Origin: Crambe crambe
Taxonomy: Eukaryota; Porifera; Demospongiae; Poecilosclerida; Crambeidae
NCBI GenBank assembly: GCA_963924555.1
Contig: OZ004594.1
Location: 3,007,563 to 3,071,562, forward strand
DNA: 64,000 nucleotides
Direction: 5' to 3'
The first letter of the stretch is position 1. Every line of letters starts with the position of its first letter. The notes under the pieces were generated by a model, which was not told the origin of the DNA, made no database searches, and saw nothing but the letters and a program-made list of their open reading frames with translations. Positions 1-64,000 of this stretch are shown piece by piece. The position numbers were made by a program, and so were the translations under genes.

Positions 1-2
1 GA

Positions 3-401
3 GATGGTAATTGTCTGTTCAGATCCCTTTCATACCTAATAACAGGCTCATGTTGTCACTACAGAGAAGTCCGTGAAAGAATTATAGACCACATGCGAAA
101 TGTATTTGAGCCGGTTTATGTTAGTGATTATTTAAGGAGCACTAACATGGACCAAGATGGGATTTGGGGGACTCATAATGAAATTACAACTCTCTCACAT
201 TTACTGAGAACCCCAATATATACTTTTGTGCCTGATTCACATAACTGGGTCAGAATAACTCCTGAGGCAATGGATCAGGACTTTATCATTCCAATAACGC
301 AAAAGGCAATGTATTTAGAGAATCACAGGAATCATTTCAATGTGGTTATGACTGTGAAACCAATCCCTAATATTAGTAGTGACCCTATCGAAATAGATTA
401 A
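3..401 (+). CDS. OTU-like cysteine protease, C-terminal part (5' end outside window)
   Basis: The frame is open from the left edge to a TAA at 399-401 and gives 132 residues. It begins with DGNCLFRSLSYLITG, the catalytic-cysteine motif of OTU-family deubiquitinating proteases (Cys at residue 4 of the fragment). It continues with WGTHNEITTLSHLLRTPIYTF, the usual OTU core, and ends with NHFNVVM, where His111 sits at the catalytic histidine position. Known OTU proteins remove ubiquitin from substrates; OTU domains also occur in transposon-encoded proteins, so this could belong to a mobile element. The N-terminal part and any upstream exons are outside the window. The domain looks intact, with no stop or frameshift. 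It has no obvious relation to the ankyrin genes downstream. Confidence 0.7.
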   Translation, partial: DGNCLFRSLSYLITGSCCHYREVRERIIDHMRNVFEPVYVSDYLRSTNMDQDGIWGTHNEITTLSHLLRTPIYTFVPDSHNWVRITPEAMDQDFIIPITQKAMYLENHRNHFNVVMTVKPIPNISSDPIEID

Positions 402-607
402 GACAAAAGAGATAATTGTTCACTTAAAGCTATGTACTTGAATAAATCAATGTGCTGTGTACTTCTCTCCCAAGTGCAGGAGTAAATTGATGACTTTGAG
501 AAGAGAGAGAACGATGAAAACCTCAAGTTCATCCTCGTATCCTTATTAAAGAGATATGCAACTGTTGTTGCAGTGTAATCAGTGGCAAGTAGACCTCAAA
601 TTGTAAC

Positions 608-740
608 AGTCACGTTTGTACATGCTGGGTGTTGTGTACCCAGCTCGTGACTTGCACATGCATCTAAGCATGTGTCAGGTGTTGTGTACCTGATTACGTC
701 ATGTTTGTACATGCCAGGTGTTGTGTACCTGAGCTCATGA
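608..740. repeat. Short hairpin repeats with a GGTGTTGTGTACC core
   Basis: Three copies of a short unit with the core GGTGTTGTGTACC lie about 50 bp apart. Each core can fold on itself through GGT/ACC, and the flanks extend the pairing (for example GTCACG at 609 with CGTGAC at 646). The surrounding 402-1457 otherwise shows no convincing gene. A short open segment at 488-580 is preceded by an in-frame TAA and may be a decayed exon. Confidence 0.4.
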
Positions 741-1462
741 CAAAAAAAAGGCAATTTAAGAACTACACATTGCCACTGTTAATTATTATATAAGTTAAAA
801 TTAGCATGGGTATGCCATGCTGACGAGCTGAAACAACAGTGAAACAAAACGATCCAAGATTAAAATCTGGGTCATTTTGTCCATGGCTCCCTGTTAATGT
901 TAGTGTATGTATGTATGCTTTTGTCTACTTTATGCAGGTGTGATTCAACGACTATAACGGATAGAAAATTTTTTTGAATGGTATTTCCAACATATTTATT
1001 AATGCCCACCTAATGGCTAGGACCATAAATTGAAGGGGAGGCAGGGGAACATCAGTTTTACACACTTAGAAAACTTATCCTGTTGTTAGTATCCATGGTT
1101 TCAGCCAAAAAATTGTTTCATTACTATGGTTACTGTTAAATTTTGGGTGTGTATCATTTGGAGTACTGGACAGTGTGTCTCAAACCATTACAATCATTCA
1201 TACAATCATTCATGTATAGTAGTACTTGTACTACAGGTTATTGTTCTCATTTACTGCTGGCCTGCTAGACTTGGTGACTCTATGGTAAAAATTAACCCTC
1301 TTATAGCTTCATACAGGGGTTAACATGTATACTGAATGATTTCTATTTAAGCTAGCATGTTGTGCTCAATGTATCATTTCTTTAAGATGGATAATGATGG
1401 TTAGTAGTTATTGGATCTAATTACACATTTTTAAATTGTTCTCGCTTTCTTTATCAGAAAAC

Positions 1463-2108
1463 ATGTCGAGTGAGGATGAAAGCCTTTTAGGTAAGCAATT
1501 TTGTTGTTGTAGGTAGTCAAAACTTATTTCAATGTAGCACATGCATGTCTCGTTGTTGTGCTCATACAGTAACATAATTAATGCTACAGAAGTGTAATAG
1601 CTAATCATTGTTTTTAAAGGTAAAAGAGAAGAAGAGCATAAAAAAGAGGACGAAAAAAAAAATGAAAGAAAAGACGATGAAAGAAAAGACGATGAAAAAA
1701 AAGACAAAGAAAAAAGTATGAACAAGACCATTAATTGCATACTTGAAATTTTTCTTACAACAGCTGGCAAGGAGGACAAACTAAAAAGAAAAAAAAGTAA
1801 GTGATATGTGATATTCACCTTCTTCCATAATAGCTAGCTGCTTCAAAAAAATTCAGTAGTTTGCAGGTATTGGTTAAAAGGAAGGTGTAAGTTTGGGGAG
1901 GAATGCCTCTACAAACGTAAGTTTAAGGCTATATGTCTCCATAATAACTACATAATTTTCTTACTCTGCAGATTCAGCTAGTTTCCCCAAAGAACGAAGA
2001 GCAACAAAGGAGTACTATATATTTAAAAAAATTGAGAAACTTATTATTGAAAAAAAAAAAGTATTATCTATTATCATCATCTTTCGAAATGCTGTAGCAC
2101 CTAGCTAG
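1463..2108 (+). CDS. Putative small Lys/Glu-rich protein, three-exon model
   Basis: Model join(1463-1490, 1620-1796, 1972-2108). The ATG opens MSSEDESLLG and runs into a GTAAGC donor at 1491. The next exon follows TTTTTAAAG at 1619 and encodes a highly charged stretch (repeats of ERKDDE/EKKDKE) up to a GTAAGT donor at 1797. The last exon follows a CTGCAG acceptor at 1971 and ends at TAG 2106-2108. All junctions are phase 1 and keep one open frame of about 113 residues. The protein would be a charged, probably helical, low-complexity chain with no domain I recognise. Charged A-rich sequence can stay open by chance, so the model rests mainly on matching splice phases. Confidence 0.3.
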
Positions 2109-2712
2109 CTAGCAACAACGGACACGCCTAACCTAAAATAATTATGTGGCTCGGAGGGAAAATAGAGTTAGGTACCGACTGTTGCGCATGTGCCAAAAAA
2201 TTTACACTATGTGAACGTGACGTGCGCGTACATACGAGGATGTGTGATGTCACAGCATGTTGCAAGTATAGACGCGCAGTAAAGAATGGTTGGAATGTAA
2301 TTAACCTGATGTTTGATAGGCTGTTTCTCAAGCTTTAAGCGTTTGTAGATGATTTTACAAAGATCTAGCTTTAGCTGGGCTTTGAAATTCAGTTAGCAAT
2401 TAATCTTTTTCTGAATCTCCTTAACAGGATGGGGATGGATTGAGTTCAGTCGATTTTCAGAAATCTACCTGTTAGAGCTATCTACAGTCCAATTCAAGTT
2501 CATTCAAAGCGTACACATCTCGAGAAATAACAACTTCAAAAAATGTATTGAAATTCCTGTGAATAAAAGTGCCTACTCAGCAAAATATTGTCAGTACTTT
2601 ATGTCGACCTTTACCATATTATTATTGTGGACCTATCACGTGAGCGCGGGTTCAAAGGGTAGAGGCAGGCAGGGTGAACGAATGGCTGTACTGTGAACGA
2701 ACGGAGGTAACA

Positions 2713-2930
2713 ATGAAGAAAGCTGCAAAGAAAAACCATAAGGAGAATCAGCCGCTGGAAAATCAGCGTAAAGCTTCCAATCGGCCTGCTAAGCTTCGTA
2801 GCTGGTAGAACCAGTCTATGTTGTTGGTTCCATGGAAGCAGTGAGTGTTGAAGAAAACACGAAGGCCCGATATCTCAAGGTTGGTGGTGTTGTTTTCGTC
2901 ACCAATGGCCTCAGTTGAGTCTATGTAGAC
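2713..2930 (+). other. Possible decayed coding fragment
   Basis: An ATG at 2713 opens a 31-codon basic peptide (MKKAAKKNHKENQ...) that stops at 2806-2808. One base out of frame, an open segment follows directly from about 2807 (VEPVYVVGSMEAVSVEE...) to a TGA near 2920. Together they look like one frame broken by a single-base shift, perhaps the start of a lost gene or element. I do not recognise the product. The rest of 2109-2979 holds nothing I can support. Confidence 0.2.
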
Positions 2931-2979
2931 GAGATCCATTTTCCATTTTCCATGAAAAATTTAAGAAAAAAGGATGGAA

Positions 2980-3179
2980 ACAAGTAAGCACAAAAAATTT
3001 CTTCTAAATAAAAAAGTTATGTAGGGATGGCACAGCCTCGTATTGAAACAATCCCTACATTTACTCCACTGCCTACAGCTAGCTATTGACAGTTGTAAAT
3101 GTAGGGATTGTTTCAATACGAGGCTGTGCCATCCCTACATAACTTTTTTATTTAGAAGAAATTTTTTGTGCTTACTTGT
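2980..3179. mobile_element. Palindromic MITE, 84-bp perfect terminal inverted repeats
   Basis: Positions 2980-3063 and 3096-3179 are exact reverse complements over 84 bases, separated by a 32-bp loop. The outer end is ACAAGTAAGCACAAAAAA, and the arms contain TATGTAGGGATGG. There is no coding capacity, so this is a foldback-type MITE. The identical arms suggest a recent insertion or a homogenised hairpin. A related, more diverged copy lies at 25866-26068, and a single matching arm fragment at about 7550-7612. Confidence 0.75.
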
Positions 3180-3188
3180 TATTATTAT

Positions 3189-4101
3189 AAAGAAAATGAA
3201 CAAAAGTCAATTTTAGAACTCGTTTTTTTCTTATGTTAGCGAATGAATTTTTGGTTTTTGAACACTCTCCTCTCTTCTTTGTAGAAGTAGTATCTCACTG
3301 TAGCCTTCTGAGAACCTGTAGAGCAAGGGTAGAAGAGAAAGAAGAGTTTTTAGTTTATACAGTCTTATGACCTTTGACCCGCCATCCCTACTTAGAGAGT
3401 GCTAGCGCACTCTCTGATAAAGAAAAAGAACAAAAGTCAATTTTAGAACTCGCTTTTTTCTTATGTTAGCGAATGAATTATTGGTTTTTGAACATTCTGC
3501 TCTCTTCTTTGTAGATGTAATAATTCACTGTAGCCTTCTGAGAACCTATAGAGTAAGGATAGAAGAGAATGAAGAGTTTTAGTTTATACAGTCTTATGAC
3601 CTTTGACCCGCCATCCCTACTTAGAGAACGCACTCTCGATAAAGAAAAAGAACAAAAGTCAATTTTAGACATCGTTTTTTTCTTATGTTAGCGAATGAAT
3701 TTTTGGTTTTGGAACATTCTCCTCTCTTCTTTGTAGATGTAATAATTCACTGTAGCCTTCTGAGAACCTGTAGAGCAAGGGTAGAAGAGAAAGAATAGTT
3801 TTTAGTTCATACAGTCTTATGACCTTTGACCCGCCATCCCTACTTAGAGAGTGCTAGCGCACTCTCTGATAAAGAAAAAGAACGAAAAGTCAATTTTAGA
3901 ACTCGTTTTTTTCTTATGTTGGCGAATGAATTTTTGGCTTTTGAACATTCTCCTCTCTTCTTTGTAGATATAATAATTCACTGTAGCCTTCTGAGAACCT
4001 GTAGAGTAAGGGTAGAAGAGAAAGAAGAGTTTTTTGTTTATACTGTCCTATGGACTTTGACCTGCCATCCCTACTTAGAGAGTGCTACCGCACTCTCTGA
4101 T
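3189..4101. repeat. Tandem repeat, about 230-bp unit, four copies
   Basis: Units start at 3189, 3419, 3641 and 3871 (spacing 230, 222, 230 and 230 bp). Each runs from AAAGAAAA(A/T)GAAC to an end with CCATCCCTACTTAGAGAG followed by a short CTAGCGCACTCTCTGAT palindrome. The CCATCCCTAC motif also lies in the arms of the adjacent MITE at 2980-3179, so the satellite may have grown from MITE sequence. The last unit abuts the truncated end of gene A at GATATCAGCC. Open frames within the unit are short and differ between copies, so I do not read it as coding. Confidence 0.7.
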
Positions 4102-6754
4102 ATCAGCCTTGTGGTCTCGTGTTAGAGTTTGAACTAGGCTGATATCACCCTTATTACAAGCTATATGTAACAAAGACCGACCTAAATAACCTTTGACACT
4201 AATGTCACAACCCACATCATTAATTAAAAATAATGCAACCTCTTTTTTCAAACTCGATGTTGCCACATGGAGTGGTGTGTTATTTGCATCATCCCTAGCA
4301 TTGATATCAGCCTTGTGGTCTCGTATCAGAGTTTGAACTAGGCTAACATTACCTCCAAAACATGCTGAATGTAACAAAGACCAACCTATAATACCTTTAA
4401 CATTAATGTCACAACCCACCTCTTTAATTAAAAATAATGCAATCTCTGTTTTCCCACAATGCTGCCACATGGAGTGGTGTGCTATTTTGATCATCCCTAG
4501 CATTGATATCAGCCTTGTGGTCTTGTATCAGAGTTTGTACTAGGCTAACATCATCTCCATTGCATGCAATATGTAACAAAGACCGACCTAAACTGCCTTT
4601 GATATTAATGTCACAACCCACCTCATTAATTAAGAACAATGCAACCTCTTTTTTCCCACACAATGCTGCCACATGGAGTGGTGTGTTATTTTCATCATCC
4701 CTAGCTTTAATATCAGCCTTGTGGTCTTGTATCAGAGTTTGGATTAGGCTAGTATCACACCCTATACATGCTATATGTAACAAAGACCGACCTAAACTAC
4801 CTTTGACATTAATGTCACAACCCACCTCATTAAGTAAGAACAATGCAACCTCTTTTTTCCCACACACTGCTGCCACATGGAGTGGCGTGTTATTATTATC
4901 ATCCCTAGCACTGATATCAGCCTTGTGATCTTGTATCAGAGTTTGAACTAGGCTAACATTACCTCCAATGCATGCTGAATGTAACAATGACTGACCTGAA
5001 TAACCTTTGATATCAATGTCACAACCCACCTCATTAATTAAAAATAATGCAACCTCTTTTTTCCCACACAATGCTGCCACATGGAGTGGTGTGTTATTTT
5101 CATCATCCCTAGCTTTAATATCAGCTTTGTGGTCTTGTATCAGAGTTTGGATTAGGCTAGTATCACACCCTATACATGCTATATGTAACAAAGACCGACC
5201 TAAACTACCTTTGACATTAATGTCACAACCCACCTCATTAATTAAGAACAATGCAACCTCTTTTTTCCCACACACCGCTGCCACATGGAGTGGCGTGTTA
5301 TCATTATCATCCCTAGCACTGATATCAGCCTTGTGATCTTGTATCAGAGTTTGAACTAGGCTAATGTTACCTCCAATGCATGCTTTATGTAACAATGACT
5401 GACCTGAATAACCTTTGATATCAATGTCACAACCCACCTCATTAAATAAAAATAATGCAACCTCTTTTTTCCCACACAATGCTGCCACATGGAGTGGTGT
5501 GTTATTTTCATCATCCCTAGCTTTAATATCAGCCTTGTGGTCTTGTATCAGAGTTTGAATTAGGCTAGTATCACACCCTATACATGCTATATGTAACAAA
5601 GACCGACCTAAACTACCTTTGACATTAATGTCACAACCCACCTCATTAATTAAAAATAATGCAACCTCTTTTTTCCCACACAATGCTGCCATATGGAGTG
5701 GCGTGTTATTATTATCATCCCTAGCATTGATATCAGCCTTGAGGTCTTGAACTAGAGTCTTTACATCACTTATATTGCCTCCATAGCATGCCATATGCAT
5801 CAGAGATCTACCCAAATAACCCTTTGTGTCAACATTACAACCAAATTCAGAGATCAATTGTAATATAACTTCTCTTTTCTCACCCAATGCTGCCACATGG
5901 AGTGGTGTGTTATTATTCTCATCCCGAATGTTTATGTCAGCCTTGTGGTCATTTATCAAAATTTCTACTAGTGAAGAATTACCTCCATAGGATGCACTGT
6001 GTAGTAACAATCTACCTGAATTACCTTTGATATTAATGTCACAACCCACCTCATTAATTAAAAACAATGCAACTTCTTTTTTCCCACCCAATGCTGCCAC
6101 ATGGAGTGGTGTGTTAAATTGATCATCCCTAACATTGATATCAGCCTTGTGGTCTCGTATCAGAGTTTGAACTAGGCTAACATTACCTCCATTGCATGCT
6201 TTGTGTAGCAATGACTGACCTAACCCACCTTTAATATCAATATCACAACCCACCTCATTAATTAAAAATAACGTAACCTCTTTTTCCCCACATGATGCTG
6301 CCACATGGAGTGGTGTGTCATTTTCATCATCCCTAGTATTGACATCAGCCTCATGGTTTCTTACCAAAGCTTTAACTAAGTCAACATTACCTCCTTTGCA
6401 TGCCCAATGAAGTAATGTTTTATTGTCTTTACTTCCGATATTTGAAGGACAATGATACTCATTCAATAGAGTAAGCACCACATGCTCCCACCCATTCAAA
6501 GCAGCATCTATCAGTGGTATGCAACCATTAATATCCTTAAAGAGTACATTAGCATTGAACTCAGATATCAGCACCTTCACCATATCCAAGTGACCTTTAG
6601 CACAGGCATAATGCAGTGGAGTCCTCCCATTGGAGTCAGTACAGTTTACATTGTACTCACCACTTTGCAGTAATTCCCTGACCTTGTCCACATCACCTGA
6701 CTCTGCAGCTAGGTGGACAGGAGATACACCAGTGACTGAAGAAGTGGAAGCCAT
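4102..6754 (-). pseudogene. Gene A: ankyrin-repeat family member, frameshifted and truncated
   Basis: The start ATG at 6754 gives MASTSSVTGVSPVHLAAE, the same N-terminus as gene C. The frame then encodes about 22 ankyrin repeats over 770 residues. At about 4455-4458 the consensus TTTCCCACACAATGCTGCC has lost two bases (TTTCCCACAATGCTGCC), so the frame ends at 4424. The ankyrin sequence continues in another frame to about 4105 and stops abruptly at the 230-bp satellite. No Roc GTPase, COR or Death domain follows. Parts of the array repeat as a 408-bp block containing IGCDTSLIQTLIQDHKADIK. I read it as a family member that lost its 3' half. A functional ankyrin-only protein of 776 residues cannot be excluded, because the first frame is otherwise clean. 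Confidence 0.75.
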
Positions 6755-6957
6755 AGCTTTTTCGTATTGCTTCCAGTAGCTGCTAGCTCATCTGTATCAT
6801 CGATTTTAATCCTATGATTTATTTACCGACACCTCCCAGATTCTTCATGCCAATCAGTTTACAGGTATATGGGGGAGAGACTGACTAGCAAGACTATTTG
6901 CCTGACCAATGCACAAAACACTGCATAGATATCGATGAATAACAGCTAGCAAGTATA

Positions 6958-6973
6958 TTCATAGGTCACATGG
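6958..6973 (-). promoter_or_regulatory. CCATGTGACCTATGA element upstream of gene A
   Basis: The minus strand reads CCATGTGACCTATGAAT about 205 bases upstream of the gene A start. The same CCATGTGAC(C/T)TATGA sequence occurs about 85-100 bases upstream of genes B and D. It contains a CATGTG E-box. Shared descent alone could explain it, so a regulatory role is only suggested. Confidence 0.3.
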
Positions 6974-7067
6974 TACTATTGGATACCTAGCAGTTAAGGA
7001 GTCAAAGGTCAGAAAGGTAATTTAAATATTTGCATGAGAATCATTAAGCCAGGGATGATAGGTTACA

Positions 7068-7094
7068 ATAAATAAATAAATAAATAAATAAATA
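7068..7094. repeat. (AAAT)n microsatellite
   Basis: AATA units repeat without interruption in the spacer between gene A and the module at 7690. Besides the microsatellites and a MITE arm fragment at about 7550-7612, I see no gene in 6755-7689. Confidence 0.8.
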
Positions 7095-7209
7095 GAAATA
7101 CAGGATATTAGGGATTAAATATTAGGCAGCTGGATATTTGATGTGAGATTCTCTTAGTGTACAATCACAGTTAATGAAGAAATCTGGATGATATTTCTTT
7201 GTTCTGTTT

Positions 7210-7210
7210 T

Positions 7211-7261
<51 letters not shown>
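7210..7261. repeat. (TTG)n microsatellite
   Basis: About 16 uninterrupted TTG units. Confidence 0.9.
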
Positions 7262-8057
7262 TAGTGTGCTTAGCTACTAACTGTAGCTGGAATGTCACAA
7301 TGGTTAATGGATGACTGTGGCTGGTTAAGATAAGGCCTAGGAGTGAAGTAGGAATAGTAGTTTTGTGATAATAATTATTATTGCTGTGATTCTTGAGTTT
7401 GGTGATGGGTATGGGTAAGGGGTTACTTGACTCACTTATTGCTGAAGGGGAAGTGAAGAGTAGGGATTTAAGTTAGGTGATATATATATAGGCATGGTTA
7501 TTGAAATTAGGAGGGCTAGGAGTGATAGGAATGCAGCTAAATTTCATGGCTATCCCTACTTCACTTTTTATCTAGAAGTAATCTTTTGTACTCACTTGTA
7601 TATATATCGCCACTATCCACTTTGTAAACCATAGAGAGTGGCTCGCTTCGCTCGTGATTACTCCTGGAAGACCTAGATACTCTATTTGCTAACCCTAGTG
7701 CCCTTGCACACACACTACCACACACCACAACTTAAGGGGAAGTAAACAAACCACAAATTAAGTTGTCCCAGTAAACAAAGATGCAAGGGGATTAAAGTCC
7801 AGTCCTATAGTGGTGGTAGCTGTTATTGCAACAGTTAGAAGTCACAGCAAGCTGCATGCAATGAAGAAATACTTTCAATGGTTAGGAGCAGCTGTATTGC
7901 TTATGGAGTCTTCATTGACAGTACATGCTGTAGGGGCATTTTAAAGGTTTAGGGATGCTAGCAAGTATGTACTCACAAACCTCCATTAAACAAACATTTT
8001 AAAATGTGAATACATTAATTGCATTCCAATACTGAATGAATATCATATGAATACTCT

Positions 8058-8235
8058 CCTGTGCATGTAGTGATTACAAAGCTGTGGATGAGGTGGTGCT
8101 TGGACTCTGCTTCATATGTAGTGGCAGAGGAACCGGGGGAGTTCCAGGGAGTCCAGTCCCCCTGTCACTCTTCCATTACTTGACCTCAAGTGACTGGCCC
8201 TGTGAGGTAACACTGGGTCTATGGGGTGTGGTCAC
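8058..8235. repeat. 178-bp segment inverted relative to sister copies
   Basis: The piece with the open frame VPGSPVPLSLFHYLTSSDWP lies on the plus strand here. In the copies at about 20735-20955, 22738-22915 and 50098-50300 it lies on the minus strand, while flanking sequence on both sides keeps the same orientation in all copies. A local inversion of this segment is the simplest reading. Confidence 0.65.
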
Positions 8236-8441
8236 GAATTGTAATAGGTGGGACGTGCTGTTAGCTTGCTTCAAGAGAGTATTCCTAACACTGTCACTAT
8301 AAATCATGACTCATTATAATTAGTATTTAATAGTGGAACACTTACTCTCAATACTGTCATGACAATAGATGACATCACACTCTTAAATTTGGAATTTCTT
8401 AAAAGTTGGAGTCTCTTTCCTGAGGGATTATCATCTGAATC

Positions 8442-8695
<254 letters not shown>

Positions 8696-9205
8696 AAGAT
8701 GATAGGAAAGTTATGATAGTGTATTGCCAAGTGCTCATTGCTCACCATGAATGAAAACTCATAATCAATGCTCTCCATAATTGTCTTCTTTGAAGCTGAG
8801 ATTCAGAAGATATGCACACCTTTGTCTTGATCACATGATTACTTGGAGGAAAAGGTCAACACATCACAGTGATGACCTCTTATTCATAGCTGCCATGATG
8901 CACTCACCCATGCTGTCTCCAAGTGCAAAGTATTGCAAGTTAGGATGTGAAAATAACACAAAAATGAGTAACTAGTTAATTAGAACACAAAGTAGCCAAA
9001 AACATTGAAAAAACAAAATTAAAATATAAACAGATGAAAAATAATTGATGCAAGAGAGGATGCACTAAATGGAACAATCACACCTTTGATGATACACACA
9101 CACACTTAGAATGATACATTAGATTAGAAAGCCCTAAAGACAGTGTGTACCTTATTTCTAATTTATAGTGTAAAGATGTAATTGTTCTATTATTTCTAGT
9201 GTATA

Positions 9206-10129
9206 CAGGATACTGACTCTGGTCAGTTTGGAGATAGATCACTCCTGGAAGGTCTAAGTACTTTATTTGCTAACCCTAGTGTTCTTGCACACACAAACAA
9301 ACCACAAATTAAGTTGCCCTAGTAAACAGATAGAAGGTGAGTATTTAGGATTAGGGGACCTGTAAGGTTCATTCATTCAAATTCTAACCCACTAGTAGTT
9401 AATTCCAGTGACAGCAGTTGAGTTGGCCAAGAAGTTTCTCAGTGGTGGAATATGGACTGGATGCACCAGTGGTTGGTTGTAACCTGATCAGTCTGTGGTG
9501 ATTCATAGTAAATAAGCTACTGTATAGTGCAAATTTTTTGTGTGTCAAAATTTTCCTGTTTTGAAAAAATAATACACACAAAATGTATATGGCTCACAAA
9601 TAACATGAATATTTTAACCCACAAAATATTTGTGCTATATGGTATGATCCAATGTTATTTCTCTTCCTGCTTTGTATAATGATTTCTCATTTGGTGTTAT
9701 AATTATATTTAATTATTATGAAGAAGTTTCCATAGCAACCAAATATATAGTACATAGTTATAATATACAACAAACACTGATCAATGATAGCTAATTCTCT
9801 ATGCAAAATGAAGACAAAATTCAAAAAGCTAAAGATAAAAATTAGGTTATTGTAATCAATGTAGCAAGTGCTTATGATGAGGTGTTATGTATGCATGTGA
9901 TCGTACCAAAGGTTTGGAAATACACAATTGTGTACAGTACTCAAACTCTTGATGTGGCAGAAGAGCTGAAAGTGTTTCTTTTGTGGGAATAATGATATGA
10001 GGAATTGAATATTCGAATATTAACTGTATCCAGATTGATTTGAACTGTAACTGGAGAACATAGATTTAGAATTTAGAATAATTAACTGAAATCTTGAACT
10101 GTACAGCCAGACGGAGTTGCTGGATTAAG
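9206..10129. repeat. Duplicated spacer, matches 51040-51955
   Basis: This stretch is nearly the same as 51040-51955, with small indels, and leads into the 30-bp minisatellite in both places. I see no gene. A CACTTTCAG-CTCTTCTGCCAC acceptor-like site on the minus strand near 9965-9980 is shared with the segment near 40410 beyond gene C (in that gene's sense direction). Confidence 0.6.
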
Positions 10130-11045
10130 AGTTAACTGCAGCCAGATAAAGATTTCAAATATTAACTGTAGCCGGATAAAGACTTCAAATATTAACTGTA
10201 GCCAGATAAAGAGTTCAAATATTAACTGTAGCCGGATAAAGAGTTCAAATATTAACTGTAGCCGGATAAAGAGTTCAAATATTAACTGTAGCCGGATAGA
10301 GAGTTTGAATATTAACTGTAGCCAGATAAAGAGTTCAAGTATTAACTGCAGCCGGATAAAGATTTCGAATATTAACTGTAGCCGGATAAAGACTTCAAAT
10401 ATTAACTGTGGCCGGATAAAGATTTCAAATATTAACTGTAGCTGGATAAAGAGTTCAAATATTAACTGTAGCCGGATAAAGAGTTCAAATATTAACTGTA
10501 GCCGGATAAAGAGTTTGAATATTAACTGTAGCCAGATAAAGAGTTCAAGTATTAACTGCAGCCGGATAAAGATTTCAAATATTAACTGTAGCCGGATAAA
10601 GACTTCAAATATTAACTGTGGCCAGATAAAGATTTCAAATATTAACTGTAGCTGGATAAAGAGTTCAAATATTAACTGTAGCTGGATAAAGAGTTCAAAT
10701 ATTAACTGTAGCCGGATAAAGAGTTCAAATATTAACTGTAGCCAGATAGAGTTCAAGTATTAACTGTGGCCGGATAAAGAGTTTGAATATTAACTGTAGC
10801 TGGATAAAGAGTTCAAATATTAACTGTAGCCAGATAGAGTTCAAGTATTAACTGTGGCTGGATAAATATTAACTGTAGCCGGATAAAGAGTTTGAATATT
10901 AACTGTAGCCAGATAAAGAGTTCAAATATTAACTGTAGCCAGATAGAGTTCAAGTATTAACTGTGGCCGGATAAAAAGTTCAAGTATTAACATTAGCCGG
11001 ATAAAGAGTTCAAGTATTAACTGTGGCCAGATAAAGAGTTCAATT
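10130..11045. repeat. 30-bp minisatellite, about 30 copies
   Basis: The unit reads on the plus strand as GTAGCCGGATAAAGAG followed by TTCAAATATTAACT (30 bp), with C/T and A/G variants and a few shortened units. Because 30 is a multiple of three, several frames stay open for hundreds of bases, but the 10-residue periodic translation appears on both strands and is not a gene. It lies 1.8 kb beyond the gene B stop, antisense to gene B. Confidence 0.95.
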
Positions 11046-11819
11046 TTCCAGATTAAGAGTTCAAAATTAATATTAACTCTAGCTGAATTAATATTAATGC
11101 ACAGTTAGGCCACAAACTTGATCAAATTAATTCTCAAATGTGGTTGAACTTGTTTGTAGAGTTAGCATTATGGATTTTGAGACCATTTTCACCAACTGGT
11201 CATATATTGGACTGCATGAAAAGTCACGAAGTGTAGTGTCTTCATTTTAAGGTGACGTTGGTATTAGTTCATGATAGTACACGCAGCGAGGAGATACTTC
11301 CAACGGTTAGGAGTTGTATTACCTTCAGATATGAATTAGTCATAATTATTAGTTGTGAAATATAGAAGTGTCTATAAGAACCAGAAGGCAACTATGAACA
11401 GAGATGATGATGCATTGTCAAAAGTATACAACAGTTTGATATAGTCAGCTATGACCCAAGGGTATGGTTTCATGTAAGATGTAAAAAAGCTGTGTCACAG
11501 CAACCTCCTTCAGGGGCCTAATTTGTTTATTCTGTGTCATTTAAATCATTCACACTGATGATGACTATTGTAAAGTAGCTGAAACGTTTGTGCATTAAAG
11601 ATATTTGACTAGTAATTGTCTTATAGAAGTGTCTGTAGAGCAATCTGATTCATAGTATAGTTCAACCATAGGATATTGCTTACAGAATCTTCATTAGCAG
11701 TAACCAACCATGTCTAGCAGTGTACAGGCATTCTATTATAACACAGCAAGATAGCTAAATCTCTTAATACCACCATTATAATTAGTGGATAATAACTATA
11801 ACACTCACTTGCACAATAG

Positions 11820-12120
11820 AAGATATCACTAATTGATTAGCTATCATCTGAATCTGCATTGAAAGGAAGAGAGGAACAAATTGAACATGATAAACAAGAC
11901 ATGGTGCTCATTGCTCACCATGAATGAAACAATGCTATCCATATAATTATAATTGTCTTCTTCGTCAGTACCTAGCTACCACATAGATAATGCACACCTT
12001 GTCTTGATCACATGACGATCTGGAGGAAAAAGTCAACACATCACTAGTAATGATATGATGCACTCACCAATGCTGTCTCCAAGTGCCAAGTATTCGTTAG
12101 GATGTGAAAATAACACAAAT
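11820..12120 (-). other. Exon-like modules downstream of gene B
   Basis: On the minus strand, an open stretch reading SHPNEYLALGDSI runs to a GTGAGT donor at about 12067-12072. A piece ending TTTCATTCATG before GTGAGC follows near 11930, and one starting after CAATGCAG lies near 11857. The first is conserved in frame with copies near 8900, 23355, 24150 and 50756, including a 3-base difference that keeps the frame. They could be further 3' exons of gene B or remnants of a duplicated transcript. The rest of 11046-12803 shows nothing else clear. Confidence 0.35.
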
Positions 12121-12803
12121 ACAAAGTAGCTAGCTATCAAAAAAAATTACAAAGAAAAAAGATTGATTCCACTGTTACATGATTCAATACACACTTAGAT
12201 TAGAAATAAGGTACACACTTAAGGGAATGGCAAACACAATAATAAATTTAAACAAATAAAGCTGGTGCACAAAATTAGAGAGAGCATACTAAATAGAAGA
12301 GTTCACACTTTTATGAGATACAGATAAAAGTTACAGATACACACGAAGATTAGAGAAGTACAGAAGTGTAGAGGTCACATAGAAGACTATTGGAAAGGCA
12401 CACAGTAGAGGACACACATCAGATTAGAGAGATACATACTTACAACACAAATACAGGGATACAGTAGAGGAAGATACGTATGTAAACCATACCAGAGATA
12501 AATTGAAGATAAAGATACAGGATATTCATGATTAGAGGAAGATACACACTAAAGAGATCCATACTAGATAGAGAATAACTACACATAGAGCTAGTGAAAA
12601 ATAAGCTGAATGACAGTAAAGATCACAATATACATTCTAATGAGGTATACAAGTGATTGCTAGCTAGCAATAAAGAAGAGGCAACACCCTATAATTAATG
12701 AAAACTGGCATATAAAAAATTGAGGGGTGGGGAAGAAAGGGAGGGGAGGGGGAGGGGGAATACCCTAAACAACACGAGTTACTAATATACACACACTCAA
12801 TTT

Positions 12804-15800
12804 CTACACATACTGAAAGAGTGAGATTGTTTTGAGTCTGTTGCAGAGCTGACCATATGTGGCCCCTTCCTTGGAGGACCACTTCTTCAGCACGAGGAGG
12901 GCTCGGTCTTCCTCTTCTGTCTTCATTTCTGTCTTCACTTCTTTCATCTCCTCACTGGTCAGGGAGAGAAGGCAGGCCAGGGACGACCACTTGGATCCTA
13001 CCACTCCAGCAAATAACTCCAGAAACTCAACATCAGGTGTAATGGTTTGAAGCTTTGTGTCAAGCAGCTTTTTCTGGAGCTGAATGTGGTCACCTGCAGG
13101 ACAAAAATTGTGATCTTCCGCTTCAACTAGCTAAAGTTAACATTCACTTACTGTATTTCTCTTCAATCTCATTAGCTAGGGCTCCCCAGTTGATCTTCCT
13201 CAGTGCCTCCACTAGGTGCCACCAGCATGGAGGGTCCAGGGAGGAGTTCATCCACTTCCTCACCAGTTCGGTCCTCTGTCCACTTGTATCAAGAAGATGG
13301 TCCCTCTTTATGGCCTCAAGAACACTTTGGGGGATGTTGAGATGGAGACCAAGGACAAATAAATCTGCAACTATGTTTTGGAGATAACAAAGAACAAGAT
13401 TAATTGCGACTGGGAAATAACTATTCCAATGAGTGAGTTTGCGCAACCATAGTAACATAGAACGCTTCATTTTCTTTTTTCCTGTTTTACTGATGACTGC
13501 TTCCTCCCCCTTGGAAGATATCAGGACCTTTTCTACTTCATTCATGACGAAGAAGTTGTCCTCACTGAGGTAGTCATCCTGTTGTGTGGAGTCAAGCAGA
13601 AAGAACTGAGGTCTGATGGAGTGGCAGAACTCTTTCATGGTCTCCATCACGCAACTAACTATGCTATTGAAGACACTAATGCAATTTTCTACTGCATCTG
13701 GTTCACTTCTGGTGATGATCACCACTCCAGGACCCTTATTGACGTTCACCATCTCCACCATGCACTCCACCCCCTCTTCCATTAGCCAGTGCACACCAGT
13801 CGTCCACATGCTACAGCGACGCTGGAATTGCCTATCTTCTTCTCGAGGAGCAGTGAGAGTAAACTTAAATATTATTCTGAGGAGAAGGACATGAAGGAAG
13901 CGTGGGGGGAAGTAGTCATAAGGATCAGTGCACTGTGCAAGCCACCCAATACTGTAGCTGTCAGGAGGTGTGGTCCATGACACTTCACTCTTATCTGCAC
14001 TACAGAGAGCAGGAAAGAACAAGAAAGACTGGGGACTGGATGTAGTGTGCTGTGGAGTGGAAAGAAACAGTCCTATGTCTTCCTGTTTGATTTCCTGACA
14101 GTATTGAAGATGAATAAGACACTCCTTAGTGATATATGGAGGAAGGATTTCTTGAAGGAGGTCTTCAGGAATGATTCCAATGTTAAGAGATGCAAGCTCA
14201 CTCATTTGTTGAATAGCATCCTCAGAAAACAGGGTTTTATGAACTTCATTAGTAAGTTTAGATGTTTTTAATGTTATGTGGTAATCATGTTTAGTCCTGT
14301 CTCCTATTAGTAATAAAATACCAACCTCATGGAGCTCATGCAGTATGGGGTGTAATAATTCAGCTTTATTGGGAAGGTGTACCCCAGTGTCCTCTATGTG
14401 GGATACTAATGTACTGACAGAACAAGCAGTGACATTGCTGAAATCTTTCTCCAATAACCCTAAAAGAGTGCTTGCTTCAAAAGACAATCGATAGGAATGA
14501 GACTTACCTGTTAGACTAATAAGTTGCTCCTGGACCTCACTGATCTCTTTGGATCCTGGCTTACAGCAATCCAACTGAAAATATACAGTGTTTTGACCCA
14601 GTCTAGTGATCACTGAGTATTTTTTAAAAAGGATTTCAAAAAATTTACTCTTTTGGATTAGATTTTCTTTGCTCATTAGATCTGAGTGGCTCCCTATTAC
14701 AATAAGGGAAGGTTTGTTCTTGAATTTCTGGTGTTGTATGAATGCAGACCAATAGAGCAACATATTCTCAATAGCTAAGTTATCTTCTCTCAAATCAATC
14801 ACAATAATGAATATATTGTCACCCTTACTTGACGAGGCAAGATTCTCAAGTATAGCAGCATGTGAGGAGTAGTACTCAGGGTCTCCAGCAAAGTCATAGA
14901 ACTGGACTCTCCCATAGTGTTTACTGGTATAAATACTAGGGACTATACCAGCAGTGTGAGGGGGTACAGTGGATTCAGATACTCTACTCAAGGATTTTAG
15001 AAAACCTTCTCTTTTAAGTGATTCGATGAGGGAGCTCTTCCCAGCACCAGGATTACCAATGATAAATAACCTTGTTATATGTTGTGCACCTGAGTACTTC
15101 TTCTTTGCACGCTCTTGCATGCCATGATAGTCAACCAGTGTTTTATCTCGATTCTGTTTCATGTACTCATTAATTAGTAATTTAGCACCACCTTTTGCTA
15201 AGTCCTTTGGAGTCTTTCCTGAATTATTTCTTATCAGAATTGGAGCATTTTTTTGCAGTAATACCTCAACACATTTAGTATGGCCAAGAGCTGAACTAAT
15301 ATGAAGGGGAGTGTTACCATAATTGTCTAATACTAAGGGGGACATGAATTTATCAATCATTAAAAATATAACCTCTTCTTTATCAGCCAATGCTGCAACA
15401 TGGAGTGGTGTGTTATTCTCATCATCCCTTGCATCAATATCAGCCTTGTAGACTTGTACCAGAGTTTGAATTAGGTTAACATTACCTACCTTGCATGCTT
15501 CATGTAACAAAGATTGACCCAATCCAACTTTGGCATTGATATCACAATCCATCTCATTAATTAAAAACAATGCAACATCTTTTTCCCCAAACAATGCTGC
15601 CACATGGAATGGTGTGTTACTATTATCATCCCTAGTATTTATATCAGCCTTGTGGTCTCGTATCAGAATTTGAACTAGGCTAACATCACCTCCATTGCAT
15701 GCTGAATGTAACAAAGAACGACCTTTATAACCTTTGATATTAATATCACAACTCACCTCATTAATAAAAAACAATGCAACCTCTTTTTTCCCACATAATG

Positions 15801-18800
15801 CTGCCACATGGAGTGGTGTGTTATTTTGATCATCCCTAGCATTGATATCAGCGTTGTGGTCTCGTATCAGAGTTTGAACTAGGCTAACATTACCTCCCTT
15901 GCATGCAATATGTAATAATGATTGACCTTTATAACCTTTGACATTAATGTCACAACCCACCTCATTAATTAAAAACAATGCAACCTCTTTTTCCCCAAAC
16001 AATGCTGCCACGTGGAGTGGTGTGTTATTATTATAATCCCTAGCATTGATATCAGCCTTGTGGTCTTGTATCAGAATCAAACTTTGAAGTACATGAACAT
16101 TGCCAATTGAACATATTTTATGCAGTAAAGGATAACCTCTGAAATCATAATAACAATTCACGTTATTGATTAAATAAATTACAACCTCTTTTTTTCTTGC
16201 CACTTGTATCGGTGTTTTATCTTGATCATCTCTAGCATTGATATCAGCCTTGTGGTCTCGTATCAAAGTTTGAACTAGGTTAACATTACCTCCAATGCAA
16301 GCTGAATGTAACAAAGATTGACCTGAATTACCTTTGACATTAATGTCACAACCCACCTCATTAATTAAAAACAATGCAACCTCTTTTTTCCCAAAATATG
16401 CTTCCCCACATAATGCTGCCACATGGAGTGGTGTGTTATCTTCATCATCCCTAGCATTGATATCAGCCTTGTAGTCTTTTATCAGAGTTTGAACTAGGCT
16501 AACATTACCTCCTTTGCATACTTTATGTAGCAAAGACTGACCTAAATGACCTTTGATGTTAATATCACAACCCACCTCATTAATTAAAAACAATGCAACC
16601 TCTTTTTCCCCACACAATGCTGCCACATGGAGTGGTGTGCTATTTTGATCATCCCTAGCATTGATATCAGCCTTGTGGTCTCGTATCAAAGTTTGAACTA
16701 GGTTAACATTACCTCCAATGCAAGCTGAATGTAACAAAGATTGACCTGAATTACCTTTGACATTAATATCACAACCCACCTCATTAATTAAAAACAATGC
16801 AACCTCTTTTTTCCCACAATATGCTTCCCCACATAATGCTGCCACATGGAGTGGTGTGTTATCTTCATCATCCCTAGCATTGATATCAGCCTTGTAGTCT
16901 TTTATCAGAGTTTCAACTAGGCTAACATTACCTCCTTTGCATACTTTATGTAGCAAAGACTGACCTAAACGACCTTTGATGTTAATATCACAACCCACCT
17001 CATTAATTAAAAACAATGCAACCTCTTTTTCCCCACACAATGCTGCCACATGGAGTGGTGTGCTATTTTGATCATCCCTAGCATTGATATCAGCCTTGTG
17101 GTCTCGTATCAAAGTTTGAACTAGGTTAACATTACCTCCAATGCAAGCTGAATGTAACAAAGATTGACCTGAATTACCTTTGACATTAATATCACAACCC
17201 ACCTCATTAATTAAAAACAATGCAACCTCTTTTTCCCCACAATATGCTTCCCCACATAATGCTGCCACATGGAGTGGTGTGTTATCTTCATCATCCCTAG
17301 CATTGATATCAGCCTTGTAGTCTTTTATCAGAGTTTCAACTAGGCTAACATTACCTCCTTTGCATACTTTATGTAGCAAAGACTGACCTAAACGACCTTT
17401 GATGTTAATATCACAACCCACTTCATTAATTAAAAAAAATGCAACCTCTTTTTTCCCACACAATGCTGCCACATGGAGTGGTGTGCTATTTTGATCATCC
17501 CTAGCATTGATATCAGCCTTGTGGTCTCGTATCAAAGTTTGAACTAGGTTAACATTACCTCCAATGCAAGCTGAATGTAACAAAGATTGACCTGAATTAC
17601 CTTTGACATTGTCACAACCTACCTCATTAATTAAAAACAATGCAACCTTTTTTTTCCCAAAATATGCTTCCCCACATAATGCTGCCACATGGAGTGGTGT
17701 GTTATCTTCATCATCCCTAGCATTGATATCAGCCTTGTAGTCTTTTATCAGAGTTTGAACTAGGCTAACATTACCTCCTTTGCATACTTTATGTAGCAAA
17801 GACTGACCTAAATGACCTTTGATGTTAATATCACAACCCACCTCATTAATTAAAAACAATGCAACCTCTTTTTCCCCACACAATGCTGCCACATGGAGTG
17901 GTGTGTTATCTTCATCATCCCTAGCATTGATATCAGCCTTGTAGTCTTTTATCAGAGTTTGAACTAGGCTAACATTACCTCCTTTGCATACTTTATGTAG
18001 CAAAGACTGACCTAAATGACATTTGATGTTAATATCACAACCCACCTCATTAATTAAAAACAATGCAACCTCTTTTTCCCCACACAATGCTGCCACATGG
18101 AGTGGTGTGTTATTTTGATCATCCCTAGCATTGATATCAGCCTTGTGGTCTCGTATCAGAGTTTGAACTAGGCTAACATCACCTCCAATACATGCTGAAT
18201 GAAACAAAGAACGACCTAAATAACTTTTGATATTAATATCACAACCCAAATCATTAATTAAAAACAATGCAACCTCTTTTTTCCCACATAATGCTGCCAC
18301 ATGGAGTGGTGTGTTATTTTGATCATCCCTAGCATTGATATCAGCCTTGTGGTCTCGTATCAGAGTTTGAACTAGGCTAACATTACCTCCATTGCATGCA
18401 GTATGTAATAAAGACCGACCTTTATAACCTTTGATATTAATGTCACTACCCACCTCGTTAATTAAAAACAATGCAACCTCTTTTTTCCCACTCAATGTTG
18501 CCACATGGAGTGGTGTGTCATTTTCATCATCCCTAGCATTGATATCAGCCTTGTGGTCTCGTATCAGAGTTTGAACTAGGCTAACATTACCTCCATTGCA
18601 TGCAGTATGTAATAAAGACCGACCTTTATAACCTTTGATATTAATGTCACTACCCACATCATTAATTAAAAACAATGCAACCTCTTTTTTCCCACTCAAT
18701 GTTGCCACATGGAGTGGTGTGTCATTTTCATCATCCCTAGCATTGATATCAGCCTTGTGGTCTCGTATCAGAGTTTGAACTAGGCTAACATTACCTCCAT

Positions 18801-19362
18801 TGCATGCAGTATGTAATAAAGACCGACCTTTATAACCTTTGATATTAATGTCACTACCCACATCATTAATTAAAAACAATGCAACCTCTTTTTTTCCACC
18901 CAATGCTGCCACATGGAGTGGTGTGTTATTATTATCATCCCTAGCATTGATATCAGCCTTGTGGTCTCGTATCAGAATTTGAACTAGGCTAACATTACCT
19001 CCTTTGCATGCCCAATGAAATAATGTTCTATTGTTTTTACTTTTGATATTTGAAGGACAGTGATACTCATTCAATAGAGTAAGCACCACATGCTCCCACC
19101 CATTCAAAGCAGCATCTATTAGTGGTATGCAACCATAAATATCCTTAAAGAGTACATCAGCATTGAAGTCAGATATCAGCACCTTCACTATATTTAAGTG
19201 ACCTTTAGCACAGGCATAATGCAGTGGAGTCTCCCCATTGGAGTCAGTACAGTTTACATTGTACTCACCACTTTGCAGTAATTCCCTGACCTTGTCCACA
19301 TCACCTGACTTTGCAGCTAGGTGGAGGGGAGTGACACCAGTGACTGAGGAAGTTGAGTCCAT
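12804..19362 (-). CDS. Gene B: ankyrin-Roc-COR-Death-Death protein, 2166 aa
   Basis: Model join(12804-13093, 13152-19362) on the minus strand. I chose the ATG at 19362 (MDSTSSVTGVTPLHLAAK) because it aligns with genes A and C; the frame is also open from an ATG at 19455. About 40 ankyrin repeats (residues 5 to about 1390) alternate two types as 68-residue pairs. A Roc-like GTPase follows: GNPGAGKSS P-loop at 1436, DFAGDPEYY switch II at about 1490, and GSHSDL in place of NKxD. A COR-like region and a first Death-like domain (about 1975-2070) come next. The 58-nt phase-1 intron (13094-13151, GTAAGTG...CTGCAG) precedes a second Death-like domain. Related proteins are intracellular GTP-controlled scaffolds; a sensor role is inferred. 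The stop may lie in an intron, because TTTCA is followed by GTATGT at the end of domain two. Confidence 0.85.
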
Positions 19363-19450
19363 AGCTTTTCTTATTGCTTCTTGTTTAGCCAGTATAATTA
19401 TAACTACAATGGGAGAGTTCAGTTGCCATAGAGATGACTTATAATCATAG

Positions 19451-19474
19451 GTCACATGGCATTACCATTTAAAG
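19451..19474 (-). promoter_or_regulatory. Candidate core promoter of gene B
   Basis: About 90-110 bases upstream of the gene B start the minus strand has a TTTAAA TATA-like site (19468-19473), then the CCATGTGACCTATGA element. Gene D has the same arrangement at 48813-48837. Its position and conservation suggest a promoter, but the two upstream regions are recent duplicates, so conservation is weak evidence. Confidence 0.3.
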
Positions 19475-19645
19475 TGTTGATGAATCTCTTTTGTCTCCAC
19501 TGCATGTGGTGCCACCCACGTAGCTAACTAGACAAAGACCACAAATGCTCCACACTCATTCCAAGTCCTCCACTGTGTACAGTGTACAATGATTCAGTTG
19601 TGCAACTAGAATTGTCATGGGACACCATAAAGCTAGGAGACGTAA

Positions 19646-19820
19646 CTATAATATTATGCATAGTTCATCTTTGGGGATATCAAACTCCTCCCCTTCATCG
19701 CCAGAGTCATCATCATCATCATCACCCCCATCACTATCATCTTTATTATCATCCATGACACCTTCAACATTCTTCTCTACATACTTGATCAGATCATCCA
19801 AATATGTCCACCAGAGTGAT
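19646..19820 (-). CDS. Candidate terminal exon with acidic tail (copy upstream of gene B)
   Basis: On the minus strand, a GTATGTAG acceptor is followed at 19820 by a 175-nt open segment that encodes SLWWTYLDDLIKYVEKNVEG, then an Asp/Glu/Gly-rich run, then EEFDIPKDELCIIL and a TAG at 19646-19648. It needs a donor with two bases carried over (phase 2), exactly what the second Death-domain exons would give (TTTCA before GTATGT). It may be the C-terminal exon of the next family gene upstream, or the end of a separate gene. The same exon lies at 49009-49183, and a decayed one at 29427-29572. Confidence 0.45.
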
Positions 19821-19987
19821 CTACATACAAAGAGATCGAGTCATATAAACATTACAACGTGGTTATGATTTCAGGTGAATAATCAAGATAACAACTAAAG
19901 CACTCTGGTTCACAATAGCGTAACCAATTTGGCAAACACTAAGTTGCTTGCTAGTGTAGGGCTTTGATCAATCGGTGTGGGATAAAA

Positions 19988-20018
19988 GTTCAGTGTGGTA
20001 AACACCACCACACTGAAC
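19988..20018. repeat. Perfect 11-bp hairpin
   Basis: GTTCAGTGTGG and CCACACTGAAC pair around a 9-base loop. An identical copy lies at 49351-49381. No function is evident. Confidence 0.6.
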
Positions 20019-20289
20019 TAGTTTCTAAGAAAACAACATTATGACTAGCTAGCTATGAACCATGCCTCAAAATTTAGACTTGATCACTTTGGACTGACTT
20101 AGTAGCATATAATATGTGTGTTAAGGCTGAAAATAGTAGTAACAGATGAGTGGTGTTACCACACCATAAATTTCCAGCATAATATACATACTTACAATGG
20201 AATTATAGGAAATGTGTTGCATCTGTGGAATGGAATAGCTACTCTAATGTGCCCATATTTTGCATGCAACTACTACTATGAGGTTAAGG

Positions 20290-20394
20290 GAACACAGTTA
20301 CATTTAGCCTTTACATACAACCAATCCAGAATTTGTATGTTAAACTGGCAGCCTCATATGGATAAATACATATAAGCTAAATGTAACTCTGTTC
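20290..20394. repeat. Imperfect inverted repeat, probable short MITE
   Basis: The ends GAACACAGTTACATTTAGC and GCTAAATGTAACTCTGTTC are near-complementary over about 19 bp. A copy is at 49642-49746, within the same segmental duplication. Confidence 0.45.
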
Positions 20395-20499
20395 TTTTTT
20401 AACTGCAAAAAATGGATAGCTAGTTCTAGACTTTGATAAAAGGACAGTGATCAAAAAAGCACTGGTTTTCTGGATCCATAATCACAGTCCAAGTCCAGT

Positions 20500-21340
20500 G
20501 AGTCCTGTACCATAGTGGTGGTACGTAGGGTGGTAGCAATTGCTGAAGTTATTGCAGCACACAGCAAGCTCCTCATTTGCCATACAGTGAAGAGAACTTC
20601 CAATGGTCATTGACAGTACATGCTGAGGGACATTTTTGGATGCTAGCAAGTGTGTACTCACAAACCTACATTAAACAAAAATTTTAAAATGTGAATACAT
20701 TAATTGCATTCCAATACTGAATGAATATCACATATTCCCATATGAATACTTTTGTGACCACACCCCATAGATCCAGTTCTACCTCACAGGGCCAGTCACT
20801 TGAGGTCAAGTAATGGAAGAGTGGCAGGGGGACTGGACTCCCTGGAACTCCCCTACGTAGTTCCTCTGCCTCTAGTTCCTCAGCCACTGCATATGAAGCA
20901 GAGTCCAAGCACCACCTGATCCACAGCTTTGTAATCACTACATACACAGGAATTGTAAGGATTATTAAAGGGACGTGCTATTAGCTTGCTTCAAGAGAGT
21001 ATTCCTAACACTGTCACTATAAATCATGACTCACTATTATTAATATTTAATAGTAGAACACTTACTCTCAATACTGTCATGACAACAGACGACATCACAC
21101 TCTTAAAGTGGGAATTTCTTAAAAGTTAGAGTCTCTTTCCTGAGGGATTATCTAGGAAGAGAGAGAGAGAGGAAGAAATTTAAAGATGATAGGAAAGTCA
21201 TAACGGTGTATTACCAAGTGCTCATTGCTCACCATGAATGAAAACTCATAATCAATGCTCTCCATAATTGTCTTCTTTGAAGTTGAGATTCAGAAGATAT
21301 GCACACCTTTGTCTTGATCACATGACGACTTCGAGGAAAA
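20500..21340 (-). repeat. Duplicated exon-like module (copy at 20.5-21.3 kb)
   Basis: On the minus strand this holds an open segment with ASYAVAEELEAEELRRGVPG (20947 down to about 20790, ending CCCTGTGAG before GT), a partial Cys-rich segment (20660-20500), and remnants of the CT-tract exon near 21160, which has a stop. It is sister to 7690-9205, 22371-23655 and 49800-50830. Confidence 0.45.
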
Positions 21341-21424
21341 GGTCAACACAAAAGGGATGTCTGTGTACGGTTCAAAAAAGTTCAGCAACAAGAGAGTGAA
21401 CTTCAGTCAAGTAACCCCTTACCC

Positions 21425-21515
21425 ATCACCAACTACGAGGTAACTATTCCTACTTCACTCCCTTTATATCTCATCATGGGAGTGAAGTAGGAATAGTTGG
21501 CTCGTAGTTGGTGAT
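21425..21515. repeat. Inverted repeat of about 38 bp arms
   Basis: ATCACCAACTACGAG...TTCACTCCC pairs with GGGAGTGAAGTAGGAATAG...GGTGAT around a short loop. Related single-arm sequence occurs near 7330 and 7410. This is probably a small foldback element. The remainder of 21516-22079 shows nothing I can support. Confidence 0.5.
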
Positions 21516-22079
21516 CACTAGAATAAATATTTTTTCCTTTATTCCATAATTTGCCATCAGACCAATGTATAACAAAAATTTATTGGGTTAGAGTTTTTAA
21601 GTGTCTATAGCTAATAGGTTTTCTAAGTGCCCTAAGACCTTAGAAAACTTCCTGTTAAAATCTTGTCTTTATCACTATAAATCATGTTCTAATAAAAATT
21701 TGTCTCCTTTCAATTTTATATATAGGACACAGCACTCGTTAAAGATAAGGCTAAAAACCTTACTACTACACAGCCCTGCTTAATTGTGAGAAGGGTTGAA
21801 GGAAGCATCAAAGATGCATTCTTGGCAATTAAAAAAAGAGATTATTGTTAAAGTTGACATAACCAATGCTATTTTGGTTTTATTTGGCTCTTTCTTTGTT
21901 TTTAATGTAAATTATCCTACTGGATGTACCAATTTATATAGCTATATTATTAGAATCCCTATTTTTAAATAAACCTATACAAGGACGTAAACCCAGGCTC
22001 AGTGCTCTTTTGGCAGAACTGATTAGCAAGTAACGACTTACTTCTATCTGTGTATACTTATACTTGTTTTATTACTACA

Positions 22080-22096
22080 TATTCTTATTCTTATTC

Positions 22097-22178
<82 letters not shown>

Positions 22179-22203
22179 CATCATCATCATCATCATCATC
22201 ATA
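22080..22203. repeat. (ATT)n then (ATC)n microsatellite
   Basis: Tandem TTA/ATT units grade into ATC units. A stretch rich in GTAGTGA motifs follows (22205-22340) and ends near ACAGTGTATAG, which may be the edge of an old transposon. Confidence 0.85.
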
Positions 22204-22370
22204 AGTAGTGACATACACTACTTATTGTAGTGATGTAGACTACCATAATGTAGTGAACTATATACGTAAGTGGTGAACTTCACCACCTAAAAAGTAGTGA
22301 CTCCTGTGGCAAATGATTCACTACAATTTGGTAGTGATGATCACTATTGCGTTTTTACAGTGTATAGTGC

Positions 22371-23655
22371 CCTTGCACACACACACACTACCACACCACA
22401 ATTCAAGGGGAAGTAAACAAACCACAAATTAAGTTGTCCTAGTAAACAAAGATGCAAGGGGATTAAAGTCCAGTGAGTCCAGTCCCATAGTGGTGGTAGC
22501 TGCTATTGAAGTCACAGCAAGCTGCATGCAATGAAGAAATATTTCCAATGGTTAGGAGCAGCTGTATTGCTTATGGAGTCTTCATTGACAGTACATGCTG
22601 TAGGGGCATTTTAAAGGTTTAGGGATGCTAGCAAGTGTGTATTCACAAACCTCCATTAAACAAAAATTTAAAATGTGAATACATTAATTGCATTCCAATA
22701 CTGAATGAATATCACATATTCCCATATGAATACTTTTGTGACCACACCCCATAGAACCAATGCTACCTCACAGGGCCAGTCACTTGAGGTCAAGTAATGG
22801 AAGAGTGATAGGGGGACTGGGCTCCCTGGAACTCCCTTGGTTCCTCTGCCACTGCATATGAAGGAGAGTCCAAGCACCACCTCATCCACAGCTTTGTAAT
22901 AAGTACATACACAGGAATTGTAAGGATTATTAAAGGGACGTGCTATTAGCTTGCTTCAAGAGAGTATTCCTAACACTGTCACTATAAATCATGACTCACT
23001 ATTATTAATATTTAATAGTGGAACACTTACTCTCAATATTGTCATGACAATAGATGACATCACGCTCTTAAAGTGGGAATTTCTTAAAAGTTAGAGTCTC
23101 TTTCCTGAGGGATTATCATCTGAATCTAGGAAGAGAGAGGAAGAAATTGAAGATGATAGGAAAATGCCAAATGCTCGTTGCTTCTCATGAATGAAAACTC
23201 ATAATCAATGCTCTCCATAATTATCTTCTTTGAAGTTGAGATTCAGAAGATATGCACACCTTTGTCTTGATCACGTGACGACTTCGAGGAAAAGGTCAAC
23301 ACATCACTATTAGTGATGACCTCTTATTCATAGCTGCCATGATGCACTCACCAATGCTGTCTCCAAGTGCAAAGTATTGCAAGTTAAGATGTGAAAATAA
23401 CACAAAAATGAGTAACTAGTTAATTAGAATACAAAGTAACCAAAAACATTGAAAAAAAGATAAACAGATGAAAAATGGTTAATACAAAGTTACTGAATAA
23501 GAGAGGATGCACTAAATAGAAGAATCACATCTTTGATGATACACACACACTTAGAATAATACATTAGCTAGATTAGAAAGCCCTAAAGACAGTGTGTACC
23601 TTATTTCTAATTTATAGTGTAAAGATGTAATAGTTCTATTATTTCTAGTGTATAA
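22371..23655. repeat. Duplicated spacer module (copy at 22.4-23.7 kb)
   Basis: This is collinear with 7690-9205 apart from the 178-bp inversion and the long GA tract there. It carries the VPGSPVPLSLFHYLTSSDWP segment on the minus strand (22889-22740), the CT-tract exon with an internal stop, and the LQYFALGDSI segment ending at a GTGAGT donor near 23352. No intact gene is evident. Confidence 0.6.
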
Positions 23656-23879
23656 ATGTACTGCATGTTCTTTATGACCTCTACAATAAGACATACAACA
23701 CATTTAAACACTAGAAAAAAATTAATAAGGTTGATGCACTAAATTAGAGAGGACACACTAAAAGATTATTGGAAAGACATGTACAGAGAATTATCGGGCA
23801 TGTTATTATAATAAGATGGCAGGATAGCTAAATCTCTTAACACTGCCAATTATGGATAACACTCACTTATACAATAGAA

Positions 23880-24224
23880 GATATCAATTAACAGATTAAC
23901 TGTCATCTGAACCTACATTAAGGAAGAGAGGAACTAATTGAACATGATAAATAAGACATAGTGCTCATTGCTCACCATGAATGAAACAATGCTAGCCATA
24001 TTTGTCCTTTGACAATAGAGGGTCAGTAGCTACCGCATAGATAATGGTACACCATGTCTTGATCACATGACAATCTGGAGGAAAAGGTCAACACATCACT
24101 AGTAGTGATGACCTCTTATTCATACGTAGCTGCCATGATGCACTCACCAATGCTGTCTCCAAGTGCCAAGTATTGCAAGTTAGGATGTGAAAAATGAGTA
24201 GCTAGCTAATTATTATATAAAATC

Positions 24225-24257
<33 letters not shown>

Positions 24258-24260
24258 GAC
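23880..24260. repeat. Second partial copy of the exon-like module plus (CAA)n
   Basis: The segment repeats pieces of the 11820-12120 region: GTTCAGATGAC after a TTAATGTAG site near 23915, CATTCATG before GTGAGC near 23980, and HPNLQYLALGDSI before GTGAGTG near 24150. (CAA)n runs at 24226-24257. The stretch 24261-25865 contains only a 27-base G run (25103-25129) and small decayed repeats as far as I can see. Confidence 0.45.
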
Positions 24261-25865
24261 AACCAAATAGCCGTAAAAGTTGAGATTGAAGAACAAATTA
24301 TGGTTGATGCCTAAATAATAGTATAGTACATGATAAAAAAAATAAGGCACACAACATAAATAGAAGATTTAAACACTAGAAGACTGGTGCACAAAATTAG
24401 AGGGTGTACTAAATAGAAGAGCTACACTTTTGAAGAGAAGATGCACCTTTAATACACAATCTTAAGGCACACAGGTAACAAAAATCTAAATAATGTAGCT
24501 AGTGGTAACAAAGAAATTATGGCTGGCTCACAAAAATAAGAGACAATACACTAAAACACTAAATAGAAATGCTACATCTTTTAAAGTTACACACTGGATT
24601 AGTCTGGATCATGTATTATGTGGAGGTTATGATTGTATAGAAGACTGTACATGTTGATCCACAAGTACGTAGCTAAGTAGAGGTTAAAGGTACACATTAA
24701 TGATAAACACCAGATTAGAAATAATACACTCTAGATATAGATTGAGGACACATTACATAATGGGAAGATAAAGATGCACTCTAGATAGAGAATATAGAGG
24801 AAGATATACACTAAATAGAGGAATTAGAGATGTATACCAGAGAGAAGATACAAACAAAGTATGTATGAAAGGATAAGCTTGATATGAAGAAATCATATAA
24901 AAGACAACAAACACAATAATAGCAAGAGTAAGTAATAGCTAAGGTAAGTAGGTAATGGGTATACCTAAAGGATGTTGGAGTCACATAATGAGACACTCGA
25001 ACAGATAACACATTGGTCAGAGAGTCACATAGTCATTGCATGTACACAACTGGAAGAGACATATCAAATAGAACACAGTGACTGACTCATAATACTAAGC
25101 ATGGGGGGGGGGGGGGGGGGGGGGGGGGGACATTGTTCAATTATTATTGATACCATCTGGTCATGGTATATGATTTGAGTTCACTAGATGGACATGGCTA
25201 CACTATCTTGAAGACCAGCTTCTATCATGCACTACATGTTGTAGGGTTGCTGCATTAATATATAGCTAAGCCTTCATACTAAAAGAATAGAAGCCTATTT
25301 TTGCTTCCAGTATAAATTAGCTAGCTAGGTAATCATGATGAAGAAAGAAATGTGCATTCAAATGAATATTGTATATTCCCATTATGAATAACACCCACTG
25401 ACCCTGTGAGGGGTTGCATTCCAATAACAAATGAATACCGTATATTTCCATTATGAATAGCTACTTTGTGACCACACACACTGGAGGTTGCATTCCAACG
25501 GTATATTCCCATTATGTGATACTAGTCACCTTGAAGTCAAGTTAAGTTAAGTAGCTAACATAGCTAATGTGACTTGTAACTCAAGGATCTTGACTATATC
25601 CTTAAAGTCTTGCAGCCAGAGGATCATGGTCACATCATGGGTGTGGCTTTATTATTACTTTTTAAGGCTTAGCTATGTCAATAACCACAAATAAGGAGAT
25701 CAGAATGATCAAAATTAGAGTGGCATCACTTAAGTTATGGGATGGTGGTGCATAAACTAAAAACTCTTCTTTCTCTTCATGTGCACATGCACCATGACAT
25801 GCACATAAGGGGTGGAGCCATGTAGGAGGCGAGCACCTGCACGCATGCACATATGAGGCAGTGAG

Positions 25866-26068
25866 TGCGAAAAATTTCTTATAAATAAAGAGATTATGTA
25901 GGGATGGCCCTAAAAAATCTAGCTGGGCTGTAATGTACTGCAGCCTCATACATTATGTAGGTAGTGGATGTAAAATTAATGTAGAGATTGTTTCCATATG
26001 AGGCTGCAGTACTTTAACAGCCCAGCTAGATTTTTTAGGGCCATCCCTACATACCTTTTTTTGTGCTC
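25866..26068. mobile_element. Palindromic MITE related to the copy at 2980-3179
   Basis: Arms starting TATGTAGGGATGGCCC at 25895 and ending GGGCCATCCCTACATA at 26053 pair over about 58 bp with few mismatches. The outer flanks (AAAAATTTCTTATAAATAAA at 25870) match the outer arm of the MITE at 2980. The inner arm sequence differs, so the family keeps its ends and exchanges its centre. Confidence 0.65.
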
Positions 26069-26649
26069 ATTAAAACATGCACACACACAAAAACACCTAC
26101 ACGCACACACAATAAGGGTACCTGTCAGGTTCATTCATCTAATAATATGCACACAGTGAGTTTGAAGGCAGCACCTCATCTGAGAAGTTTCTGGTGAAAA
26201 TATAGGCTGGATTCACCAGTGTGTGGTTGAAGAAGTTAACCTGATCAGTCTGTGGTGAGTTTATTGTAAATAAGTTATGATCCAATATCATTTCTCTCCC
26301 TTCTTTGTACAATGATTTCTCATTTGGTGTTATATTAAAAGAAGTTTCCATAGCAACCAAGTATATAGTATATAGTTATACAATAAACACTGAACAATGA
26401 TAATTCTCTATGCAAAATGAAGACATGACATTCTAAAAGCTAAAGATAAAAAATAGGTTATTGTAATCAATGAATAATACACTAGAGGTAGTATAGAATA
26501 AATTAATAGGTACACATAGAGTACATTTATACATCTTAGCTAAGTGTTCTTTATGACCTTTACAATAATAGAAGAGAAATGACTGGACATCTAAACACAT
26601 AAGATATGATGAAACTATAGTAATATCAAAGGACAACACATAGAAATGA

Positions 26650-27240
26650 CAGTGTAATAGTTACCATAGCTACGTACAAATGAACAAACAACACCATGAA
26701 GGAATTAGCAGGATTAATAAATAGAGTAAGCTATCTTCACAATTTAGACTCCAAACTGAACAGAGTCAAGTCTAATCTAGCTAGAGGAGTGGGGTTAGAA
26801 GAGATATTATAAATATTTGTGTGGTTTTGTGAGCAGTAGCTATTGGAATTCTGGAGGCTGGCAGGATTTATTGTCTGGATTATCTATATCATCATCTCTT
26901 ACTGTATTGTCCTTTCCTTCATGGTGACTTTATTATTCCCTTGTAGCTATGGTAACCATACACAAATAATACTTTCTCATGTGTTGTTCTTGATCAGTAA
27001 TGTCCAGTTATCTCTCAATTTTTATCTTCAATGATCAAAGTTCTGCATTCTAATAACAAATGAAGCATTGTAGCTATATTCCCATGACTGAATATCATTC
27101 GATATATTCCCATATGAATATTTTTGTGACCACACCCCTTAGACCCAGTGGTACCTCACGGGGCCAGTCATTTGAGGTCAAGTAATGAAAGGGTGGACTT
27201 CTCTGGTTCCCCAAGCACCACCACATGTACTGTAATTATC
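26650..27240. repeat. Spacer duplicated at 29985-30670
   Basis: Both copies share GGCTGGCAGGATTTATT, a TTATTCCCTTGTAGC segment and the GTGA(C/T)CACACCCCTTAGA...CAGGGCCAGTCATTTGAGG piece of the dispersed module. They flank the ankyrin relic on both sides, which suggests the relic was duplicated or inserted together with them. I see no gene. A 24-base G run at 27302-27325 marks the relic boundary. Confidence 0.55.
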
Positions 27241-27326
27241 TGGAAATTTTGTATACCTTAATTTTGATTGCAAAATTATCTAAATAGTGTAGTGCAGTAT
27301 CGGGGGGGGGGGGGGGGGGGGGGGGC

Positions 27327-29413
27327 TAATACGAGACCACAAGGCTGATTTCAAAGCCACTGAAGTATGACACAACCTCTTGCTTCCCATTCAATGCTGC
27401 CAGTGTTCTTTTCAAGTTTAATAGCTATCAGCATTGTGGTCTTGTATCAGAATTTTGACAAGTTTAACCGCATTACATCCACTGTAGGCTTGATAATCAT
27501 AGCAAAGATCTACATTTGCTATGAAAAATATGTATGTGTGGCACTTCATTACCACACAATGCTGCCAAATGGAGGGGACTACATCCATTATCATCTTCAG
27601 CATGAACATTTGCTTGTATCAGAGATTTAACAAGACTCTAGCAAAATGCAATAACGATCTAGCTACCATAGCTACCTTTGATTTTAATAATGCAATCAAG
27701 CTTATTAATTAGAAGAAATTTAACCTTCTTTTTTCCCACATGGAGTGGTGTGTTTTCATCATCCTTAGCATTAATATCAGTCTTGTGGTCTCGTATCAGA
27801 GTTTGAACATTATCTCCACAATGACCTAATGTCACAACCCACCTCATTAATTAAAAACAATGCAACCTCTTTTTTCCCACCCAATGCTGCCACATGGAGT
27901 GGTGCATGTAACAAAGGTAGACTAATGACCTCTGAATTTTCCAAAATAGCACGTGCATATCAGTCTTATTCAAACTTTGATCACAAGGCTGATAATGCTA
28001 AGGATGATGGTGAAAAAAACACCATTCCATTATGTGATAATGAAGAGGCTGCATTGTACCTGATCGAAGATTTTTCTTCTTATATAAACATCAGGGATGC
28101 TTTTGGTAGAACTTTGTTATATAATGCATAATGTATGGTGGGGGTAATATCAGCCTGGTAAAATCATTGATACAAAAACACAAGGGTTCATCTGCTCCTT
28201 AACCATTAAATTGAAACTTACTACAGCTAATGATTGTTTTGAAATCCTGTTATTGGTTAGCTAGAGGTATAATGTATAGACAACAGAGGATTCAATCAGC
28301 TGACACCTATATAAACGAATGGGTTCCCACAGCAACCACACCTGATAAACCATCTACTACTTCACTTAGCCTCCATTGCATGCAGTATGTAGTAAAGACC
28401 AACCTTTACAACTTTCGATATCAATATTACTACCCACCTCATTAATTAAAAACAATGCAACCTTTCTTTCCCACCCGTGGAGTGTTGTGTTATTTGATCA
28501 TCCCTAGCATTGATATCAGCCTTGTGGTCTTGTATCAGAGTTCGAACTAGGCTAACATTACTTCCACTGCATGGTTTATGTAACAACAGGGGTGTATCCA
28601 CCACTCTGATTGGTCCGGTTTTCACCGGACCACTTTTATCCCACCTATGAACACTATGACTCAAGGATGCCTTAATCATTAATAGTACTTAATTTTCATT
28701 GAGCTAACTATTGATGCCAAAGAATCCATTTTGCAGCATTCACACTAGCATAGCTTTATAAAAAATGGTGCAGTGATAGCTAAAGGGTAAAGTGGGCATT
28801 GCCATCCAAAAATTTTCCACACACAAGCACACCGAACCACTCAAAATTCTGTGGATACACCCCTGAACAAAGACCACCTTTGACATTAATGTCACAACCC
28901 ACCATGCTGCCAAATGGAGTGGAGTGTTAATTTGATTATCCCTAACATTTGACATCAGCCTTGTGATCCTGTATCAGAGTTTCCCTGACATGCCTTGTGT
29001 ATCAAAGTCATACCAGAACTATCTTTGACATATTCAAACACATTAAAAAGAAATAAGGTAATATCTTCTATCTCATTCATGGCAGCCACATTAAGTGGAG
29101 TGTTATCTCCACTATCCTTAGCTTTTATATCAGCTTTATAATCTCTATCGAAGTTTGAACTAGATCCTTATTGTCTCCTATGAAAGGAAAGTGAATGATT
29201 TCTTACATTTGAAGGACAGTGATACTCATTCAATAGAGTAAACACCACGTGCTCCCACCCATTCAAAGCAGCATCTATTAATGAATGCAGTGGAGTCCTC
29301 CCATTGGAGTCAGTACAGTTTACATTATACTCAGTAATTCCCTGACCTTGTCCACATCACCTGACTGCAGCTAGGTGGAGGGTGACACCAGTGACTGAGG
29401 AAGTTGAGGCCAT
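27327..29413 (-). pseudogene. Scrambled ankyrin-family relic
   Basis: The 5' end is recognisable: an ATG at 29413 gives MASTSSVTGVTLHLAA, then a 2-base loss near 29366 breaks the frame. Below it lie pieces matching NGWEHVVLTLLNEYHC and, near 29160-29040, sequence closest to the second and third ankyrins of gene C. Many short deletions and stops follow. At about 27960-28190 an ankyrin fragment lies on the plus strand, inside otherwise minus-strand pieces. A hAT-like MITE interrupts the relic at 28587-28865. No GTPase or Death domain remains. Confidence 0.85.
28587..28865. mobile_element. hAT-like MITE inserted in the ankyrin relic, 5-bp TSD
   Basis: The 279-bp element begins CAGGGGTGTATCCAC and ends GTGGATACACCCCTG. 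AACAA is duplicated on both sides (28582-28586 and 28866-28870); removing the element and one copy restores the family consensus GTAACAAAGACC. The CAGGGGTG terminus is typical of hAT elements. There is no transposase. Confidence 0.85.
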
Positions 29414-29426
29414 AGCTTTTCATATC

Positions 29427-29572
29427 GTCATCTTTGGGGATATCAGACTCCTAACCTTCATCATCAGAGTCACCACCATCATCATCCCCATCACTATCAT
29501 CTTCATCATCATCAATGATGCCTGCAACCTTCTTCTCTACATACGTACTGGATCAATGTATGTTCACCATGT
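29427..29572 (-). pseudogene. Decayed copy of the acidic-tail exon
   Basis: This matches 19646-19820 and 49009-49183 (FDIPKDD end and Asp-rich run) but is fused to within 15 bases of the relic ankyrin start, with the intervening 0.3 kb lost. It repeats the arrangement of an acidic exon just upstream of an ankyrin gene. Confidence 0.65.
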
Positions 29573-30756
29573 TTTATAAAATTAATGATTATCATGTTGT
29601 AATTAGCTAATGGTTCCCAGTATTGCAGAACTAACACAATAATGAGCCAAAAATGAAGATAAATAACAGATGAAAGATGAATTGATGCAAAAATTACTGA
29701 ATAAGAGAGGATGCACTATCACACTTTGAAATGAGGTATACACACTTAAGTTTATACGTAGCTACGCTAGCTAGAGGTACAGAATAAATTAATAGAAATA
29801 CAAGATACATAAATGTACTGTATGTTCTTTATGACCTCTACAATAATACATACAACACATTTAGCTATACACAATCACTAATTAGACACATACCAGATAG
29901 AAGAGAAATGAAAATGAAGACATGAAAGATATATTCTAATGATGAAACTATAATATATTGGTCAAGGACAACACAAAAAAATGACTGTGTACGTAATAGT
30001 TACCATAGTCACAAGGGAATAAATGACACCATGTAGGAAATTTAAGGGATTAGCAGGATTAGCAAATAGAGTACCAGAAGTAAGTTATCTTCATGATTAA
30101 GACTCCAAACTGAATAGAGTCAAAGTCCCAATCTGGGTCCTAGAGATTAACCAATGGAATCGGGGAGGCTGGCAGGATTTATTATCTATATTATCCATCT
30201 CCTTCTTTTATTGTGTCCTTTATTATTCCCTTGTAGCTTTGGTAACCATTACCTTCTATACACTAATAATTGTGTTGTTTTTGACCAGTTATGTATTTTG
30301 GTGTCCAGTTATCTCTCAATTTTTATCTTCAATGATCAAAGTTCTGCATTCCAATAACAGATGAATAATTATTGTAGATATAATAATTATCCCCATGACT
30401 GAATATCATTCCAATACTGAAATATTCCCATATGAATATTTTTGTGATCACACCCCTTAGATCCAGTTACCTCACAGGGCCAGTCATTTGAGGCTCACTG
30501 GGGTCACTGCTATCACTGGGGACACTTAGGTCACTGGTGTCACTGGGGTCACTGGGTTAACTGCTGTCACCAGTCATTTGAGGTCAAGTGATGAAAGAAT
30601 GGCAAGGGACTGGAGTCCCTGGAACTCCTCTGGTTCCCCAAGCTTCACCACATCTACAGCTTTGTAATACCATAAATTGGAGAAAATTTTTAAATTCATG
30701 TTTACAATTTTCATGTTATTGTTCTAATCACTATTTTGTACAAGATAATTATTTTT

Positions 30757-30815
30757 CTAGTCTCACGAGCCAGCCCATGAAAAATAAGGGTCTGGTCAAA
30801 CTTTCATGGTTGAGT
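30757..30815. mobile_element. Solo end of the TAGTCTC...AGCC element
   Basis: TAGTCTCACGAGCCAGCCCA followed by AAGGGTCTGGTCAAACT matches the arm of the element at 31697-32073, with no partner arm nearby. Confidence 0.5.
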
Positions 30816-30939
30816 TGTTTTGAGTATCCAGATTTTTTTCTGGACAAAGGTACATAGCTAAGTAACATAATGTATCATATTTTTGTAATGGGGTGTGGCT
30901 TTAAGATATTCTGTGAGTAATGAAAATATCATCCCCTCC

Positions 30940-31172
30940 CAGGGGTGTATCCACAGAATTTTGAGCGGCCCGGTGTGCTTGTGCTTGGGATCACCATGCC
31001 CACTTTATCCTTTACCCACTTATCAGAAGGATGCTAATGTGATCATGATTCTGGAAGGTTCATATAATCACTTAGCTAACTCTGCAGGCATGGGATGAAA
31101 TTATAATTATTATTAGATAATTAAAGTGGTCCGGTGAAAACCGGACCAACCGGAGTGGTGGATACACCCCTG
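30940..31172. mobile_element. hAT-like MITE, second copy, 5-bp TSD
   Basis: It has the same terminal repeats as 28587-28865, in opposite orientation and with a different interior. CCTCC flanks it at 30935-30939 and 31173-31177, supporting a 5-bp target-site duplication for the family. Confidence 0.8.
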
Positions 31173-31437
31173 CCTCCACAAAACAGTCACTTTGCTTTTC
31201 TTTCATATAGCTACTGCTGTAGCCCAACAACTCAGCACTCTCCAAGCCATGATCTCTAGTAGATCTCATTAACATTGCACATGCAATTATTCATAATAAC
31301 GTCAATTAGCTACATATGTGCATGATGTCAAATTAAGGATCTGGCCAGCCAGTACTGCTGACTGTGCAGAACAACTTGCCATGTGAGTTTGACCAGTAGC
31401 TATATGAAAGAAAAGCAAAGTGACTGTTTTGTGGAGG
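31173..31437. mobile_element. Palindrome with 44-bp arms and a 177-bp core
   Basis: Positions 31173-31216 and 31394-31437 are exact reverse complements. The 177-bp core between them reappears in reverse orientation at 31797-31973, inside a different pair of arms. hAT-like MITE ends abut both arms. Confidence 0.7.
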
Positions 31438-31608
31438 CAGGGGTGTATCCACCACTCCGGACCACTTTTATCCCACCTATGAACACTATGACTCAAGGAT
31501 GCCTTAATCATTAATAGTACTTAATTTTCATTGAGCTAACTATTGATGCCAAAGAATCCATTTTGCAGCATTCACACTAGCATAGCTTTATAAAAAATGG
31601 TGCAGTGA
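31438..31608. mobile_element. hAT-like MITE, third copy, 3' truncated
   Basis: It begins CAGGGGTGTATCCACCACTC and matches the interior of 28587-28865 up to GGTGCAGTGA, where the match stops. The second terminal repeat is missing. Confidence 0.7.
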
Positions 31609-31696
31609 GAGCCCATTTTCCACTAGTTGTATCAGGAATACTCTCTTGAAGCAAGCAAATAGTAATTCCTGTGTATGTAGTTACTGTGATTATTGG

Positions 31697-32073
31697 GAAA
31701 TTTTCAATGTTGATTAATTTTCGTAGTTAAAAATGAAAATTAAATAATAGTCTCGTGAGCCAGCCCACTTAATTTTCACAAAAAAAAGGGTCTGGTCAAA
31801 CTCACATGGTCAAGTTGTTCTGCACAGTCAGCAGTACTGGCTGGCCAGATCCTTAATTTGACATCGTGCACACATGTAGCTAATTGACGTTATTATGAAT
31901 AATTGCGTGTGCAATGTTAATGAGATCTACTAGAGATCATGGCTTGGAGAGTGCTGAGTTGTTGGGCTACAGCACCAGACCCTTTTTTTTGTGAAAATTA
32001 AGTGGGCTGGCTCACGAGACTATTATTTAATTTTCATTTTTAACTATGAAAATTAATCAACATTGAAAATTTC
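31697..32073. mobile_element. MITE with 100-bp inverted repeats and the shared core
   Basis: Arms 31697-31796 and 31974-32073 are reverse complements with about one mismatch. They contain TAGTCTCGTGAGCCAGCCCA. The core 31797-31973 equals the reversed core of 31173-31437. There is no coding capacity. Confidence 0.75.
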
Positions 32074-32336
32074 ATGCACTTAGCTTTTTGTAACCGGGAG
32101 AGGACCTTCTTAATAAGAAAATAAAAGTGCTATAATGAAAGAAAGAGAGAATTAATAAAGAGGGGGACCATGATACACCCCCACCTCCAACTTTTGGCCA
32201 TTCTGGCATGAATAGCTAGCTAATGCTCATTTTTTAAAACCTTTATAAATTTGTGGTGGGTGTGGTGTCATTTTAGAGTGATGGCCCACCCACTTGAATT
32301 TGCTTCTTACCTCTCTAATGAATATACTTGCTGGCC

Positions 32337-32346
32337 TATATATAAA
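32337..32346 (+). promoter_or_regulatory. Candidate TATA box of gene C
   Basis: TATATATAAA lies about 70 bases upstream of the gene C start and just after the MITE cluster. Position and sequence fit a TATA box. Confidence 0.35.
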
Positions 32347-32414
32347 TTCTATCTAGCTAGCTAGCCAGCTAGCAGCTATTGGGAGAAAAAAAAGAGAAGA
32401 ATTACAAAAGAGCT

Positions 32415-35400
32415 ATGGCCTCCACTTCCTCAGTCACTGGTGTCACCCCCCTCCACCTAGCTGCAGAGTCAGGTGATGTGGACAAGGTCAGGGAATTACT
32501 GCAAAGTGGTGAGTACAATGTAAACTGTACTGACTCCAATGGGAGGACTCCACTGCATTATGCTTGCATAGGAGGTAATAAGAATCTAGTTCAAACTTTG
32601 ATAAGAGATTATAAAGCTGACATAAAAGCTAAGGACAGTGGAGATAACACTCCACTTAATGTGGCTGCCATGAATGGGAAAAAAGACATTACCTTATTTC
32701 TTTTTAATGAGTTTGAATCTGATATCAATGCCAAAGATAGTTCTGGTATGACCCTAATACACAAGGCATGTCAGGGAGGTGATGTTAGCCTAGTTCAAAC
32801 TCTGATACAAGATCACAAGGCTGATATTAATGTTAAGGATGGTAAAAATAGCACACCACTCCATGTGGCAGCATCGTGTGGGAAAAAAGAGGTTGCATTG
32901 TTTTTAATTAATGAAATGAGTTATGATATTAATATCAAAGATAGTTCAGGTAGAACGTTACTCCATAAAGCATGCAGTGGAGGTAATGTCAGTCTGGTAA
33001 AATCATTGATACGAGACCACAAGGCTAATATCAGTGTAAAGGATCATCAAGAAAACACACCACTCCATGTGGCAGCATTGAGTGGGAAAAAAGAGGTAGT
33101 GTTATTTTTAATTAATGAGGTGGGTTGTGATATTACTGACAAAGGTAATTTAGGTTGGTCTTTGTTACATAGTGCATGCAGTGGAGGTAATGTTAGTCTA
33201 ATCAAAACTCTGATACGAGAACACAAGGCTGATATCAATGCTAGGGATGATGAAAGTAACACACCACTCCATGTGGCAGCATTGTGTGGGAATGAAGGGG
33301 CTACATTGTGCCTGATCAAAGACTTTCCTTCAGACATAAATGACAGAGATGCTTCTGGCAGATCTTTGCTACATAATGCATGTTGTGGGGGTAATACTGG
33401 CCTAGTTCAAGCTGTGATAAAAGAATGCGAGGGAAATATCTATTCTAGGGACAAATATAATAACACACCACTCCATGTGGCAGCACTTAGTGGGAAAGAA
33501 GAGGTTGCAATGCTTTTAATTAGAGATCATGGTTGTGGCATAAAAATCAGAGGTCACATAGGTCGGTCTGTGTTACATTCAGCATGCAAGGGAGGTAATG
33601 TTAGCCTAGTTCAAACTCTGATACAAGACCATAAGGCTGATGTCAATGCTGAGGATAATCAAAATAACACACCACTCCATGTAGCAGCACTTAGTGGGAA
33701 AGAAGAGGTTGCAATGTTATTAATTAGAGATCATGGTTGTGACATAAAAATCAGAGGTCATCTAGGTCGGTCTGTGTTACATTCAGCATGCAACGGAGGT
33801 AATGTTAGCCTAGTTCAAACTCTGATACGAACCTACAATGCTGATATCAATGCTGGGGATGATGAAAATAACACACCTCTCCATGTGGCAGCATTGAGTG
33901 GGAAAGAAGAGGTTGCATTACTTCTAATTAATAAGCTCGGTTGCAATCTTAATACCAAAGGTAGTCATGGCAGATCATTGTTGCATTTTGCTTGTAGTGG
34001 AGGTAATATGAGTCTCATTAAATCTCTGATACAAGACTTCAGGGCAAATGTTAATGCTAAAGATGATGACGGATGCAATCCCCTCCATTTGGCAGCTTTG
34101 TGTGGTAATGAAGAAATAGCATTATATTTCATTAGTAAAAGGTGGTGCCACACATCTAGCAATGGTAAATCTTTACTCTATTATGCCTGCAGTGGAGGTA
34201 GTGTTAATCTTGTTAAAATTCTGATACAAGACTACAATGCTGACGAAAAGAACACACTTCTACATGCGGCAGCATTGAATGGGAAGCAAGAGGTTATGGC
34301 ATATTTAATTAGCTATTTTGATTGCACAATTATCGGAAATCGTGAATCAGGTAGACATTTAATACATAGTGCATGTATTGGGGGCAATGCTGACCTAGTT
34401 CGCATGTTAATACAAGTCCACACGGCTGATTTCAAAGTCACTGATAGAAATAGAGACTTGCCACTCCATGTGGCAGCTGAGAATGGGAGGGAAGCTGTCG
34501 TATTTCTTTTAATCAATGAATTCAATTGTGATATCAATATCAGAGGTTGTTCAGGTAAAACACTGCTGCACAAAGCTTGTGAAGGAGGTAATGTTAGTTT
34601 AGTAAAAAATTTAATACGAAAAAATAATGTTGATATCAATGCTAATGATTATAATAATAACACACCACTTCATGTGGCAGCCAGGTGTGGGAACAAAGAG
34701 GTTGCATTGTTTTTAATTAATGAGATGGGATGTGATATGAATGTCAAAGGTTATTTAGGTCAGTCTTTGTTACATTCAGCATGCAATGGAGGTAATGTTA
34801 GCCTAGTTCAAACTTTGATACAAGATTACAATGCTGATATCAGTGCTAGAGATGATGAAAATAACACACCACTCCATGTGGCAGCATTGAATGGGAATAA
34901 AGATGTTGCATTGTTTTTATTAAACAAAATTGATAGCAAGATGATTGATAGCAAAGGTCACTTGGGTAGATCATTGCTGCATAGTGCTGTTTATGAAGGG
35001 AATATTAGTCTTATCAAAACTCTGATATATGATTATAATGCTGACATCAATGTTAAAGATGATCAAAATCTCACACCACTCCATATGGCTCTATCTTACA
35101 ATAAATTAGATACTGTATCAGTTATAATTACTGATTTTGAAAGGCTTGGTTTCAAAGTTGATGACAAACTTCCTAATGGTGACTCGTTACTGCACTTAGC
35201 ATGCAAGAAAGGGCATTATAAACTTATAAAAAGTCTATGTGAAGTGCTGTCTCCTGTAGTTTATGATAATGAAGGTAACACTCCTCTTCATATTTGTTCA
35301 AAACTTGGTCATAAGGAGTGTGTTAAGCTCTTGTTAGAAAAAAATGCTCCAGTTTTGATTAGTAATAAATCTGAGGAGACTCCAAAGGATGTAGCACAGA

Positions 35401-37755
35401 ATTATGAAATTAAGAATTTATTTTGTATCATACAAGATGATATTTCGGTTGATTACAATAAAATGCAAGAACATGCAAGGAAGAGGTACTCAGGTACAAA
35501 AAGTGTGAGGTTATTTATCATTGGTAATCCTGGTGCAGGGAAGAGCTCCCTCATTGAATCACTCAAAAGGGAAGGTTTTCTAAAATCCCGAAGTAGAGTA
35601 TCTGAATCCACTGTACCCCCTCACACTGCTGGTATAGTCCCTAGTATTTATACCAGTAAACACTATGGGAGAGTCCAATTCTATGACTTTGCTGGAGACC
35701 CTGAGTACTACTCCTCACATGCTGCTATACTTGAGAATCTTGCCTCATCAAGTAAGGGTGACAACATATTCATCTTAGTAACAGATTTAAGAAAAGACAA
35801 TTCTGCTATTGAGAGTGCATTGCACTATTGGTTTCTATTCATACAAAACCAGAAATTTAAAAATAAGCCTTCCCTTATTATAATAGGGAGTCACTCTGAT
35901 TTATTAAGTAGAAGAGAAGTAATAGCGAAAAGTAAAGTTCTTGGACACTTTTGTGAAAACAAATCACCAAACCTAATCCAAGAAATTGCACATTTTATAA
36001 TGGATTGCTGTAAACCACGATCCAAAGAGATGAGTGAGATCCAAAAGAAACTTATAGGCTTAACTGCTAATTCACCTACTTATCCACTTTCAACTAAAGC
36101 AAGCATTCTTTTAGGGTTATTGGAGAAAGATTTCAGCAATGTCACTGCTTGTCCTGTCAGTAGATTAGTATCCCACATAAAGGACACTGGGGTACACCTT
36201 CCCAATAAAGCTGAATTATTACACCCCATACTGCATGAGCTTCATGAGGTTGGTATTTTATTACTAATAGGAGACAGAACTAAGCATGATTACCACATAA
36301 TATTAAACACATCTCAACTCACTATTACAGTACACAAGAAATTGTTTTCTAAGGACAAAGGGCAAGATTTTAATAATGAACGTGGAATTAATATTGGAAT
36401 TATTTCTGAAGCTCTTCTTGAAAGGGTTTTACCTCAATATATAACAAAAGAATGTCTTATTCATCTTCAGTACTGTCAAGAAATGAAGCATGAAGATCTA
36501 GGACCTTCCTTTGATGAACCAGAATCTTGTTCCTTGTTCTTTCCTGCTCTCTGTGTGCACACAGAGGATGAGGAACCATGGAACAGACCTCCTAACAGCT
36601 ACTGTATTGGATGGCTTGCACAGTGCATTGATTCTTCTTATGATTACTTCCCCCCACGCTTCCTTCATGTCCTTCTCCTCAGAATAGTCTTCAGGTTCAC
36701 CCTCACTGCTCCAGGTAGAGCTGTTAATGATCACTTTCAGCGTCGCTGCACCATGTGGAAGACTGGTGTACATTGGCAGATGGAGGAGGGGGTGGAATGT
36801 AGAGTGCAGATGGTTGATATTGAAAAAGGTTCCGGAGTGGTGGTTGCCACAAGAAGTGAGCGCGATTTCATGGAAAATTGCATTAGCATCTTCAATAGCA
36901 TAATTAGTTGTGTGATGGAGACCATGAAAGAGTTCTGTCACTCCATCAGACCTCAGTTCTTTCTGCTTGACTCCACACAACAGGATGAATACCTCAATAG
37001 GGATAACCACTTTGCCATGAGTGATGTGGAGAGGGTCCTGGCATCTTCAAATGGGAACGAAGAAGTAGTTGTTAGTGTAATAGGAATAAGGGAAATGAAG
37101 CGTTCCAAGTTGCTATGCATGCGCAAACTCACTCATTGGAACAGTTTGTTCCCTATCGAACTTTGCACTATCCTCCATTTTCTCAGAAATTTAGTTAGAG
37201 AACTGTTTAACCTTGGTCTTGAGCTTGGTATTCCCAGAGGTGTCCTTGATGCAATAGAAGCGGACTATGATTGTGATACTGAGAGAAGGAGAAGAGAACT
37301 GGTGAGAGGATGGATGAAGTCTTCTCTGGACCCTCCATGCTGGTGGCGCCTTGTGGAGGCACTGAGGAAGAGAGACATGGGAGCCACAGCAAATGAGATT
37401 AAAGAAACACACAGTGAGTCACTATGACCTACGTAACTACAGTATATGACTTAGCTAGCTTCATTCTACAGGTGACCACATTCAGCTCCAGAAAAAGCTG
37501 CTTGACCCAAAGCTTCAAACCACTACACCTGATGTTGAGTTTCTAGAGTTATTTGCTGGAGTGGTAGGATCCCAGTGGTCGTCCCTGGCCTGCCTTCTCA
37601 GTGAGGAGATAGAAGAAGTGAAAAAAGAAGGAAAGGGTCTTTCCCAGAAGGATCAATCCCTTCTTATGCTGAAGAAGTGGTCCTCCAAGGAAGGGGCCAC
37701 ATATGGTCAGCTCTGCAACAAACTCAAAACAATCTCACTCTTTCAGTATGTCTAA
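32415..37755 (+). CDS. Gene C: ankyrin-Roc-COR-Death-Death protein, 1760 aa
   Basis: Model join(32415-37413, 37472-37755). The ATG at 32415 opens MASTSSVTGVTPLHLAAE; an in-frame ATG at 32379 is less likely because relatives share the later start. About 29 ankyrin repeats (to about residue 990) are much less uniform than in B, D or E. The Roc-like GTPase has P-loop GNPGAGKSS at 1037, DFAGDPEYYSS at 1091 and GSHSDL at 1158-1163. The COR-like part spans about 1190-1500, and the first Death-like domain ends at the 58-nt phase-1 intron (37414-37471, GTGAGT...CTACAG). The second Death-like domain (about 1668-1760) lacks the LT pair of LLSLTSEE and has a longer linker (KKEGKGLSQKD). TTTCA is followed by GTATGT at its end, so QYV and the stop may be intronic. 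It is the only intact family gene on the plus strand here. Confidence 0.85.
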
Positions 37756-38584
37756 TTATTGTGGTATCGTTTAATTTGTGTGGATATTAATAGTGTAATA
37801 GTCATTTGTTTCATTGTTGTTATTAGCCATTATTATTGTTGTTGTTGTCTCTTTTTTAATCGCACCTGCATGTGTCACTTCTCTCAGAAAATAGAAAATA
37901 CCCTGGAACTCTCTGTTTCATATTTGTGTCTGTGATTCATTTGATCATCCTTTTATGCTCACTTACAGTGCCTCCTATTTTTATAATCAGAGTCATACGT
38001 AGCTACTAGTCCTTTCCCTACTTTCCCCATCTTCTTGAACAATCACTCTCTGATATTATTCTCTACTAATTCTTACTTTCTCTGTCTCTTTTCTATATAC
38101 ATAGCTTATTCTCACTGCACAACACAAGTACTTCACACACTAATGGAATTGGTAAGTGTTAGTGTAGCTCACTTACTTGTTTATTTTATGATCTGTTCCT
38201 CCAGTGGCCATTCTCTCCCCTGGATTGTTATGTGACCATTGTCCCCAGGTAGCTAGCTATGTGGCAACAATTCTTCCAGATGACATGGCATTCCCTTAGG
38301 GTAAGCAGTCATGACAATTCTCCTCTGTCATGTGACCAACATGTTCTACATTCATAGGGTATACTTCTGAGAAAGGTTCACAGTGAAATAAAGAAGTATC
38401 TAAGCAATGACGAGTTTTGCTGAGAGCAAAGTCATTATTTTTTGCAATGTGATATATGGCCATTACTTCTTGCTATTGTCCAGACTGAGATGGATGAGTG
38501 CTATTTTTTATGTGATTCTTCTCCCATAAATCTTCTTTAGCTCCATTAAATTGTTTACATCAGCCAAAGTGTATACCTGAATTC
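37756..38584 (+). other. Downstream region of gene C with splice-bordered mini-exon candidates
   Basis: After a long pyrimidine-rich stretch, CATAG at 38099-38103 is followed by an open 47-nt piece ending GGAATTG before GTAAGTG (38151). Further on, TTCTTCCAG precedes GACATGGCATTCCC at about 38280, and TTCATAG precedes a short piece at 38358. The same order of pieces lies downstream of genes D (about 42010-41740 and 43010-42740) and E (about 53740-53415) on the sense strand. They may be coding or UTR exons, or just part of the duplicated unit. Confidence 0.35.
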
Positions 38585-40130
38585 TTTATCCAGCCAGTTG
38601 ATACTTGAGCTGCTACAGTTAATACTTGAAGTCTTTATCCAGCTACAGTTAATACTTGAACTCTTTATCCGGCTACAGTTAATATTTGAACTCTTTATCC
38701 GGCTACAGTTAATATTTGAACTCTTTATCTGGCTGCAGTTAATATTTGAACTCTATCTGGCTACAGTTAATACTTGAAGTCTTTATCCAGCTACAGTTAA
38801 TACTTGAACTCTTTTCTGGCTACAGTTAATACTTGAAGTCTTTATCCAGCTACAGTTAATACTAGAACTCTTTATCTGGCTACAGTTAATATTTGAACTC
38901 TTTATCTGGCTACAGTTAATACTTGAACTCTTTATCTGGCTACAGTTAATATTTGAACTCTTTATCCGGCTACAGTTAATACTTGAACTCTTATCCGGCT
39001 ACAGTTAATACTAGAACTCTTTATCTGGCTACAGTTAATATTTGAACTCTTTATCTGGCTACAGTTAATACTTGAACTCTTTATCTGGCTACAGTTAATA
39101 TTTGAACTCTTTATCTGGCTACAGTTAATATTTGAACTCTTTATCTGGCTGTAGAACTCTTATCCGGCTACAGTTGATACTTGAATTTTTATCCGGCTAC
39201 AGTTAATATTTGAACTCTTTATCCGGCTACAGTTAATATTTGAACTCTTTATCTGGCTGCAGTTAATATTTGAACTCTATCTGGCTACAGTTAATACTTG
39301 AAGTCTTTATCCAGCTACAGTTAATACTTGAACTCTTTTCTGGCTACAGTTAATACTTGAAGTCTTTATCCAGCTACAGTTAATACTTGAACTCTTTTCT
39401 GGCTACAGTTAATATTTGAACTCTTTATCCGGCTACAGTTAATATTTGAACTCTTTATCCGGCTACAGTTAATATTTGAACTCTTTATCTGGCTACAGTT
39501 AATACTTGAACTCTTTTCTGGCTACAGTTAATACTTGATGTCTTTATCCAGCTACAGTTAATACTTGAACTCTTTTCTGGCTACAGTTAATATTTGAACT
39601 CTTTATCCGGCTACAGTTAATATTTGAACTCTTTATCTGGCTACAGTTAATATTTGAACTCTTTATCCGGCTACAGTTAATACTAGAACTCTTTATCCGG
39701 CTACAGTTAATATTTGAACTCTTTATCCGGCTACAGTTAATATTTGAACTCTTTATCTGGCTGCAGTTAATATTTGAACTCTATCTGGCTACAGTTAATA
39801 CTTGAACTCTTTATCTGGCTGCAGTTAATATTTCAACTCTATCTGGCTACAGTTAATACTTGAACTCTTTATCCGGCTACAGTTAATATTTGAACTCTTT
39901 ATCTGGCTACAGTTAATACTTGAACTCTTTATCTGGCTACAGTTAATATTTGAACTCTTTATCTGGCTACAGTTAATATTTGAACTCTTTATCTGGCTAC
40001 AGTTAATATTTGAACTCTTTATCTGGCTGTAGAACTCTTATCCGGCTACAGTTAATACTTGAATTTTTATCCGGCTACAGTTAATATTTGAATTTTTTAT
40101 CCACGGCTACAGTGAACTCTCTATCCAGCA
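38585..40130. repeat. 30-bp minisatellite, about 50 copies, reverse orientation
   Basis: Same unit as 10130-11045, here read on the minus strand. It starts 0.8 kb beyond gene C and is antisense to gene C, the same relation to the gene as at B, D and E. Some units are 26 bp, and higher-order blocks repeat within it (compare 39000-39160 with 39870-40045). Confidence 0.95.
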
Positions 40131-41138
40131 ACTTTGTAGATCTTTCTACAGTTAATGATTATATTCATCCAGCTACAGCTTTAATATTTCGAACTAGCTA
40201 TTTGGATTCTGTTTGGCTTGAGTTAAATCATTACTGAATTTAGAATTCCACTAAGATTTATATTTATCCAGTTACAATTAGCTATGATACAGTTAATAAT
40301 TCTGAATACTACAGTTAACATTCTCAAGCTGCAGTCGATTTAGCTACAGATATTTCGAAGACATCTTTATTATGGATATATCTGACTTTTGAATATGAAG
40401 AAAATACTTTCAGCTCTTCTGCTACATTAATTTTATATTTCCAATCACGTACGTACATACAAACACTTCTTACACTGATCTTACCTAATAATGTCTCTAT
40501 TTTATCCTTAGCTTATATTTTTCAAGGTACAATCACATGCATAGTTACATACTTTCACACTTGCTACATTGATCTTACCTAGCAGTATCTTTTTTATCCT
40601 TATCTCATTATATCATCATTTTGTATATATTATACTATAATTATTACATTATAGTTGATAAATTATTATACAAAGCAGTAGATACTTTTCAATAATCCTA
40701 GTGCCCTTGTGCTATACCACACACTCCTATTTTATAATAATAGAATCTGTGAACCCCATTCCACTTATATTTACTTACAAACTACTCACAAACCACCATC
40801 AAAAATATGTACACCCAACAAGATTTCCTTACAACTAAACTACAAGCCCAAACATCCAAATACCCAACTCATCCATTTCTCCTACACATCCCACACAATG
40901 TGTATCTCTTACTAACAGTCTCAGGAAAGAGTGGTCAAACTGTGGAGATTTTTTTTTACATGCTGAAGTCTTCTCAAAGCAAACCCTGACACTAGTTTAT
41001 ATAACACAGTTGCTAGCTCTTGTTCTCAGTTCACTCCCCTTCTTCTTTTACTTCTATCTCTTTACTGGTGAGGGAGAGATGCATACAGAACCTACCAGTA
41101 TGACATAATTAAAGAGTATATCAGCATTGAAGTGAGCT
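40131..41138. other. Spacer between gene C and gene D arrays
   Basis: AT-rich sequence with no gene I can support. Near 40400-40430 it matches the sequence that follows the minisatellite beyond gene B (CTTTCAGCTCTTCTGC). A fragment at about 41110-41140 (GAGTATATCAGCATTGAAGTGAGC) is a small piece of a gene D-like ankyrin sequence (compare 48537). Confidence 0.4.
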
Positions 41139-41510
41139 ATCAGATATTAACTGTGGCCAGATAAAGAGTTCAAATATTAACTGTGACCGGATAAAGAGAT
41201 CAAATATTAACTGTGACCAGATAAAAAGTTCAAATATTAAGTGTAGCCGGATAAAGAGTTCAAATATTAACTGTAGCCGGATAAAAAGTTCAAATATTAA
41301 CTGTAGCCAGATAAAGAGTTTCAAGTATTAACTGTAGCCGGATAAAGAGTTTTAGTATTAACTGTGGCCGGATAAAGAGTTCAAATATTAACTGTAGCCA
41401 GATAAAGAGTTTTAGTATTAACTGTGGCCGGATAAAAACTTCAAATATTAACTGTAGCCAGATAAAGAGTTTTAGTATTAACTGTGGCTGGATAAAGAGT
41501 TCATCTGTTC
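41139..41510. repeat. 30-bp minisatellite, about 12 copies
   Basis: Plus-strand orientation, 1.8 kb beyond gene D. Several units carry the variant TTTTAGTATTAACTGTGG. Confidence 0.9.
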
Positions 41511-43163
41511 ATTCATTAACTTTGGCTGGATACTATTCTGTAGCTGGATAAACAGTTGAAGCAAATATGATTTATGGGAAAATTATCATTTGGCCTTCTC
41601 AGGATTCTGTTTGAAAGATTTGATTGGGATCTACTTCTCTGAACCTTGACAAGAGGAAGAGGGAAAGATGTCATATTGTAAATGGTCACAAATGATCATT
41701 GCTCTTACCATGATCCACTGATATATCATTGCCTTAGATAGATACTCACTGTGGACCTGTCTCAGAAGAAAGACCCTATGAATGTGGAACATAATAATAG
41801 GTCACATGACAGTGGAGAATTGTCACATGACCACTTACCTGGAGGGAATGTCATGTCACCTGGAAGAATTATTGCTAAATACTTGGAGGAGAATGGTCAC
41901 ATGACCACCTGGAGGAGATTAATAAACAAGTATACATAAAATGGGTCTACACTAACACTTACCAATTCCATTAGTGTGTGAAGTACTTGTGTTGTGCAGT
42001 TTCAATGGGAGGGAACTAGTATATATAGCAACAGACTAATGATGGAATGAAGATAACATGTTAAGAGACAGAGAAAGTAATGGAAGATGGAGAGAATTAG
42101 TAGAGAATAATGAAAATGGAGCATAATATCAGAGAGTGATTGTTCAAGGAGATAGGGAAAGGACTAGTATGACTCTGATTATGAAAATAGAGCATGGAAG
42201 GATAATCAAATAAATCACAGACATGAAATTGAAAATGGCAATGTATTTTTTTAATTATTAATAGAAAAGTTACACATTTAAAAAAGATTTGAAAGGCAAA
42301 CATTAGTCCAGATTATACGGAAGATGATTGGAAGTGCACACACTAGAAGTTACACGTGATTAGAACAGAGACTGTCTAAATGGAGGTTATAAACAACAGA
42401 TTAGAAAATATTACTTTAGAGAGATACACACTAGATAGAGGATATTCATAATAATTATGCACTAAATAGAGGAATTAGATCAATATAAGATAGAGGATAT
42501 TAGCATGAAGAGATAGTAATAAATATGTAAGATGGATAGCTAAAGAAATGACCGACAACACAAGAGCTCTGTAAAAACCAGCACTCTGCCTTCTCAGGAT
42601 TTTGTTTTAAAGATTCGTGTCCTTTTACTTCTCTGGACAACAACAAGAGGAGAGTAAGTAATGGCATATTGTAAATGGTCATAATAATTGCCCTTACCTT
42701 GATTCACTAAACATTGTATGATACATTGCCTTAGATACTTCTTATTTCACTGTGGACCTGTCTAGCTCATAAGAAGGACCCTATGTACATATTGGTCACA
42801 TGACAGAGGAGAATGGTTATGACTACTTACTAGAGGGAATGCCATATCACCTGGAAGACATATGATCACAGGGGAAAGAATGACCACATCAATGACCACC
42901 TGGAGGAGAAGATTATTAGCTAACACAAGTAAAATGAGTCTATACTAACACTTACCACATTTCATTACTGTGTGGAGTACTTGTGTGTTATATAGTTTCA
43001 ATAAGAGGGAGCTAGTACATATTATAGCTATAGCAACAGAGTATGATGGAATAAAAATAACAGACAGAAAAAGTAATCAGAATGTTCAAGGAGGTAGGGA
43101 AAGGACTAGCTAGTATGACTCTGATTGAAATACATGAAACTGAAAATGCAATGCTTTTTTTTT

Positions 43164-43196
<33 letters not shown>

Positions 43197-43290
43197 ATGG
43201 AGTCATGATTTGTAGCTAGATAGCTAATTAGTATTATGAGATACAAACTAGAGGATATTAACAAAGGAGCAAAGGACACAGGCTAGCTAG
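41511..43290. other. Downstream region of gene D with duplicated mini-exon candidates
   Basis: Two successive copies of the downstream module lie here (about 41740-42010 and 42745-43010). Each carries CCATTAGTGTGTGAAGTACTTGTGT and GGAGGGAATG(T/C)CAT next to splice-like sites on the minus strand, and GTCACATGAC motifs. (CTTT)n runs at 43154-43194. No long open frame is present. Confidence 0.4.
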
Positions 43291-46200
43291 CTATAACCAT
43301 ACAAGATAAAGAGGAGACACCCAAATGAAATTAACAAAAGCTGTACTAACATGCTTAAAAAAATTTTTTTTCCATTTATTTTTTTTTTTTTGGTGGGGGT
43401 AGAGGGGATAGGGGTAGAGGGAATAGGGGTAGAGGGGGTGGAGGTAGAGGAAAGAACTATACGTAGGTGCATTATACTGAAAGAGTGAGATTTTTTTGAG
43501 TCTGTTGCAGAGCTGACCATATGTGGCCCCTTCTTTGGAGGACCATTTTTTCAGCATGAGGAGGGCTTGGTCTTCCTCTTCTGTCTTCACTTCTTCTATC
43601 TCCTCACTGGTCAGGGAGAGAAGACAAGCCAGGGATGACCACTTGGATCCTACCACTCCAGCAAATAACTCCAGAAACTCAACACCAGGTGTAATGGTTT
43701 GAAGCTTTGGGTCAAGCAGCTTTATCTGGAGTTGAATGTGGTCACCTGCAGGATAAAATTGTGACCTTCCACTTCAACTGTAGCTATAGTCAACATTTAC
43801 TTACTATATTTCTCTTCAATCTCATTAGCTAGGGCTCCCCAGTTGATCTTCCTCAGTGCTTCCACAAGGTGCCACCAGCATGGAGGGTCCAGGGAGGAGC
43901 TCATCCACTTCCTCACCAGTTCGGTCCTCTGTCCACTTGTATCAAGGAGATGGTCCCTTTTTATGGCCTCAAGGACACTTTGGGGGATGTTGAGATGGAG
44001 ACCAAGGTCAAACAACTCAGCTACTATGTCTCTAAGGTAACCAAAAACAGAGATGAAGTCTATAGGAAAAATACTGTTCCAATGAGTGAGTGTCCGCATA
44101 CACAGCAACTTAGAACGCTCCATTATTCTCTTTCCAGTGATACTGACTACCATTTCTTTACCCTCTGTTAGGACCCTCTCCACATCACTCATAGTAAAGA
44201 AGTTGTCCGCACAAAGGTAGTTATCCTCACTTGTGGAGTCAAGCAGAAAGAACTGAGGTCTGATGGAGTGGCAGAACTGATTCATGGTCTCCATAACACA
44301 ACTAACTATGCTATTGAAGACACTAATGCAATTTTCAATTAAATTTTGCTTGCTTTTGGTGATAATCACCATCCTCTTGTTGATGTTCACCATCTCCACC
44401 ATGCACTCCACCCCCTCCTCCATCAGCCAGTGCACACCAGTCTTCCACATAGTGCAGCGGCGCTGGAAGTGCTTGGATTGCTCATCTACTATTCCACATG
44501 GAGCAGTGAGGGTGAACCTGAGGACTATTCTGAGGAGAAGGACATGAAGGAAGCGTGGGGGGAAATAGTCATGAGGATTAGTGCACTGTGCAAGCCACCC
44601 AATACTGTAGCTGTTAGAAGGTGTGATCCATGACACTTCACTCTTATCTGCACTACAGAGAGCAGGAAAGAACAAGAAAGACTGGGGACTAGATGAAGTG
44701 TCCTGTGGAGTGGAAAGAAACAGTCCTATATCTTTGTGCTTGATTTCTTGGCAGTATTGAAGATGAACAAGGCATTCCTTTGTGATGTATGATGGTAAGA
44801 GCTCCTGGAGGAGATTTTCAGGGATGATTCCAATATTGAGGGAAGGAACATATCCACGTTCACTCATTTTTTTAATATTTAGAATTGCATCCTTGGAAAA
44901 CAGGGCTTTATGTACTCTATTAGTGAGTTGAGATGTGTTTAATATTATGTGGTAATCATGCTTAGTTCTGTTTCCTATCAGTAATAAAATACCAACCTCA
45001 TGGAGCTCATGCAGTATGGGGTGTAATAATTTGGCTTTATTGGGAAGGTGTACCCCAGTGTCCTCTATGTGGGATACTAATGTACTGACAGGACAAGCAG
45101 TGACATAGCTGAAATCTTTCTCCAATAACCCTAAGAGAATGCTTGCTTCAAAGGAAAGTTCATAGTGAGGTGATTTACGAGTTAGGTAAGTGAGTTTACT
45201 CTGGACCTCATTGATGTTTTTAGAACCTGGTTTACAGCAATCTAGCATGAAATATGCAGTACTCTGCATCTCACTGGTTGAAAAAAGCAATTTTAAAACC
45301 TTATTTTTCTGGATTAAGATTGCTTGTGTCACTAAATCTGAGTGACTCCCAATCACAATGAGGGAGGGCTCATTTATAAACTTCTGGTGTTTTATGAATG
45401 TGAACCAATAGTGCAGTGTATTCTCAATAGCAGAATCATATTCTCTTAAATCTGTCACTAAGATGAATATGTTGTCACCCTTACTTGATGAGGCAAGATT
45501 CTCAAGTATAGCAGCATGTGAGGAGTAGTACTCAGGGTCTCCAGCAAAGTCATAGAACTGGACTCTCCCGTAGTGTTTACTGGTATAAATACTAGGGACT
45601 ATACCAGCAGTGTGAGGGGGTACAGTGGATTCAGATACTCTCCAAAAAGATTCGAAATAGCCCTCTCTTTTAAGTGATTCAACAAGGGAGCTCTTCCCTG
45701 CACCAGGATTACCAATGATAAATAACCTGATTATATGTTGTTCACCTGAGTACTTCTTCTTTGCACACTCTTGCATGCCATGATAGTCAACCAGTGTTTT
45801 ATCTCGATTCTGTTTCATGTACTCATTAATTAGTAATTTAGCATCACCTTTTGCTAAATCCTTTGGAGTCTTTCCTGAATTATTTCTTATCAGAATTGGA
45901 GCATTTTTTTGCAGTAATGCCTCAACACATTTGGTATAGCCAAGAGCTGAACAAATATGAAGGGGAGTGTTACCATCATAGCCTAATACTAAGGGGGATG
46001 TGAATTTATCAACCAATAAAAGGATAACCTTTTCTTTACCTGCATATGCTGCCACATGGAGTGGTGTGTTATTTTGATCATCCCCAGCATTGATATCAGC
46101 CTTGTGGTCTTGTATCAGAGTTTGAACTAGGCTAACATTACCTCCAATGCATGCTGAATGTAACAAGGACCGACCTAAACTGTCTTTGATATTAATATCA

Positions 46201-48725
46201 CAACCCACATCATTAATTAAAAACAATGCAACCTCTTTTTTTCCACACAATGCTGCCACATGGAGTGGTGTGTTATTTTTATCATCCCCAGCATTGATAT
46301 CAGCCTTGTGGTCTCGTATCAGAGTTTGAACTAGGCTAACATTACCTCCATTGCATGCTGAATGTAACAAAGACCGACCTAAACTGTCTTTGATATTAAT
46401 ATCACAACCCACATCATTAATTAAAAACAATGCAACCTCTTTTTTTCCACACAATGCTGCCACATGGAGTGGTGTGTTATTTTTATCATCCCCAGCATTG
46501 ATATCAGCCTTGTGGTCTCGTATCAGAGTTTGAACTAGGCTAACATTACCTCCATAGCATGCATTATGTAACAAAGACCGACCTAGATTGCCTTTAACTT
46601 TAATATCACAGCCAATTTCATTAATTAAAAACAATGCAACCTCTTTTTTCCCACACAATGCTGCCACATGGAGTGGTGTGTTATTTTGATCATCACCAGC
46701 ATTGATATCAGCCTTGTGGTCTCGTATCAGAGTTTGAACTAGGCTAACATTACCTCCAATGCATGCTGAATGTAACAAAGACCGACCTAAACTGTCTTTG
46801 ATATTAATATCACAACCCACATCATTAATTAAAAACAATGCAACCTCTTTTTTTCCCCACAATGCTGCCACATGGAGTGGTGTGTTATTTTGATCATCCC
46901 TAGCATTGATATCAGCCTTGTGGTCTCGTATCAGAGTTTGAACTAGGCTAACATTACCTCCATAGCATGCATTATGTAACAAAGACCGACCTAGATTGCC
47001 TTTAACTTTAATATCACAGCCAATTTCATTAATTAAAAACAATGCAACCTCTTTTTTCCCACACCCTGCTGCCACATGGAGTGGTGTGTTATTTTGATCA
47101 TCACCAGCATTGATATCAGCCTTGTGGTCTCGTATCAGAGTTTGAACTAGGCTAACATTACCTCCAATGCATGCTGAATGTAACAAAGACCGACCTAAAC
47201 TGTCTTTGATATTAATATCACAACCCACATCATTAATTAAAAACAATGCAACCTCTTTTTTTCCCCACAATGCTGCCACATGGAGTGGTGTGTTATTTTG
47301 ATCATCCCTAGCATTGATATCAGCCTTGTGGTCTCGTATCAGAGTTTGAACTAGGCTAACATTACCTCCAATGCATGCTGAATGTAACAAAGACCGACCT
47401 AAACTGTCTTTGATATTAATATCACAACCCACATCATTAATTAAAAACAATGCAACCTCTTTTTTTCCACACAATGCTGCCACATGGAGTGGTGTGTTAT
47501 TTTCATCATCCCTAGCATTGATATCAGCCTTGTGGTCTCGTATCAGAGTTTGAACTAGGCTAACATTACCTCCAATGCATGCTGAATGTAACAAAGACCG
47601 ACCTAAACTGTCTTTGATATTAATATCACAACCCACATCATTAATTAAAAACAATGCAACCTCTTTTTTTCCACACAATGCTGCCACATGGAGTGGTGTG
47701 TTATTTTTATCATCCCCAGCATTGATATCAGCCTTGTGGTCTCGTATCAGAGTTTGAACTAGGCTAACATTACCTCCATAGCATGCATTATGTAACAAAG
47801 ACCGACCTAGATTGCCTTTAACTTTAATATCACAGCCAATTTCATTAATTAAAAACAATGCAACCTCTTTTTTCCCACACCCTGCTGCCACATGGAGTGG
47901 TGTGTTATTTTCATCATCCCTAGCATTGATATCAGCCTTGTGGTCTCGTATCAGAGTTTGAACTAGGCTAACATTACCTCCAATGCATGCTGAATGTAAC
48001 AAAGACCGACCTAAACTGTCTTTGATATTAATGTCACAACCCACCTCATTAATTAAAAACAATGCAACCTCTTTTCTCCCACACCCTGCTGCCACATGGA
48101 GTGGTGTGTTATTTTCATCATCCCCAGCATTGATATCAGCCTTGTGGTCTCGTATCAGAGTTTGAACTAGGCTAACATTACCTCCATTGCATGCTGAATG
48201 TAACAAAGACCGACCTAAACTGTCTTTGATATTAATGTCACAACCCACCTCATTAATTAAAAACAATGCAACCTCTTTTTTCCCACACAATGCTGCCACA
48301 TGGAGTGGTGTGTTATTTTCATCATCCCTAGCATTGATATCAGCCTTGTGGTCTCGTATCAGAGTTTGAACTAGGCTAACATTACCTCCTTTGCATGCCC
48401 AATGAAGTAATGTTTTATTGTCTTTACTTCTGATATTTGAAGGACAGTGATACTCATTCAATAGAGTAAGCACCACATGCTCCCACCCATTCAAAGCAGC
48501 ATGTATTAGTGGTATGCAACCAAAAACATCCTTAAAGAGTATATCAGCATTGAAGTGAGCTATCAGTACATTCACCATATCTAAGTCACCTTTAGCACAG
48601 GCATAATGCAGTGGAGTCTCCCCATAGTAGGCAGTACAGTTTACATTGTACTCACAACTTTTCAATAATATCCTGACCTTGTTCACATCACCTGACTCTG
48701 CAGCTAGGTGGAGGTATGAGTCCAT
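43291..48725 (-). CDS. Gene D: ankyrin-Roc-COR-Death-Death protein, about 1791 aa
   Basis: Model join(43291-43745, 43805-48725) on the minus strand. The ATG at 48725 gives MDSYLHLAAESGD; compared with gene B, the residues TSSVTGVTP are missing. An upstream in-frame ATG at 48818 also exists. About 28 ankyrin repeats in a very uniform array are followed by P-loop GNPGAGKSS at residue 1005, DFAGDPEYYSS, GSHSDL, a COR-like region and a first Death-like domain whose last 70 residues are almost identical to gene B. The 59-nt phase-1 intron (43746-43804, GTAAGT...CTGCAG) precedes the second Death-like domain. Unlike its relatives, the reading frame does not stop after LFQY but runs 60 more residues through a G-rich repeat (LHPLYPYSLYPYPLYP) to 43291. 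If GTATAA at this point works as a donor, that tail is intron. Confidence 0.8.
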
Positions 48726-48812
48726 AGCTTTTCTTATTGCTTCTTGTTTAGCCAGTATTATTGTAACTACAATGGGAGAGTTCAGTTGCCATAGAGATGA
48801 CTTATAATCATA

Positions 48813-48837
48813 AGTCACATGGCATTACTATTTAAAG
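48813..48837 (-). promoter_or_regulatory. Candidate core promoter of gene D
   Basis: A CTTTAAATAG TATA-like site and CCATGTGACTTATGA lie about 90-112 bases upstream of the start, as at gene B. Confidence 0.3.
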
Positions 48838-49008
48838 TGTCGATGAATCTCTTTTGTCTCCACTGTATGTGGTGCCACCTACGTAGCTAACTAGACAAAG
48901 ACCACAAATGCTCCACACTCATTCCAAGTCCTCCACTGTGTACAGTGTACAATGATTCAATTGTGCAACTAGAATTGTCATGAGACACCATAAAGCTAGG
49001 AGACATAA

Positions 49009-49183
49009 CTATAATATTATGCATAGTTCATCTTTGGGGATATCAAACTCCTCCCCTTCATCGCCAGAGTCATCATCATCATCATCACCCCCATCACTAT
49101 CATCTTTATCATCATCCATGACACCTTCAACATTCTTCTCTACATACTTGATCAGATCATCCAAATATGTCCACCAGAGTGAT
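49009..49183 (-). CDS. Candidate terminal exon with acidic tail (copy upstream of gene D)
   Basis: This 175-nt open segment is nearly identical to 19646-19820: it encodes SLWWTYLDDLIKYVEKNVEG, an Asp-rich run and EEFDIPKDELCIIL, with a stop at 49009-49011. A 27-nt exon-like piece (ATGCAACACATTTCC... between CCACAG and GTAAGT) lies just above it near 49560-49586 and keeps its phase. If gene E is spliced from its second Death domain to here, the intron would be about 5.5 kb. Confidence 0.45.
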
Positions 49184-49350
49184 CTACATACAAAGAGATC
49201 GAGTCATATAAACATTACAACGTGGTTATGATTTCAGGTGAATAATCAAGATAACAACTAAAGCACTCTGGTTCACAATAGCGCAACCAATTTGGCAAAC
49301 ACTAAGTTGCTTGCTAGTGTAGGGCTTTGATCAATCGGTGTGGGATAAAA

Positions 49351-49381
49351 GTTCAGTGTGGTAAACACCACCACACTGAAC
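49351..49381. repeat. Perfect 11-bp hairpin, duplicate of 19988-20018
   Basis: Same GTTCAGTGTGG/CCACACTGAAC stem and 9-base loop. Confidence 0.6.
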
Positions 49382-49641
49382 TAGTTTCTAAGAAAACAAC
49401 ATTATGACTAGCTAGCTATGAACCATGCCTCAAAATTAAACTTGATCACTTTGGACTGACTTAGTAGCATATATGTGTGTTAAGGCTGAAAATAGTAGTA
49501 ACAGATGAGTGGTGTTACCACACCATAAATTTCCAGCATAATATACATACTTACAATGGAATTATAGGAAATGTGTTGCATCTGTGGAATGGAATACTCT
49601 AATGGGCCCATATTTTACATGCAACTACTATGAGGTTAAGG

Positions 49642-49746
49642 GAACACAGTTACATTTAGCCTTTACATACAACCAATCCAAAATTTGTATGTTAAACTGG
49701 CAGCCTCATATGGATAAATACATATAAGCTAAATGTAACTTTGTTC
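49642..49746. repeat. Imperfect inverted repeat, duplicate of 20290-20394
   Basis: The ends GAACACAGTTACATTTAGC and GCTAAATGTAACTTTGTTC pair. Confidence 0.4.
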
Positions 49747-49799
49747 TTTTTTAACTGCAAAAAATGGATAGCTAGTTATCAAAAAAGCACTGGTTTTCT

Positions 49800-50830
49800 G
49801 GATCCATAATCACAGTCCAAGTCCAGTGAGTCCTGTACCATAGTGGTGGTACGTAGGGTGGTAGCAATTGCTGAAGTTATTGCAGCACACAGCAAGCTCC
49901 TCATTTGCCATACAGTGAAGAGAACTTCCAATGGTTAGGAGCGGCTGTATTGCTTCATTGACAGTACATGCTGAGGGACATTTTTGGATGCTAGCAAGTG
50001 TGTACTCACAAACCTCCATTAAACAAAAATTTTTAAATGTGAATACATTAATTGCATTCCAATACTGGATGAATATCACATATTCCCATATGAATACTTT
50101 TGTGACCACACCCCATAGACCCAGTGTTACCTCACAGGGCCAGTCACTTGAGGTCAAGTAATGGAAGAGTGGCAGGGGGACTGGACTCCCTGGAACTCCC
50201 CTACGTAGTTCCTCTGCCTCTAGTTCCTCTGCCACTGCATATGAAGCAGAGTCCAAGCACCACCTGATCCACAGCTTTGTAATCGCTACATACACAGGAA
50301 TTGTAAGGATTATTAAAGGGACGTGCTATTAGCTTGCTTCAAGAGAGTATTCCTAACACTGTCACTATAAATCATGACTCACTATTATTAATATTTAATA
50401 GTGGAACACTTACTCTCAATATTGTCATGACAATAGATGACATCACGCTCTTAAAGTGGGAATTTCTTAAAAGTTAGAGTCTCTTTCCTGAGGGGTTATC
50501 ATCTAAATCTAGGAAGAGAGAGAGAGAGGAAGAAATTTAAAGATGATAGGAAAGTCATAATGGTGTATTACCAAGTGCTCATTGCTCACCATGAATGAAA
50601 ACTCATAATCAATGCTCTCCATAATTGTCTTCTTTGAAGCTGAGATTCAGAAGATATGCACACATTTGTCTTGATCACATGACGACTTGGAGGAAAAGGT
50701 CAACACATCACTAGTAGTGATGACCTCTTATTTATAGCTGCCATGATGCACTCACCAATGCTGTCTCCAAGTGCAAAGTATTGCAAGTTAGGATGTGAAA
50801 ATAACACAAAAATGAGTAACTAGTTAATTA
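49800..50830 (-). repeat. Exon-like module, best preserved copy
   Basis: On the minus strand, from 50295 downward, an uninterrupted 161-residue frame reads WCLDSASYAVAEELEAEELR, VPGSPVPLPLFHYLTSSDWP and then a Cys-rich part (VCEYTLASIQKCPSACTVNE ... LAVCCNNFSNC) to a stop at 49810. Above it lie a CT-tract exon with a stop, an exon 50590-50639 (TCTCAG acceptor, GTGAGC donor) and the LQYFALGDSI piece ending at 50756 before GTGAGT. Phases of the last two agree. I do not recognise a domain. It may be a small gene, or part of the long 3' region of gene E. Confidence 0.4.
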
Positions 50831-51955
50831 GAACACAAAGTAGCCAAAAACATTGAAAAAACAAAATTAAAATATAAAGAGATGAAAAATAATTGATGCA
50901 AGAGAGGATGCACTAAATGGAACAATCACACCTTTGAATAATAATTAAGAATAATACATTAGATTAGAAAGCCCTAAAGACAGTGTGTACCTTATTTCTA
51001 ATTTATAGTGTAAAGATGTAATTGTTCTATTATTTCTAGTGTATACAGGATACTGACTCTGGTCAGTTTGGAGATAGATCACTCCTGGAAGGTCTAAGTG
51101 CTTTATTTGCTAACCCTAGTGCCCTTGCACACACAAACAAACCACAAATTAAGTTGCCCTAGTAAACAGATAGAAGGTGAGTATTTAGGATTAGGGGACC
51201 TGTAAGGTTCATTCATTCAAATTCTAACCCACTAGTAGTTAATTCCAGTGACAGCAGTTGAGTTGGCCAAGAAGTTTCTCAGTGGTGGAATATGGACTGG
51301 ATGCACCAGTGGTTGGTTGTAACCTGATCAGTCTGTGGTGAATTCATAGTAAATAAGCTACTGTATAGTGCAAATTTTTTGTGGGTCAAAATTTTCGTGA
51401 TTTGAAAAACAAATGTATATGGCTCACACATAACATGAACATTTTAACCCACAAAATATTTTGCGCTATATGGTATGATCCAATGTTATTTCTCTTCCTG
51501 CTTTGTATAATGATTTCTCATTTGGTGTTCTAATTATAAATAATTATTATGAAGAAGTTTCCATAGCAACCAAATATATAGTACATAGTTATATACAACA
51601 AACACTGATCAATGATAGCTAATTCTCTATGCAAAATGAAGACATAAAATTCAAAAAGCTAAAGATAAAAATTAGGTTATTGTAATCAATGTAGCAAGTG
51701 CTTATGATGAGGTGTTATGTATGCATGTGATTGTACCAAAGGTTTGGAAATACACAATTGTGTACAGTACTCAAACTCTTGATGTGGCAGAAGAGCTGAA
51801 AGTGTTTCTTTTGTGGGAATAACAATATGAGGAATTGAATATTCGAATATTAACTGTATCCAGATTGATTTGAACTGTAACTGGAGAACATAGATTAGGA
51901 ATTTAGAATAATTAACTGAAATCTTGAACTGTACAGCCAGACGGAGTTGCTGGAT
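50831..51955. repeat. Duplicated spacer, matches 9000-10129
   Basis: Nearly identical to the sequence between the 8-kb module and the minisatellite beyond gene B. No gene is evident. Confidence 0.6.
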
Positions 51956-52560
51956 TAAGAGTTAACTGCAGCCGGATAAAGAGTTCAAGTATTAACTGTA
52001 GCCGGATAAAGACTTTAAATATTAACTGTGGCCGGATAAAGATTTCAAATATTAACTGTAGCTGGATAAAGAGTTCAAATATTAACTGTAGCCGGATAAA
52101 GAGTTCAAATATTAACTGTAGCCAGATAGAGTTCAAATATTAACTGTAGCCAGATAAAGAGTTCAAATATTAACTGTAGCCAGATAAAGAGTTCAAATAT
52201 TAACTGTAGCTGGATAAAGAGTTCAAAATATTAACTGTAGCCAGATAGAGTTCAAATATTAACTGTAGCCAGATAGAGTTCAAGTATTAACTGTGGCTGG
52301 ATAAATATTAACTGTAGCCGGATAAAGAGTTTGAATATTAACTGTAGCCAGATAAAGAGTTCAAGTATTAACTGCAGCCGGATAAAGATTTCAAATATTA
52401 ACTGTAGCCGGATAAAGACTTCAAATATTAACTGTGGCCGGATTAAGATTTCAAATATTAACTGTAGCTGGATAAAGAGTTCAAATATTAACTGTAGCCA
52501 GATAAAGAGTTCAAATATTAACTGTAGCCAGATAGAGTTCAAGTATTAACTGTGGCCGGA
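51956..52560. repeat. 30-bp minisatellite, about 20 copies
   Basis: Plus-strand orientation, close in variant order to 10130-10770. It is followed by a 0.3-kb stretch with four (G/A)(T/C)CACATGAC motifs (52620-52740) and a partial downstream module (52770-52870). Confidence 0.95.
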
Positions 52561-52877
52561 TCAAGCAGTAACTATGTAACTCAGAAGAAGAACCCTGTGA
52601 ATATGGAACACAGTAATTGGTCACATGACAGAGGAGAATGGTCACATGACCACTTACCTGGAGAATTATTGCAAAGTATCTGGAGGAGAATGGTCACATG
52701 ACCATCCAGGGGAGGGAATGACCACATGACCACCTGGAGGAGGAGATTATAAAAATAAACAAGTAAAATGAGTCTACACTAACACTTACCAATTCCATTA
52801 GTGTGTGAAGTACTTGTGTTGTGCAGTTTCAATGGGAGGGAGCTAGTATATATAGCAACAGACTAATGATGGAATGA

Positions 52878-53165
52878 CTGTAGCCGGATAAAGAGTTCAA
52901 AATATTAACTGTAGCCAGGTAAAGAGTTCAAATATTAACTGTAGCCGGATAAAGAGTTCAAATATTAACTGTAGCCGGATAAAGAGTTCAAATATTAACT
53001 CTAGCTGGATAAAGAGTTCAAATATTAACTGTAGCCGGATAAAGAGTTCAAATATTAACTGTAGCCGGATAATGAGTTCGGTGGCCGGATAAGAACTTCC
53101 AAGTACTGTGGCCGGATCAAGTATTAACCGTGGCCGGATAAAGAGTTCAAATATTAACTTTGGCT
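52878..53165. repeat. 30-bp minisatellite, about 10 copies
   Basis: A second, shorter array in the same orientation, separated from the first by 0.3 kb of module sequence. Confidence 0.9.
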
Positions 53166-54645
53166 GAACTGGACGAATAGTTGAAACAAATGGAGGTATA
53201 TAGAGATTAAAATTGTAGGGAAGAGTGTAAAAACTGACACTTGGCCCTCAGGATTTTGTTTCAAAGATTTGATTGGGAAGTGTCCTTCTACTTCTCTGGA
53301 CAATAACAAGAGAAAGAGAGAAAACAATGGCTACATGTCACATGGTAAATGGTCACAAATGATCATTGCTCTTACCATGATCCACTAAAACTCATATGAT
53401 ACATCATTGCCTTAGATAGATACTCACTATGGACCTGTCTCAGAAGAAGGACCCTATGAATATGGAACATAATAATTGGTCACATGACAGAGGAGAATGG
53501 TCACATGACTACTTACAAGGAGGGAATGTCATGTCACCTGGAAGAATTATTGCCAAGTTCCTGGAGGAGAATGGTCACATGACATCCAAGGGGGGGGGGG
53601 GGGGGGAAATGACCACATGACCACCTGGAGGAGGAGATTATAAAAATAAACAAGTAAAATGAGTCTACACTAACACTTACCAATTCCATTAGTGTGTGAA
53701 GTACTTGTGTTGTGCAGTTTCAATGGGAGGGAACTAGTATATATAGCAACAGACTAATGATGGAATGAATGAAAATGACATGTTAAGAGACAGAGAAAGT
53801 AATGGAAGATGGAGAGAATTAGTAGAGAATAATGAAAATGGAGCATAATATCAGAGAGTGATTGTTCAAGGAGATAGGGAAAGGACTAGTATGACTCTGA
53901 TTATGAAAATAGGAGGTATGTGAGCATGGAAGGATAGTCAAATACATCACAGACATGAAAACTGAAAATGTAATGTATTGTTAATGAAGTTAAGAGGCCG
54001 AAATGAGTAGCTAGATAATTGATAACTGAAAAAAAGAGAGTTGATGCATAAATTACTGAATAAGAGGATGAGCTAAATATAATCAACACATACTAGAAAT
54101 GATGCATACACTTATGGTTATATAGAAGATTGGAAATAAAGTACACAGTTAATGTTAAATAGAAGATCAGAGAGACCAAGGTTATAACAGCACATTAATT
54201 TGATACACAAAATATTAAGGTTGGTGCAGATGATACACAAAATAGAAAAGTTACATAAAGATCTGAAAGGCACATATTAGTCCAGGTTATATAAAAGAGA
54301 TTGGAAAGGCACACACTAGAGGTTAGACAGTCTAGCTAAATGGAGGTTATAAACACCAGATTAGATATACATTTTTGTGGACACACATTACATTAGAGAG
54401 ATACACACTAGAAGAATATTCACAATATGGAGCACTAAATAGAGATATAAGATAGAGGATACTTCACATAAAGCATGAAGAGATAGGACATGACTGACAA
54501 CACAAGTGAACAAAGGACACAAGCTAGCTATAAATACACACGCCATATAAATATTTTTTTTGAGGGAGGGAAGAACCATAGGTGACTAAACTTATACAAA
54601 AATATGTCAATCACTAACACAAACACGCATACTGAATGATTAATT
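53166..54645. other. Downstream region of gene E
   Basis: This carries the full set of mini-exon candidates on the minus strand: ATTCATAG before GGTCCTTC (53450), TTCTTCCAG before GTGACATGACATTCC (about 53540), and the piece ending GGAATTG before GTAAGTG (53680). GTCACATGAC motifs occur at about 53477, 53500 and 53573, and a 17-base G run at 53590-53606. From 53760 to 54645 I see only decayed spacer repeats. Confidence 0.35.
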
Positions 54646-57600
54646 TTACACATACTGAAAGAGTGAGATTTTTTTGAGTCTGTTGCAGAGCTGACCATAT
54701 GTGGTCCCTTCTTTGGAGGACCACTTCTTCAGCATGAGAAGGGCTCGGTTTTCCTCTTCTGTCTTCACTTCTTCTATCTCCTCACTGGTCAGGGAGAGAA
54801 GGCAGGCCAAAGACGACCACTTGGATCCTACCACTCCAGCAAATAACTCCAGAAACTCAACATCAGGTGTAATAGTTTGAAGCTTTGGGTCAAGCAGCTT
54901 TTTCTGGAGTTGAATGTAGTCACCTGTAGGACAATGATATACTTCCACACATGAAATTGGAGTTAGCTCTTAAATTTAGCCACTCACCACATTCCTCTTC
55001 AATTTCATCTGCTATGGCTCTTTTACTAATCTTCTTCAGTGCCTCCACTAGGTGCCACCAGCATGGGAGGTCCTGAGAGGGGCTCATCCACTTCCTCACC
55101 AGTTCTCTCCTTTGTCTATCTACATCAGTGGGATACTGCACCTCTATGGCCTCAAGGACACTACTGGGGATATCAAGTTGGAGACCAAGATCAAAAAGCT
55201 CTTTAACTATAGCTTTGAGATGAGAGTAGACAGAGCTAAAGTCTATTTGGAATAGAGTATTCCAATGAGTGAGTGTGCACATCCATAGCAAATCAGAACG
55301 TTTTATCTCCCTCTTCCCTGATACGCTAACAACGATTTGTTTTTCTTCTGAAGATGTCAGGACTCTCTCCACATCATTCATGGTGAAGAGGTTGTCCTCA
55401 CTGAGGTAGTTGTCCTGTTGTGTGGAGTCAAGCAGGAAGAACTGAAGTTTGATGGAATGGCAGAAGTCTTTCATGGTCACCATCACACAACTAACTATGC
55501 TATTGAAGACACTAATGCAGTTATACGTGAAATCTCGTTCACATCTTATGATAACCATTACTCCCTTGTTGACATTCACCATCTTCAATATACACTCTGC
55601 CCCCTCCTCCATTCGCCAATGTATACCAGTCTTCCACATGGTGCAGCGACGTTGACAGTTATGCTTATAAAAAGGATCAGTTGAAGCTGCTTTAGCTTTT
55701 GCTGAAAGACGCACTTCAGCAGTGAGAGTGAACTTGAAGACTATTCTGAGGAGAAGGACATGAAGGAAGCGTGGGGGGAAGTAGTCATAAGGATCAGTGC
55801 ACTGTGCAAGCCACCCAATACTGTATCTGTCAGGAGGTGTGGTCCATGACTCGTCACTCTTGTCTACACTACATAGAGCAGGAAAGAACAAGAAAGACTG
55901 GGGACTAGATGAAGCGTCCTGTGGTGTGGAAAGGAACAGTCCTATATCTTTGTGCTTGATTTCTTGGCAGTACTGAAGATGAACAAGGCATTCCTTTGTG
56001 ATGTATGATGGTAAGAGCTTCTGGAGGATATTTTCAGGAATGATTCCAATATTGAGGGAAGGAACATATCCACGTTCACTCATTTTTTTAATATTTAGAA
56101 TTGCATCCTTAGAAAACATGGCTTTATGCACTCCATTAGTGAGTTGAGATATGTTTAATATTATGTGGTAATCATGCTTAGTTCTGTCTCCTATCAGTAA
56201 TAAAATACCAACCTCATGGAGCTCATGCAGTATGGGGTGTAATGATTCAGCTTTATTGGGAAGGTGTACCCCAGTGTCCTCTATGTGGGATACTAATGTA
56301 CTGACAGGACAAGCAGTGACATTGCTGAAATCTTTCTCCAATAATCCTAAAAGAATGCTTGCTTCAAAGGAAAGTTCATAGTGAGGTGATTTACAAGTTA
56401 GGTTTGTAAGTTTATTTTGGACCTCACTTATGTTTTTAGAACCTGGTTTACAGCAGTCTAGCATAAAATATGCAGTACTCTGCATCTCACTGGTATAGAG
56501 AAGTGATTTTAGAAATTCATTTTTTAGTGTTAAGTTTTCTTGAGTCACTAAATCTGAGTGACTCCCAATCACAATGAGGGATGGCTCATTTTTAAACTTC
56601 TGGTGTTTTAGGAATGTGAACCAATTGTGCAGTGTATTCTCAATAGCAGAATCATCTTCTCTTAAATTTGTCACTAAGATGAATATGTTATCACCATTTC
56701 TTGAGGAGGCAAGATTCTCAAGTATAGCAGCATGTGAGGAGTAGTACTCAGGGTCTCCGGCAAAGTCATAGAACTGGACTCTCCCATAGTGTTTACTGGT
56801 ATAAATACTAGGGACTATACCAGCAGTGTGAGGGGGTACAGTGGATTCAGACACTCTACTTAGGGATTTTAGAAAACCTTCCCTTTTAAGTGATTCAACA
56901 AGGGTACTCTTCCCTGCACCAGGATTACCAATGATAAATAACCTGGTTATAGGTTGTGCACCTGAGTACTTCTTCTTTGCATGCTCTTGCATGCCATGAT
57001 AGTCAACCAGTGTTTTATCTCGATTCTGTTTCATGTACTCATTAATTAGTAATTTAGCATCACCTTTTGCTAAGTCCTTTGGAGTCTTTCCTGAATTATT
57101 TCTTATCAAAATCGGAGCATTTTTTTGCAGTAATATCTCAACACATTTGGTATGGCCAAGAGATGAACAAATATGAAGGGGAGTATCACCATCATTGTCT
57201 AATACTAAAGGGGATGTGAATTTATCGACTAATAAAAGTATAATCTCTTCTTTACCTGCCAATGCTGCCACATGGAGTGGTGTGCTATTTTGATCATCCC
57301 TAGCATTGATATCAGCCTTGTGGTCTCGTATCAGAGTTTGAACTAGGCTAACATTACCTCCATTGCATGCAATATGTAATAAAGTCTGACCTTTATAACC
57401 TTTGATATTGATGTCACAACCCACCCCATTAATTAAAAACAATACAACCTCTTTTTTCCCACCCAATGCAGCCACATGGAGTGATGTGTTATTTTCATCA
57501 TCCCTATCATTGATATCAGCCTTGTGGTCTCGTATCAGAGTTTGAACTAGGCTAACACTACCTCCATTGCATGCAATATGTAATAAAGTCCGACCTTTAT

Positions 57601-60600
57601 AACCTTTGATATTGATGTCACTACCCACCGCATTAATTATAAACAATGCTACCTTTTTTTCCCCACAAAATGCTGCCACATGGAGTGGTGTGTTATCTTC
57701 ATCATCCCTATCATTGATATCAGCCTTGTGGTCTCGTATCAGAGTTTGAACTAGGCTAACACTACCTCCATTGCATGCAATATGTAATAAAGTCCGACCT
57801 TTATAACCTTTGATATTGATGTCACAACCCACCGCATTAATTAAAAACAATGCTACCTTTTTTTTCCCACCCAATGCTGCCACATGGAGTGGTGTGTTAT
57901 TTTCATCATCCCTAGCATTGATATCAGCCTTGTGGTCTCGTATCAGAGTTTGAACTAGGCTAACATTACCTCCATTGCATGCTGAATGTAACAAAGACCG
58001 ACATAAATAGCCTTTAACATTAATATCACAGCCCATTGCATTAATTAAAAACAATGCAACTTTTTTTTTTCCACAAAATTCTGCCACATGGAGTGGTGTG
58101 TCATTGTTATCATCCCTAGCATTGATATCAGCCTTGTGGTTTCGTATCAGAGTTTGAACTAGGCTAACATTACCTCCATAACATGCATTATGTAACAAAG
58201 ACCGACCAAAATTACCTTTAACATTGATATCACAGCCCATTTCATTAATTATAAACAATGCAACCTCTTTTTTCCCACCCAATGCTGCCACATGAAGTGG
58301 TGTGTTGTTTTCATCATCCCTAGCATTGATATCAGCCTTGTGGTCTCGTATCAGAGTTTTAACTAGGCTAAAGTTACCTCCATTGCATGCAATATGTAAT
58401 AAAGTCCAACCTTTATAACCTTTGATATTAATGTCACAACCCACCTCATTAATTAAAAACAATCCTACCTCTTTTTCCCCACAAAATGCTGCCACATGGA
58501 GTGGTGTGTCATTATTATCATCCCTAGCATTGATATCAGCCTTGTGGTATCGTATCAGAGTTTGGACTAGGCTAACACTACCTCCATTGCATGCAATATG
58601 TAATAAAGTCCGACCTTTATAACCTTTAACATTGATACAACAACCCACCTCATTAATTAAAAACAATGCAACCTCTTTTTTCCCACCCAATGCTGCCACT
58701 TGGAGTGGTGTGTTATTTTCATCATCCCTAGCATTGATATCAGCCTTGTGGTCTCGTATCAGAGTTTTAACTAGGCAAAAGTTACCTCCATTGCATGCAA
58801 TATGTAATAAAGTCCAACCTTTATAACCTTTGATATTAATGTCACAACCCACCTCATTAATTATAAACAATGCAACCTCTTTTTTCCCACCCAATGCTGC
58901 CACATGAAGTGGTGTGTTGTTTTCATCATCCCTAGCATTGATATCAGCCTTGTGGTCTCGTATCAGAGTTTTAACTAGGCTAAAGTTACCTCCATTGCAT
59001 GCAATATGTAATAAAGTCCAACCTTTATAACCTTTGATATTAATGTCACAACCCACCTCATTAATTGAAAACAATCCTACCTCTTTTTCCCCACAAAATG
59101 CTGCCACATGGAGTGGTGTGTTATTTTCATCATCCCTAGCATTGATATCAGCCTTATAGTCTTGTATCAGAGTTTGAACCAGGCTAACATTACCTCCTTT
59201 GCATGCTTTGTGTAACAAAGACCGACCAAAATGACCTTTGACATTAATGTCACAACCCACCTCATTAATTAAAAATAATACGATCTCTTTTTTCCCACAC
59301 AATGCTGCCACATGGAGTGGTGTGTTATTATTATCATCCCTAGCACTGATATCAGCCTTGTGGTCTTTTATCAGAGTTTGAACCAGGCTAATATTACCTC
59401 CTTTGCATGCTTTGTATAACAAAGACTGACCTAAACCACCTTTGATATTAATGTCACAACCCACCTCATTAATTAAAAACAATGCAACCTCTTTTTCCCC
59501 ATACAATGCTGCCACATGGAGTGGTGTGTTATTTTCATCATCCCTAGCATTGATATCAGCCTTGTGGTCTCGTATCAGAGTTTGAACTAGGCTAACATTA
59601 CCTCCATTGCATGCAATATGTAATAAAGTCCAACCTTTATAACCTTTAACATTGATACAACAACCCACTTCATTAATTAAAAACAATGCAACCTCTTTTT
59701 TCTCACCCAATGCTGCCACATGGAGTGGTGCGTTATTTTCATCATCCCTAGCATAGATATAAGCTTTGTGATCTCGTATCAGAATTTGAACTAGGCTAAC
59801 ATTACCTCCATTGCATGCAATATGTAATAAAGTCTGACCTTTATAACCTTTGATATTGATGTCACAACCCACATCATTAATCAAAAACAATGCTACCTCT
59901 TTTTTCCCACCCAATGCTGCCACATGGAGTGGTGTGTTATTTTCATCATCCCTAGCATTGATATCAGCCTTGTGGTATCGTATCAGAGTTTGAACTAGGC
60001 TAACATTACCTCCACTGCATGCAATATGTAATAAAGTCCGACCTTTATAACCTTTAACATTGATGTCACAACCCACCTCATTAATTAAAAACAATGCAAC
60101 CTCTTTTTTCCCACAAAATGCTGCCACTTGGAGTGGTGTGTTATTTTCATCATCCCTAGAATTGATATCAGCATTGTGGTCTCGTATCAGAGTTTGAACT
60201 AGGCTAACATCACCTCCAATACATGCATTATGTAATAAAGACTGACCGAAACTGCCTTTAACATTGATATCACAACCCACCTCATTAATTAAAAACAATG
60301 CAGCCTCTTTTTTCCCACCCAATGCTGCCACATGGAGTGGTGCGTTATTTTCATCATCCATAGCATTGATATAAGCTTTGTGATCTCGTATCAGAGTTTG
60401 AACTAGGCTAACATTACCTCCATTGCATGCATTATGTAATAAAGTCCGACCTTTATAACCTTTAACATTGATACAACAACCCACCTCATTAATTAAAAAC
60501 AATGCAACCTCTTTTTTCCCACCCAATGCTGCCACATGGAGTGGTGTGTTATTTTCATCATCCCGAGCACTGATATCAGCCTTGTAGTCTTGTATCAGAG

Positions 60601-63600
60601 TTTGAACTAGGATAACATTACCTCCATTGCATGCAATATGTAATAAAGTCCGACCTTTATAACCTTTAACATTGATACAACAACCCACCTCATTAATTAA
60701 AAACAATGCAACCTCTTTTTTCCCACCCAATGCTGCCACTTGGAGTGGTGTGTTATTTTCATCATCCCTAGCATTGATATCAGCCTTGTGGTCTCGTATC
60801 AGAGTTTGAACTAGGCTAACATTACCTCCATGACATGCATTATGTAATAAAGACTGACCGAAATTGCCTTTAACATTGATATCACAACCCACCTCATTAA
60901 TTAAAAACAATGCAACTTCTTTTTTCCCACCCAATGCTGCCACATGGAGTGGTGTGTCATTTTCATCATCCCTAGCATTGATATCAGCCTTGTAGTCTCG
61001 TATCAGAGTTTGAACTAGGCTAACATTACCTCTATTGCATGCAATATGTAATAAAGTCCGACCTTTATCAACTTTGATATCGATGTCACAACCCACCTCA
61101 TTAATTAAAAACAATCCTACCTCTTTTTTCCCACCCAATGCTGCCACATGGAGTGGTGTGTTATTTTCATCATCCCTAGCATTGATATCAGCCTTGTGGT
61201 CTCGTATCAGAGTTTGAACTAGGCTAACATTACCTCCATTGCATGCAATATGTAATAAAATCCGACCTTTATAACCTTTGATATTGATGTCACAACCCAC
61301 CTCATTAATCAAAAATAATGCTACCTCTTTTTTCCCACCCAATGCTGCCACATGGAGTGGTGTGTTATTTTCATCATCCCTAGCATTGATATCAGCCTTG
61401 TGATCTCGTATCAGAGTTTGAACTAGGCTAACATTACCTTCATTGCATGCAATATGTAATAAAGTCCAACCTTTATAACCTTTGATATTGATGTCACAAC
61501 CCACCTCATTAATCAAAAACAATGCTACCTCTTTTTTCCCACCCAATGTTGCCACATGGAGTGGTGTGTTATTTTCATCATCCCTAGCATTGATATCAAC
61601 CTTGTGATCTCGTATCAGAGTTTGAACTAGGCTAACATTACCTCCATTGCATGCAATATGTAATAAAGTCCGACCTTTATAACCTTTGATATTGATGTCA
61701 CAACCCACCTCATTAATCAAAAACAATGCTACCTCTTTTTTCCCACACAATGCTGCCACATGGAGTGGTGTGTTATTTTTATCATCCCTAGCATTGATAT
61801 CAGGCTTATAGTCTTGTATCAGAGTTTGAACCAGGCTAACATTACCTCCATTGCATGCAATATGTAATAAAGACTGACCTTTATAACCTTTGATATTGAT
61901 GTCACAACCCATGTCATTGATTAAAAATAATGCAACCTCTTTTTTCTCACTATATGCTGCCACATGGAGTGGTGTGTTATTTTTATCATCCCTAGCATTG
62001 ATATCAGCCTTATAGTCTTGTATCAGAGTTTGAACCAGGCTAACATTACCTCCTTTGCATGCTTTGTGTAACAAAGACCGACCAAAATGACCTTTGACAT
62101 TAATGTCACAACCCACCTCATTAATTAAAAATAATACGATCTCTTTTTTCCCACACAATGCTGCCACATGGAGTGGTGTGTTATTATTATCATCCCTAGC
62201 ACTGATATCAGCCTTGTGGTCTTTTATCAGAGTTTGAACCAGGCTAATATTACCTCCTTTGCATGCTTTGTATAACAAAGACTGACCTAAACCACCTTTG
62301 ATATTAATGTCACAACCCACCTCATTAATTAAAAACAATGCAACCTCTTTTTCCCCATACAATGCTGCCACATGGAGTGGTGTGTTTTTCTTATCATCCC
62401 TAGCATTGATATCAGCCTTGTGGTCTCGTATCAGAGTTTTAACTAGGCTAACATTACCTCCATTGCATGCTATATGTAACAATGACCGATCTTTATAGCC
62501 TTTGATATTAATGTCACAACCCACTTCATTTATTAAAAACAATGCTACCTCTTTTTTCCCACCCAATGCTGCCACATGGAGTGGTGTGTTATTTTCATCA
62601 TCCCTAGCATTGATATCAGCCTTGTGGTCTCGTATCAGAGTTTGAACTAGGCTAACATTACCTCCATAACATGCATTATGTAACAAAGACCGACCGAAAT
62701 TATCTTTAACATTGATATCACAACCCACCTCATTAATAAAAAACAATGCTACCTCTTTTTTCCCACCCAATGCTGCCACATGCAGTGGTGTGTTATTTTC
62801 ACCATCCCCAGCATTGATATCAGCCTTGTGGTCTTGTATCAGAGTTTGAACCAGGCTAACATTACCTCCATTGCATGCAATATGTAATAAAGTTTGACCT
62901 TTATAACCTTTGATATTAATATCACAACCCACCTCATTAATAAAAAACAATGCAACCTCTTTTTCCCCAACCAATGCTGCCACATGGAGTGGTGTATTAT
63001 TTTCATCATCCCTAGCATTGATATCAGCCTTGTGGTCTTGTATCAGAGTTTGAACCAGGCTAACATTACCTCCTTTGCATGCTGAATGTAATAAAGACCG
63101 ACCTAAATAACCTTTGACATTAATGTCACAACCCACCTCATTAATTAAAAATAATACAATCTCTTTTTTTCCACATAATGCTGCCACATGGAGTGGTGTG
63201 TTATTATTATCATCCCTAACATTGATATCAGCCCTGTGGTCTTGTATCAGAGTTTGAACCAGGCTAACATTACCTCCTTTGCATACTTTGTATAACAAAG
63301 ACCGACCTAAATGACCTTTGACATTAATATCACAACCCACCTCATTAATTAAAAATAATACAATCTCTTTTTTCCCACATAATGCTGCCACATGGAGTGG
63401 TGTGTTATTATTATCATCCCTAACATTGATATCAGCCTTGTGGTCTTTTATCAGAGTTTGAACCAGGCTAATATTACCTCCTTTGCATGCTTTGTATAAC
63501 AAAGACTGACCTAAACCACCTTTGATATTAATGTCACTACCCACCTCATTAATTATAAACAATGCAACCTCTTTTTTCCCACCCAATGCTGCCACATGAA

Positions 63601-64000
63601 GTGGTGTGTTGTTTTCATCATCCCTAGCATTGATATCAGCCTTGTGGTCTCGTATCAGAGTTCTAACTAGGCTAAAGTTACCTCCATTGCATGCAATATG
63701 TAATAAAGTCCAACCTTTATAACCTTTAATATTGATGTCACAACCCACCTCATTAATTAAAAACAATGCAACCTCTTTTTTCCCACAAAATGCTGCCACT
63801 TGGAGTGGTGTGTTATCTTCATCATCCCTAGAATTGATATCAGCATTGTGGTCTCGTATCAGAGTTTGAACTAGGCTAACATCACCTCCAATACATGCAT
63901 TATGTAATAAAGACTGACCGAAACTGCCTTTAACATTGATATCACAACCCACCTCATTAATTAAAAACAATGCAGCCTCTTTTTTCCCACCCAATGCTGC
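54646..64000 (-). CDS. Gene E: giant ankyrin-Roc-COR-Death-Death protein, 5' end outside window
   Basis: Model join(54646-54923, 54988-beyond 64000) on the minus strand, at least 3096 residues. The frame is open to the right edge in the middle of an ankyrin repeat, so the start is not seen. At least 68 ankyrin repeats precede a Roc-like GTPase with P-loop GNPGAGKST (Thr where the relatives have Ser), DFAGDPEYYSS and GSHSDL. The COR-like region has an insertion (AEVRLSAKAKAASTDPFYKH) before RRCTMW. The first Death-like domain ends at a 64-nt phase-1 intron (54924-54987, GTGAGT...CTACAG); the second ends LFQYV at 54646. The array shows no stop or frameshift over 7 kb. Large blocks inside it are near copies, for example 59200-59510 and 62080-62390. 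As in the relatives, GTATGT follows TTTCA at the 3' end. Confidence 0.85.

Follow-up and report, generated by a model that had tools for sequence, protein, structure and literature searches.

We describe a family of giant proteins of the sponge Crambe crambe in which a long ankyrin array is followed by a Roc GTPase domain, a COR-like region and two Death domains (DD1 and DD2). The closest known layout is that of DAPK1 minus its kinase, which this order of parts resembles more than it does that of the NLRs. With a probability of roughly 45%, we read these proteins as DAPK1-like Roco proteins lacking a kinase, most likely with the role of intracellular sensor-scaffolds that trigger Death-domain assembly. 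The window, that is, the whole stretch of 64,000 nucleotides that was analysed (C17:3007563-3071562, contig OZ004594.1), holds four of these genes as long single-exon stop-to-stop frames (Table 1), and at least 65 family loci are found in the genome.

Layout of the window genes

Pfam matches, motifs, splice signals and a family profile all bear out what a preliminary description of this DNA had claimed for the four genes, namely a shared ankyrin array, P-loop GTPase motifs and two Death domains. DD1 closes the giant first exon and DD2 occupies a second; in every window gene the intron between them measures 58-64 nt and has a GTRAGT donor, an AG acceptor and phase 1. In gene 1 the splice joins ...EKYS-DHIQLQKK in frame. 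The start codons of genes 1-3 are our choice, and gene 4 has a whole open frame of 4065 aa in the genome, with its start near 3074679. Frame length together with purifying selection (see below) rules out chance as the source of the window frames. Across the family, the donor lies 76 nt past a common DD1 anchor in all 32 loci with a rule-detected donor, and an automatic test for donor and acceptor was passed in 28 of 36 loci. A donor is present with the DD2 start pattern unmatched in L019, L025 (gene 4), L029 and L047; it is absent by rule in L035, L043, L044 and L046, and L048, on a contig discussed below as probable second-sponge DNA, has GTAATT at this place. All 30 loci that were read have DD2-like sequence after DD1, its frame being truncated in L031 and L033, and in L019, L021 and L024 DD2 lies inside the long frame itself.

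Table 1. Positions of genes, domains and decayed copies in the window.
Feature	Position	Strand	Remarks
Decayed copy	4096-6787	-	ankyrins only; frame changes near 4.43-4.53 kb; outside 12804..64000
Gene 1 block	12810..21350	-	segmental duplicate of gene 3 block 43474-50707, flank included
Gene 1 exon 1	13152..19362	-	ankyrin array (~42 units by length), Roc, COR-like, DD1; donor GTAAGT
Gene 1 stop-to-stop frame	13144-19461	-	2105 aa
Gene 1 ankyrins	15253-19332	-	
Gene 1 core	13147-15135	-	
Gene 1 exon 2 (DD2)	12804..13093	-	Pfam Death 30.9 bits; CAG acceptor, phase 1 in-frame
Decayed copy	27545-29413	-	reduced to N-terminal part and scattered ankyrin fragments
Gene 2 exon 1	32415..37413	+	ankyrin array (~30 units by length), Roc, COR-like, DD1; donor GTGAGT
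Gene 2 stop-to-stop frame	32373-37427	+	1684 aa
Gene 2 Roc GTPase domain	35511..35900	+	Pfam Roc residues 1047-1176; LRRK2 Roc E 4.4e-6
Gene 2 COR-A-like winged-helix region (predicted)	36072..36599	+	by alignment to modelled piece of gene 3
Gene 2 DD1	37161..37412	+	phmmer FADD E ~0.5 (single sequence); family profile FADD E 6e-8
Gene 2 exon 2 (DD2)	37472..37755	+	Pfam Death 24.6 bits; intron 58 nt
Gene 3 exon 1	43805..48725	-	ankyrin array (~29 units by length), Roc, COR-like, DD1; donor GTAAGT
Gene 3 stop-to-stop frame	43797-48824	-	1675 aa
Gene 3 Roc GTPase domain	45336..45725	-	Pfam Roc residues 1034-1163
Gene 3 COR-A-like region	44610..45173	-	piece used for structure model
Gene 3 exon 2 (DD2)	43471..43745	-	Pfam Death 37.4 bits; tblastn; C-terminal end unlike other genes
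Gene 4 exon 1 (locus L025)	54988..64000	-	ankyrins (~99 units by length, whole gene), Roc, COR-like, DD1
Gene 4 stop-to-stop frame	54920->64000	-	3026+ aa in window; 5' end beyond window
Gene 4 exon 2 (DD2)	54646..54923	-	Pfam Death 32.9 bits; acceptor present

The Roc domain, one of the features that define Roco proteins, is present in all four window genes (gene 4 scanned up to the window edge). It scores 27.9, 34.2, 28.8 and 29.2 bits in genes 1, 2, 3 and 4 at a Pfam cut-off of 27 bits, beside dozens of Pfam ankyrin repeats, which the LRRK2 ankyrin profile also matches. All four genes carry the motifs GxxGxGKS, DFAGD and GSHSD. The family profile (A2) was built from 34 members, comprising 28 of the first 30 loci and six more; every one of them matches Pfam Roc at E<=1, and the profile itself matches LRRK2 Roc with E 3.3e-8. 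Invariant in the 34 members are G31, G34, G36, K37, D85, G88, H154 and D156, which cover the P-loop, DxxG and SHxD. On these sequence grounds the Roc assignment of the window genes is firm. For GTP binding and hydrolysis and nucleotide-linked dimerisation, of which the Roc-COR module may be capable, what was observed is the conservation of these motifs. In switch II, the position that follows DFAG and holds Arg in LRRK2 is occupied by Asp in the window genes (DFAGDPEYY), so hydrolysis may be weak or differ.

The region after Roc had been called COR-like in the preliminary description; a winged-helix fold is predicted there, and Pfam COR is unmatched in the four window genes and does not appear in the 25 families, of 44 matched, that were displayed for the 34 members. 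Aligned with hhalign against an LRR-Roc-COR-kinase family, the similarity was confined to Roc, and against another Roc-COR family the probability was 4%, with COR alone under 1%; in an hmmsearch with a COR profile a shuffled sequence outranked the best true one. Of the C-terminal structure predictions that had been proposed, the full Roc-COR-DD1 model of the four window proteins reached a pLDDT of 34, against 71 for a 188-aa COR-A-like piece (five rows). In the latter model, the winged helix predicted directly after Roc aligns over nearly its full length with COR-A of LRRK2 and LRRK1, and other winged-helix proteins align to it with equal Z. The candidate COR assignment is based on predicted fold and position and is weaker than that of Roc.

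DD2 is above the Pfam Death cut-off of 22.6 bits in four of four window genes (24.6-37.4 bits) and is likewise found by Pfam in L048. DD1 is unmatched by Pfam Death in genes 1-3 and reaches 15.7 bits, below the cut-off, in gene 4; it is recognised through the family profile, where positions 591-667 match FADD (6aci_H, E 6e-8) and PIDD (0.0029). Pfam Death is matched at E<=1 by 13 of the 34 members (best 8.6e-9), and the DD1 copies on C15 exceed the Pfam cut-off in a genome scan. Profile searches on the window copies, suggested earlier as a check, thus recover Roc, ankyrins and DD2 above their cut-offs, but neither COR nor DD1.

No kinase was matched in the four window genes, gene 4 being scanned up to the window edge, or in 10 intergenic frames chosen from the window. 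LRR, NACHT and NB-ARC are unmatched in the four window genes, and neither NACHT nor NB-ARC is in the 25 of 44 families displayed for the 34 members. AAA_16 and nSTAND rows among these members are P-loop matches and fall below the cut-off in member 1. We rejected an NLR identity because the four window genes showed neither NACHT nor LRR; of the features that define NLR/STAND proteins, neither NACHT/NB-ARC nor LRR was found. Of those that define the DAPK1 group, ankyrins, Roc and a C-terminal Death domain without LRR are present, and the N-terminal calmodulin-dependent kinase was not found.

Family size and a relative probably from a second sponge

A Roc-COR-DD1 query of the genome matched all 66 candidates scored, the best of 307, and after merging one split match the family comprises at least 65 loci, a count that may be low; 4 of the 65 cover the query in part only. 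Eighteen loci lie on C17 (2.86-3.21 Mb), 18 on C18 (5.25-5.59 Mb), 18 on C15 (1.39-1.69 Mb) and 11 elsewhere. A single-gene reading is therefore rejected, and the earlier claim of an expanded, locally duplicating family in place of a single orthologue holds within the Crambe crambe genome. Duplication is also visible inside the window, where the gene 1 and gene 3 blocks align in two overlapping pieces at 85.5% and 91.4% (self-blastn). The two broken copies that had been described exist; both contain ankyrins only, and the first lies outside the region then considered. This first copy is without a Roc, COR or Death-domain match, and a Pfam scan of its piece 4424-6787 found ankyrins and neither Roc nor Death. 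Extra matches over the cut-off in this piece, such as an A/B-hydrolase-like profile, sit on the ankyrins and look spurious. A stop is present in 14 of the 66 genome matches. Six of these fall in L009-L038, four at the very end and two internal (L020 and L030), and Roc-COR-DD1 is free of internal stops in 28 of 30 copies read. The corresponding search with DD2 gave 78 matches among 85 scored candidates, fragments and stray copies included.

A genome search with COR-A listed 150 matches, at least 149 of them over the cut-off, and no family locus starts less than 5 kb from any of the 150. This separation suggests that other Roco-type places are also numerous. Among eight COR-A loci fetched, L001, L006 and L008 are LRR-Roc-COR-kinase frames by eye, and L002-L005 and L007 represent another Roc-COR family (L002 was scanned, with COR-A at 69.5 bits). 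NACHT occurs at no fewer than 103 places (103/103 scored, of 232 candidates). A scan of viral contigs found no relative. The mitochondrial contig C119 (19,532 bp) has COX1 with seven read-through TGA codons and, by eye, an atp9-like frame at about 8.2 kb; a mitochondrial atp9 is a mark of demosponges.

A related sequence was found on JACERO010000092.1, a contig of the Nitrosopumilus MAG 'HM_N'. It encodes ankyrins, Roc, a COR-like region and DD1 at 50% identity, together with a DD2 exon (L048); the Pfam cut-offs are exceeded there by ankyrins and DD2 and not reached by Roc (18.8 bits) and DD1 (17.4 bits). A thaumarchaeal symbiont genome has been reported from the sponge Hymedesmia methanophila (PMC7848895). 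HM_N would be this symbiont genome and the contig would be host sponge DNA, so that the sequence probably comes from a second sponge with the same layout. In a tree of 35 sequences it falls among the Crambe crambe copies, with its own placement and those of L045 and L046 unsure. Three C15 copies, seven C18 copies and all C17 copies except L046 form their own groups, the C1 copies lie within the C17 group, and C14 groups with C6.

Constraint in the core and variation in the ankyrins

Among 19 C17 copies, the median dN/dS is 0.26 in Roc, 0.21 in COR-N, 0.39 in COR-C and 0.38 in DD1. No pair exceeds 1 in any of these parts, and 4 of 134 pairs do so in the short segment that precedes Roc. Purifying selection acts on Roc, COR and DD1. 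Along the core, pS forms a mosaic between about 0.06 and 0.57 in the same copies, which suggests gene conversion, a process that blurs all rate estimates.

The ankyrin unit is a 204-bp double repeat, and units are 67-93% alike within arrays. Same-type units are more alike within than between genes in genes 3 and 4; this was not seen in genes 0 and 2 or in the even units of gene 1. The sample for the position analysis consisted of 191 ankyrin units from genes 0-4, with gene 4 taken in full; 95 are odd and 96 even, and 72 and 83 distinct DNA units of these, respectively, were used. For DARPins, the published extracts describe the randomisation of six positions in each internal repeat, the randomised positions making up the target-binding surface. 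For the 34-residue ankyrin unit we take these DARPin-type target-contact positions, including their register, to be 2, 3, 5, 13, 14 and 34; the last was set to 34 after a register check and is used for all figures reported here, the effect being stronger with 33. Mean entropy is raised at these positions, with 1.93 versus 0.88 elsewhere in odd repeats (P 0.0008) and 1.71 versus 1.10 in even ones (P 0.014). The most variable positions are 10, 2, 13, 3 and 5 in odd and 14, 33, 3, 27 and 13 in even repeats; positions 10, 27 and 33 are thus highly variable though outside the DARPin-type set, and 10 is the most variable of all in odd repeats.

The ratio pN/pS follows the same direction, at 1.25 [1.03-1.64] for DARPin-type positions versus 0.58 for the rest in odd repeats, and 0.97 [0.84-1.19] versus 0.58 in even repeats. 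For pairs with <=12 differences the values are 1.85 [1.18-3.02] versus 0.56 (odd) and 1.41 [0.90-2.68] versus 0.28 (even), and with <=8 differences 1.46 [0.80-3.24] versus 0.78 and 1.38 [0.82-3.19] versus 0.27. Unit pairs are not independent. When position sets were permuted, P was below 0.05 in 3 of 12 tests, all on even repeats, with the others up to 0.31. In any ankyrin protein, surface positions would be expected to vary strongly. The ankyrin variation fits a diversification of the binding face, and relaxed constraint is also compatible with it.

Comparison with known systems and possible roles

DAPK1 is described as having ankyrins, a ROC-COR module and a Death domain (PMC12408332), and no LRR according to the extract of PMC6337361, and it shares with the sponge family the order of ankyrins, Roc-COR(-like) and Death. 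The preliminary suggestion that ankyrins here newly stand in for leucine-rich repeats consequently does not hold, at least by these accounts. In DAPK1 a calmodulin-regulated kinase stands at the N-terminus, and the protein has eight ankyrins and a single Death domain. In the sponge family no kinase was found, the arrays of the window genes hold ~29-99 ankyrins, there are two Death domains, and the loci number at least 65. LRRK1 and LRRK2 are similar in Roc, in the predicted COR-A-like fold and, for LRRK2, in the ankyrin profile matches; their LRR and kinase are unmatched in the window genes, which have Death domains in their place. Our search of the open-access literature on the family and its setting found no description of a sponge ankyrin-Roc-Death family.

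Expanded ROCO families have been described elsewhere. The LRR-ROC-COR candidate immune receptors of brown algae number 9-47 genes per species and have positively selected repeat surfaces (PMC11378527), a repertoire reported in that 2024 survey as larger than in other organisms to that date. Like the sponge family, they combine expansion with variable repeats and a COR that is hard to detect, profiles finding it in 18 of 111 proteins; as far as this source goes, they have LRRs on separate shuffled exons and no Death domains, in contrast to the one giant ankyrin exon of the sponge genes. For Trichoplax, an early animal, no fewer than 17 ROC-COR genes are reported, death and CARD domains occurring in some of them, and the extract of that account leaves ankyrin arrays and a comparable scale unmentioned (PMC4104024). 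In sea anemones and in Aplysia, ROCO domains occur joined to TIR proteins (PMC5094078, PMC9334734). Sponge NLRs are also expanded and partly clustered, and unite repeats, a nucleotide switch and a Death fold; they join NACHT and LRR, instead of Roc and ankyrin, to Death or CARD, and Death lies at the opposite end (PMC12909245). Finally, ankyrin- and Death-domain genes rise after exposure to microbial products in two sponges, reported with no tie to the present family (PMC6208332).

If the proteins are sensor-scaffolds, the long ankyrin array would be the binding surface, with its variable positions facing the target. Target binding would act on the Roc-COR module by altering its nucleotide or dimer state, which in turn may expose or cluster DD1 and DD2. 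These could seed the assembly of a Death-domain complex in which FADD-like or other adaptors take part, leading to cell death or an inflammatory response, and the family might thereby serve immunity or a self/non-self role. This reading draws on the precedent of the brown-algal ROCOs with their positively selected repeat surfaces (PMC11378527). It is weakened by the permutation tests (3 of 12 with P<0.05), by position 10 lying outside the contact set, by the Asp at switch II, by a COR unsupported by sequence and by internal stops in 2 of 30 copies.

Several other explanations deserve consideration. The proteins could be expanded DAPK-like death or scaffold regulators that sense nothing, with ankyrins holding fixed cytoskeletal or regulatory partners and Death domains tuning apoptosis. 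The domain order as in DAPK1 (PMC12408332) and the purifying selection on the C-terminal part agree with this; the kinase unmatched in the window genes and the 10 intergenic frames does not, and at least 65 loci, ~29-99 repeats and variability at the target face ill suit a fixed partner, which leaves it rather unlikely. We think it less likely again that the family is mostly duplication noise, produced by unstable ankyrin arrays and gene conversion under relaxed constraint, with many pseudogenes. The likeness of the 204-bp repeats (67-93%), the pS mosaic (0.06-0.57), the decayed copies in the window and the 4 of 65 partial loci are what such a process would leave behind, yet dN/dS of 0.21-0.39, 28 of 30 copies without internal stop, and DD2 splice signals kept in diverged copies and probably in a second sponge speak against it.

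The remaining two concern target and protein class. By the same biochemical mechanism, the family could serve sponge allorecognition instead of microbe sensing, an improbable role to which clustered, duplicating genes with diverse repeats would lend themselves, but for which no membrane or extracellular part was noticed on reading the frames. Least probable, in our view, is a non-Roco protein with an unrelated winged-helix region behind a Ras-like GTPase. The failure to find Pfam COR in the window genes or among the families shown for the 34 members, the insignificant comparison of the COR part with two true Roc-COR families and the equal Z of other winged-helix proteins would all be explained; Roc is nonetheless above its cut-off, the modelled winged helix aligns with COR-A of LRRK2 and LRRK1, and profiles miss COR in most brown-algal ROCOs as well (found in 18/111, PMC11378527).

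Beyond the sensor-scaffold reading itself, we tentatively put forward that the family could be a second large repertoire of intracellular receptors in sponges, beside the NACHT proteins, in which DARPin-like ankyrin arrays would diversify their target face by repeat duplication and conversion and be coupled to a Roc-COR switch and a double Death output. If this is true, the family and the at least 149 other COR-A places would make a larger Roco repertoire than that of the brown algae (9-47 genes); even if they are not receptors, at least 65 loci and at least 149 COR-A places are high beside the published ROCO counts compared. If they are sensors, early animals would have used two nucleotide-switch chassis, NACHT and Roc-COR, for repeat-based intracellular detection, and the natural variation of the ankyrin faces would be a ready data set for ligand finding. 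In that case a receptor-like architecture would have a surviving cousin in DAPK1, and this would offer a testable idea of how the ROC-COR and Death domain of DAPK1 communicate.

Repeats and frames between the window genes

A 30-bp satellite of the TTAACTGTAGCCGGATAAAGAGTTCAAATA type recurs between the genes of the window on both strands, and could, we suppose, be an aid to unequal crossing-over. An (AG)n microsatellite of 249 bp (99% matches) also lies in the window. Four related intergenic frames have the stretch LFHYLTSSDWPCEV in common; none matched Pfam at E<=0.01, and they are probably a dispersed repeat.

Coordinates of the features described
Feature	Sequence	Position	Strand
30-bp satellite	window	10132-11043; 38612-40101; 41140-41503; 51962-52565; 52877-53079	either
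(AG)n microsatellite	window	8443-8691	
LFHYLTSSDWPCEV frames	window	8051-8302	+
		20684-20977; 22668-22955; 49810-50325	-
Gene 3 DD2 frame	window	43291-43480	-
Locus with stray DD2 segment, L052	C16	2368500-2371800	
Locus with stray DD2 segment, L053	C15	1549000-1551300	
Locus with stray DD2 segment, L054	C6	2576700-2579000	
L002, Roc-COR gene with downstream matches	G000, C20	3831172-3836890	
L002 downstream Death-domain matches, pair 1	C20	3832967 + 3833457	
L002 downstream Death-domain matches, pair 2	C20	3836143 + 3836651	

Variants and stray copies of the second Death domain

The second Death domain (DD2) of genes 1, 2 and 4 ends in SLFQYV. In gene 3 the predicted DD2 frame runs about 60 residues beyond this point, across a repetitive stretch. 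A segment of about 615 bp that carries the DD2 exon together with flanking sequence on the 3' side is present at four places within a repeat-rich element that is packed with copies of a palindromic motif. Identity to a copy on C17, the contig of the window, reaches 96.6%, and the segment looks as if it had been captured by a mobile or satellite element.

Roc-COR loci outside the family, and a probable sponge contig

Besides the family loci, at least 149 places in the Crambe crambe genome set lie above the cut-off for COR-A, chiefly on C1, C3, C5, C8 and C11. Examples are L001, L006 and L008, and L002-L005 and L007, which are another Roc-COR family; by eye, some of these places are LRR-Roc-COR-kinase frames. 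The contig of L048, an ankyrin-Roc-COR-like locus with both Death domains (JACERO010000092.1), is filed under a Nitrosopumilus MAG record in a prokaryote genome collection and is probably sponge host DNA. L002, on C20, has pairs of Death-domain matches downstream, perhaps an independent double-Death layout.
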